A stretch of 43,344 nucleotides of DNA from assembly GCA_946611195.1 (NCBI GenBank), contig CAMODB010000007.1, positions 1 through 43,344 on the forward strand. The letters run 5' to 3'. Below are positions 1 through 43,344 of this stretch, piece by piece. The translations under genes were made by a program, and so were the position numbers. The stretch comes from an uncultured Bacillota bacterium (lineage in GTDB: Bacteria; Bacillota_I; Bacilli_A; ML615J-28; CAG-313). Numbering within the stretch: position 1 is the stretch's first letter; every line of letters starts with the position of its first letter. Below the pieces are notes generated by a model, which ran no database searches, had not been told where the DNA came from, and saw only the letters and a program-made list of their open reading frames with translations.

Positions 1-1
1 T

Positions 2-1120
2 GATAATTTCTATAATGATTTAAAATTACAAGTTGCTTTCCAAGATAATTTAGCTTTCTATAATGCGTTATACATGAGCAACACTGATTTCTTAAATCTC
101 TATTCCGAAAATAATGTCAATTATTATTATGATGATATTATTTTCAATTTAAATAATAATTTAAAAGAATTTAATAATGTTAAAATTACTACTATCAATC
201 GTTATAGTAACAAATTACTAGAAAAAGATGATAAAGAATATGGACATTATCCAGAAAAACCACTTCCTGGTGCTGTTAACCAAGTAGCTGTAAGTAAAGG
301 TTTCGTTGAACAGGTAATTGGCTTAAATATTGATGATAGTCAATTAGAAAATATGTTATTAAATCAGCCTATGCAATTAGCAGGTTCTTATGAACCTACA
401 AATTTCTATATTTGTGGTACACGTCACACACCAATGGAATTAGAATTCTTAATATCAGGTATTATTGATGACTATTATGTCGATGATAATGGCGTAAAAC
501 ACGATAATGTTTGTATTTATACCCCAGAAATAACTGTTCATACCCTTTATAGAGGAATCTTATCAAGTATTGTCGATGGTGGTTATTTAACAATTAAGAT
601 TAGTGATGATATAAATGTCAATAGTGAAGTATATCGTAATTTACTTAATCAAGGTATTAAGATTAATAATAGTTCCTTTATTAAGTTACAACTAGTTGAT
701 GATTTTATCAATGATAACCTCTTCTTGTTTGCGGTATTATTCTTTGCGTTTGCATTATTTAGCATCTTAATGATCTTTAATTTTGTAGTAATTAATATTA
801 AAAATTCCACAAGAGATATCGGTATTTATATGTCACTCGGTATGAATGGTTTTAAAATATCTTGTATTTATCTCTTCCAAGTTCTCATTATTTCGACAAT
901 ATCAGTTATTATCGGCTTAGTTGGTTCAACTGTCTTCTTAAAAGTTATGGATGCAAACTTCTCAGCTCAAGCCTTAATTGATTTTGCGATTCTAAAAGAT
1001 ACCTTTATTGGTATAAGTGGTGTAATTTTACTTGGTTACCTCACTCCATTAATTGCGATTATCTCACCTCTTCTTTCTTTATCAAAGAAAAAGCCGGTTG
1101 ATGTAATCAAGCAATCCTAA
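2..1120 (+). CDS. ABC transporter permease, FtsX/MacB type (5' end missing)
   Basis: This is the C-terminal part of a membrane permease of an ABC exporter. The frame stays open to the left edge of the window, so the first ATG at 74 is probably internal and the real start lies upstream. The visible part begins with a long hydrophilic, presumably extracytoplasmic region of about 240 residues. It ends with three strongly hydrophobic segments, the usual C-terminal FtsX domain; the stretch DIGIYMSLGM between the first two is typical of that family. The ATPase gene follows after 10 bases with a GGAGG site between them, and a second permease comes next, so this looks like a permease-ATPase-permease export system. 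Such systems handle peptides, lipoproteins or antibiotics; the substrate cannot be read here. Confidence 0.85.
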   Translation, partial: DNFYNDLKLQVAFQDNLAFYNALYMSNTDFLNLYSENNVNYYYDDIIFNLNNNLKEFNNVKITTINRYSNKLLEKDDKEYGHYPEKPLPGAVNQVAVSKGFVEQVIGLNIDDSQLENMLLNQPMQLAGSYEPTNFYICGTRHTPMELEFLISGIIDDYYVDDNGVKHDNVCIYTPEITVHTLYRGILSSIVDGGYLTIKISDDINVNSEVYRNLLNQGIKINNSSFIKLQLVDDFINDNLFLFAVLFFAFALFSILMIFNFVVINIKNSTRDIGIYMSLGMNGFKISCIYLFQVLIISTISVIIGLVGSTVFLKVMDANFSAQALIDFAILKDTFIGISGVILLGYLTPLIAIISPLLSLSKKKPVDVIKQS

Positions 1121-1130
1121 GGAGGTTACC

Positions 1131-1832
1131 ATGATTAGACTAATAAATATTAATAAATATTATCGTACAGGTGAAGAAAAAGTCCATGCAGTTCGAAATT
1201 TAACTGTTGATTTCCCAGAAATTGGTCTTGTCTTTATTCTAGGACCATCTGGTTCAGGTAAAAGTACTTTATTAAATCTTCTTGGTGGACTTGATAAACC
1301 TGATGAAGGCGAAATTTGGATTGAAGATCGAGAAATTAAATCATTATCAAAAAGAGAAAGAATTAATTATCTAAATAGTTATCTCGGTTTTGTCTTCCAA
1401 GAATATAATATTCTAAAAGACTTATCATTAAAAGAAAATATTACCTTACCATTAGAAATTCAAGGTTATAAAAAGAAAGAAATTAATGAAAAATTTAAAC
1501 AAATCATTAATGATGTCGAATTAACAGGACTAGAAAAAAGAAAAGTTAATGAATTATCTGGTGGTCAAAAACAAAGAATAGCGATTGCTAGAGCATTAAT
1601 TAAGGATCCTAAATTAATAATTGCGGATGAACCAACTGGTAATCTTGATTCCGAAACAAGTCATAATATTTTCAATTTGTTCAAGCGTTTATCGAAAAAT
1701 CGATTAGTAATAATCGTAACCCATGATGAAGAATCCGCAAATGAATTTGGTGATTTTATCATTCGTATATCGCCAGATGGTGATTCCCTTCAACAATATG
1801 ATACTAAGGTTGGAGGTGAGAATAATGAATAA
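1131..1832 (+). CDS. ABC transporter ATP-binding protein, LolD/MacB type
   Basis: This is a 233-residue ATPase that powers the flanking FtsX-type permeases. It has a Walker A motif GPSGSGKST at residues 38-46, a Q-loop region (GFVFQEYNIL), the ABC signature LSGGQKQR, a Walker B LIIADEPTGNLD, and a switch histidine in IVTHDEE. The GNLDSET segment after Walker B is typical of the LolD/MacB/FtsE branch of exporter ATPases. An AAGGAGG site precedes the ATG. The stop codon lies inside the start region of the next permease gene (8-bp overlap), which points to translational coupling within a three-gene operon. Confidence 0.95.
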   Translation: MIRLININKYYRTGEEKVHAVRNLTVDFPEIGLVFILGPSGSGKSTLLNLLGGLDKPDEGEIWIEDREIKSLSKRERINYLNSYLGFVFQEYNILKDLSLKENITLPLEIQGYKKKEINEKFKQIINDVELTGLEKRKVNELSGGQKQRIAIARALIKDPKLIIADEPTGNLDSETSHNIFNLFKRLSKNRLVIIVTHDEESANEFGDFIIRISPDGDSLQQYDTKVGGENNE

Positions 1833-3729
1833 TAATAATCAAGAGATTAAACATCTAAAACTTAAAAGAGCGAAAGTACCTCTAAGAATTTGTTTAAAGC
1901 TTGCGTTAAAGAATATGTGGAAAAAGAAATTCCGCTATCTAATTATGTTCATTATTTGTTCCCTTGCTTTAACCTTCTTATCTTTTACAATCGAATTAAA
2001 TGGTCAAATTGTAACTCAAAATGTTCATACCATGATTTCTAATGGTTATCGTTTTACAGATATTTATGAACATGTTCCTGCCAGCAAGCTGGAAATTAAA
2101 CAAAATGAATACAATAAATACAATTATCGTTCCTTACAAGGCTCTAATTATGATACAATTAAAGAAAAAGTAAACAATATTACTTTACATGAATATACTA
2201 ATGTTAATATTGATTATGCAGGCGTTAAAAAAGAAAATGCTAATTATCTTTATACTGGTATAATTAATACCATTATACGCTTTGACGAAACTAATAATTA
2301 TGATTTAATTTGTGGTCGACTTCCAAGAAAAGATACTAAAGAAATCTTAATTACTGATTATTTAGTTTCTGCCTTTGATTATTTTGCGATATACCCCGGA
2401 AATCATACTATTTATGATTATCTAAATATTCATTTAAATCTAAATCAAGAAAATGATTATGTGGTAGTTGGTATTATTAAAACAAATTATGATCAATGGA
2501 CAAAATTCTCCAATATTGAATCAGTTGATGTCAGTGATAAAGAAAATTATTCTTATTTATATGATTCATTATTCTTTAACAGTGTTATTATCAATGAAAA
2601 ATATTTTGAAGTTGAAAAGATAACTGATACAAACACTCTTCTATTCTCAAATAGATCTGGTAGTCAATCGCAAATTACTGGTAATTGGAAAATTGAAGCA
2701 TTAAATAAAAATGTTTATATTAATGGTTCTCATACCGGTGTAGTTGAAGATAATGCAGTAATCGGATTAACAACTGATTCTCCTAAATTAACGGGATATC
2801 GTTCATGGCAACCTTCTACATATTCATATAGAACTACTTTCTTTGGACATCAAGCAGAAAATGAAGATGAAATTGTAATTCCATATACTTGGATTCAATC
2901 ATTATATGGTTTCGATTGGTCCATTGATAATACTTCTCAAGGTTCTTGGGATTATGAAGTAAGAGAACATATCAATGCCTTTAACGCTATAAAGAATTCA
3001 AAAATAAGAATTACTTTAACAGATCCTAATAATTCCGATTTGAATTATATTCATGAATTTACAATTGTCGGTATTAATTCAAGTTCTAATACTTATTATG
3101 GTTCTTATTCAGGTACGAGAGTATGTGGTGTTACCGCAAGTGATTTTAAGAATGTTTATTCTTCATTTATAACAAATACCCAAAATATCTTAGTTGAATT
3201 ACCTAATAATCCGCAAAAAGCAGAAGCATTATTTAATGATGCTTATCGTAATGGCTATGTAATTGATATCTTTGCATATCGTCAAGATATTGAATTATAT
3301 AATGTCGATCCATTTATCTCATTAATGAGTAAAGCCGGCTTATTTATCTTTGCAGCCTTCACAATGGGTCTTATTTGGACTATTATTAGTATTGAAATAG
3401 TTGATTCGAAAAAAGAAATCGGAATTCTACGTTCAATTGGTTTATCAGGCGGAAAAGTTGCGTTAATCTTTATTATTCAAACTGCTTCCGTTATTCTTCT
3501 TTCATATTTTGTTGGTGTATTCCTTGCCTATAAATTAATACCAATTTATAATAGTGGAATTATGGATGCATATCACAAGATTATTCTTTATATGTACACC
3601 TTTACTTATCGAACACCATTATTCCTCGCTATCTTTATTGTTTTAATGACCTTTATTTCAACAATTATCCCACTCATTAAAATCTTATCTCATAAGATTA
3701 TTGATGTAATCAATGAAAGAGATAATTAA
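1825..3729 (+). CDS. ABC transporter permease, FtsX type, with large extracytoplasmic domain
   Basis: This is a 634-residue permease and the partner of the preceding ATPase. I place the start at 1825 rather than at earlier in-frame ATGs because a GGAGGTGAG site sits just upstream and the ATG overlaps the ATPase stop by 8 bases. After a basic N-terminus there is one membrane segment (RYLIMFIICSLALTFLSF). About 470 mostly polar residues follow, probably outside the cell, then three C-terminal hydrophobic segments with the FtsX-like stretch SKKEIGILRSIGLSGGK. This is the one-plus-three helix plan of MacB-like permeases. A strong hairpin terminator follows the gene. The large external domain is rich in Asn and Tyr and I do not recognise it. 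Confidence 0.9.
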   Translation: MNNNNQEIKHLKLKRAKVPLRICLKLALKNMWKKKFRYLIMFIICSLALTFLSFTIELNGQIVTQNVHTMISNGYRFTDIYEHVPASKLEIKQNEYNKYNYRSLQGSNYDTIKEKVNNITLHEYTNVNIDYAGVKKENANYLYTGIINTIIRFDETNNYDLICGRLPRKDTKEILITDYLVSAFDYFAIYPGNHTIYDYLNIHLNLNQENDYVVVGIIKTNYDQWTKFSNIESVDVSDKENYSYLYDSLFFNSVIINEKYFEVEKITDTNTLLFSNRSGSQSQITGNWKIEALNKNVYINGSHTGVVEDNAVIGLTTDSPKLTGYRSWQPSTYSYRTTFFGHQAENEDEIVIPYTWIQSLYGFDWSIDNTSQGSWDYEVREHINAFNAIKNSKIRITLTDPNNSDLNYIHEFTIVGINSSSNTYYGSYSGTRVCGVTASDFKNVYSSFITNTQNILVELPNNPQKAEALFNDAYRNGYVIDIFAYRQDIELYNVDPFISLMSKAGLFIFAAFTMGLIWTIISIEIVDSKKEIGILRSIGLSGGKVALIFIIQTASVILLSYFVGVFLAYKLIPIYNSGIMDAYHKIILYMYTFTYRTPLFLAIFIVLMTFISTIIPLIKILSHKIIDVINERDN

Positions 3730-3733
3730 AAAC

Positions 3734-3766
3734 AAGCACAGCATTTCAATTTGAAAAGCTGTGCTT
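3734..3766. terminator. Bidirectional hairpin terminator
   Basis: AAGCACAGC (3734-3742) pairs with GCTGTGCTT (3758-3766) across a 15-base loop. A T-rich tract follows on the plus strand and an AT-rich tract on the minus strand. It sits between the convergent ABC operon and the pullulanase gene and could serve both. Confidence 0.85.
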
Positions 3767-3769
3767 TTA

Positions 3770-5764
3770 TTATTTTTTAAATAAATAAATTCCTGGTTTT
3801 GTTAATTCTATTACTGTACATAATACATCAGTAACACTACGACTATCAAAAATTAAACGATTATTTGGTGAAAAATAAATAGTAGATTTCTCATAATTAT
3901 TTTTAACAATTAATTTATAAGAATTATTATTTTCATCTAAATATCGAAGAATTAAATCACCAGTTTTACTTTCTAGTCTAATTCTTTTTTCAACATCATA
4001 GTGATTTGATAAATTAAAGAATTCATATTTTTTCTTTAATTTAATAAATTCTTTTAAAGAATTAATAACTTCTTGATAATCATTTCTTCGATTATAATCA
4101 ATTTGATTAATGGAAAGAGGACTATTATAAGAATTTTCAACACCTTGTTTTGTTCTCGCAAATTCTTCTCCTAAATGAAGGAAAGGAACACCACTGGATA
4201 GAACTACCATTCCTAAAGATAAAATAATCCGGTCAATAACTTCTTCTTTAGAAATATTTGGTTTATTTTTGATTAATAAATCATAAAAAGTATAATTATC
4301 ATGACATTCACAATAATTAATAGACGTTAAAGGATTCGAAAATAATTCTTCTTTGACACAATAGCCCGTAAATGCAGAATATAATTCTTCATGATTTATT
4401 TCTTGACCGAAGGCATAATTAGGTTTAACAAGATTACGGAAGGAATCATTAAAGAATTTAAAACCATCCAGTAAATAAAAATTTTGCATTTTACCTTGTT
4501 CACTACTATCTAAACTAGATTGCATATTCCAGCCTTCACCAAGAAGGATGAGATTAGGATTAATTTTAAGACATTCTTCTTTGACTTGATTTAATGTTTC
4601 GACATCTAATAAACACATTAAATCAAAACGTAAACCATCTATTTTATATTCTGAAACATAATATTTACACATATCAATGATAAAGCGTCTCATCATTAAT
4701 CTTTTCGTGTTGATATCATTTCCACAGCCTGAGAAATTAGTCAAGAAGCCAATTTCATCAGTATGGAAACCATATCCTGGATTGATTAACGCAAAACTAA
4801 AATTGTTTATATCATAGACATGATTAAAAACGACATCCATAATTAAACCTAGATTATTTTGATGTAATAAATCGACTAATTCTTTAAATTCATTTACTGA
4901 TCCATAAGGATTTTGATAATCTTTAGTTAAATAATTAGAAATACTTCCATAAGAAACAGGATTATAACCCCAATTATAATCTTTTTTATTTATTTCATCA
5001 ACTCCACCAAACCCAAAAACCGGTAATACTTCTAAATGAGTAAATCCTAAAGTTTTTAAATAACCTAGTCCATAATCTTTGTCAATTGAATCAATCGCAT
5101 CTTTAAAAGTACCACCTTTAGTTAAATCTTTGATACTGATTTCTTCAATAATTGGATTATTTATTTTTGGTAAATAATTATTTTTTATTTGGTAACTCTC
5201 TTTTAAATCTACGACAATGTTATCTGTAAAATTGGGTGTACAGCTATGAGCGTAAGGATCAAGCGTAAAAATATATTCTCGATTAATTCTAATTTTATAA
5301 TGATATTTCAACCCAAGGACTTTCTTTTTTATGCTTATTTCCCAAATCCCTTTATTTTTATAATTTAATGTATATTCTTCATTGTCTAATATTAGAATTA
5401 CTTCTTTACAAACTGGTGCCCAAAGTCTAAAGATTGTTTCATCATCTTTAAAGCTTATTCCAAGCTCTTCATTAGAAGAAAATTCAATATCAAAACGATT
5501 AGAACGAATAATTTTACCAAGATTAAGATAATATTCTAATTCTTTCATTTTATTATTAATTAAAATATAATAATCAATTTGAAAATTAAAATATCCTGGC
5601 ATATAACAGAAGAGATGTAATTCATCATCATGTTTTTCTTCTCTAAATACTTTTAAGGACCGATTAAATTGTAATTTATCAGTTAAATATAATTCTTGAT
5701 ATTTAAAGCTTGCGGGAATAATAACTTTAATTTCATGAAAGTCTTCTAAATAAGCACCAAACAT
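3770..5764 (-). CDS. pulA: Type I pullulanase / glycogen-debranching GH13 enzyme
   Basis: This is a 664-residue alpha-1,6-glucosidase that would debranch pullulan, starch limit dextrins or glycogen. The N-terminal part (about 1-210) has an early-set, CBM48-like region (FRLWAPVCKEVILIL). The GH13 barrel follows with the pullulanase-type marker YNWGYNP near residue 262, the nucleophile Asp in DGLRFDLM near 380, the acid Glu in LGEGW near 409, and the transition-state Asp in ECHDN near 487. No signal peptide is visible, so the enzyme is probably cytoplasmic. It starts two bases after the radical SAM gene ends, so the two are likely cotranscribed. The length is at the short end for type I pullulanases. 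A shared terminator lies just beyond its stop. Confidence 0.93.
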   Translation of the reverse strand: MFGAYLEDFHEIKVIIPASFKYQELYLTDKLQFNRSLKVFREEKHDDELHLFCYMPGYFNFQIDYYILINNKMKELEYYLNLGKIIRSNRFDIEFSSNEELGISFKDDETIFRLWAPVCKEVILILDNEEYTLNYKNKGIWEISIKKKVLGLKYHYKIRINREYIFTLDPYAHSCTPNFTDNIVVDLKESYQIKNNYLPKINNPIIEEISIKDLTKGGTFKDAIDSIDKDYGLGYLKTLGFTHLEVLPVFGFGGVDEINKKDYNWGYNPVSYGSISNYLTKDYQNPYGSVNEFKELVDLLHQNNLGLIMDVVFNHVYDINNFSFALINPGYGFHTDEIGFLTNFSGCGNDINTKRLMMRRFIIDMCKYYVSEYKIDGLRFDLMCLLDVETLNQVKEECLKINPNLILLGEGWNMQSSLDSSEQGKMQNFYLLDGFKFFNDSFRNLVKPNYAFGQEINHEELYSAFTGYCVKEELFSNPLTSINYCECHDNYTFYDLLIKNKPNISKEEVIDRIILSLGMVVLSSGVPFLHLGEEFARTKQGVENSYNSPLSINQIDYNRRNDYQEVINSLKEFIKLKKKYEFFNLSNHYDVEKRIRLESKTGDLILRYLDENNNSYKLIVKNNYEKSTIYFSPNNRLIFDSRSVTDVLCTVIELTKPGIYLFKK

Positions 5765-5766
5765 AT

Positions 5767-6576
5767 TTATCTCCTAAAACGACTTTTATAATTACATTTT
5801 TGACATAAAGGAAAATATGGTTTATCTTTTTGCCAGCCTAAAAGTGCGTTTTCATATAATTCATTTTTTAAAATCTGATCTAAATCATCTTGAAAAATAT
5901 TTCCAATTATCGTTTTTTCTTGATAATCTAGACAACATAAACTAACATTACCATTAACATGAATAGCTAATTGTTTTTTACCACCTAAACAAGTACCAAT
6001 CGAATAATTATTTTGTTCAATATCTGGCCATTCAAATTCATCCATTAAAGATAAATTAACATTTGGATATGATAATAAAGAATATTGTTCTATTTTCTTT
6101 AAAATATATTCGTTTAATTCCCTATTTTTTATTTTATCATTCCAAATTCTTAAATGAACAGCGACCATTCGCTTTGGATCAATAATTAAATCTCTAACCA
6201 ATTTAAAATAATTATCTCTTTGTTCTTCTTTTAATTGATAAATACATTGCAAGCTAATATTCATTATATAAAGATTATTATTAATTAATTCACGATGATA
6301 TTTATTAATTAAAATACCATTAGTAGTCAATGATACTTTTAAATATCGGGAAGCATAATTAATAAAATCAAAGATATCTTTATTAAGTAATGGTTCACCT
6401 AATATATGTAAATAGATTCCTTCTGTATAATCTTTTATTTTATCAATGATAATTTTAAAATTAGCCATTGACATCTTCTCATTTAATTTTAAAATATGGG
6501 AAGGACAAAAGGAACAAGCTAGATTACATTCATTAGTAATTTCTACATAAATATTTTTAAATTTCTTCATAATCAT
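5767..6576 (-). CDS. Radical SAM/SPASM domain protein
   Basis: This is a 269-residue radical SAM enzyme. The cluster motif is Cys17-x3-Cys21-x2-Cys24 (CNLACSFC). A GEP motif (LHILGEPLL, near 60) and the radical SAM barrel follow. The C-terminus has SPASM-like cysteines at 196, 214, 215, 258 and 261 that would hold an auxiliary iron-sulfur cluster. SPASM proteins often modify peptides or mature other enzymes. No obvious precursor peptide gene lies beside it, so the substrate is unknown. The start could be Met1 or Met3, and no strong ribosome site decides between them. It lies directly upstream of the pullulanase gene. Confidence 0.9.
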   Translation of the reverse strand: MIMKKFKNIYVEITNECNLACSFCPSHILKLNEKMSMANFKIIIDKIKDYTEGIYLHILGEPLLNKDIFDFINYASRYLKVSLTTNGILINKYHRELINNNLYIMNISLQCIYQLKEEQRDNYFKLVRDLIIDPKRMVAVHLRIWNDKIKNRELNEYILKKIEQYSLLSYPNVNLSLMDEFEWPDIEQNNYSIGTCLGGKKQLAIHVNGNVSLCCLDYQEKTIIGNIFQDDLDQILKNELYENALLGWQKDKPYFPLCQKCNYKSRFRR

Positions 6577-6580
6577 ATAA

Positions 6581-6604
6581 AAAATTATGGCAAGCCATAA
6601 TTTT
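6581..6604 (-). terminator. Hairpin terminator
   Basis: There is a perfect 10-bp stem AAAATTATGG/CCATAATTTT with a 4-base loop, followed by a T-rich run on the minus strand. It overlaps the last bases of the preceding minus-strand gene, and could separate the InlB-repeat/TPR-like pair from the radical SAM/pullulanase pair. Confidence 0.75.
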
Positions 6605-6986
6605 ATTTTTGTGGAAGTTCTTCTTCTTCAAAATTTATTTTTTCATATTTACCATATAATTTAAGATTCTTATCTGGCATAGGCATAGGAATATATTCAT
6701 ATTCAAATTCACTATCTAAATACCAACCGCAGAATTTATAACCAAGATATTCTTTAGGTTCTGGTAAGATTATTTCCGCATTCTTTTTTAAATATTGAGG
6801 TGGTAATTCTTCATTATTTGGTAAAATAAATCGTACTCTTAATTTTCTAAAAATTCCATAACGGAAAATTACGAAAATCCAAGGAGCAACACACAAAATA
6901 ATCAAAAGAGCCATTAAAACAGTCCAAAGTGGTTCATTTATAACATCTTTTTCAACTGCTTCTTCTAATAATAACCATTTAATCAT
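6603..6986 (-). CDS. Single-pass membrane protein with an InlB B-type (Listeria-Bacteroides) repeat
   Basis: This is a 127-residue protein. One membrane segment lies near residues 20-45 (LWTVLMALLIILCVAPWIFVIF). The rest resembles one InlB B-repeat (flg_new type), with the hallmark order GYKFCGWYLDSEF, MPMPDKNLKLYGKY. These repeats are usually found in large Gram-positive surface proteins. A lone copy behind a membrane anchor is unusual, and which side of the membrane it faces is not clear. Its ATG overlaps the TGA of the upstream helical protein (ATGA), so the two are translationally coupled. Function unknown. Confidence 0.75.
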   Translation of the reverse strand: MIKWLLLEEAVEKDVINEPLWTVLMALLIILCVAPWIFVIFRYGIFRKLRVRFILPNNEELPPQYLKKNAEIILPEPKEYLGYKFCGWYLDSEFEYEYIPMPMPDKNLKLYGKYEKINFEEEELPQK

Positions 6987-7723
6987 GCTTTCTCTCCATT
7001 AAGTTCTAAAATTAAAGTTTTAAAACGATTTTTAGAACGATTTTTATTTAATAAAAGACTTATTTCATATAATGATGTATAAATTGCAATTAAATCATTT
7101 TTAATTTCATCTTGAGGTAGATCTTCAAAAATCTTTTTTACCCTCCGCATTGCGATGTAATAAAAGAAATAAGCTTTCCTATATTTTTTATTAAAGCGAT
7201 AATAATCACCTTTAAATACATAAATAAGAATTAAATACTGTTCACTTTCATAAACAGGATTGAGTTTCATAAGTTGTAAAGCATAAGGACGGGCTTCTTT
7301 AATATATTCACGATAAATACTATAATTCTTATTTTCCAAAGCCAAATTAATTAATTGAATCATATTTTCTAACATATTTTTCAAATATAATTTTTTGGTT
7401 TCTTCATTTACTTTATCAAGAACTTCTTTATATAAATAAATAATTTTTTCATAATAAGTAATAGCTTGATAACTTTCTGGTCCTACTTTAGTTCTTTGAT
7501 AAGTTAAGCGGTAGTATTTCGCAATATGTTCATAAACCTTTATAACTAATTCACGATCTTCATCTACCCCTGATAGGCGAAAGATTTCTTCAGCTTTATT
7601 AACTGAATTCTTATATAGGCTTAATACTTTGGAAAAATCATTTTTTGACATTAGTTCATCAGCTATTCTTAAAGTTTTTTCACATTCATTTCGCATTAAA
7701 ATTAATTCTTTTGCAGTTGCCAT
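6983..7723 (-). CDS. All-helical TPR-like protein of unknown function
   Basis: This is a 246-residue soluble protein made almost wholly of amphipathic helices. It has repeating Tyr-rich motifs (YEHIAKYYRLTYQR, YEKIIYLYKEVL, GDYYRFNKKYRKAYFFYYIAM) spaced like tetratricopeptide-type helical hairpins. There is no signal peptide or membrane segment. An AGGAGG site precedes the ATG. Its stop overlaps the start of the small InlB-repeat membrane protein, suggesting that the two act together, perhaps as a membrane-bound scaffold. I do not recognise the family. Confidence 0.7.
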   Translation of the reverse strand: MATAKELILMRNECEKTLRIADELMSKNDFSKVLSLYKNSVNKAEEIFRLSGVDEDRELVIKVYEHIAKYYRLTYQRTKVGPESYQAITYYEKIIYLYKEVLDKVNEETKKLYLKNMLENMIQLINLALENKNYSIYREYIKEARPYALQLMKLNPVYESEQYLILIYVFKGDYYRFNKKYRKAYFFYYIAMRRVKKIFEDLPQDEIKNDLIAIYTSLYEISLLLNKNRSKNRFKTLILELNGEKA

Positions 7724-7759
7724 AAACTAATGCCTCCTTTCTAAATAATAAGATATAAA

Positions 7760-8344
7760 TTAATCTAATTTAATAAAATCCATAAATAATGGTAATTGTT
7801 CACACCAATGACAGAATTCATGCCATTCTTGTAATTTATGAGTTCTTCTTTGATAATACATCGTTTTTAATTGTTGATAATTAGTAGTCATTGTAGCTCC
7901 TAAGCAGAATCCACAAGGAAGACTAGCGACAATATTACGCCATTTAGCTTTTTTTAAGGCTTCATCTTCAATTAAACTATATTCATCAATTAATTCTTGA
8001 ACAATATTTATTACTCTTTCATCAGTATCTTTAACGCATTGTGTCTTTACACTGAATTTAAGTAAACAATGCATTGTTGATTGACTAGATACAAAATCAA
8101 ACCAATGATATCTTTGAGCTTGTTTCCACCAATAAAGAGGTGCTGTAATATCAAATTGCACAATAATCCCTTTTAAGAAATTATCATGACCGGTACCTGG
8201 CATAGCAGATCCTAATTTTTTTGCTCTATTATAATCTTTTTCTGTAACTTCTTCACGATCAAAAACTGTTCTCATCGGATTACCACTAGCTTTTACCGCA
8301 AATTCTAAGCCATAAATATGTTGATTTTGAATATTAAAATCCAT
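7760..8344 (-). CDS. Divergent ThyX-like (flavin-dependent thymidylate synthase fold) protein
   Basis: This is a 194-residue protein whose segment order matches ThyX. GHDNFLKGIIVQFDI corresponds to the GHxS beta strand region of ThyX. WWKQAQRYHWFDFVSSQS sits where ThyX has RHRxxSxNExS. Near the C-terminus, SLPCGFCLGATMTTNYQQL and a following YYQRRTHKLQEW match the ThyX pattern LP...TxNxRxL...R...AQxE. The canonical RHRxxS flavin motif is not intact, so activity is uncertain. The gene lies one base upstream of folD, whose substrate methylene-tetrahydrofolate is the carbon donor of ThyX, so a folate link is plausible. The resemblance was judged by eye. Confidence 0.6.
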   Translation of the reverse strand: MDFNIQNQHIYGLEFAVKASGNPMRTVFDREEVTEKDYNRAKKLGSAMPGTGHDNFLKGIIVQFDITAPLYWWKQAQRYHWFDFVSSQSTMHCLLKFSVKTQCVKDTDERVINIVQELIDEYSLIEDEALKKAKWRNIVASLPCGFCLGATMTTNYQQLKTMYYQRRTHKLQEWHEFCHWCEQLPLFMDFIKLD

Positions 8345-8345
8345 T

Positions 8346-9143
8346 TTATTTTCCTCTTCTCTCTTTATAACATAATAATAAATTTTCTAGCATTGAAAGT
8401 CTTGTAAGAAGTCCTACTCCCCCAGGCACTGGTGTTTGTAAACGGACTTTACGATCAGGAGCACAATCACCATATAATACTCCATCAACACGGTTGATAC
8501 CAACATCAACGATTACCGCATCTTCTTTAAATTTTTGATTTTCTAAGAAATATTTTTTACCTACAGCAACCACAATAATATCTGCATGTGCTAAATAAAA
8601 TTCTAAATCTTCTTTTGTAGTTTTCGAATGGAGAACTGTAACATTACAATTCTTATTAAGTAATAATTTAGCCATCGGTTTACCAACAATATTACTACGG
8701 CCTATCACCACAGCATTTTTACCACTAAAGGCGATTTTTTCATTTTCTAAATAATCAATAATACCTTTTGGTGTACAAGGAATATATTTAGACATTGGAT
8801 GAAAGCCATCAACATCTTTTACAGGAATGACTTTTTCTTTTACTTTTTCTTCACTAATTCCTTTAGGTAGAGGCATTTGAACTAAAATACCATCGACAGT
8901 ATCATCATTATTGTATTTATCAATCACTTTTAATAATTCTTCTTCACTAATATCAAGAGGAAGTTTAACATGTTCAAATGATGCGCCAATAGTTTGTAAA
9001 TCTTTAATTTTACCTCTAATATAAGCCATCGAAGCTTCATCTTCATTTACTTGAATGATTACAAGCTTAGGTAGAGGATTCAATTCTTTAATTAAAGATG
9101 TTAATTCACTTTTTCTATAAGCAACATATTCTTTAATAGTCAT
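8346..9143 (-). CDS. folD: FolD, methylene-tetrahydrofolate dehydrogenase/cyclohydrolase
   Basis: This is a 265-residue bifunctional enzyme that interconverts 5,10-methylene- and 10-formyl-tetrahydrofolate. The catalytic Tyr41 and Lys45 lie in AYIRGK. Other family motifs are VQMPLP, KDVDGF, the nucleotide-binding stretch VIGRSNIVGKPMAKLL, and PVPGGVGLLTRLSML near the end. The protein is slightly shorter at the N-terminus than the usual 280-290 residues but has all the core motifs. It lies between galE upstream and the ThyX-like gene downstream with tiny gaps, so it is probably transcribed from the galE promoter. Confidence 0.97.
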   Translation of the reverse strand: MTIKEYVAYRKSELTSLIKELNPLPKLVIIQVNEDEASMAYIRGKIKDLQTIGASFEHVKLPLDISEEELLKVIDKYNNDDTVDGILVQMPLPKGISEEKVKEKVIPVKDVDGFHPMSKYIPCTPKGIIDYLENEKIAFSGKNAVVIGRSNIVGKPMAKLLLNKNCNVTVLHSKTTKEDLEFYLAHADIIVVAVGKKYFLENQKFKEDAVIVDVGINRVDGVLYGDCAPDRKVRLQTPVPGGVGLLTRLSMLENLLLCYKERRGK

Positions 9144-9151
9144 AATATCTC

Positions 9152-10162
9152 CTAATTTAACCCATTAGGGTTTTTCTTTTGCCAATTCCAAGAATCACGA
9201 GCCATATCTTCTAAAGTTCTAGTAGTCTTAAAGCCCATTTCTTCATAAGCTTTCGTTGGATCAGCATAACAAATTGCGATATCACCAGGACGACGTTCAA
9301 CAATTTGGTAAGGCAATTCTCTACCAACAGCTTTATTAAAAGCATGTAAAATATCCAGAACACTATAACCAACACCCGTACCTAAATTATAAATAACGAG
9401 GCCAGGATTACTCTTTAATTTATCAATAGCACAAATATGACCATGAGCTAAATCACAAACATGAATATAATCACGAACACCAGTTCCATCTTTAGTATCA
9501 TAATCTGAACCAAAAATTCTTAAGAAAGGTAATTTACCAATAGCTACTTGTGTAATATATGGACAGAGATTATTAGGAATACCGTTAGGATCTTCCCCAA
9601 TTAAACCACTTGGATGAGCTCCAATTGGATTAAAATAACGTAGTAACGCAATATTCCAACTGTTATCAGATTTATATAAATCTTTTAACATATATTCGAT
9701 AAACAATTTAGTTCTTCCATAGGGATTTGTAGCAGATAAAGATGCTGTTTCTTTAATTGGTACGATTTCTTGATAACCATAAACAGTAGCTGACGAAGAA
9801 AAAATTAAATTTTTAACATTAAATTCTTTCATTACATCAACTAAAGAAAGGGTAGAAATAAGATTATTTTTATAATATTCCATTGGAATACTAACACTTT
9901 CACCAACTGCTTTTAGTCCCGCAAAATGAATAACACATTCAATATTATTTTCTTTAAATACTTTTCGCAAATTTTCTTTATCACAAACATCAATTTGATA
10001 AAATTTGAAAGCTTTACCACTGATTTTTCTTATTCTATTTAATGCTTCTAATTTTGAATTAACTAAATTATCTACAATTACTACTTCATTACCTCTTTCA
10101 AGTAATTCAATTGTTGTATGAGAGCCGATATAACCAGCTCCACCAGTAACTAATATTGCCAT
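9152..10162 (-). CDS. galE: UDP-glucose 4-epimerase
   Basis: This is a 336-residue extended short-chain dehydrogenase that interconverts UDP-glucose and UDP-galactose. The NAD-binding motif is GGAGYIGSH at residues 7-15. The catalytic Ser lies in SSSATVYG near 123, and the Tyr148-x3-Lys152 pair lies in PYGRTK. The C-terminal stretch RRPGDIAICYADPTKA is typical of GalE. It is the first gene after a well-formed sigma-A-type promoter and is followed by folD. The nearby GH2 glycosidase would fit a role in galactoside use or in cell-surface sugar precursors. Confidence 0.97.
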   Translation of the reverse strand: MAILVTGGAGYIGSHTTIELLERGNEVVIVDNLVNSKLEALNRIRKISGKAFKFYQIDVCDKENLRKVFKENNIECVIHFAGLKAVGESVSIPMEYYKNNLISTLSLVDVMKEFNVKNLIFSSSATVYGYQEIVPIKETASLSATNPYGRTKLFIEYMLKDLYKSDNSWNIALLRYFNPIGAHPSGLIGEDPNGIPNNLCPYITQVAIGKLPFLRIFGSDYDTKDGTGVRDYIHVCDLAHGHICAIDKLKSNPGLVIYNLGTGVGYSVLDILHAFNKAVGRELPYQIVERRPGDIAICYADPTKAYEEMGFKTTRTLEDMARDSWNWQKKNPNGLN

Positions 10163-10197
10163 AATAACTCCTATTTTTATACAAAATACTTTTAATA

Positions 10198-10226
10198 ATT
10201 ATACCATATTTGTCTTTTTCTTGCAA
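10198..10226 (-). promoter_or_regulatory. Sigma-A-type promoter for galE
   Basis: Reading the minus strand, there is a -35 box TTGCAA (10226-10221), a 17-base spacer, and a consensus -10 box TATAAT (10203-10198), about 35 bases upstream of the galE start. An AGGAG site lies closer to the ATG. Confidence 0.8.
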
Positions 10227-10236
10227 ACTATTAATA

Positions 10237-11913
10237 TTATTTTTGAAATTTTAATTCTTCTTTAATTTTATTTGCTACTTCAGGATCTAATTTAACAATT
10301 TTTCGATCATAACTAAAGATACCATTAATCTCATTTTCAACATCACTAACTTGAGTATAAATACTAGCGGCTAGTCCTTTTTTTAGATTGGGAATAATTT
10401 CTTCAAAATATAAATTATAAAAAGCTTTATTAAATTCAGTTCGATTCTTAAAACTTTTATAGCCAAATTCTTTTCTATCTTTTTCATCAACCGCTAAAGA
10501 ATAGCCACCAAATTCCGATAAAATAAGACATGGTTTATTAATTTTTTTGATTTTAATCTTTTTAAAATAAATATGACGTGAATCAAAATGATTATTTTTA
10601 TTACTAAACCAACCACTGCAGACATCAAAGAAACGTCTTTGATCGACTTGTGATAATTGTTTATATACTTTATTTACTTTAAATTGTCCCCAACCCTCAT
10701 TAAAGATTGTCCACAACATTATACAATTGTAATTATCTAATAATTCAATAGTTTTAATACAATGATTAATAAAGAAATTCTGAGCATCTTTTTTGTATAA
10801 TCTCAATTTCGGATTAAATTTTCTTAAACCAATTAATGGTAAAACCGATTCAAAGAAAAAACTATAAGGAAAAGCATTAACCATATCTTGCCAAACTAAG
10901 ATTCCTAATTTATCACATAAATAATACCAATATTCTTCTTCAATTTTAATATGTTTACGTAAAGTATTAAATCCTAATTCCTTAATTTTCTTTAAATCAT
11001 TTTCCACCATTTCTATATTATTTGGTGTATATAAACCATCTTCATAATAACCTTGATCTAACAAGCCATGTAAATAATATGGTTCATTATTCAAATAGAA
11101 TACTTCGTGACCATTAAAATCCTTGAGTTCTATTTTATAAAAATTTGTATATGATTTAATTATTTCACCTTGATTTTCAATTACAATATCATATAAATTA
11201 GGTTCTTCAGGACTCCATAAATGAATTGAATCAAAAATAATACTAATTTTATTATCATATGTATCTATTTTTTTGATTAATTCGCCTTTATAATATAAAT
11301 TAATTGTTTTTAATGTATCAACATTATCATTAAATTCGATAAATAATTCTTTTTTATCGATATCGGTTTTAATTTTTATTTTTTCTATTCCACATTCCGG
11401 AATACTTTCAAGATAAACATCTTTCCAGATACCACTAATTTGCGTATACCAAATGCCTTTATTCTTTCTTGATTGTTTACCATAAGGATAATTTTTATTT
11501 AATTCATCTAAAACAATAACAATTAACTTATTCTCTTTTTCATTATCAATGATATCCGTTATATCAAATGAAAATGGTAAATAACCACCTAAATGTTCAC
11601 CAAGATAAATATTATTTAAATATACCCAGCATTTTTGATCAACAGCACCAAAATTTAATATAACTTTAGCTAATTTCTTTTGAAAAGAAAAAGTTTTATG
11701 ATAGGCAATTAATTTATCAAAATTGATTAAATTAACTCCTGATAATTTAGATTCTAAACAATATGGTACCATAATAAATTTAGTAAAATTATAATTTAAG
11801 ATATCATTATCACTTGTTCTTTTATCAAACAATTCATATTGCCATTCTCCATTTAAAGATAGAAAATAGCCATCATCCATTCTTCTTTCAAGTTTTGGTT
11901 TAGGGTAATACAT
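10237..11913 (-). CDS. GH2-family glycosidase (beta-galactosidase/beta-glucuronidase type)
   Basis: This is a 558-residue glycoside hydrolase of family 2. The N-terminal jelly-roll domain begins with SLNGEWQYELFD and includes a substrate-site-like WYTQISGIWKDVYLE. An Ig-like domain and a TIM barrel follow. The acid/base Glu is in LWTIFNEGWGQF near residue 405, and the nucleophile is in LSEFGG near 467. No signal peptide is seen, so the enzyme is intracellular. The size and the absence of extra C-terminal domains fit a compact GH2. Specificity (galactoside, glucuronide or mannoside) cannot be told. galE downstream fits galactoside use, but galE has its own promoter. Confidence 0.9.
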   Translation of the reverse strand: MYYPKPKLERRMDDGYFLSLNGEWQYELFDKRTSDNDILNYNFTKFIMVPYCLESKLSGVNLINFDKLIAYHKTFSFQKKLAKVILNFGAVDQKCWVYLNNIYLGEHLGGYLPFSFDITDIIDNEKENKLIVIVLDELNKNYPYGKQSRKNKGIWYTQISGIWKDVYLESIPECGIEKIKIKTDIDKKELFIEFNDNVDTLKTINLYYKGELIKKIDTYDNKISIIFDSIHLWSPEEPNLYDIVIENQGEIIKSYTNFYKIELKDFNGHEVFYLNNEPYYLHGLLDQGYYEDGLYTPNNIEMVENDLKKIKELGFNTLRKHIKIEEEYWYYLCDKLGILVWQDMVNAFPYSFFFESVLPLIGLRKFNPKLRLYKKDAQNFFINHCIKTIELLDNYNCIMLWTIFNEGWGQFKVNKVYKQLSQVDQRRFFDVCSGWFSNKNNHFDSRHIYFKKIKIKKINKPCLILSEFGGYSLAVDEKDRKEFGYKSFKNRTEFNKAFYNLYFEEIIPNLKKGLAASIYTQVSDVENEINGIFSYDRKIVKLDPEVANKIKEELKFQK

Positions 11914-12025
11914 AATACCTCCTAATAGGAAATTATTATAAAATAATTTTCAATTATTTTATTAATTCTTCCTCTTTAATTATAACATATTTTTTCCTAT
12001 TTATTTACTTTTTAAATAAGAAAAA

Positions 12026-12045
12026 GTCAAGTCTTAAAACTTGAC
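12026..12045 (-). terminator. Hairpin terminator after the DUF4956 gene and micro-ORF
   Basis: A stem GTCAAGT/ACTTGAC with a 6-base loop is followed on the minus strand by TTTTTCTTATTT. It would end the VTC/DUF4956 transcript. The 217-base gap between genes here also holds a putative 25-codon ORF and AT-rich DNA upstream of the GH2 gene. Confidence 0.75.
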
Positions 12046-12051
12046 CAATTC

Positions 12052-12129
12052 TTAAAAGAATATCACTAAAAATAATAAAATTAGAAGCCAAAAAACAATA
12101 TTTTGAATTAGAAAGCGACTACTTATCAT
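12052..12129 (-). CDS. Putative 25-residue hydrophobic micropeptide
   Basis: ATG at 12129 opens a 25-codon frame ending in TAA. The peptide begins MISSRFLIQNIVFWLL and continues as unbroken hydrophobic residues to the end, that is, one membrane helix with a short polar head. An AAGGA site lies 7 bases upstream of the ATG. The frame sits just after the stop of the DUF4956 membrane protein and just before that operon's terminator. Position, ribosome site and membrane character support a real small membrane peptide, but a frame this short can arise by chance. Confidence 0.35.
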   Translation of the reverse strand: MISSRFLIQNIVFWLLILLFLVIFF

Positions 12130-12130
12130 T

Positions 12131-12826
12131 TTATAATCCTTCATTGTCTATAGCATATGGAACTAAAGATATTTCTAAATTACCATTCATTACCCGCAAT
12201 TCATCAATTAAATTCTTATCCTTTAATCCATTTTTTAAAACAATATGATATGACAATTTGTACATAGAGCCCATTCCAGTTGTTTTAACACCTACTAAAT
12301 CATATTCATTTAAATATTTTTTAAATACATCATTAAACATTTCTTGATATTCTAAATTTTCCGGAATTGTAATTTTTAATAATTTATCTACTTTACCATG
12401 ATTAAATTTCTTAAAATTAACATTCATAAATAAAACATAAATGATTGAAATAATGATGCTGGCAATAACGGCATAAGCTATATAACCTAGACCACATAAA
12501 ACACCAATTAATGAACTAAAGAAAATTAAGGTGATTTCTTCGGCGCGGGCAGGAACAGAACGGAAACGAATCAATCCTAAGCCAACCGCAATCGTACCTA
12601 TTGTCGTTATAGCTGTTGTTGAATCTTTTTTAATCATGATATTGAGAAAATAAAACGCAATACTAACTATAATTGGTAGTATTATTAAAGATACAAATAA
12701 ACTTCTACTACCTTTTAATTTGATAGAGGTGATAAAAGCTATTAATACACCACACACTAAACTTACAACTAACATTAAAGCCACTAATAAAGTACCATTA
12801 TTATCATTAAAAATTGAATTAAACAT
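12131..12826 (-). CDS. DUF4956-type membrane protein, polyphosphate-associated
   Basis: This is a 231-residue protein with about four membrane segments in the first 135 residues and a soluble C-terminal domain of about 95 residues. The central stretch RFRSVPARAEEITLIFFSSLIGVLCGLG matches DUF4956 proteins, where an R-x-E-E signature between helices is typical. Members commonly sit beside VTC-domain polyphosphate polymerases. Here the gene overlaps the VTC reading frame by 8 bases, with an AGGAGG ribosome site inside the end of that gene. A role as the membrane partner of polyphosphate synthesis is likely from family context. The VTC gene itself is interrupted, so the partnership may be lost in this genome. 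Confidence 0.8.
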   Translation of the reverse strand: MFNSIFNDNNGTLLVALMLVVSLVCGVLIAFITSIKLKGSRSLFVSLIILPIIVSIAFYFLNIMIKKDSTTAITTIGTIAVGLGLIRFRSVPARAEEITLIFFSSLIGVLCGLGYIAYAVIASIIISIIYVLFMNVNFKKFNHGKVDKLLKITIPENLEYQEMFNDVFKKYLNEYDLVGVKTTGMGSMYKLSYHIVLKNGLKDKNLIDELRVMNGNLEISLVPYAIDNEGL

Positions 12827-13538
12827 AATTATATCCTCCTATTTTAATTAATTTATCTTGATTTAAGCGGAAAGCTTCACCATATTTTGAAAAACTTGTT
12901 TTATATATTTTAAGATCTGTCAATAATTTAGTTAACCATAAAGGCATCGCCGCTTGAACTTTTATTTCTAAAATTGTTTCACCTTCATTTAATAATAAAT
13001 CACCATCCATACTAGTATTAAGATTTAAATTAGATATTCTATATCTTGGATTATGATCAATTGTTAAACGTAAATCGCTATTAGGATCAAAATAAGCTAA
13101 ACGATCATAAATGATTAAACATTTAGGTTTTAAATCATGATAGAAATTTCGAAAATAGGTAATTTCTTTACCAATTTGCCCATCATTATTTAAATCAATA
13201 TTATAATTTAAAAATCTTTTGACTTCATTTTCTTTGGTTTCTATTCTTCTTTTATAAACAATTCCATCTACTTTTCTTTTAAGTTCTAAATAAACAGGTT
13301 TATTAGAATTAGATAAACCATAAGAACGTAATCTTATTTTTTCTTTATATTCTGGTTTTTCACAACTTCTTCTAATTAATGCGCAATTAGGTGTATCAAA
13401 ATATAATGATGCAATCGATGTTAAGCCATATTGATCAACTCTCATATATTTAATAAGTTATTCTTTAAATTTAATCGTTTGTTCTTTATTTAAGATATAT
13501 TTTAATTCATATCTTGACATTGTATAAATAGTATTCAT
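12819..13538 (-). pseudogene. VTC-domain polyphosphate polymerase, interrupted by an in-frame TAA
   Basis: The intact frame would start at ATG 13538, with GGAGG six bases upstream. Codons 1-26 encode a typical VTC N-terminus (SRYELKYILNKEQ). Codon 27 is TAA (13460-13458). The same frame then continues without a shift as LIKYMRVDQYGLTSIASLYFD, the conserved VTC tunnel domain, with R/K-rich strands (EKIRLRSYG, YLELKRKVDGIVYKRR) to the end. A single C-to-T change (CAA to TAA) explains it. The part from Met at 13445 could be translated alone (208 residues), but it would lack the first conserved basic and acidic strand. The gene is probably broken, or the base is an assembly error. DUF4956 follows. 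Confidence 0.8.
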
Positions 13539-13559
13539 ATAAACCTCCAAAAGAAAAAA

Positions 13560-13594
13560 AGTATAATATTCTTTATTTACAAGAATATTATACT
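13560..13594. promoter_or_regulatory. Perfect 14-bp inverted repeat upstream of the VTC gene
   Basis: AGTATAATATTCTT (13560-13573) and AAGAATATTATACT (13581-13594) are perfect inverted copies around a 7-base spacer. On the minus strand the repeat is followed by seven Ts and then the VTC ribosome site. It could be a terminator for the chromate-transporter operon, an attenuator for VTC/DUF4956, or an operator, since it also contains -10-like TATAAT/TATTAT sequences. Confidence 0.6.
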
Positions 13595-13655
13595 AAACGA
13601 ATCTAAAATTATTCTGAACTTTTTGTAAAAAAACACCTAATCTTTTCTAAATTTT

Positions 13656-14219
13656 TTATAAATTGAATAAAATACCTAAAATTCCCCCAATTATTATTAA
13701 TAAAATCGGATGAATTTTCTTTTTAAAGAAGAATTTAATACCTAAAAAGATTAAAGTAATAATGCTAAATATGATTAAACTTTGATAATCAAAATCAAAT
13801 GAACTATCAATCCTTGTAATCGAAAAAATTATCGATAAAAATAAGAGAATTGCGGTTCCAATAATTAAACCAACTACTGCCGGTTTTATGGTAGTTAAGA
13901 AAGTGGAAACATATTTATTCTCTAATAATTTATTCAAAATACTTACAATTAATAAAATAATTAAGAAAGCTGGTAAGATAACACCAAAGGTAGCTAATAA
14001 TGAGCCAATAAAACCATATTGGGAATAACCAACAAAGGTCGCCATATTAACGGCTATTGGTCCTGGTGTTGATTCACAAATACCAATAAATTCCAAAATT
14101 TCATCTTCAGTAAGCCAATTATTAAGCAAGCATTCTTCTTTAACCATTGCGATCATACCATAGCCACCACCAAAGGAGAAAGCGCCAATCTTTAGGAAAA
14201 TAAGAAATAATTTAAACAT
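13656..14219 (-). CDS. Chromate transporter half-protein (CHR family), second of pair
   Basis: This is a 187-residue membrane protein with about five to six hydrophobic segments. The family signature is at the N-terminus: FKIGAFSFGGGYGMIAMV in spirit (here FLKIGAFSFGGGYG), then a CESTPGPIAVNMATFVGY stretch. Short-chain chromate transporters work as pairs of half-size proteins. This gene overlaps the upstream half-protein by 8 bases, which fits an obligate heterodimer. The natural substrate in anaerobes is unclear (chromate or sulfate-like anions). The 14-bp inverted repeat beyond the gene may be its terminator. Confidence 0.9.
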   Translation of the reverse strand: MFKLFLIFLKIGAFSFGGGYGMIAMVKEECLLNNWLTEDEILEFIGICESTPGPIAVNMATFVGYSQYGFIGSLLATFGVILPAFLIILLIVSILNKLLENKYVSTFLTTIKPAVVGLIIGTAILLFLSIIFSITRIDSSFDFDYQSLIIFSIITLIFLGIKFFFKKKIHPILLIIIGGILGILFNL

Positions 14220-14790
14220 TCTTATTCACCTTCTTTTCTTTTTTATTTTTGATTAAGAGAATTAATAAACCAATAAAACCACTAATTAAAATATAGAAAA
14301 TAGCGGAAAAATTAACCGCAAAGAGACTAAAGACAATCATTAAAATTATTGTTAGAATTAATACAACATAATTAAAAACATTTTTTTCTAATTTTATTAA
14401 TAATTTAATACCAGCACTTATTATTAAAAAGATTACTACTACTTTAATACCTTTAAAGGCATCTTGAATGATTTTAATATCCATAAATTTATTAAAAAAG
14501 ATGGCAATTAAAAGAATTATAATAAAAGATGGAAGCACCATCGCAATTGTTGCGATAACAGAGCCTAATATTTTACCTATACGATAACCGATATAGGTTG
14601 AGGCATTTATAGCAATTGGACCTGGTGTGGTTTCCGCAATCGAAACTAAATTTAAAAATTCATCACTTGATAACCATTTCTTCTTTTCAACAAATTCATG
14701 TTCAAAAATAGCTATCATTGCATAACCACCGCCAAAAGTAAATAACCCTATTTTAAACATGGTCCAAAATAAAACTAAATATTTTTTCAT
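14212..14790 (-). CDS. Chromate transporter half-protein (CHR family), first of pair
   Basis: This is a 192-residue membrane protein paralogous to its downstream neighbour. It has the same motif pair, FGGGYAMIAIF near the N-terminus and ETTPGPIAINASTYIGYRIG near residue 55, followed by four or so hydrophobic segments and a Lys-rich tail. A strong AGGAGG ribosome site precedes it. Only about 20 bases separate it from the terminator of the upstream signalling cluster, leaving little room for a separate promoter, so it may depend on read-through. The pair is the short-chain form of the CHR family. Confidence 0.9.
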   Translation of the reverse strand: MKKYLVLFWTMFKIGLFTFGGGYAMIAIFEHEFVEKKKWLSSDEFLNLVSIAETTPGPIAINASTYIGYRIGKILGSVIATIAMVLPSFIIILLIAIFFNKFMDIKIIQDAFKGIKVVVIFLIISAGIKLLIKLEKNVFNYVVLILTIILMIVFSLFAVNFSAIFYILISGFIGLLILLIKNKKEKKVNKNV

Positions 14791-14811
14791 GCTTCCTCCT
14801 TTTCACAAAAA

Positions 14812-14829
14812 AAGCAGCTCAAGCTGCTT
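14812..14829 (-). terminator. Hairpin terminator after the Hpt gene
   Basis: AAGCAGC/GCTGCTT with a 4-base loop, followed on the minus strand by seven Ts. It overlaps the last codons of the Hpt gene. Confidence 0.8.
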
Positions 14830-15181
14830 ATTGTATTTCATTAATTAATTGAATTGTTTTATTATATTCTTCTTTTAAAGCTACAAAATCAGTTTCAATT
14901 TCATTATTATATTCGTCTTTACCTCTGGTTTTTTCACATAATTCACTTGCTAAATCAAATAAAATGGTAAAACTTAAATTACCAGCTACACCTTTAAGAG
15001 TATGAGCACCAGTGAAGACTTTTTTAATATCTTTTTCTTGAATACCTTCATTAATCATAGTTAGATATGAACCTTCAGAAAATTTCTTTAGCATTTTAGA
15101 TATTAACATATCATACATCATTCTTTTTAAAGCATCTTCATAATTACCATTTATAACTGCATAAAATTCTTTAATTGTCAT
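14828..15181 (-). CDS. Histidine phosphotransfer (Hpt) domain protein
   Basis: This is a roughly 117-residue helical protein with the Hpt phosphorylation motif AHTLKGVAGNLSF; the phospho-accepting His is near residue 60. I chose the ATG at 15181 because a GAGG site lies seven bases before it. A GTG at 15193 would add four residues and has no ribosome site of its own. The start lies inside the end of the response-regulator/EAL gene, so the two are translationally coupled. It probably passes phosphate to or from the receiver domain of that protein. No hybrid kinase is encoded nearby, so the phosphate source must be elsewhere. Confidence 0.88.
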   Translation of the reverse strand: MTIKEFYAVINGNYEDALKRMMYDMLISKMLKKFSEGSYLTMINEGIQEKDIKKVFTGAHTLKGVAGNLSFTILFDLASELCEKTRGKDEYNNEIETDFVALKEEYNKTIQLINEIQ

Positions 15182-16865
15182 TTTTTTCCTCACTTACAAT
15201 TAATTTTAAGAAAGCATCAGCAGGAATTGGTTTAGATAAATAATAACCTTGAATATAATCACAATTATTATCTTTTAAATAATTATATTGTTCGCTTGTT
15301 TCAACCCCTTCTGCTACTACTTTACCATTTAAAGATTTAACCATATCAATCATTCTCGCAACAACTGTTTTCACTTTATCATTTTGATTGAAATTTCTCA
15401 TAAATACCATATCTAATTTCAAAACATCAAATGGCATTGATACAACAGTATATACGGAGGAATAACCAGAACCAAAGTCATCTATTTCAAATTTAAAGCC
15501 TAAATCTTGTAATTCTTTAACTTTTTCCACTAAATGATTAGTTTCACTAACATAAGCACTTTCCGTAACTTCAATGTTAATACAATTAGGTTGAAGATTA
15601 TATTTTTTGATTAAATCACAAATAACAGTACTTAGATTTTCAATATAGAAATCTACACGGCTTAAATTTACAGAAATAGTAGGAACTTTCTTCATCACTT
15701 TTCTAAAATCAACGATGTGACGACAAACACGTTCAAAAACATATAAATCTAATTTACTAATTAAACCATTATCTTCAAATAAAGGAATAAAATCACCAGG
15801 TGAAATAAAACCTAATTCAGGATGAATCCAACGAACTAAAGCTTCTGCTCCACCAACTACTGGTTTTTCACCTTTAATATCAAATTTAGGTTGGAAATAA
15901 ATAACAAATTGATCTTCCGCAATAGCTTTATCAAAATCAGTTATTAATCTTTGATGATATAAAGTCATTTTATTAAAGTTCTCATCAAAGAATTTTATAT
16001 CAGTTTGTTCTTGGGAATGAATCATGTGAGCACATTGAATCACTCGATCACATGAAATATTAATTTCATTTTCAAGAGTTACTCTCGGATAAATTCCTAA
16101 TCTACTTCTTGTATGTAAAGTCGTAAATTTTGATTGAATAACATTATTTATTCGATCATTAATAAAATCATAATTGTTTTGGGGAGTAATTAATAAATAA
16201 AAATCATCATCATAAGCCCGACCAGCAATACCATTATATTGTCTTGCTATAGCCTTTAATTCTTCCGCAACACTCTTTAACAAATCTTCACTCATGGTTT
16301 TACCAATAATTTCGGTTAAAATTGAGAAATTAAGTAAATTAATACCAATTAAATCCATTTCGTTATTATATGTTAAAAGTTGTTTAGCATAAGTCATAAA
16401 GAATTCTTTATTATAAAGATTAGTTAAGCCATCATCACTTGATTGTTTGATGATAACAGTCTTTTCATATAATTCAATTAAATGTCTTACTCTTACTTTA
16501 ATAACATCAATTTCTTCAAATGGTTTAGTAATAAATTCCATTGCGCCAAGATTCAAACATTCTACTTCGGCACTCTTTTCACTAGTCAAGACAATTAAAG
16601 GAATATCTTTAATAATTTCATTATCCCTTTTAATTTTTAAGAAGGTATAACCATCCATAACAGGCATAATTAAATCCAGTAAAATTAAAGATATCTTATT
16701 TATTTCATTATTTAGGACATCTAATGCTTCTTGTCCATTGGTGGCTGTTAAAATATTGTAATCATCTTCAAGGATAGCTGAAAGAATAGTTCTATTAATT
16801 TCGTCATCTTCAACAATTAAAATAGTTTTCTTTACTAATAAATTTATAGTATCTTCGCGATTCAT
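15171..16865 (-). CDS. Response regulator with degenerate GGDEF and intact EAL (c-di-GMP phosphodiesterase)
   Basis: This is a 564-residue three-domain protein. Residues 12-130 form a receiver with phospho-acceptor Asp64 (LLDLIMPVMDG). Residues about 143-290 form a GGDEF domain whose active motif is degraded to AYDDDF near 218, so it is probably not a cyclase. Residues about 305-560 form an EAL domain with the intact metal and catalytic motifs EALVRW (341), EVTESA, IDDFGSGYSS, KLDMVF, AEGVET and QGYYLSKP. It should hydrolyse c-di-GMP in response to phosphorylation. It is preceded by a membrane diguanylate cyclase and followed by an Hpt protein, so synthesis, breakdown and phosphorelay are in one cluster. 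Confidence 0.93.
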   Translation of the reverse strand: MNREDTINLLVKKTILIVEDDEINRTILSAILEDDYNILTATNGQEALDVLNNEINKISLILLDLIMPVMDGYTFLKIKRDNEIIKDIPLIVLTSEKSAEVECLNLGAMEFITKPFEEIDVIKVRVRHLIELYEKTVIIKQSSDDGLTNLYNKEFFMTYAKQLLTYNNEMDLIGINLLNFSILTEIIGKTMSEDLLKSVAEELKAIARQYNGIAGRAYDDDFYLLITPQNNYDFINDRINNVIQSKFTTLHTRSRLGIYPRVTLENEINISCDRVIQCAHMIHSQEQTDIKFFDENFNKMTLYHQRLITDFDKAIAEDQFVIYFQPKFDIKGEKPVVGGAEALVRWIHPELGFISPGDFIPLFEDNGLISKLDLYVFERVCRHIVDFRKVMKKVPTISVNLSRVDFYIENLSTVICDLIKKYNLQPNCINIEVTESAYVSETNHLVEKVKELQDLGFKFEIDDFGSGYSSVYTVVSMPFDVLKLDMVFMRNFNQNDKVKTVVARMIDMVKSLNGKVVAEGVETSEQYNYLKDNNCDYIQGYYLSKPIPADAFLKLIVSEEKNDN

Positions 16866-16888
16866 ACAAACCTCTCTTTATAAATTAA

Positions 16889-17968
16889 TTATAAAATATA
16901 TTCACCAAAAACTAAATTATCTCGACCATTATTTTTAGCTTTATATAATAAATCATCTGCTTGTTTAACTAAACGATTCAAACTAGGTTTTAATTCATCA
17001 TGACAACGAATTAAACCAATACTTACTGTTAAATTGAAATGATTTTTATTTAAGACAAAATCATAATGACGAATTTTATCTAATATTTCTTCACATTTTT
17101 CTTTCGAATAATCAGCACTCTTAAAGAATATGATAAATTCTTCTCCACCCCATCGACATAATACAGCATCATCTTGAACAACTTCACTAATTATTTCCAC
17201 TACTTTTTTTAATACTAAATCACCATTTTGATGACCAAAAGTATCATTAATATATTTAAAGTGATCAATATCAAGTAAGGCTAAAGCTGGATTAGGACAA
17301 TTATTAATTATTTTATCTTTTTCAACATTAAAACCATAACGATTATAAATACCTGTTAAAGAATCATGTTCATATAAGAAATGATAATTATTTCTTGTTC
17401 TTTCAAGTTCTTCTTTTGCAATATTTCTTAGAAATTCAATTAAGAAAGCTACGAAGAAGCAAGTAACATACAGCATTGGGAAGCGAACATAAACTGTTTT
17501 AGGATAATCATATAATAATAATGATCTACCAAAAGGTACCCAAAAGAAAAAGATTATGATTAAAAAGAAAAAGGTTGATAAAAAAGTACCATATTTCATT
17601 CCATATATTAATAAAGCGAATGTAGGTAAAAGGGTAATCCAATAAATACTAAAACCATCAGGATTACCACTCACAACAAAATATGTGAATAAAAACATAA
17701 CTTCAATAGCAAAAGCTACTAAAGCAATAACTCTTCCTTTTCCTGAAATTACTAAATACAAAATAATATCAAATAAACAAAGTATGGCAAACACTGCTGT
17801 TGCGATAGTCAAATATTTCTTATCGGAAATAATATTAACAATCGTCATTACTGATGCGACAAGCGCAAATACCGCAAAAATAGAATAATGTGTTAATTCT
17901 ATTCTTTTGTCATCATCTTTTAATATTTCAGTTAATTTATTTTTGTTATTCATAAAAAATTTATTCAA
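16889..17968 (-). CDS. Membrane diguanylate cyclase (GGDEF)
   Basis: This is a 359-residue protein with about six hydrophobic segments in residues 27-182 and a GGDEF domain in residues about 195-355. The active motif is GGEEF at 274-278, with DSLTGIYNR at the domain start and the metal-site LLDIDHFKYINDTFGH. No RxxD inhibitory site is seen just before GGEEF, so product inhibition may be absent. The start is TTG at 17968, supported by GGAG about 8 bases upstream. The next ATG (17953) has no close ribosome site. It begins 24 bases after the tRNA-Leu and no terminator separates them, so it may be transcribed from the tRNA promoter. Confidence 0.92.
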   Translation of the reverse strand: MNKFFMNNKNKLTEILKDDDKRIELTHYSIFAVFALVASVMTIVNIISDKKYLTIATAVFAILCLFDIILYLVISGKGRVIALVAFAIEVMFLFTYFVVSGNPDGFSIYWITLLPTFALLIYGMKYGTFLSTFFFLIIIFFFWVPFGRSLLLYDYPKTVYVRFPMLYVTCFFVAFLIEFLRNIAKEELERTRNNYHFLYEHDSLTGIYNRYGFNVEKDKIINNCPNPALALLDIDHFKYINDTFGHQNGDLVLKKVVEIISEVVQDDAVLCRWGGEEFIIFFKSADYSKEKCEEILDKIRHYDFVLNKNHFNLTVSIGLIRCHDELKPSLNRLVKQADDLLYKAKNNGRDNLVFGEYIL

Positions 17969-17992
17969 AAAACCATCTCCAAATATAGAATA

Positions 17993-18078
17993 TGGTGCAG
18001 TAAATGAGACTTGAACTCACACGAGAAATTTCTCACTACCCCCTCAAAGTAGCGCGTCTACCATTCCGCCATTACTGC
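17993..18078 (-). tRNA. tRNA-Leu (anticodon GAG)
   Basis: This 86-base type II tRNA reads from GCAGTAA at 18078 to CCA at 17993. The acceptor stem GCAGTAA/TTACTGC pairs perfectly, the discriminator base is A, and the CCA is encoded. The anticodon loop reads TTGAGGG, giving GAG, and a long variable arm (TGAGAAATTTCTCG) follows, as in tRNA-Leu. The T arm is GTGAG-TTCAAGT-CTCAT. Confidence 0.95.
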
Positions 18079-18110
18079 TTTTACATAATAACCCATTCTA
18101 CTATATTTTA

Positions 18111-18139
18111 ATTATACCATTATTTTACTTCTTATTCAA
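18111..18139 (-). promoter_or_regulatory. Sigma-A-type promoter for tRNA-Leu
   Basis: On the minus strand there is a -35 box TTGAAT (18139-18134), a 17-base spacer, and a -10 box TATAAT (18116-18111), about 33 bases upstream of the mature tRNA 5' end. Confidence 0.8.
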
Positions 18140-18150
18140 TAGAACTGATA

Positions 18151-18177
18151 AAAAAGGATAATTTATTTATCCTTTTT
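18151..18177 (-). terminator. Hairpin terminator after the 138-residue membrane protein
   Basis: AAAAAGGATAA/TTATCCTTTTT forms an 11-bp stem with a 5-base loop and a built-in U-rich side. It overlaps the stop of the gene at 18163. Confidence 0.75.
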
Positions 18178-18579
18178 CTTATCATTTTTTGTCGCAAGTT
18201 TTTTTTCTTTTTCCATCATCTCAGCTAATTTTTTATCATTTGGAAATAGTATTTTTCTTAGTGCTATCGCAATCCCAAAGGTAATTATTTTTTCTGGCGT
18301 TCCCGGAAGCCACAAGATAGCCGCATAGCCTATACCTACATTACGCATCCAACTTATTTTAAAAATAGAACCAAAGAAAATAAATAAATAGCACCAACCA
18401 TTAGTAATCATCCAACCTATGAGAAAACAAACTAAAAATCGCCAATTTAAAAAATATCGTAATAATTTATTAAAAAAGTTCTTTACTTTAGGACTGAATC
18501 GATTTTGATTATGATAAATAAAGCCTAAAAATAATATTAAAGCTGTAAAAATCAATAGAATAAGGATTATTACTAACAT
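18163..18579 (-). CDS. Small membrane protein of unknown function
   Basis: This is a 138-residue protein with an N-terminal hydrophobic segment (residues 1-22), one or two more around 48-75, and possibly a fourth near 85-110. It ends in a strongly charged Lys/Glu-rich tail (EMMEKEKKLATKNDKKKDK), probably cytoplasmic. I do not recognise the family. It starts 11 bases after the CDF transporter ends, so it is likely cotranscribed with it and ends at the adjacent hairpin. Confidence 0.75.
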   Translation of the reverse strand: MLVIILILLIFTALILFLGFIYHNQNRFSPKVKNFFNKLLRYFLNWRFLVCFLIGWMITNGWCYLFIFFGSIFKISWMRNVGIGYAAILWLPGTPEKIITFGIAIALRKILFPNDKKLAEMMEKEKKLATKNDKKKDK

Positions 18580-18590
18580 AATTTTCCTTT

Positions 18591-19706
18591 CTAATCAGAA
18601 ATATCAATATCTCTAATTATGATTATTTTATAATCAGAAAATTTCTCCTGAATCACTTGTAAAATATGATTATATTCTTCTTTGATATTTGGGCAATCAA
18701 AAGAAATGACAATATCAAAAGTTACTACTTTATTTTCTTTATTAAAATGAAAACCATGGAAAGATTCTACATATTCAAATTTTTCGACTTCTTCTTTAAT
18801 ATTTAAATAAAGATTCTTAGTCTCTTCATCATGTAAATTAACTGCATATACACCAATAGATGTAACAATAATATGCATATTAGCATAAATCTTTTCGGTT
18901 ATCATTCTCGTCATTTCATCAATTTTAGATGAAGAAAGATCATCTTCTACTTCTACATGGAAAGAAACATAATAAGAATCTGGTCCATAATTATGAATAA
19001 ATAAATCATATACACCATAAACACCATCGAATGATAATGCTAATTCTTTAATTGCATCACATAATTCTTTTTCCGGTCGTTTACCTAATAAATTACTTAA
19101 GGTTTCTAGTAATATTTCAATACCACTCTTTAATATAAAAATAGAAATAATTACTCCTAAATAAGCTTCTAAATTTATTTTAAAGATTAAATAAATAACA
19201 GCTGTTAAGACGGTTGATAATGATATTATAGCATCAAATAAAGCATCAGTACCACTAGCAGTTAAAGAATCAGAATTATATTTCTTTCCTCTTTTTCTAA
19301 AGAAAAGACCTAAAGCTACTTTAATTAAGACGGCAACGGCAATAATAACAATCCCAACAATTAAATAATTAGTTTCTTCAGGGTTAATAATTGATTTAAT
19401 AGAATCAATCATTGCGGTTACACCCGCATATAATACAATAAACGCAATTAAAGATGTTGTTAAATATTCAATTCTACCATAACCTAATGGATGCTTTTTA
19501 TTTGCTTTCTTACCGGCAAGCTTAGTTCCAATAATGGTAATGACACTAGACAAAGCATCACTAAGATTATTTACTGCATCTAGTATTATCGCAATACTAT
19601 TCATAATAAAACCTAAAATAGCTTTAATTGTAACTAATAATAAATTTCCAAGTATGCCAATGATACTGGTTTGAATTATTTTCTTATTTCGATTATTCAT
19701 ATTCAT
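18591..19706 (-). CDS. Cation diffusion facilitator (CDF) metal transporter
   Basis: This is a 371-residue divalent-metal/proton antiporter of the CDF family. Six membrane segments occupy roughly residues 10-205. The metal-binding motifs are DAVNNLSDALSS in helix 2 and TDALFDAI in helix 5, and the HP motif KKHPLGYGRIEYL follows helix 2. A cytoplasmic ferredoxin-like domain occupies about 210-290, followed by an extra domain of about 80 residues. The start may be Met1 or Met3. A TATAAT box at 19718-19713 lies so close to the ATG that the message could be almost leaderless; no clear -35 box accompanies it. Confidence 0.92.
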   Translation of the reverse strand: MNMNNRNKKIIQTSIIGILGNLLLVTIKAILGFIMNSIAIILDAVNNLSDALSSVITIIGTKLAGKKANKKHPLGYGRIEYLTTSLIAFIVLYAGVTAMIDSIKSIINPEETNYLIVGIVIIAVAVLIKVALGLFFRKRGKKYNSDSLTASGTDALFDAIISLSTVLTAVIYLIFKINLEAYLGVIISIFILKSGIEILLETLSNLLGKRPEKELCDAIKELALSFDGVYGVYDLFIHNYGPDSYYVSFHVEVEDDLSSSKIDEMTRMITEKIYANMHIIVTSIGVYAVNLHDEETKNLYLNIKEEVEKFEYVESFHGFHFNKENKVVTFDIVISFDCPNIKEEYNHILQVIQEKFSDYKIIIIRDIDISD

Positions 19707-19747
19707 ATTAATATTATATCAAAAATTGAGATTATTTATTTTAAAAA

Positions 19748-19773
19748 AACAACTATATTAAAATATAGTTGTT
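19748..19773 (-). terminator. Hairpin terminator after the histidine kinase gene
   Basis: AACAACTATAT/ATATAGTTGTT forms an 11-bp stem with a 4-base loop, followed on the minus strand by seven Ts. It ends the long murI-pgs-two-component transcript. Confidence 0.85.
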
Positions 19774-21506
19774 TAATTATTCAATTCAATGCTAAAGCTT
19801 GATCCTGAATCTATTTTACTTTCGACATTTATTTTAGCATTTAAGATATTACAAATTTGTTTAACTAAATTTAAACCAATTCCAGTTCCACTTGTTTTAC
19901 TATTATGACTTTCATCAATTCGGTAAAAACGTTCAAAGATCTTATCTAACATCTTTTCTTCCATACCAATACCAGTATCGACAAATGATAAAACGGTTCC
20001 TTTATTATTTCTATAAGTACTGATAGTTATCGAACCTTTATTTTTATTATATTTAACCGCATTAACTAATAAATTACGAATAATTTCTTTAATAAGAATT
20101 TCATTACTAGTAATATGAATTATATCTAATTTTAAATCAATATTTAATTGCATTTTCTCAATTGGTTCTCTAAGATTTGCTAATTCTTCATTAATTAGTA
20201 ATTCTAAATCCACATCTTGATTTAAATCAAAACTTTCTTTACGATTTTCAATATTAGTTAAAAGTAATAATTGATCAATGGTATCTTTCATTTTAATCGA
20301 TTCATTGTGAATGATATTTAAGAAATTAATATCTTGTTCACTATATGATTCTGATGATGATAATAATAATTCACTAAAGCCACTAATGGATGTAATCGGT
20401 GTTTTAAGTTCATGAGAAGCATTTGCGATAAACTCGCTCTTATTTTTCTCTTCTAATCTTTCTTTGGTTACATCACTTAATTTAATTAAATAAATTCTTT
20501 TAGTATCACTGAATTCATTCCATGGATTGTCAAAAGCATCAATCGTTACATAGAATATTTTACCAAGTTCATTGATTTTAACATCAAAATAGATATTTTC
20601 ATTATTTTCTATCGCATAATCGATTTTTTCTAAAATGATTTTTTCATAATTTAAATTATGAATATTTAATGAAATAACATCTTCATTTACTTTAGCAATT
20701 CTTTTTGCGTAATTATTGATTAAGATTATATTGCCTTTATTACTAAGCACTAAGAAACCTTGATCCATATTATTAATTAAGAATTGTAATTTTTCACTAT
20801 CATCCTTAATGGTTTTAAGAGATGTATAGATATTATTACTAATTACGTTAATTTCTTTAATAGCTTCCGCAACTTCTTTATAACGATGAACAGTATCTAT
20901 TTCTTCATATTTTCCTTCATTTACAAGTTTTAAATTACTAGAAACACTATTAAAAGCATCAACAATATTTTGAGTCGTTTTTCTTGTAAAAATTAAACTT
21001 AAAAAGACGACGATTATCGCAACCACAAAGACAAAGAATAAAGATTCTAAAATTCCTAAATTATTATCGGCAATCATAATCGATGTTCGAACAATAATAT
21101 CATCATTCAATTTTGTAATATAGAATAATTCATTATCTTTATTATAAAGATGTTTATTCTTAACATCAATTTCATTTGCTCTATTCAATTCATCACTCGA
21201 TAAATTCGGAAAATAATTATCACCAACACTATCATTACTACTATCTATTAAGATATTACCATGGGAATTGGCAACCACAATAGTTAACCATTGTTGATTC
21301 TTCGTTAGATTTTTAACAACAGTTTGTAATTCTGTTTCATTAGTCGTCTCACTAATTTGTTCATTTACAACTACCGAAATATTGACTAATTCATTTTGCA
21401 TATTATTTCTCGTAAAATGATTCCAAATAAGTGATGAAGCTAATGAAAAGATTAATAACGCAATAATAACAATTAAAACATTTCGCCGAATTAATTCATC
21501 ACGCAT
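19773..21506 (-). CDS. Sensor histidine kinase, PhoR-like
   Basis: This is a 577-residue membrane kinase. One membrane helix lies near residues 8-28, an extracytoplasmic sensing region spans about 30-150, and a second helix lies near 152-174. A HAMP-like linker and a PAS-like segment (FLINNMDQGFLVLSNKGNI, near 242) follow. The H box has the phospho-His365 (NASHELKTPITSISG). The ATP domain has the N box NLLVNAVKYN, the G1 box VDTGIGM, the F box FERFYRID and the G2 box GTGIGLNLV. It follows the response regulator gene by 8 bases. It is the last gene of the transcript that also carries pgsB, pgsC and the mesaconase genes, so it probably senses an envelope or polymer-related signal. Confidence 0.94.
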   Translation of the reverse strand: MRDELIRRNVLIVIIALLIFSLASSLIWNHFTRNNMQNELVNISVVVNEQISETTNETELQTVVKNLTKNQQWLTIVVANSHGNILIDSSNDSVGDNYFPNLSSDELNRANEIDVKNKHLYNKDNELFYITKLNDDIIVRTSIMIADNNLGILESLFFVFVVAIIVVFLSLIFTRKTTQNIVDAFNSVSSNLKLVNEGKYEEIDTVHRYKEVAEAIKEINVISNNIYTSLKTIKDDSEKLQFLINNMDQGFLVLSNKGNIILINNYAKRIAKVNEDVISLNIHNLNYEKIILEKIDYAIENNENIYFDVKINELGKIFYVTIDAFDNPWNEFSDTKRIYLIKLSDVTKERLEEKNKSEFIANASHELKTPITSISGFSELLLSSSESYSEQDINFLNIIHNESIKMKDTIDQLLLLTNIENRKESFDLNQDVDLELLINEELANLREPIEKMQLNIDLKLDIIHITSNEILIKEIIRNLLVNAVKYNKNKGSITISTYRNNKGTVLSFVDTGIGMEEKMLDKIFERFYRIDESHNSKTSGTGIGLNLVKQICNILNAKINVESKIDSGSSFSIELNN

Positions 21507-21514
21507 TTTATTAC

Positions 21515-22198
21515 CTATTCTCTAACAATAAAACCAACACCACGAACTGTTTCAATATACTCATCAGGAGTGAATTTCGCTATTTTTTCTCTTAAAGTTT
21601 TAATATGCATATCAAGTGTTCTCGTCTCAGTTTCTGGTCCAAAGCCCCATATATTTTTAAATAGCTTGGTTCTTGTAACCACAATTGATGGTGTTTCAAA
21701 TAACATACAAAGAATTTCATATTCTTTGGCCGTAATGTCTTTAATAACACTATCTTTATATAGAACTAGATGTTTCTGTGTATCAACAGTCAAATCACGA
21801 ATAACTAATAATTTTCCTTCATGCATATTGACTTTTCTTAAATTTGCATTAATACGAGAAATAAATTCATTTAACTTAAATGGTTTAGTGATATAATCAC
21901 TTGCTCCCATATCAAGTCCTTTAACAATATCTTTTTCTTCAGATTTGGCGGACAGAATAATAATTGGAATATTTTCATATTCTTTCTTCTCTTTTAACAT
22001 TTTTAACAAATCAAAGCCATTAATCGAAGGTAACATTAAATCAAGAACAATTAAATCTGGTTTTTCTTTTGCAAGCTTACCAATAAAAGACATTGGTTCT
22101 AAGAATCCATGTTCTTCAAAACCATTCTTATCTAAGGTTGCGCCAATAAGAGTATTAATAGATTCATCATCTTCAACAAAATAAATTAATTTCCTCAT
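21515..22198 (-). CDS. OmpR/PhoB-family response regulator
   Basis: This is a 227-residue regulator. The receiver domain has the acidic pair VEDDE, phospho-acceptor Asp53 (IVLDLMLPS) and Lys in YITKPFK. The C-terminal winged helix is of OmpR type (ITAKEYEILCMLFE, TRTLDMHIKTLREKI, VRGVGFIV). I place the start at ATG 22198 because GGAGG lies 11 bases upstream and the ATG shares one base with the stop of the previous gene (TAATG). An ATG at 22216 would itself contain that ribosome site. It pairs with the adjacent kinase. Its position behind the pgs genes suggests that it controls them, but no binding site could be identified. Confidence 0.94.
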   Translation of the reverse strand: MRKLIYFVEDDESINTLIGATLDKNGFEEHGFLEPMSFIGKLAKEKPDLIVLDLMLPSINGFDLLKMLKEKKEYENIPIIILSAKSEEKDIVKGLDMGASDYITKPFKLNEFISRINANLRKVNMHEGKLLVIRDLTVDTQKHLVLYKDSVIKDITAKEYEILCMLFETPSIVVTRTKLFKNIWGFGPETETRTLDMHIKTLREKIAKFTPDEYIETVRGVGFIVRE

Positions 22199-23295
22199 TA
22201 TTTCTTTTTCCTCCAATTTATATATTTTTCTATTCCAAAATAGATAAAAATACCAGCTGATATTACGATTGCAATAATTGGTAAATCGAAGCGATATGAC
22301 ATTTGATAATACATGTCACCTTCACCAACTTCCGGAATTTCCATTGGATCATAGACTATACCATATTGGGTTGTTAAATATTTAATATTTAAGATTTGTA
22401 CAACTGGTACTCCAGCTTCTAAATAAGTATCTAATAACCCTATTTTATCGTAATTATCAATAATTTTTCGACTTAAATATGATGGTTTAATTAAGCCATA
22501 ACGATTACCAAAAGAATATTCATCACGTCCCATGGAAACAAGACTTCCACCAACATTGATAAATAATTTTAAATTAGGACATTTTTTCGCAATCAATTTC
22601 TTTCTTTCATCGATATTCTTTTTATAATCACTTTCTTCAAGAAAAGTAACATCTGAATCATTAATACGCTCAATAATAGGATTAATCGTTTCTAAATCAA
22701 AACTAGTTCTTGTATCATTACTTCCACCTAAAGAAACATAATCTAATTTAGAACTAAAGATTTTTTCTTTATAAAGATATTCAGCCATATCAAAATAAGT
22801 AAATTCTGGATTATTAGCACCAAAACTAGAAGCGCCAATGGAAGCCATATTACATACTTTTAGATTCATTACTTGACAAGCAGCTTGAACACAAATATTT
22901 AATGCTGGAAATGAACCTGAAGTAACAACTGCTACTTCATCTCCTTCTTTTATATTTGCTTCTCGAAAGAATTCAACAATTAAAGCAGCAAAATTAGGAT
23001 TACAAGAAGTTCTTTTTGCGTCAATTAAACCCGATGTCGTAGTAATTTCTGTATATCTTTCACCAATTAAACCACAATTATAAACATCAAAACTTGATAT
23101 AGCAATTCCATTATTAATTTTGTATTCTTTAATTTTGTCCATTGCTTTTTTTGCTAATTTCGTTGCTTCAATTTGTTCATCATAATAACTATTTTGTTCT
23201 TTCGTGGTAGTTTTAAAAGTAATAACAATCGATAATACTAATAATGATGCCCAGATAAGAAAAATTAAAGTACGATAACCTTGTTCTTTTTTCAT
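22198..23295 (-). CDS. Poly-gamma-glutamate system protein (PgsW-like)
   Basis: This is a 365-residue protein with one N-terminal membrane helix (residues 10-26) and one near the C-terminus (about 336-356), so the roughly 310-residue core faces outside. Core landmarks are VTSGSFPALNICVQAACQV, NMASIGASSFGANNPEFTYFDM and LGGSNDTR. I recognise this as the family called poly-gamma-glutamate system protein, which accompanies PgsB and PgsC in some anaerobes. Its biochemical role is not established. It starts 5 bases after pgsC and overlaps the response regulator by one base. The usual CapA/PgsA protein is not seen in the window. Confidence 0.75.
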   Translation of the reverse strand: MKKEQGYRTLIFLIWASLLVLSIVITFKTTTKEQNSYYDEQIEATKLAKKAMDKIKEYKINNGIAISSFDVYNCGLIGERYTEITTTSGLIDAKRTSCNPNFAALIVEFFREANIKEGDEVAVVTSGSFPALNICVQAACQVMNLKVCNMASIGASSFGANNPEFTYFDMAEYLYKEKIFSSKLDYVSLGGSNDTRTSFDLETINPIIERINDSDVTFLEESDYKKNIDERKKLIAKKCPNLKLFINVGGSLVSMGRDEYSFGNRYGLIKPSYLSRKIIDNYDKIGLLDTYLEAGVPVVQILNIKYLTTQYGIVYDPMEIPEVGEGDMYYQMSYRFDLPIIAIVISAGIFIYFGIEKYINWRKKK

Positions 23296-23300
23296 AAATA

Positions 23301-23750
23301 TTATAGTACTCCAATTTTATTAGCAAGGATTGCAAAAAGTTCAACAATACATACGACAATGACTAAAGCGGGAACAGTTCTTTTAATTCCTTGTTTATAG
23401 ATGTCATTCGCAATAAGACCACTTATTGTATAACCAATTATCGAAATATTTAATAAATTTAATGATAATCCTTTTAAGATAAGCTGCAAGACAGCATTTA
23501 AAATAAGACTTACAACAATCATTAAAACAAAACGTCTCTTACCATAAATTATTAAATATTTAGATAATAATTTAACAATAAAATAACAAATAATAGAAAC
23601 AATTACCGTATAAATCATTCTTTCTGGCTGTCTAATATAAAGAGCCATTAAACCAGGAACAATAATACCACCTGGTGAAATATTAGTAACTTCATAAAAA
23701 ATGATGCTGACTAAGACACCAAGTATAACAATATTTAAACTTAAATTCAT
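23301..23750 (-). CDS. pgsC: PgsC/CapC, poly-gamma-glutamate synthesis membrane subunit
   Basis: This is a 149-residue protein with about five hydrophobic segments spread over nearly its whole length. The N-terminal stretch FYEVTNISPGGIIVPGLMALY is the conserved PgsC/CapC motif. PgsC forms the membrane complex with the PgsB ligase and is needed for polymer synthesis. Its start overlaps the pgsB stop (ATGA-type, 4 bases), as expected for subunits made in equal amounts. The C-terminus (TVPALVIVVCIVELFAIL) also fits the family. Confidence 0.88.
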   Translation of the reverse strand: MNLSLNIVILGVLVSIIFYEVTNISPGGIIVPGLMALYIRQPERMIYTVIVSIICYFIVKLLSKYLIIYGKRRFVLMIVVSLILNAVLQLILKGLSLNLLNISIIGYTISGLIANDIYKQGIKRTVPALVIVVCIVELFAILANKIGVL

Positions 23751-24862
23751 AGCTTCTCACCATTTTCCTTAAAATAATCGAGGATTTTCATTCCTTGACC
23801 ACCAATATTTCCTACCGCAAAAATATATTGATCATTAAATAAATCATTAATATCATGATAATTAACAATTTCTAAATCAGGTCTTAATTTCTTTATTTTT
23901 TGCGTTACATAAGTTCTATTAGACCCCATGAGAATTAATTTCTTAATTTGATATTTTTGAATCATTTCGATATGTTGAATTACTCTCGTAGGTCTATCCG
24001 CACGATTATTTAAAAGGATAGTAATTTCTTCTTCTTTTAAATTCATATCCTTTTTTATACGATCAAAAACAACATTAATCGAAGTCGGATCATTAATAGA
24101 AAAACCATTATAAAGAATAGTATTACCAATTTGATAACTTTCAAAAGCACCTACATCATGATGATAAGTTTTTAAACCTTCATAAAATGCTTCTTGATTT
24201 AAACTTAAAGCTTCACATACGCCAAGTGCTAAAGAAATATTTTCTTCAAAAGTATCTAAATTAGGTCCGTTATATGGTTTAGCACAAATAACATTTGTTC
24301 CTTTTAATTTAGCTTTATCCGTAAAATATTTTTCATAATCACCAGGACCAATTACTAAAGTTCCATTAGTTGGAATTGTATTACTAAAAGCATTGGCAAT
24401 ATCATCTAAATCTTCACCCATATCATTTACATGATCTAAGCGCACATTTGTAATAACTGTTACATCAGCTTTTAAGATTTTTTCTTCACAAATCCTTTGT
24501 AATTCAGGATTAACAGCCATACATTCTAAGACAACAACTTCTGCCCCTTCTTTTTTAGCTAGTCGTAACATCTTTATTTGTTCTCTAATATTAGCTTTAC
24601 CAAGTCGTTTTATCACAACATCTTGATTATTAACATTAATATAAGTAGGAACAGTTCCAGTCGTTTTTGAAAAGACCTTGAAACCACAATTTCTGATCCC
24701 CGCATCAATTAATCTAGTAGTAGTACTTTTACCTCTAATACCATTAACATGAATAATATATTTAAAACTTTTCCGAATCTTGTCTAAAACAACTCTTTCA
24801 ATTATCACAAAGGATAAATAGCCAACAGCTAAAATAATAATAATTAATGCTAATCCGTCCAT
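23747..24862 (-). CDS. pgsB: PgsB/CapB, poly-gamma-glutamate synthase ATP-dependent ligase
   Basis: This is a 371-residue Mur-ligase-like amide ligase that joins glutamate units through the gamma-carboxyl. A membrane helix at residues 3-22 anchors it. The P-loop VNGIRGKSTTTRL lies at 39-51. Other Mur/CapB features are VVLECMAVNPELQ, VTNVRLDHVNDMG and LLNNRADRPTRV. The length matches CapB/PgsB. It lies between a lipoprotein gene and pgsC with overlaps of 1 and 4 bases. In capsule-forming species PgsB works with PgsC and PgsA. Here the third member is the PgsW-like protein instead. Confidence 0.92.
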   Translation of the reverse strand: MDGLALIIIILAVGYLSFVIIERVVLDKIRKSFKYIIHVNGIRGKSTTTRLIDAGIRNCGFKVFSKTTGTVPTYINVNNQDVVIKRLGKANIREQIKMLRLAKKEGAEVVVLECMAVNPELQRICEEKILKADVTVITNVRLDHVNDMGEDLDDIANAFSNTIPTNGTLVIGPGDYEKYFTDKAKLKGTNVICAKPYNGPNLDTFEENISLALGVCEALSLNQEAFYEGLKTYHHDVGAFESYQIGNTILYNGFSINDPTSINVVFDRIKKDMNLKEEEITILLNNRADRPTRVIQHIEMIQKYQIKKLILMGSNRTYVTQKIKKLRPDLEIVNYHDINDLFNDQYIFAVGNIGGQGMKILDYFKENGEKL

Positions 24863-25491
24863 TATTCAACCCCCAGCAATAATTTTAAAGGTTGTTCTAA
24901 AGAAACTGTACTACTAACTTCTAAACAAGGAATATGATTATCTTCACTAATATTTGATAAATAATGGTCTTGATTACCACTACTTACATATAAATTGAAG
25001 ATGGTTGATGAAAATACTTTTTCAATTAAACTATCGGATGTTGATCCTCGACGATTAATACCACCTAAATGAAAACCGATTAAAGAAATCTTCTTCTCAT
25101 TTTTTAATTTGATAAAATCATCAATTCTATTTTGTTCATCTAAAACTGTAATATCGCTTTCGGTTAAAGCTTTAATTGAACAGCCTACGAAAATAAAAAC
25201 TACTGAATTTTCTTCAACTGAACTAGCCTTAAGGGTCATATCGAATTCATAATCTAAATTATCATTGTATTTATAATCAAACATATACGCATCATTAGCT
25301 TGTCCAATCGAAGTAACATAAATTTTTTTATTCTTGATTAGACCTTTTGCTTCAGATGGAAAAGTAGTATGATCAATTATTTCTCTTTCAATTTCATTTT
25401 CTTTACAACTAAAACTAAAGAATAATAGTAATAAACAAAGAAATAAACTAAATCTTTTTATATTTTTTAATACCTTCATCAAATAAATCAT
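24862..25491 (-). CDS. Lipoprotein, paralogue of the one at 32448-33083, pgs-linked
   Basis: This is a protein of up to 209 residues with a lipoprotein signal (LFLCLLLLFFSFSC, lipid Cys29). The mature part matches the lipoprotein encoded at 32448-33083 in order: KKIYVTSIGQAND, LKASSVEENSVVFIFVG, then HLGGINRRGSTSD at 141-153, and a hydrophobic end LKLLLGVE. The repeated pattern IGQA...VFxxVG...HxGGxxRRGSxSD looks like a small alpha/beta domain. I believe it belongs to a DUF family found near pgs genes but cannot name it with certainty. The start is ambiguous: 25491 (44-base overlap with the mesaconase subunit) or 25479. It ends one base into pgsB. Confidence 0.75.
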   Translation of the reverse strand: MIYLMKVLKNIKRFSLFLCLLLLFFSFSCKENEIEREIIDHTTFPSEAKGLIKNKKIYVTSIGQANDAYMFDYKYNDNLDYEFDMTLKASSVEENSVVFIFVGCSIKALTESDITVLDEQNRIDDFIKLKNEKKISLIGFHLGGINRRGSTSDSLIEKVFSSTIFNLYVSSGNQDHYLSNISEDNHIPCLEVSSTVSLEQPLKLLLGVE

Positions 25492-26005
25492 TTCCTACTG
25501 TATCATATGTAACAATACCAAAGAAACCTTTTACTTCTAAACGGTAAATAGCTTCTGCTCCTAAATCTTCATAACAAATTAAATCACATTTAGTTACGGA
25601 TTCTGATATAGCAGCGGCAGCACCACCAATAGCTGATAAATAAACGGCATGATATTGTTTTAATAATTCTCTTAATTCTTTACTACGAGGACCTTTACCA
25701 ATCATCACTTTTAAACCTTGTTTTAATAATGGTTCAACAAAAGGATCCATACGATAACTTGAAGTTGGTCCACAAGAGCCGATTGCTCTACCAGGTTTAG
25801 CAGGTGTAGGTCCAACATAATAAATACCACCGCCATTAACATCAATAGGTAATGGTTGATTATTCTTTAATAATTCTACTAATCTCTTATGAGCAGCATC
25901 ACGACCAGTATAAATAACTCCCGTTAATTCTACTTTATCACCAGCTCTTAAGCTATCAATTACTTCTTGCGATAAAGGTAATGTTAATCTTTTAATTTCA
26001 TCCAT
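25448..26005 (-). CDS. Class I fumarase/mesaconase, beta subunit
   Basis: This is a 185-residue C-terminal-type subunit of the two-subunit iron-sulfur hydratases. Family landmarks are GDKVELTGVIYTGRDAAHKR, GGGIYYVGPTPAKPG, GSCGPTSSYRMDPF and GKGPRS near the middle, and AIGGAAAAI. With the alpha subunit 12 bases upstream it forms a fumarase or mesaconase. The same fold also serves L-tartrate dehydratase. The neighbouring methylaspartate ammonia-lyase and acyl-lyase genes argue for mesaconate hydration to citramalate. Its last 15-odd codons overlap the following lipoprotein gene in another frame. Confidence 0.9.
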   Translation of the reverse strand: MDEIKRLTLPLSQEVIDSLRAGDKVELTGVIYTGRDAAHKRLVELLKNNQPLPIDVNGGGIYYVGPTPAKPGRAIGSCGPTSSYRMDPFVEPLLKQGLKVMIGKGPRSKELRELLKQYHAVYLSAIGGAAAAISESVTKCDLICYEDLGAEAIYRLEVKGFFGIVTYDTVGNDLFDEGIKKYKKI

Positions 26006-26017
26006 GATTACTACCTC

Positions 26018-26857
26018 CTATAATATACAAGACTTATGTCTTGCAGCATGACATTGAATATTTATTGCAACAGGAAGTGATGCAATATGACATGGGTAAG
26101 CATTAATTTTAACTGCTAAGCATGTTACACTTCCACCAAAGCCCATTGGGCCAACCCCTAATTTATTAATTTCTTCATATAATTCTTTTTCAAGATTAGC
26201 TAAAATTGGATCAGGGTTAACATCATCAATTTCCCGCATTAAGCTTTCTTTTGCAAGTAAAGCACTCTTTTCTAAATTACCACCTAGACCAATACCAACA
26301 ATTACTGGTGGACATGGTTTACCTCCACCATTAAAGACAGTATCAAGAACTAATTTTTTAACACCTTCAACACCATCAGCAGGAATTAACATCTTAACTA
26401 AACTCATGTTTTCACTTCCACCACCTTTAGGTGCTACTTCAATCTTAACTTTATCACCGGGAACTAATTTTACATGAACAATCGCTGGGGTATTATTTTT
26501 AGTATTAACACGGTCAAGAGGATGACGAACAACACTCTTTCTTAAATAGCCACCAACATAAGCTTTTTCTACACCACGATTGATAGCTTCATATAAGTCA
26601 CCATCAAAATGAACATCATAACCAACTTCGACAAAACATACTACTACCCCTGTATCTTGACAAATAGGTAAATGTTTTTCTCTAGCTAATAAATCATTAT
26701 CAATAATTCTTTGAATTACTTCTTGTCCTAAAGAACTTTCTTCTTCCTCTTTGGCTCTTCTTAAACGGCATAAAACATTTTCTGGAATGTTTTCACAGGC
26801 ATCAAGAAGCATTTGTTCTACTTTTTCTTCAATTAAACTTACTTTTATTTCACGCAT
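26018..26857 (-). CDS. Class I fumarase/mesaconase, alpha subunit
   Basis: This is a 279-residue subunit that carries the 4Fe-4S cluster. The three expected ligands are Cys66 (LPICQDTG), Cys182 (GGKPCPPVIVG) and Cys269 (INIQCHAARH). Other motifs are APKGGGSENMS and GPMGFGGSVT. The family covers fumarate, mesaconate and tartrate hydratases, which cannot be separated by motif. The genomic link to methylaspartate ammonia-lyase and citramalate-lyase-type genes favours mesaconase, the third step of the methylaspartate route. The ATG shares a base with the murI stop (TAATG), so the genes are coupled. The oxygen-labile cluster fits an anaerobe. Confidence 0.92.
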   Translation of the reverse strand: MREIKVSLIEEKVEQMLLDACENIPENVLCRLRRAKEEEESSLGQEVIQRIIDNDLLAREKHLPICQDTGVVVCFVEVGYDVHFDGDLYEAINRGVEKAYVGGYLRKSVVRHPLDRVNTKNNTPAIVHVKLVPGDKVKIEVAPKGGGSENMSLVKMLIPADGVEGVKKLVLDTVFNGGGKPCPPVIVGIGLGGNLEKSALLAKESLMREIDDVNPDPILANLEKELYEEINKLGVGPMGFGGSVTCLAVKINAYPCHIASLPVAINIQCHAARHKSCIL

Positions 26858-27648
26858 TATTTTCCCTCCACGTCTATATGTTTAATTTCTTCATGATTCT
26901 TTTTGAACCATTTCATATTTTCTTTGGCATTTTCTACTTTACCAGTTGTATATATTTTAACATAACCATGATGATTTGCATCATTTAATGAATTTGATTT
27001 TGTTAAAATTTCTTTTAATGCTTGCGCAGTTGGTAATCCACAAGCTACATAATTTTTATCTCCTAATACCTTCCGCATATTATCTTCTAATAAACTAAAA
27101 TGAGTACAGCCATGAATTACGGTATCAACATCTTTATCAATTAATGGTGTTAAATAACGTCTAACGATTTTTTCACCTTCTGGATCATCTAATTCTTTAG
27201 TTTCCACAAAGGTAACAAAATCTTGACAAGGAACACCAAAAGCTTCATATCCCTTATCTTTTAACATATTTTGATATTTAGCTTTTCTAATCGTTGTATC
27301 GGTTGCGAGAACCGCAATTCTTTTATTTTTCGATACTTTCATTGCATATTCACAAGTAGGTTCAATTACACTAATTACCGGAATATCCACAATTTCTCTT
27401 AAATATTTAATAAATAAGGATGCAGTATTACAGGCGATTACAATAGCTTTAACATTCTTAGCTATTAAATATTTACCAACATTTAAAACACATTCAATAA
27501 TTTCTTCTTCTTTTTTCGTTCCATAAGGACAATGTCCTTGATCAGCTACATAGATGTAGTCTTCATTTGGCATAATTTCAATAATTTTATCAAGAACTGT
27601 TAAGCCACCAATTCCTGAATCGAAAACACCAATAGGTTGTTTATTCAT
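26857..27648 (-). CDS. murI: Glutamate racemase
   Basis: This is a 263-residue racemase that interconverts L- and D-glutamate. The first catalytic Cys73 is in IACNTAS and the second, Cys181, is in HGCTHFSLL with His183. The substrate loop FDSGIGGLTVL holds Asp10 and Ser11. It normally supplies D-glutamate for peptidoglycan. Here it is the first gene of a transcript with the mesaconase and pgsBC genes, so it may also provide D-glutamate for polymer synthesis or return D-glutamate from polymer breakdown to the L-form used by fermentation. It begins about 30 bases after a strong hairpin. Confidence 0.96.
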   Translation of the reverse strand: MNKQPIGVFDSGIGGLTVLDKIIEIMPNEDYIYVADQGHCPYGTKKEEEIIECVLNVGKYLIAKNVKAIVIACNTASLFIKYLREIVDIPVISVIEPTCEYAMKVSKNKRIAVLATDTTIRKAKYQNMLKDKGYEAFGVPCQDFVTFVETKELDDPEGEKIVRRYLTPLIDKDVDTVIHGCTHFSLLEDNMRKVLGDKNYVACGLPTAQALKEILTKSNSLNDANHHGYVKIYTTGKVENAKENMKWFKKNHEEIKHIDVEGK

Positions 27649-27678
27649 ATTTAATTCTTCCTTTTTTTTATAAAAATA

Positions 27679-27713
27679 GATGCCATGTATGTCATATAAA
27701 CATACATGGCATC
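27679..27713 (-). terminator. 13-bp hairpin between the large lipoprotein gene and murI
   Basis: GATGCCATGTATG (27679-27691) pairs perfectly with CATACATGGCATC (27701-27713) around a 9-base loop. On the minus strand TATTTTTAT follows. It can end the long upstream transcript. Since murI starts only about 30 bases later, it may instead act as an attenuator or a 5' leader hairpin. Confidence 0.75.
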
Positions 27714-27722
27714 ATTATTTTA

Positions 27723-27749
27723 ATTATAATGTTTTAAATTTTATTTCAA
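27723..27749 (-). promoter_or_regulatory. Weak candidate promoter for the murI-pgs transcript
   Basis: On the minus strand, TTGAAA (27749-27744) and TATAAT (27728-27723) are separated by 15 bases, shorter than the preferred 17. If used, transcription would start just before the 13-bp hairpin, placing the hairpin in the leader of the murI message. Confidence 0.35.
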
Positions 27750-27754
27750 TATAA

Positions 27755-30700
27755 TTAATCTGTAACTTCAGTTAATGACCAAGCACTTGGATTAACTACT
27801 GAACATTGCATATATGTAGATGTTTCATGACAAACTACCATATACATAGTTCCAGTATATACATGAGGATATTGATTCTTAGAGAAGTTAGGAGCAACGA
27901 ATGCACCAGTTACACCTGGGAAGTATGTCTTATACCATTCACTACCAACGTTAGCTTCATTAACAGTACCCTTTAATACAATACCTTTACCAGCAACTTT
28001 AGATTCATCATTAGTTGCAGCATCAGCATAATAAACTTTGAAATTAACTTTAGCAGCATCAGATGAACTACCACCAATACGAATTGGATTGTCAGCTGTA
28101 CCAACTAATTTAATTAAAGTACCATATTTAACACTTGGAGTAAATAAAGCTGTAAATTCATCATTATTATTTACAACAATAGCATTAGCATCATTAAATT
28201 TCAATTCAACTTTGTCACCAGCTGTTAATTCTGATGCAGCAACAGAATAACGAGTACCAGAAACAGTTAATAAACCTTTAACTGTAACTTCTTGACCAAT
28301 TTCAAGAGCTTTCGAATCTTTATCAGTATAAGCAGGATATGTACCAGTTAATCCATCAACAAATACCATCTTATTTGATGTATTATCCATAACAAGAACA
28401 CCATTAGCTTCAGTACCAGTATCATTACCATGAGAATGGAAAGCAGCAATTACACCACTGAATAATACACTAGCACCATTTTCACTAGCTAATACTTGAT
28501 CAACTGTTAAAACAGTTGCAACTTTACCAGCTACAGTTACTTCTTTAGTAGCTACAACTGTTTCACCATTAACTTTAAATGAAGCAGATAGAGTAACTTT
28601 AGTATCTTCAGCAACTTCTGCAACAGTTAATGTATCAAGATTTACTACACTTGAATCTGATGAACTCCACTCAATATCACCAGTTAAATATGATGAAGTA
28701 GGTAATGCTGTCATTGAACCAGCTTTAAGTTCAGCAGGAACATTAGCTAATGCAGCAGCTTTATAAGCTTCAACATCAAGAGGTTTTAATGTGAAATCTT
28801 CCATATTAACTAATAAGCATTGATAATATGTACCAGTTAAATAACCGATTACCATATAGAATTCACCAACATAAGCTTTAGCAGGATTTGTTGCAGATGG
28901 ACCAGTAAAGGCACCTGGAATACCTAAATATTCAACTACCCAATTTTCACCAGCAATAGCTTCATTTGAATCTGATTTTAATGAGAATGTTCTTGTATTA
29001 TATTTAGTACCATTATTATCAGTAGCATTATTCATAAATACTTTAATATTGAATGGACTACTTGCAGATGAACCACCAAGATATACTGGATGTTCATTTG
29101 TTCCAACAACTTTAATTAAAGTAGCATATTTAATTGTATCAATATCTGCAACTAAAGCAGCCATTGAATCATTATCAGATACAACTAAAGCAGCTTCTTT
29201 ATTAAATGTAAGAGCATTACCAGAAGATAAGATTGTTACTTCACCATCATTTTGAACATCAACACGTTTACGTGATTTTTGAGGATGAGCATCACTTGTG
29301 ATATATGGAGATGAAACAGAGAATGCACCTTTAACAAGTACTTCATCACCAACTTTAATAGCCTTATTAGCACTATCAACATAGTTAGGATATTCTTTAC
29401 CATAAAGAACACCAAGACCATCAACCATAATCATCTTACCTGTTGCGTTATCCATAACAATAATACCTTTACGGAATTCTTTAGCATTACCATCTGAAGC
29501 AAAGCCAACAACTACACCACTAAATTTAACAGCTGTACCATCAGCAAGATCTAATACTTCTGTTACTGTTAATGGAGTATTCTTAACTACTGATATTTCT
29601 AATGAAACTTGAGTTTCTACACCATCTAACATAAAGGTAGCAGTTAAAGTAACAATAGCATTTTCTAATACATCTTTAACTTCACCAGTAGTTGGATTAA
29701 TAATATCATTATCAGATGAAGTCCAAGTAATAGGACCTGTTAGATCTGTTGCGGTAAATAAATCCATAGTAGTACCACCTGTTACAGTAGTTGGAACATC
29801 AGTTTGAATAGCCATCTTAGCTTTTAAAGCAGGATCACATTCGTAACAAGTTACATCAGGAATAACAAATTGAATAATTGTTGAAGATACGTATAAACAA
29901 TAAGCATAAATAGTAATATCGTTTTGAGCAGCACCAAAGCCTGAATATGGAATATTTAAATTCTTATACCAGTAAGGACCACCAAGAGTTAAGTTATTAC
30001 CAACAATTAATAATGATAACCATACACTACGATCAACTGGACCATATTTATTATCACCTTTGTCATCAAAGCCGATTCTTACGAATGAAGTATCACTTGG
30101 ATCAGTAGATGTTGAGAAATTAAGATATGGATTAGTAAACTTAATTAATTTACCAGTATAATCAGCCCAATTAGCAGCAAGAGCATTAGCTTCATCGGCA
30201 TTATGAATTTCAATAGCTGTTTCGATATGTTGATTAACAGGATTATCACTTGATTTAATTTCAACCTTTGTACAGTCAATTAAAGTAGGACGATCATTAC
30301 TTGCTTTAGAACGATATGAAGCAGTTGCAGTAATTTCATCACCAATCTTAATAGCTTTTACTTCATCACAGGCAAAACCAAGTAAGTTATCTAATTTATT
30401 TTCATAGAAATCTAGAGTAATAATATCAGATGTAGTCTTATCTTGTAATACATAAGTACGAAGTGAACCAGATTGGTTACGTGTAATAGCAATAACAACA
30501 CCATTTACGATAGCATCACTTGCAGTAATAACAGGTAAATCAGCTAAGAATTCACTAACTGATTTTTCAACAATTGCATGAACAACAACTGTGAATTCAA
30601 AATCTTGTGTATCACCTTTATCATTGGCAACAGTACATGTTAATTTAACATTTTGATCAGTAGCTGGATTTTTAACAGTTACTTTATTGTTTTCAATTGT

Positions 30701-31540
30701 TAAATAATCATTTGTTTCAGCAGCCCATGTATAAGTTAAAGAGTAAATAGGATGTTTAGTAGGAACATTTGCTCTACCATAAATACTTGTAACCAATTTA
30801 CTTTCAATATCTTCTTTTGCATCTAAAGCTAAATCAGCAAATGGAATTTCTTTAGCAGTAATATCATCAGCACTACCACCGAAAGCAACTTGCATTTGTG
30901 ATTCAGATGATGAATATGCATGAACGATAACTTTAACTTCAACTCGTTGGTCTTTAATTAAATATTCTTTATTTGATGTTTCCGCAAATAATAATGTTTC
31001 ACCAGAATCATCAGTAAGAGTGAAATAACCAAAATCAGTTAATGTTAAAATACCTTCAACTTTAACATATTTACCATAAACACCAGTTTTAGCAGATTGA
31101 TCTAAAGCCTTGATTTCTTTTACAGATAAAGTTTCAAGTTCAACAGGACTAGTTTGCTTTTCACTAACTTTTTCTAATTTCTTTACATTCTTAACTTGAG
31201 GAGTTCCACCTGTAATACTAAATTGACCAGTTACTTGAACTTTGTCACCTAATTTTGCAGTAGAATTAGAATTAAGAACAAAAATACGTCCTAATTTACT
31301 ATCAGCCATGTAGAAGCCATTAGTCAATACACCATAAACAACACCTTCTACTTGTAAATCTTGGTTATTTGTATAAGTAGAAAGAACTGTTTCAATTGAA
31401 GTTGGATTAAATTTATCTTCTGGTTGTGGATCTGGATTGTCATCAGGATTTGGTTCATCATTCTTATTACAGCTAAATAAACCAAAAGCTAAAAAGAAGA
31501 TAAAAATAAATTTTAAACTTCTAAAAATAATTTTTTTCAT
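27755..31540 (-). CDS. Large modular surface lipoprotein with repeated Ig-like and OB-like modules
   Basis: This is a 1261-residue lipoprotein with signal FIFIFFLAFGLFSC (lipid Cys24) and an Asp/Pro/Asn linker (about 28-45). OB-fold-like strand patterns follow (LQVEGVVYGVL, LGDKVQVTGQF, YGKYVKVEGILT), then an Ig-like region near 235-325, another OB-like part near 335-425, and a C-terminal half made of two similar modules. Each module has an Ig-like start (LTGxIxWxSSD) and a body with VMDNxxxKMxxVDGL and YxTLIKxVGT. No catalytic motif is visible, so a binding or scaffold role outside the cell is likely. It is the last gene of the run from the lyase genes and is followed by a 13-bp hairpin. Its ligand is unknown. 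Confidence 0.85.
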   Translation of the reverse strand: MKKIIFRSLKFIFIFFLAFGLFSCNKNDEPNPDDNPDPQPEDKFNPTSIETVLSTYTNNQDLQVEGVVYGVLTNGFYMADSKLGRIFVLNSNSTAKLGDKVQVTGQFSITGGTPQVKNVKKLEKVSEKQTSPVELETLSVKEIKALDQSAKTGVYGKYVKVEGILTLTDFGYFTLTDDSGETLLFAETSNKEYLIKDQRVEVKVIVHAYSSSESQMQVAFGGSADDITAKEIPFADLALDAKEDIESKLVTSIYGRANVPTKHPIYSLTYTWAAETNDYLTIENNKVTVKNPATDQNVKLTCTVANDKGDTQDFEFTVVVHAIVEKSVSEFLADLPVITASDAIVNGVVIAITRNQSGSLRTYVLQDKTTSDIITLDFYENKLDNLLGFACDEVKAIKIGDEITATASYRSKASNDRPTLIDCTKVEIKSSDNPVNQHIETAIEIHNADEANALAANWADYTGKLIKFTNPYLNFSTSTDPSDTSFVRIGFDDKGDNKYGPVDRSVWLSLLIVGNNLTLGGPYWYKNLNIPYSGFGAAQNDITIYAYCLYVSSTIIQFVIPDVTCYECDPALKAKMAIQTDVPTTVTGGTTMDLFTATDLTGPITWTSSDNDIINPTTGEVKDVLENAIVTLTATFMLDGVETQVSLEISVVKNTPLTVTEVLDLADGTAVKFSGVVVGFASDGNAKEFRKGIIVMDNATGKMIMVDGLGVLYGKEYPNYVDSANKAIKVGDEVLVKGAFSVSSPYITSDAHPQKSRKRVDVQNDGEVTILSSGNALTFNKEAALVVSDNDSMAALVADIDTIKYATLIKVVGTNEHPVYLGGSSASSPFNIKVFMNNATDNNGTKYNTRTFSLKSDSNEAIAGENWVVEYLGIPGAFTGPSATNPAKAYVGEFYMVIGYLTGTYYQCLLVNMEDFTLKPLDVEAYKAAALANVPAELKAGSMTALPTSSYLTGDIEWSSSDSSVVNLDTLTVAEVAEDTKVTLSASFKVNGETVVATKEVTVAGKVATVLTVDQVLASENGASVLFSGVIAAFHSHGNDTGTEANGVLVMDNTSNKMVFVDGLTGTYPAYTDKDSKALEIGQEVTVKGLLTVSGTRYSVAASELTAGDKVELKFNDANAIVVNNNDEFTALFTPSVKYGTLIKLVGTADNPIRIGGSSSDAAKVNFKVYYADAATNDESKVAGKGIVLKGTVNEANVGSEWYKTYFPGVTGAFVAPNFSKNQYPHVYTGTMYMVVCHETSTYMQCSVVNPSAWSLTEVTD
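27758..29828. repeat. Two tandem ~340-codon modules inside the large lipoprotein gene
   Basis: Codons in about 29828-28773 and 28772-27758 encode two diverged copies of one module. Matching landmarks are LTGPITWTSSDNDIIN / LTGDIEWSSSDSSVVN, VMDNATGKMIMVDGL / VMDNTSNKMVFVDGL, TLIKVVGTNEHP / TLIKLVGTADNP, and GTYYQCLLVN / STYMQCSVVN. The boundaries are approximate. Confidence 0.8.
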
Positions 31541-31585
31541 TTCTTTTTCCTTTCTTATAATTTTTATTAATTACCACGTTTCGTG

Positions 31586-32431
31586 TTAATTCCAAATATA
31601 TTCAAAGAATATATTAAGTAATTGTAATTGTTGTTCAATTCTTCTTTCCAATTTTAATGTACGATTTGTTTCAATTGTGAAAGATTGAATATTTAAATCA
31701 ACACCACAATATCTATTAAAACTTCCAAGCGGAGGATTTGTTTCCGCACAGAAATTATTTTCGCCTAATTGAATATACTTATTATTAAAATCACTAATTA
31801 TATCATCTGCAAGGAGAGCTGATTTTTTAGCATTACCATAAATAAGGGTTTCACCAACCCGACCTTGAGAAGCACTTGAACGTGATTCATGTAAATCTAT
31901 CGCATATTCAGGATTAAATTTGATTAATTCTGTTATTATTGCATTTGCAATTTGTTCTGTAACAGTACCATCAGCCTTACCAGGGAAATTACGATTTAAA
32001 TCTTGATAAGTAACACCTTGATATTTACCATTATTACCAATGCCTGGATATCTTTGTTCTAAAGTATCAGCTAGTATACTACATTGAGGAATCAACATTA
32101 CTTCTCCTTGCCAATCTTTTTTATTAACAAGTTCAAGGCCAGCTTTCCAACCAGCTAATTCATCACCATGTGTACCACCCATAATAAATACTTTAGGACC
32201 AGGTTTAGAAGATTTAAAAGTATAAACAGTAGTTTCATAAGGAGTTTCACCTAAAATTGAATAAGATGTGGTCGTGAGTCTGATTTCTTCACCAGACTCA
32301 TCTTGACCAGGATCTTTCTCTTTGGAACTATTGTTATCTTTTTCTTCCTTTTTTGTACAACTAAATAAAGTTAAACTAAATAATAATACTAATAAGATTA
32401 AAAATTTATTAACAATAGTTATTTTCTTCAT
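31586..32431 (-). CDS. Lipoprotein zinc hydrolase, aspartoacylase/succinylglutamate desuccinylase (M14-like)
   Basis: This is a 281-residue lipoprotein: signal with Cys25 in TLFSC, a charged linker to about 50, then a metallohydrolase domain. Zinc ligands are His88 and Glu91 in GGTHGDE and His181 in IDLHESR. Asn146-Arg147 in LNRNFPG is the substrate-carboxylate motif of the family, and Glu254 in FTIETNR is the likely general base. The family cleaves amide bonds of acyl-amino acids or acidic peptides. Being outside the cell and next to a gamma-glutamyltranspeptidase, it may trim gamma-glutamyl peptides or polyglutamate. It lies 16 bases after the small lipoprotein gene. The substrate is an inference. 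Confidence 0.85.
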   Translation of the reverse strand: MKKITIVNKFLILLVLLFSLTLFSCTKKEEKDNNSSKEKDPGQDESGEEIRLTTTSYSILGETPYETTVYTFKSSKPGPKVFIMGGTHGDELAGWKAGLELVNKKDWQGEVMLIPQCSILADTLEQRYPGIGNNGKYQGVTYQDLNRNFPGKADGTVTEQIANAIITELIKFNPEYAIDLHESRSSASQGRVGETLIYGNAKKSALLADDIISDFNNKYIQLGENNFCAETNPPLGSFNRYCGVDLNIQSFTIETNRTLKLERRIEQQLQLLNIFFEYIWN

Positions 32432-32447
32432 AAATTTTTACCGGATT

Positions 32448-33083
32448 TTAAAGGCCAAATAAAACTTTAATTGAATTAACCATCTTAGCTGCTTTTGAAT
32501 ATAAATATAAATCAGCATTTGCAGAAGCTGCTAAAGTTGTGAATAAGCTATCACTATTACCACCTTCAACTACAAGAGCTAATTTTGCAGCAGGCATTGC
32601 TTCTCTAATAACTGGATCTGATAAAGAACCACGACGAGCTGAACCACCAACATGGAATACAACTACTGTAATATCACCTGCTTTTGCTTTAGTAGCAAAA
32701 TCAGTAGCACGTTTTGTTTCACTAGTTACATCAACACCAGCAGATCCTAAACCTTTTGATGATGAACCAACAACTAAGAATACAACTGCGCCGTTTTCAA
32801 CATCTGCAGCTTTTAAAGTTTTAACTTGTGAGTATGCAGAATCTTCTACACCAGCAACTGATAAAACAGATACTACGATATCATCATCTGCTTGTCCGCA
32901 AGTAGTAACATAAACTTTTTTACCTTTTGCAAGATCTTTATAAGTATCTGCAATTGTATCATCAGTTTTTCTATCATCTACTACTGGATTTTCATCGTCT
33001 TTTTTGACAGGATCGTCATTTTTACCACATGATGCAAAAGCAAAAGTAAAAATTAATAATAAAACTAATAAAATCTTTTTCAT
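32448..33083 (-). CDS. Small lipoprotein, paralogue of the pgs-linked one at 24862-25491
   Basis: This is a 211-residue lipoprotein with signal LLIFTFAFASC (Cys19) and an Asp/Lys linker to about residue 48. The mature domain has KKVYVTTCGQADD, LKAADVENGAVVFLVVGSS, HVGGSARRGSLSD (144-156), and the end NSIKVLFGL. Each element has a counterpart in the same order in the lipoprotein encoded between the mesaconase and pgsB genes, so the two are paralogues in separate parts of the island. It lies between the two zinc hydrolase genes. The strong HxGGxxRRGSxSD motif suggests anion or ligand binding, but no function is known to me. Confidence 0.78.
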   Translation of the reverse strand: MKKILLVLLLIFTFAFASCGKNDDPVKKDDENPVVDDRKTDDTIADTYKDLAKGKKVYVTTCGQADDDIVVSVLSVAGVEDSAYSQVKTLKAADVENGAVVFLVVGSSSKGLGSAGVDVTSETKRATDFATKAKAGDITVVVFHVGGSARRGSLSDPVIREAMPAAKLALVVEGGNSDSLFTTLAASANADLYLYSKAAKMVNSIKVLFGL

Positions 33084-33129
33084 TTTTTTCTTCCTTTCTT
33101 ATATTTAATAAAATTTACCATTTTATTAA

Positions 33130-34497
33130 CTAATTTAATGGGTCGTGTAAGAAATAACCTACACCTTTATTTAAACTATTACCATCCGCATCGACATTAT
33201 TTAAATCAGAATAAGATGGAATATTTGATATTTCAAATTTTCCTAATTTAGCATAATGATCAGCTTCTAATTTCATACTTTCATCAATCTTAGCTTCATG
33301 TGTTTCGTAATAGCTTTGATATGCATTATCTAAAGTATTATAAATTGCATTATAACCTTTGATAATAGATTCAATTGTTAAAACATGTCTTGCAACTCTT
33401 TCGTCTAAAGTAGTAGGAGCTGCATAAACGATCTTATCATTATTTTCTCTTTCTTGTAATTCAAGAGCTTTTTGATAGAATTTATCATGTTGACCATTAA
33501 CAATTAAATCAGAAGTAAATTTACCTCTTAGCTTTCCTTGACTCGCATTAGATGTTTCACAAAGTAAAGCTAGAGTATTAGTATAATCACCTAATTCACG
33601 GTGTGTTAAACCATGAAGAGTAAATGGTGATTCGTTAACTGAAATACCTACACCATCGATACCATTAGCAATATCCATATATAATTCCATATTAAGTGAG
33701 GCATTAGCAGCTAAAGCTAAAGCTCTTTGATGAGCAGTTACCGAATTAATATTATTATATTCTGGACTAGCTTCATGTAAATCAATAGTAACAGTTATAT
33801 CGTTTTCTTTAATTAAATTGGTAATAGCATATGCTACTCTTTCCGTATATGTACCATTTTCGCTACCTGGATAAGCTCTATTTAAATTCTTTGTATCATT
33901 AGCAGTAAGCTTTTGACCTGAAGAATGAACATAGATATCAGGTACTGGCCATTGTTCATTAGTATTTGTAGCACGGGAACCAAATTTAAAGATTCTTTCT
34001 ACGCCATTTTTTGTCTTAATACTATAGTAATATGGAGAAGCTTCTTGTGGATGTGAATGTGTATAAGCACTCTTATTAGCTTCAGTGATAATAAATAATT
34101 TTCCTCTTGTAACTACCGCATTTTCAAGTAATACTGTAGCAGCTACTTGACCAGATGGTTCATTTGGATGAGTACCACCTAAAACTAATAAACTAGGGCC
34201 TTCTCTTTTACTATCAATTACATAGATGTCAGCATCACCAACTGTATTTTTAAGTTTTGGTGAATATTGACTAAATTTTTGAACACTTTTTTCACCTTCA
34301 ACTTCTCTAAGTGTTCCACCATCATCATAAGAATAAGTATATTTGCCTTCTTGGAAATAGAAATATGTTTGATAATTAGAGAATTTCTTATAACTTATCC
34401 CAACAATAACGGTAATAATAACTGCAACTAATAAAATAGAACAGCTGATGATAATATTTCCTTTTTTACTATTTAAAAATTCTTTCATCATCTTCAC
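33130..34497 (-). CDS. Membrane-anchored zinc hydrolase, aspartoacylase-type (M14-like)
   Basis: This is a 455-residue protein with one N-terminal membrane helix (residues 14-35) and an external hydrolase domain. Zinc ligands are His110 and Glu113 in GGTHPNE and His241 in IDLHEAS. The substrate motif is NLNRAYPG at 204-211, and Glu314 in LLCETSN is the likely general base. A C-terminal helical region of about 90 residues is extra compared with the lipoprotein hydrolase nearby. The start abuts the stop of the 52-residue membrane protein with no gap, so translation is coupled. It probably removes or cleaves acidic amide-linked residues at the surface. Polyglutamate is a plausible substrate but unproven. 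Confidence 0.85.
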   Translation of the reverse strand: MKMMKEFLNSKKGNIIISCSILLVAVIITVIVGISYKKFSNYQTYFYFQEGKYTYSYDDGGTLREVEGEKSVQKFSQYSPKLKNTVGDADIYVIDSKREGPSLLVLGGTHPNEPSGQVAATVLLENAVVTRGKLFIITEANKSAYTHSHPQEASPYYYSIKTKNGVERIFKFGSRATNTNEQWPVPDIYVHSSGQKLTANDTKNLNRAYPGSENGTYTERVAYAITNLIKENDITVTIDLHEASPEYNNINSVTAHQRALALAANASLNMELYMDIANGIDGVGISVNESPFTLHGLTHRELGDYTNTLALLCETSNASQGKLRGKFTSDLIVNGQHDKFYQKALELQERENNDKIVYAAPTTLDERVARHVLTIESIIKGYNAIYNTLDNAYQSYYETHEAKIDESMKLEADHYAKLGKFEISNIPSYSDLNNVDADGNSLNKGVGYFLHDPLN

Positions 34498-34656
34498 CTA
34501 CTTTATTAAGAATAGTCTTAAGACTAAAACTACTAACATTAAGGCAGCAGTTATTTTTTCATAAATATTCTTTGTTTTATAACCATGCCAGCCAACAAAG
34601 ACAATTAAAATAGCTACCATAGTAAGATAAATAATTCTTAAAATTAATTGAAACAT
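34498..34656 (-). CDS. 52-residue membrane protein beside the TRAP-type permease
   Basis: This short gene fills the space between the permease and the hydrolase. It starts at ATG 34656 and ends with TAG at 34500-34498, directly against the next gene's ATG. The peptide begins MFQLILRIIYLTMVAILIVF, continues with a short polar loop (GWHGYKTKNIYEK), and ends with a second hydrophobic stretch, giving two membrane helices. A TRAP small subunit (DctQ) has four helices and about 160 residues, so this is much shorter. It may be a reduced or unrelated accessory subunit of the permease. An AGGAGG site about 10 bases upstream supports translation. Confidence 0.6.
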   Translation of the reverse strand: MFQLILRIIYLTMVAILIVFVGWHGYKTKNIYEKITAALMLVVLVLRLFLIK

Positions 34657-34668
34657 TTATTTATCCTC

Positions 34669-36318
34669 CTATTCTGGCCAATGTACTGCTACGAACATTA
34701 TAAATAACAATGCGTATGCAAGTGTTACTATAAGAGGAACTAAAGCAGTCTTGGTAATATGAATATATTTAATTTCTTCTTTTGGTTGACTAACTTCTGG
34801 TTGACTAACTTCTTCTCGTGATAACTTGATATCTAATTCTTCACTATCTTCTTTTATAGTTTCATCTGGAAGAGCTTTTACATCTAAGGCTTCGTTAACA
34901 GTCTTAGCCGCAAAAGTAGCAGACATTGCAGTTGGTGGTAAGAATTCACCAATAGCAGCTACAAGTGATAAAGCTGATGAAACAATAATTTCATTATAAC
35001 CAATTAAAGCCATAACGAATGGACCACCAAGAATTGAAGCGGAACCAAAGGCTGATATACCACCAAAGATTGGAACAGCAATCGCAATACTAATATATTG
35101 CCATAAATAACGCCATTGATTAGCCATACTTGTCATTGGTAAACTTAATGCATTAATAACAAAATATCCACGAGCACCTGTTAAAGTTAAAGCTTCAACA
35201 AACATACCAACACCTATAAGTAAAGCCATAGCAGAAATAGATTTTGCAATACCATCACTTACAACTTTAAAGGCATTAACTTTTCGACCAACAAAGAGAC
35301 TTGGAATGAAAGCAATCACAAATAGTAATGGACTTCCAAGTAAACCAACGGAACGTGGTAGGACGCTTTGAAGAACAAACAAGATAATAATGATAAATAA
35401 AGGTGCTAAAACATAAGGTTTTAATTCACTTGTTATTTCTAAATTTAATGAATCAGCTAATTCTTCGACTATAATCTCTTCACAATATGGTTTTCTTAAC
35501 CATACAGCTAAAATAGAACCAATAACTAAGGCTGTAAAGAGAATAAATAATACTAATAATAATTTTTTATTACTAGCTTCTTTTGGTGAAGATAGATAAA
35601 GGATTAAGAATGTTAAAGAAACAAGTAATAAAATTGAAGATAAAACAATATTTTCAATTAAAGTATTCTTATTCATTCCAATTCTCTTTGGAGCTTCTTT
35701 ACCGAAGCCTCTACTTAACCATAGTACAACAAAGATAGCAAGTGGGAACGTTAAACAAATTAAAGGAGCAGTAAATCCTGAATATGGAATATCTACTACA
35801 TCACAAATAACCATTACGGGAACGTTAATTGGTGGAGCTATCATACCAAGGACAGCACCAAACGCAATAATTGCCCCAACTTTTTTCTTAGGAATACCCA
35901 TTTTTATCATGATAGGCGCAACAATTGCTCCACATGAAACAATAGCTGCTAATGATGAACCAGTAATCATACCTGGTAACATCACTAGTAACATAAATAC
36001 TAATAAGAGAACAGTAGGTGCTTTCTTAAATATTTTTACTAAAAACACACTAATGTATTCAATAGCTCCCGAAGCTTTAAGCCCCGCAATAAAGATCATT
36101 GCGGTAATGATAACTAAAATTGTATCAAAATAGCCAAAACTTCCTTCAATAAGATGTCGTAAATTCCATTCAGTTCCTGAGAAGATTGCTCCTAGTGTAA
36201 TACCAACTACGGCAGAACACATTAAGGCTAGTCCGCTAGGCATTTTTGCAACAAGTAGTAAAACTACGAATGTTACAATCATGGCAGCGAAATACAATAA
36301 TTCAATCTCCCAAATCAT
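34669..36318 (-). CDS. TRAP-type transporter large permease (DctM-like)
   Basis: This is a 549-residue membrane protein with about 13 hydrophobic segments. The DctM signature is clear near residues 115-200: GSSLAAIVSCGAIVAPIMIK, GAVLGMIAPPINVPVMV and PYSGFTAPL. The second half repeats the fold (GISAFGSASILGGPFVM, IGEFLPPTAMSATFAA). It is about 120 residues longer than a standard DctM. The extra length is a mid-protein insert with hydrophobic segments near 220-320 and a charged C-terminal tail ending in one more helix. No solute-binding protein or DctQ is encoded beside it. It lies 3 bases after the gamma-glutamyltranspeptidase gene. Import of glutamate or short glutamyl peptides is an inference. 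Confidence 0.82.
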   Translation of the reverse strand: MIWEIELLYFAAMIVTFVVLLLVAKMPSGLALMCSAVVGITLGAIFSGTEWNLRHLIEGSFGYFDTILVIITAMIFIAGLKASGAIEYISVFLVKIFKKAPTVLLLVFMLLVMLPGMITGSSLAAIVSCGAIVAPIMIKMGIPKKKVGAIIAFGAVLGMIAPPINVPVMVICDVVDIPYSGFTAPLICLTFPLAIFVVLWLSRGFGKEAPKRIGMNKNTLIENIVLSSILLLVSLTFLILYLSSPKEASNKKLLLVLFILFTALVIGSILAVWLRKPYCEEIIVEELADSLNLEITSELKPYVLAPLFIIIILFVLQSVLPRSVGLLGSPLLFVIAFIPSLFVGRKVNAFKVVSDGIAKSISAMALLIGVGMFVEALTLTGARGYFVINALSLPMTSMANQWRYLWQYISIAIAVPIFGGISAFGSASILGGPFVMALIGYNEIIVSSALSLVAAIGEFLPPTAMSATFAAKTVNEALDVKALPDETIKEDSEELDIKLSREEVSQPEVSQPKEEIKYIHITKTALVPLIVTLAYALLFIMFVAVHWPE

Positions 36319-36321
36319 TTA

Positions 36322-38193
36322 TTAATATCCTAGAGCCTTTCCATCACGTCTAGGGTCTGCACCACCGTGCATTGTACCTTCTTCAAAATTGAATCTAATA
36401 CCATGAACACCACCAAAGAATAGATCATGATCTTTTACACCTGTAGGGATTAAATAATAACCCATAGCAGTTAATTGATCTCTTGTTGCTTGTGGTAAGG
36501 CATTTTCAATATATAAGTCTTTCATATGAGAACCTGCACCTAAATCGGCATTAGCAGATGCATAACAATAAACACGTGTTGCGTTAATTGCTTCTTGAAT
36601 ATTCATACCAAAGTCAATCATATTAATAACAGTTTGAATAACAGCTGAAGGAATACGTAAACCACCTGGAGAACCTAATGTTGCCCATGGGTTAGCATCT
36701 TTCATAATGATTGTTGGCATAATATGAGAAACTGGTTGTTTATAAGGTTTAACATAATGAACACTTGAAGAACTTACAGAGAAACTACTCATTTGGTTAT
36801 TTAAATAGAAACCGCATTGATGTGGAACAATACCATTACCAAAGAAATGGTTAATAGTTTGTGTTACACTTACGATATTTCCATCTTTATCACAAACAGA
36901 GAAAGCGGTAGTACTATAATGTTCAATATAATCATAAGTATCATCATCAATTAGATGATCACCAGTTTTAGGCATATAATCCCAAGGATTACCATAATCA
37001 TCAGCAGTTGAACCACCAATAGCATGACGTCCTAAATATGCATGAGTAGGGTTATAACGAGATGCCCATAATGCAGCAGCATATTTTTTCGAAATCATAC
37101 CTTGAAGAGGAACATCTTCAAAATTAAAGTCTGCGAAGTATTTTCTCTTATCACCATAAGCAGCAGAGAAAGCAGTTGCTAAAATATTTAAGAATTCAGC
37201 TGAATAACGATCAAGTTTTGAAATATCGCCATAGCATTCAAGCATATTTAAAGCTTCAAGAAGAATTGCACCACCACTTGATGGGCTAGTAGCTGTTGCG
37301 ATATCATAACCACGGTAAGTACCTTGAAGTGGTTTAGATTTAACAGGATAATTAGCTACAGCATAATCTAAATCAGCTTGAGTAATTAAACCACCATATT
37401 TTTCTTGTTCAGCTAAAATTGCTTCGGCTACTCTTCCTTTATAGAAACCATCTTTACCTTGGTTACAAATTAATTCAAGAACATCAGCATAATCAGATTG
37501 AACTAATTTATCACCAACAGCTAATGGTTCAATACCATCAGATGTGAAAACATTTTGAATTTCTTTTCTACTCTTCATTACTTGAGCAAAGTTTTCACTA
37601 ATAGTATTAGCAAGTTCTGGTGTTGTAGCAACACCTTCACGAGCATATTTAATAGCAGGTGCCATGATAGTAGCTCTATCTAGTTTACATCTTTCATCAA
37701 TGATTGTAAGTAAACCAGCAACTTGAGTAGGTACACCACTTGATTTAATTCCATCGTCTAAATCTTCATCACCCTTAGGGAAATTAGCAGCTGTACCAGA
37801 AGCAGGTGTGAATTCACGGAAATTGTATTGAACATATTCACCAGTGCTTGCATCGTAAGCGACCATTAAGCCACCACCACCGATACCACTAGCATGAGGT
37901 TCTACAACCCCTAATGCAAATGATACTGCAACAGCTGCATCAAAGGCATTACCTCCTGCTTTAAGGATATCAAGACCAGCTTTTGCTGCGTATGGACTTG
38001 CACAAGTTACCATACCATTTTTGCCTATTGCATCTCTAACGCTTAAGTCAGTATAATCTCCTTCTTCATCTGTTTTTTCACCTGGCTTTGGATCAGGATT
38101 GTCTTCATTCTTTTTACAAGAAACAAGTCCTGCTACACTTAAGAAAAAGATTAACGCAATTAGAAATACACCAAATCTAAAAGTTTTTCTCAT
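36322..38193 (-). CDS. ggt: Gamma-glutamyltranspeptidase lipoprotein (GGT/CapD family)
   Basis: This is a 623-residue lipoprotein: signal ending LVSC (Cys26), a charged linker to about 48, then the Ntn-hydrolase precursor. The large-subunit part carries Arg126 in NFREFTP, which binds the gamma-glutamyl carboxylate. Self-cleavage is expected before Thr428 in HYSTTAFSV, which becomes the N-terminal nucleophile of the small subunit. The oxyanion loop is LGSPGGLRIP near 507-516. GGT transfers or hydrolyses gamma-glutamyl groups. CapD, a relative, cuts and anchors poly-gamma-glutamate. Which of the two this is cannot be decided by motif, but the pgs genes in the same island favour a polymer-related role. 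GGAGG precedes the start. Confidence 0.93.
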   Translation of the reverse strand: MRKTFRFGVFLIALIFFLSVAGLVSCKKNEDNPDPKPGEKTDEEGDYTDLSVRDAIGKNGMVTCASPYAAKAGLDILKAGGNAFDAAVAVSFALGVVEPHASGIGGGGLMVAYDASTGEYVQYNFREFTPASGTAANFPKGDEDLDDGIKSSGVPTQVAGLLTIIDERCKLDRATIMAPAIKYAREGVATTPELANTISENFAQVMKSRKEIQNVFTSDGIEPLAVGDKLVQSDYADVLELICNQGKDGFYKGRVAEAILAEQEKYGGLITQADLDYAVANYPVKSKPLQGTYRGYDIATATSPSSGGAILLEALNMLECYGDISKLDRYSAEFLNILATAFSAAYGDKRKYFADFNFEDVPLQGMISKKYAAALWASRYNPTHAYLGRHAIGGSTADDYGNPWDYMPKTGDHLIDDDTYDYIEHYSTTAFSVCDKDGNIVSVTQTINHFFGNGIVPHQCGFYLNNQMSSFSVSSSSVHYVKPYKQPVSHIMPTIIMKDANPWATLGSPGGLRIPSAVIQTVINMIDFGMNIQEAINATRVYCYASANADLGAGSHMKDLYIENALPQATRDQLTAMGYYLIPTGVKDHDLFFGGVHGIRFNFEEGTMHGGADPRRDGKALGY

Positions 38194-38240
38194 TTTTTTC
38201 CTCCATTTTTCTTTTATATTCCCTTTACCCCTTTTTATAA

Positions 38241-39476
38241 TTAATAAAGATTATCTTTAATATTCTTTAAAAAGATTGTAACAATCAGTAAATCAGCACA
38301 TCCACCAAAACTATAATTATTAGCTATACACTCATTAGATAATTTATTGATTGATTCACTATTATAATTAAGATTTTGAAATTTGTTTTTTACTTCTAAA
38401 TATTTATTTAGTGAATGACATCTTTTTAAAAATACTGTATCATCAGCATTAATAATAAAGTAAATTAAAGTTTTTAATTTATCTTTTTTGACATCATAAA
38501 GGCTTAATGCTTCTGTAACGTGAGGTAATCCTCTTTCTATTTCTCCTCTTGCCCCCTCAATACCATATTGTTGATATGCTATCTTGCCAAAAGTGTCATT
38601 TCCTTTATTAAGTTCTTTAGTTAGATCTTTACACATGATTTTTAGATTATTGAAAATTTCCTCAAAATCTAAATTATTTTGTAAATTATAGCCAAGAGCG
38701 CCTAAGGTTTGACCTAGAAGAAAAATTAATCCTTTATAAGTATTTACATTGTTTGTTACTTTTAACATCTTCTTTTCAGTTAAAAGTCCAATTCTTCGAT
38801 TTTCGATAAATATTTCTTTTAAATCATTTAAATAATAACCATTAAAGAACATCATAATTAAATCATCAACAATCGCTTTTTGACTTCTTTTCATGATTTC
38901 ATAATTCATATCAGCATGCGATCCATTAGTTAATTTAGTTACTAGTCCAAATTTAGGATCTAAATCTAATTCTTCCATCATAGAAGAAAGAATTAATTTC
39001 TTGATTAATTTCTTTAAATAATCTTCAATATTCTTTTTAATAAATGATAACAATTCTATTAAAGAATGATTCTTTTGTCTTATACAGACAAAAGCATCTA
39101 AATCACATAAATAGCATTTTCGTAATGTAGGGCGATTAATGCTTCTAATAAAATCGCTTTCATTTTGAAATAAATCGAAATCGATAAAACGTCCTAACGT
39201 CTTATCTTCATATTTCATTAATTCATCTTTGGTAATTCTTCCTTTTTGGTATAAATATAAATACATTGGACCATCCGCATTATCTATATAAATAAATGAA
39301 ACATAATTCTTTTTAAGTTTATTATGAAATATATTTATTAATAGATATGCTTCTTTAATTTGTTTATTATTACCAGGAATATTAGCTTTTAAAGTAACAC
39401 AATCATAAAAAGGTAAATAATCTTTTATAAGATTTATTTTATTTTCTCTTTCTGTTAATATTTCACTAAATTCCAT
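38241..39476 (-). CDS. citXG: CitX-CitG fusion: prosthetic-group synthesis and transfer for acyl-carrier lyase
   Basis: This is a 411-residue bifunctional protein. The N-terminal 170 residues are CitX-like, the enzyme that attaches the phosphoribosyl-dephospho-CoA group to the carrier subunit; motifs are LGRFIDFDLF near 93 and RKCYLCDLDAFVCIRQ near 119. The rest is CitG-like, triphosphoribosyl-dephospho-CoA synthase, with TNGSHADMNY, GARGEIERGLPHV, NADDTVFLKR and SFGGCADLL. Such fusions are known in citrate lyase clusters. The gene overlaps citC by 11 bases. It equips the carrier protein encoded at 42839-43105. Confidence 0.9.
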   Translation of the reverse strand: MEFSEILTERENKINLIKDYLPFYDCVTLKANIPGNNKQIKEAYLLINIFHNKLKKNYVSFIYIDNADGPMYLYLYQKGRITKDELMKYEDKTLGRFIDFDLFQNESDFIRSINRPTLRKCYLCDLDAFVCIRQKNHSLIELLSFIKKNIEDYLKKLIKKLILSSMMEELDLDPKFGLVTKLTNGSHADMNYEIMKRSQKAIVDDLIMMFFNGYYLNDLKEIFIENRRIGLLTEKKMLKVTNNVNTYKGLIFLLGQTLGALGYNLQNNLDFEEIFNNLKIMCKDLTKELNKGNDTFGKIAYQQYGIEGARGEIERGLPHVTEALSLYDVKKDKLKTLIYFIINADDTVFLKRCHSLNKYLEVKNKFQNLNYNSESINKLSNECIANNYSFGGCADLLIVTIFLKNIKDNLY

Positions 39477-40464
39477 ATTTATCTTTAACCATTAAACTAA
39501 AGAAAGTTTGATTACCTTTAGGAATATATTTTAATGCGGAATCTAAATCTTTATTTTCTAGATATTTACGAACCAAGGAAGCTGATACTACAACACCATC
39601 TTCCACATAACGTTCTACTTCAATAATATCTTCACCTAATTCTTCTTTTAAGACTTCATTATATTTAACCATCTTTTCTTTTGTTTCTTTACCAAGATAA
39701 CGTTTTTTAAAATGAATTATTTTCTTAAAATAATTTTTATATACTAAAGCATCAATACGTGCTAATTCTGTATCAACACTATCACTAGGCAAGAAATAGG
39801 AAGGGAAAGTTAAAGATGAAACGATATATTTTGATGAAGGTATTACCGCAACATTCTCTAATCTTTTACAAGCAAGATATACTAAAGTTAATCTTTCTTG
39901 AAAACTAAATATTGATTTATCTTCTTCTACGACAAAGACTACTACTTGATCATGATTTTTACTAGCCGTTTCAATTAAATATTCATGGCCAGTTGTCATC
40001 GGATTTGCGTTAACAATGACACAGGCAATATCACTATTTTCTTCAATAGGACCAAGATAAAATTCTAATTTTCTTTTAATCTTTTTGATTTCTTCTTCTA
40101 TTTTGTCATTACCGCCTTCTAAAAAAACCACTTTATCATCTTTGACAATTAAACGAAAGCCAAAAGATAAAAAGATATTTTGATACATTGGTTTTGTAAA
40201 GACAAAATAAGAATAGATATTTTTTTCATTTAAACGACTAATTAATTCATTTATAAGTAAAGTAGCAGCATTTTCACTTTGATAAAGAGGGTCTACCGCA
40301 AGGCATTTAATGATATTACCTAAATAGCTTATAGTTCCAACAATTTTATCATCATCTTCTAAATATAAACTACCTTCTACTTCATCCATCTTTAAAGAAA
40401 ATTTAGTTAAAAATTCTTTAATTTGTTGTTTTTCACCTTGTAGTAAAGCCTCTTTAACAATCAT
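39466..40464 (-). CDS. citC: Citrate/citramalate lyase ligase (acetylates the lyase prosthetic group)
   Basis: This is a 332-residue enzyme that uses ATP and acetate to acetylate the thiol of the lyase carrier protein. The N-terminal 115 residues are a GNAT-like domain (LAVDPLYQSENAATLLI). The C-terminal nucleotidyltransferase domain starts with VNANPMTTGHEYLIE at 151-165, the HxGH-like ATP site, and ends with a SLVRKYLE region typical of the family. It lies between citF and the citXG fusion. The citrate and citramalate lyase versions cannot be separated by motif, and the neighbouring methylaspartate ammonia-lyase suggests citramalate. Confidence 0.92.
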   Translation of the reverse strand: MIVKEALLQGEKQQIKEFLTKFSLKMDEVEGSLYLEDDDKIVGTISYLGNIIKCLAVDPLYQSENAATLLINELISRLNEKNIYSYFVFTKPMYQNIFLSFGFRLIVKDDKVVFLEGGNDKIEEEIKKIKRKLEFYLGPIEENSDIACVIVNANPMTTGHEYLIETASKNHDQVVVFVVEEDKSIFSFQERLTLVYLACKRLENVAVIPSSKYIVSSLTFPSYFLPSDSVDTELARIDALVYKNYFKKIIHFKKRYLGKETKEKMVKYNEVLKEELGEDIIEVERYVEDGVVVSASLVRKYLENKDLDSALKYIPKGNQTFFSLMVKDKYGI

Positions 40465-40474
40465 TATTTAACTC

Positions 40475-41995
40475 CTATTTACGGTACAAAGAATCAATAA
40501 CTGTACCATCACGATATTCAACAACCCCAATTACTTCTTTTGATAAATTTAATTTCTTTGGTTCACCCGTAATAGAATGAGCTAGTTCATATAATTCATC
40601 AATTGTTTTAATTGGTAATTTTGAATTCTTTAATTTTTCAAGTAGATCTTTTCTCTTTGGATTGATTGCAATACCTCTTTCACATACTAAGATATCGATA
40701 TCTTCACCAGGAGTTGTTACTGTTGTAACATGATCTTTAATAATTGGCATTCTTGATTTAATTAAATTAGTAGTAATTATTGATACTTTTGCACCATGTG
40801 CAGTATCAGAATGTCCACCAGAACCACCAATAATCTTTCCATAAGAATCAGTAGTTACATTGACATTGAAATCTTTATCAATTTCCGTAGCACCTAAAAT
40901 TACTACATCAAGGTAATCAACAACTGGATCATCATAAGGATTAGCATATTTAGATGCTGACATACCAATATGATGAGGATTATTATTATAACTTTCTACC
41001 GCATCAATATCGAAACATTGAACATCGCGAAGTTCATCAAATAAGCCTTTTTTTTGCATATCAACGAAATAGCCAGTAATACCACCAGATGCAAAGCTAC
41101 CTTTTATACCTTTTTCCAGCATAATATTTTTTACATAGCTTGCCACAGCTAAACTTGTACCACCAGCACCAGTTTGCATTGACATACCATCTTTAATTAA
41201 ACCAATTTCATCAAGTAATTTAGCAGTCATATTAGCAATTTTTAAGCCAATTGGATCTTTAGTAATTTTAGTTGTTCCACTAACAATACCTTTAGGATCA
41301 CCAATAGAATCAACTACTAAGACAACATCTACATATTTCTTATCAAGTTCAATTCTATCTAATGAATCAACAAGATTATCAGTAACTAAAACTACTTTTT
41401 TCGCATACATTAAGTCGCTTATCGCATAGCCTAAGCTACCACAAGCAGCTTTACCAATACCACCATAACCATTACCATTTTTATCAACCGTAGGGGTTGC
41501 GATAAAAGCTACATCAATTGGTAATTCACCACTTTCAATTTTACGAGGACGACCACCATGCGTATTCATTACTAACATACCTTTTAAATAACCTTCACCG
41601 ATTACATCTGATACAGGACCATTTAAATAATTGGTATCGACATTAGTAACATTACCATTCTTAATTAAATCTGCTAATATAGCATTACTTGGGAAAATTG
41701 CACTTGGAGCATAATGAAGATCTTTTAAATCTCTTCTTAATACTTCTTGTGAAACCATATTTTGAACATAATCACCATTTCTTAAATGATGATGGAATGA
41801 AATTGTTTGTCCAGATTGAATATTTAAATAATCAAATACTTCTTTAATATCTTTTAGGAAAACAATTTTATTATTTTGTTTCTTTTCCTTGATTAATTTT
41901 CTTTCTTTATTTTGATAATCAGAACTAGAAACAAAAGGTCTATAGCCTTCAGGTACGAAACGATTTACTTTATTATTCATCTTAAATAGCTCCAA
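40475..41995 (-). CDS. citF: Citrate/citramalate lyase alpha subunit (acyl-carrier transferase)
   Basis: This is a 506-residue subunit that swaps acetyl for citryl or citramalyl on the carrier protein, a CoA-transferase-like reaction. Landmarks are FVPEGYRPF near the N-terminus, SFHHHLRNGDYVQN, GMSMQTGAGGTSLAVA, GASGGITGYF-like ASGGITGYFVD, and GGSGGHSDTAHGAK near 390. The length matches CitF. It overlaps citE by 14 bases and precedes citC. With CitE and CitD it forms the lyase complex in the cytoplasm. With methylaspartate ammonia-lyase and mesaconase in the same island the natural substrate is probably (S)-citramalate rather than citrate. Confidence 0.93.
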   Translation of the reverse strand: MELFKMNNKVNRFVPEGYRPFVSSSDYQNKERKLIKEKKQNNKIVFLKDIKEVFDYLNIQSGQTISFHHHLRNGDYVQNMVSQEVLRRDLKDLHYAPSAIFPSNAILADLIKNGNVTNVDTNYLNGPVSDVIGEGYLKGMLVMNTHGGRPRKIESGELPIDVAFIATPTVDKNGNGYGGIGKAACGSLGYAISDLMYAKKVVLVTDNLVDSLDRIELDKKYVDVVLVVDSIGDPKGIVSGTTKITKDPIGLKIANMTAKLLDEIGLIKDGMSMQTGAGGTSLAVASYVKNIMLEKGIKGSFASGGITGYFVDMQKKGLFDELRDVQCFDIDAVESYNNNPHHIGMSASKYANPYDDPVVDYLDVVILGATEIDKDFNVNVTTDSYGKIIGGSGGHSDTAHGAKVSIITTNLIKSRMPIIKDHVTTVTTPGEDIDILVCERGIAINPKRKDLLEKLKNSKLPIKTIDELYELAHSITGEPKKLNLSKEVIGVVEYRDGTVIDSLYRK

Positions 41996-42839
41996 ACTTC
42001 TCGGCTTTCATTAATATTTTTTCTGCTCTTTCCATAACTGGTTTATCAACCATCTTACCATCTAAACTAAATACACCTAAGCCTTTTTCACTAGCTTCTT
42101 TGGTTGCTTGACGAACACGTAAAGCCCAAGTAATTTGTTTTTCAGTTGGTAAGAAGACTTTATTAATTGTATCTAATTGATTAGGATGAATAGCACTCTT
42201 CGCATTCATACCAAGTTCTTGAGCATGTAAAGCATCTTTTAAAAGTCCTTCATAATCATTTACATCGGTAAATGGGGTGTCGATAGCATCAATTTGATAT
42301 GCTTTACAAGCCATAGCTATTCTAGCTCTTGGATATTCAATTTCCACACCAGCTTTAGTTCTTGTAACTTCCATATCTGATGTTAAATCTTCTGCCCCAA
42401 GCAATACGCCATCAACTCTTGGACATTTAACAATTTCTTCAACTTCAAGAACGGATACCGCAAGTTCAATAATAGGTAGAACTTTAATATGCTTCTTCAT
42501 CTTCTTTTCTTTTTCAATTTTTGTAAGCATTTCATCTAATTGATTTAAATAAACTACTCTAGCTTTAGGAAGCATAATGGAATCAATATTATCGGAAACA
42601 ATTAATTCAAGATCTTTTTGATAATAATCAGTATCTAAACCATTAATTCTAACAACTACTTCCATTGGTTGATTAGGATGAGTTTCTAAATAACAATGCA
42701 TCAAGTTACGAGCACTATCTTTTTGTAGAACATTTACCGCATCTTCTAAATCAAAGATAACCGCATCTGAACCAAAAACATCAGCATTTTGTAACATAGC
42801 TGGATTATTACCAGGAATAAATAATAAACTACGACGCAT
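41982..42839 (-). CDS. citE: Citrate/citramalate lyase beta subunit (acyl lyase)
   Basis: This is a 285-residue TIM-barrel lyase subunit that splits the acyl-carrier thioester into acetyl-carrier and an oxo acid (oxaloacetate from citryl, pyruvate from citramalyl). Motifs are RRSLLFIPGNNPAML at the start, VIFDLEDAV near 27, MLPKAR with metal-site residues, LLGAEDLTSDM, and KSAIHPNQLD. Length and motifs match CitE. It overlaps citD by one base at its start and citF by 14 bases at its end. Homologues also act on malyl-CoA, but the CitD and CitF partners here settle the complex type. Confidence 0.94.
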   Translation of the reverse strand: MRRSLLFIPGNNPAMLQNADVFGSDAVIFDLEDAVNVLQKDSARNLMHCYLETHPNQPMEVVVRINGLDTDYYQKDLELIVSDNIDSIMLPKARVVYLNQLDEMLTKIEKEKKMKKHIKVLPIIELAVSVLEVEEIVKCPRVDGVLLGAEDLTSDMEVTRTKAGVEIEYPRARIAMACKAYQIDAIDTPFTDVNDYEGLLKDALHAQELGMNAKSAIHPNQLDTINKVFLPTEKQITWALRVRQATKEASEKGLGVFSLDGKMVDKPVMERAEKILMKAEKFGAI

Positions 42840-43105
42840 TATTTAGCCTCCATTCTTTCAATGGCAGTAAGTAGTCTAGCTTTAATTGTATAATCGAGAG
42901 CTCCTTTATCTTGAAGGGAAACTTTAACATTATTTAATCCTTTTTCTTTTAAAGTATCAAGTACTACTTTTTCAATTTGATCATGGAAAAAGGCATCAAC
43001 AATACTTTGAATTTCCACTTCCAAATGATCGGATGCGCTAATAGTGACTAGACAGTCATTAGATTCAACACTACCAGCGCTTCCAATTTTTTGGATATCA
43101 CTCAT
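42839..43105 (-). CDS. citD: Citrate/citramalate lyase acyl carrier protein (gamma subunit)
   Basis: This is an 88-residue carrier protein. Near the N-terminus AGSVESNDCLV holds the Ser (residue 15) that receives the phosphoribosyl-dephospho-CoA group. The rest fits CitD (VQSIVDAFFH-like QSIVDAFFHDQI, DKGALDYTIKARLLTAIER). It lies 10 bases after methylaspartate ammonia-lyase and couples to citE. This spacing, with the ammonia-lyase directly in front, is the strongest local hint that the complex is a citramalate lyase. Confidence 0.93.
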   Translation of the reverse strand: MSDIQKIGSAGSVESNDCLVTISASDHLEVEIQSIVDAFFHDQIEKVVLDTLKEKGLNNVKVSLQDKGALDYTIKARLLTAIERMEAK

Positions 43106-43115
43106 ATTTTAATCC

Positions 43116-43344
43116 TTATTTATTACGGGAATTTGCAGCAGCAATTACACGATTCATTTCATTACGAACAATCATGTAACCTTCATCTACACCCATACCT
43201 GGTTTAGCTAAGCATTGATCAGCTTTACAAGCGATTGCGATATTAGTTGTTGTTTGAGCTGAAATATTAGTTTCGTTACATGTACCACCACAATAACTAC
43301 CAATACCTTTTTCATTACAATAAATAATAGCTTCAGCAACATTA
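43116..43344 (-). CDS. mal: Methylaspartate ammonia-lyase, C-terminal fragment (5' part outside window)
   Basis: The last 75 codons of a gene enter from the right edge and stop with TAA at 43118-43116. The peptide contains GGTCNETNISAQTTT, then KPGMGVDEGYMIVRNEMNRV near the end. From memory this matches the C-terminus of 3-methylaspartate ammonia-lyase, where the Thr-Cys of GGTCNET contacts the substrate. The enzyme removes ammonia from (2S,3S)-3-methylaspartate to give mesaconate, the second step of glutamate fermentation through methylaspartate. Glutamate mutase genes usually sit upstream and would lie beyond the window. Confidence 0.88.
   Translation of the reverse strand, partial: NVAEAIIYCNEKGIGSYCGGTCNETNISAQTTTNIAIACKADQCLAKPGMGVDEGYMIVRNEMNRVIAAANSRNK

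Follow-up and report, generated by a model that had tools for sequence, protein, structure and literature searches.

The window analysed is a stretch of 43,344 nt from a bacterium with relatives among the Bacilli of rumen and digesters. It contains 22 minus-strand genes that fill positions 19,773 to 43,344 (Table 1). The intergenic gaps range between −44 and +47 nt, the sole exception being 106 nt before murI. The contig end cuts mal, leaving the island truncated inside the methylaspartate ammonia-lyase gene, and the host genome assembly (0.98 Mb) is 65% complete. All genes named in the initial annotation, which had described about 20 adjacent minus-strand genes with tiny gaps, could be identified, but it had missed the gene of a 52-aa membrane protein. 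Its view that a single run encodes polymer synthesis, cleavage at the surface, uptake and the methylaspartate route of catabolism agrees with the gene content.

Table 1. Features of the island, with positions in the window and the supporting evidence.
Feature	Position	Strand	Evidence
Sensor histidine kinase (PhoR/PnpS-like), membrane anchored	19773..21506	-	NCBIfam PnpS 273 bits, under equivalog cut-off
Response regulator (OmpR/PhoB-like)	21515..22216	-	profile match; conserved beside kinase
PgsW-type 'poly-gamma-glutamate system protein'	22198..23295	-	TIGR04332 324 bits, cut-off 100
PgsC, membrane subunit of poly-gamma-glutamate synthase	23301..23750	-	TIGR04011 122.6 bits, cut-off 96.45
PgsB, ATP-dependent gamma-glutamyl ligase	23747..24862	-	TIGR04012 322 bits, cut-off 222.7
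DUF6305 lipoprotein b	24862..25491	-	PF19823 103.8 bits
MesB, mesaconase/class I fumarase beta subunit	25448..26005	-	PRK06842 over cut-off
MesA, mesaconase/class I fumarase alpha subunit	26018..26857	-	PRK06246 over cut-off
MurI, glutamate racemase	26857..27648	-	TIGR00067 212 bits, cut-off 147
15-pair hairpin	27679..27713	-	between 1261-aa lipoprotein gene and murI
1261-aa lipoprotein, Ig-like and OB-like domains	27755..31540	-	lipobox FSCN; aBig_2 x2; weak OB-fold and ExeM/NucH-type matches
AstE1, AstE/AspA-type zinc hydrolase, lipoprotein	31586..32431	-	PF24827 over cut-off
DUF6305 lipoprotein a, proposed permease binding protein	32448..33083	-	PF19823 111 bits
AstE2, AstE/AspA-type zinc hydrolase, N-terminal membrane anchor	33130..34497	-	PF24827 34 bits, cut-off 25
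52-aa two-helix membrane protein, proposed small permease subunit	34498..34656	-	position and motif conservation
DctM/DcuC-like permease	34669..36318	-	PF06808 48.3 bits, cut-off 23.8
Gamma-glutamyltransferase (GGT), lipoprotein	36322..38193	-	TIGR00066 417 bits, cut-off 358
CitX-CitG fusion, lyase prosthetic-group enzymes	38241..39476	-	TIGR03125 and TIGR03124 stretches in one ORF
CitC, lyase ligase	39466..40464	-	TIGR00124 216 bits; PF08218 over cut-off
CitF, citramalate/citrate lyase alpha	40475..41995	-	TIGR01584 526 bits, cut-off 501
CitE, citramalate/citrate lyase beta	41982..42839	-	TIGR01588 278 bits, under citrate lyase cut-off 443
CitD, lyase acyl carrier protein	42839..43105	-	TIGR01608 over cut-off
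Methylaspartate ammonia-lyase, C-terminal 75 aa, cut by contig end	43116..43344	-	PF07476 114 bits

The genes of PgsB and PgsC overlap by 4 nt. In PgsB, the P-loop (GKS/T) and the TNxRxDHxxxMG-type motif are kept over 67 homologues. PgsW consists of a domain of about 300 aa between two TM helices. Its AlphaFold model (pLDDT 93.8) had no PDB fold match at E ≤ 0.001 in Foldseek, so the fold gives no function, and nothing relevant on the PgsW name was found in the literature searched, which covered few subscription journals. In B. subtilis, PgsA is a component of the synthase. PgsA/CapA (PF09587) was absent from all 8 PgsB-bearing genomes of the order and from the Clostridia MAG G434, and the synthase is therefore a PgsBCW variant, not PgsBCA. 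This type of synthase is predicted to make gamma-linked polyglutamate. A gamma-glutamyl conjugate other than gamma-PGA, attached for instance to a surface protein or lipid and trimmed by GGT and AstE, would fit the missing PgsA, the PgsW domain without known fold relative and the membership of PgsB in the wider Mur/FolC ligase class; with both PgsB and PgsC scoring over their equivalog cut-offs, such a product is very unlikely. The histidine kinase was found at the same island end in five other genomes (G001, G008, G036, G024 and G434).

In GGT, T428 aligns with residue 1 of the small chain, the catalytic Thr, and the lid-loop insertion is absent relative to E. coli GGT. The substrate-motif Asp-Asp is replaced by SS. 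Its loss was considered as a mark of an endo-acting enzyme, but this was dropped: the site is variable within the family, and Clostridium tetanomorphum has kept Asp-Asp. The HxxE...NR...H motifs are conserved in AstE1, as are the zinc- and carboxylate-binding motifs of AstE2 in 37 sequences. The 1261-aa lipoprotein is kept across islands. It has been described that GGT can remove units of gamma-PGA and that a zinc carboxypeptidase-like enzyme cuts the polymer (PMC4497714).

The 'TRAP-type permease' of the initial annotation is indeed DctM/DcuC-like, but at this locus neither DctP/TAXI nor DctQ lies beside it; the neighbours are DUF6305 and the 52-aa protein. The latter has no significant match in Pfam or NCBIfam, and was found in the same place with a C-terminal LRxLxxK-type motif in 38 of the 39 loci having both neighbours. 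The model of DUF6305 lipoprotein a (AlphaFold, pLDDT 90) gave weak Rossmann-like matches only in Foldseek, the single one under E 0.001 having a TM of 0.31, so here too the fold gives no function; the literature searched (few subscription journals covered) held nothing relevant on DUF6305. The DUF6305 lipoprotein, the 52-aa protein and the DctM-like permease probably form a three-part uptake system that is as yet undescribed.

The remaining enzymes point to glutamate fermentation. MesAB is predicted to have mesaconase activity, and MesB is 89% identical in G001, a genome of the same genus. The neighbouring genes suggest citramalate rather than citrate as the substrate of CitDEF. The murI gene is the only copy found in the incomplete host assembly. 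MurI also adjoins mal-cit operons in genomes without PgsB, and is therefore part of the fermentation half. Its reading as a sign of D-polymer synthesis was dropped, since those neighbourhoods occur in PgsB-less and wall-less genomes and MurI is in a published cluster as well (PMC4682846). For MutE, PF06368 was used; TIGR01503 had matched no control genome. Glutamate mutase was not found in the 65% complete host assembly, because the contig ends in mal. The initial annotation had predicted it beyond mal, and full-length mal followed directly by mutE-mutL-mutS was found in G001 and in G008, which belongs to the same family.

In G001, mutS-mutL-mutE-mal-citDEF-citC-citXG-GGT-permease is continuous and the island is split over two contigs with breaks at matching points; this assembly is contaminated, with several rpoB copies. 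The entire island plus mutSLE is contiguous in three further genomes, namely G008 (another genus of the same family), G413 (a Haloplasma-type MAG) and G434 (the Clostridia MAG, a gut Clostridium). The synteny beyond its own genome that the initial annotation had proposed to look for thus exists, and with the same content contiguous three times and split at matching points once, the gene linkage is not due to chance. Two of the outcomes by which the initial annotation would have been refuted, adjoining DNA lacking the mutase and synteny limited to a single genome, are thereby contradicted by the relatives. The island PgsB proteins form one clade (support 99/98) with members from Bacilli and Clostridia, and RpoB places G434 in Clostridia. 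Since this clade spans two classes, the island was probably transferred between lineages and kept as a unit. In addition, G033 has a separate mutS-mutE-mal copy directly before GGT-permease-AstE2-DUF6305-AstE1, and G025 has mutS-mutE before GGT-permease-AstE2, each genome also having a second, ordinary mut-mal-cit operon. Two functionally uncoupled operons might have come together by coincidence, since the two halves occur separately in many genomes. This is made extremely improbable by their contiguity in genera of two classes and, in G025 and G033, by a further joining to a dedicated copy of the mutase genes. The association of MutE with PgsB inside the order alone was not significant (6/8 versus 13/35, p = 0.11); the argument for coupling rests on contiguity.

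Within the order, PF00905 and MraY were both absent in 7 of the 8 PgsB-bearing genomes compared to 11 of the 34 others (Fisher p = 0.013, kinship ignored). Since the comparison includes the contaminated G001 and the incomplete G000, it is suggestive only of a link between wall loss and PgsB.

The polymer module, consisting of PgsB-PgsC-PgsW without PgsA, GGT, zinc exohydrolases and the probable three-part uptake system, recurs in about nine phyla. Clostridium tetanomorphum, the textbook example for the methylaspartate pathway, possesses both the module and the pathway, unlinked. MutE is absent in most PgsW genomes outside Bacillota. From these two observations, the polymer module does not need this fermentation. 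A broader reading is that PgsBCW, GGT, AstE2, DUF6305, the protein of about 50 aa and the DctM-like permease serve general polyglutamate recycling in about nine phyla with a new three-part importer, the recyclable polymer being a coat that replaces the wall in wall-less Bacilli. We regard this as tentative and rather doubtful.

A 15-pair hairpin lies before murI. G008 and G434 have hairpins there too, of unrelated sequence. It could be a terminator, a processing site or a 5′ stem-loop, and since its position is conserved, the run may be transcribed in two parts or change its expression level at this point. Such a boundary could separate two uses of glutamate: foreign gamma-glutamyl peptides or polymer would be scavenged and fermented, while PgsBCW would make the cell's own, undigested protective coat, with plentiful glutamate as the only shared signal. 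The several different surface-anchored hydrolases and the origin of the relatives from rumen, gut and digesters are in line with this. However, hydrolases, permease and PgsBCW are linked without fermentation genes in about nine phyla, an arrangement suggesting a common polymer for all of them, and the separation of the two uses is considered unlikely.

Instead, we favour with moderate confidence an island for polyglutamate turnover and fermentation, in which the polymer would be a coat that the cell can take back, not a store of energy. PgsB and PgsC, with PgsW in the place of PgsA, would make a gamma-linked glutamate chain that is passed to the cell surface. There, the externally tethered GGT and the two AstE/AspA-type zinc hydrolases would release glutamate or short gamma-glutamyl peptides, to be imported by the DUF6305 lipoprotein, the 52-aa protein and the DctM-like permease. 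MurI would convert D-glutamate to L-glutamate, from which glutamate mutase, methylaspartate ammonia-lyase, mesaconase and citramalate lyase would form ammonia, acetate and pyruvate. The island may be regulated by the two-component system.

That a two-component system accompanies the synthesis genes and the fermentation genes in a single run could also indicate an energy and carbon reserve, built in glutamate excess and fermented in famine. Each bond of the polymer costs at least 1 ATP. For every 5 glutamate, the methylaspartate pathway was described to provide 7 ion equivalents plus 3 thioesters, and 4 ions to give 1 ATP (PMC8473912); from these figures, a yield of about 0.95 ATP per glutamate was computed. 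Since the yield per glutamate is below the cost per bond, the storage for later fermentation put forward in the initial annotation is quite improbable.

The recurrence of the joint cluster suggests that these cells feed on a glutamate coat that they recycle. A classical anaerobic fermentation is now tied to a surface polymer known chiefly from Bacillus, and PgsW, DUF6305 and the membrane protein of about 50 aa, all without known function, gain a concrete, testable role. As C. tetanomorphum DSM 4474 carries the polymer module, a strain available from a culture collection can be used to test the idea. A polyglutamate coat, if wall-less Bacilli do wear one, would represent a novel type of wall substitute.

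A cluster for this fermentation that includes mesaconase, citramalate lyase and MurI has been published before, as glmS-mutL-glmE-mal-mesAB-citDEF-citCXG-murI (Kronen and Berg, 2015; PMC4682846). It has the same enzymes as the island, including the mesaconase subunits, the lyase maturation genes and MurI, whereas the section and figure legend describing it name no polyglutamate synthase, GGT, AstE or DUF6305. The literature searched, with few subscription journals covered, did not report its linkage to polyglutamate genes. The candidate importer resembles TRAP transporters (DctP-DctQ-DctM) in having a DctM-type large permease with a candidate binding lipoprotein and a small membrane protein adjoining, but the binding-protein candidate is DUF6305 and the small protein has 52 aa and belongs to no known family. 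The gamma-PGA hydrolases PghP/YndL are likewise zinc enzymes and are related to carboxypeptidase A (PMC4497714), whereas AstE1 and AstE2 fall in PF24827, the AstE/AspA catalytic family, for which gamma-PGA cutting is only predicted. With the Bacillus PgsBCA(E)/CapBCA(DE) systems (PMC4497714; PMC3815933), the island has in common PgsB, PgsC and an enzyme of the GGT family, with the polymer as its predicted substrate in the island. It differs from them by PgsW in place of PgsA, and adds the permease, DUF6305, two AstE-type hydrolases and the fermentation genes.

The island consists of a single run of genes (see table) with gaps of at most 47 nt, the sole exception being 106 nt before murI. On the pathway side, family searches in the window confirmed two mesaconase/fumarase subunits, MurI, CitX-CitG, CitC, CitF, CitE, CitD and the C-terminal end of methylaspartate ammonia-lyase (mal), and on the polymer side PgsW, PgsC, PgsB and GGT. 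The searches likewise confirmed DUF6305 lipoproteins and AstE/AspA-type hydrolases, two of each, together with a DctM/DcuC-like permease, a lipoprotein of 1261 aa and a two-component system. The closely spaced run described in the initial annotation was thus upheld, with one gene added. Gene functions are predicted from families and context.

Coordinates of the island and of associated features
Feature	Location	Strand	Remarks
Island	window 19773-43344	-	22 genes, all on this strand
52-aa two-helix membrane protein	window 34498-34656	-	between permease and AstE2; good ribosome site; missed by the initial annotation
Hairpin before murI	window 27679-27713		strong
Hairpin, G008 island	L032 about 13640-13740		
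Hairpin, G434 island	L188 about 1700-1760		
GerA/B/C-type germination-like genes, G008	L033 13976-17884		beyond mutS

The window contig ends within mal, and MutE was not found by family search in the window's own genome (0.98 Mb, 65% complete). Glutamate mutase had been predicted beyond this end, and mutS, mutL and mutE indeed adjoin mal in G001 (RUG293, same genus) and G008 (Acholeplasmataceae bacterium AS08sgBPME_277, same family). The island content, whose synteny was to be compared, is contiguous in three genomes: G008, entire on a single contig including mutE-mutL-mutS; G434, a Clostridia MAG from goat cecum; and G413, a Haloplasma-labelled MAG, complete but without the mesaconase genes. 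In G001 it is spread over two contigs breaking at matching points, mutS-mutL-mutE-mal-citD-citE-citF-citC-citXG-GGT-permease-AstE2-DUF6305 and murI-fumA-fumB-DUF6305-pgsB-pgsC-pgsW-RR-HK. Several compared genomes are fragmentary MAGs, and organism names are as assigned by the submitters. RUG293 is a mixed MAG, with several rpoB copies of different lineages on C25, C29, C111 and C112. The germination-like genes of G008, judged from sequence only, suggest a spore former near wall-less lineages. Among genomes from the goat cecum and the rumen, G434, G001 and the window's relatives carry the methylaspartate pathway; a review, by contrast, associates this pathway with soil clostridia and, for the gut, points to the 2-hydroxyglutarate route (PMC8473912).

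In the PgsB tree, the window, G001, G008, G024, G036, the Haloplasma MAG and two Clostridia MAGs form one clade (support 99/98), outside of which the C. tetanomorphum PgsB is placed, as are those of other Clostridia. By RpoB, G434 groups firmly with Clostridia, and G413 falls within its own family; no RpoB was found for the second Clostridia MAG. Taken together, these placements would be read most simply as a single origin of the union of polymer and fermentation genes, followed by transfer between lineages. A rumen Bacilli MAG of the same PgsB clade (L091) carries the polymer module and no fermentation genes on its contig.

A PgsW scan of 84,980 species returned 87 places, of which 80 were retained; partners were counted at the 36 loci with long flanks. 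PgsB was found at 32 of these, DUF6305 at 24, the permease and AstE2 at 22 each and GGT at 14. The permease was present at all AstE2 loci, and DUF6305 at 21 of the 22 permease loci. The module occurs in Bacillota/Mycoplasmatota, Bacteroidota, Ignavibacteriota, Gemmatimonadota, Spirochaetota, Thermodesulfobacteriota, Latescibacterota, Aminicenantes and Fidelibacterota. MutE was matched in 18 of 41 PgsW genomes searched (17 above cut-off), and only one of these, Acetomicrobium, lies outside Bacillota/Mycoplasmatota. In C. tetanomorphum DSM 4474 the fermentation and polymer genes lie on separate contigs, as mutSLE-mal-fumAB-citDEF-citC-citXG and GGT-DUF6305-permease-AstE2-AstE1-PgsBCW. At L220 (G033:C38), a second mutS-mutE-mal copy without mutL immediately precedes GGT-permease-AstE2-DUF6305-AstE1-lipoprotein, and at L205 (G025:C90) mutS-mutE without mutL immediately precedes GGT-permease-AstE2; both genomes additionally carry an ordinary mut-mal-cit operon. 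A polymer module with a mutase of its own argues that the released glutamate would be intended for the methylaspartate pathway.

A two-helix membrane protein of about 50 aa with a C-terminal LRxLxxK-type motif is present in 38 of the 39 loci that have both of its neighbours, the DctM-like permease and AstE2 (the window and 37 others), and lies between the two; it is unannotated and had no significant family match. In DUF6305, K110, R125, H144, R150 and R151 (window protein numbering) are invariant or almost so and would be suited to carboxylate binding. No clear fold relative of DUF6305 or PgsW was found among solved structures, and no mention of DUF6305 in the open literature searched.

Hairpins of unrelated sequence occupy the same position before murI in the window, G008 and G434. 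The murI hairpin may end a transcript, adjust levels or protect an mRNA end. Since pathway genes lie on both sides, with mesaconase and MurI (the latter putatively catabolic) on the Pgs side, the two halves are not simply synthesis versus catabolism.

Within the order, 7 of 8 PgsB-bearing genomes lack both PF00905 and MraY, compared to 11 of 34 others, and the genes after rsmH in G001 are valS, folC and radC, not wall genes. That the polymer replaces the wall is speculation; wall loss is not required for the island, since G008, G413 and G434 possess transpeptidases. In genomes without PgsB, a glutamate racemase gene adjoins mut-mal-cit operons at L200, L202-L204, L206, L208, L210 and L211, and several such genomes also lack wall genes, which points to a probable catabolic role of MurI.

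PgsB spends at least 1 ATP per bond, as established for its ligase class. The methylaspartate pathway converts 5 glutamate to 7 ion equivalents and 3 thioesters, 4 ions corresponding to 1 ATP (PMC8473912), from which a yield of about 4.75 ATP per 5 glutamate, or 0.95 ATP per glutamate, was computed. Because this is below the cost of the bond, polyglutamate stored for later fermentation, as initially proposed, does not make sense as a fuel; a coat with glutamate recovery does.

A fermentation cluster of this kind was already published by Kronen & Berg; MesAB, CitDEF, CitCXG and MurI are common to it and the window island (PMC4682846). PgsA and PgsE are part of the B. subtilis synthase (PMC4497714); PgsA is missing from the island synthase.
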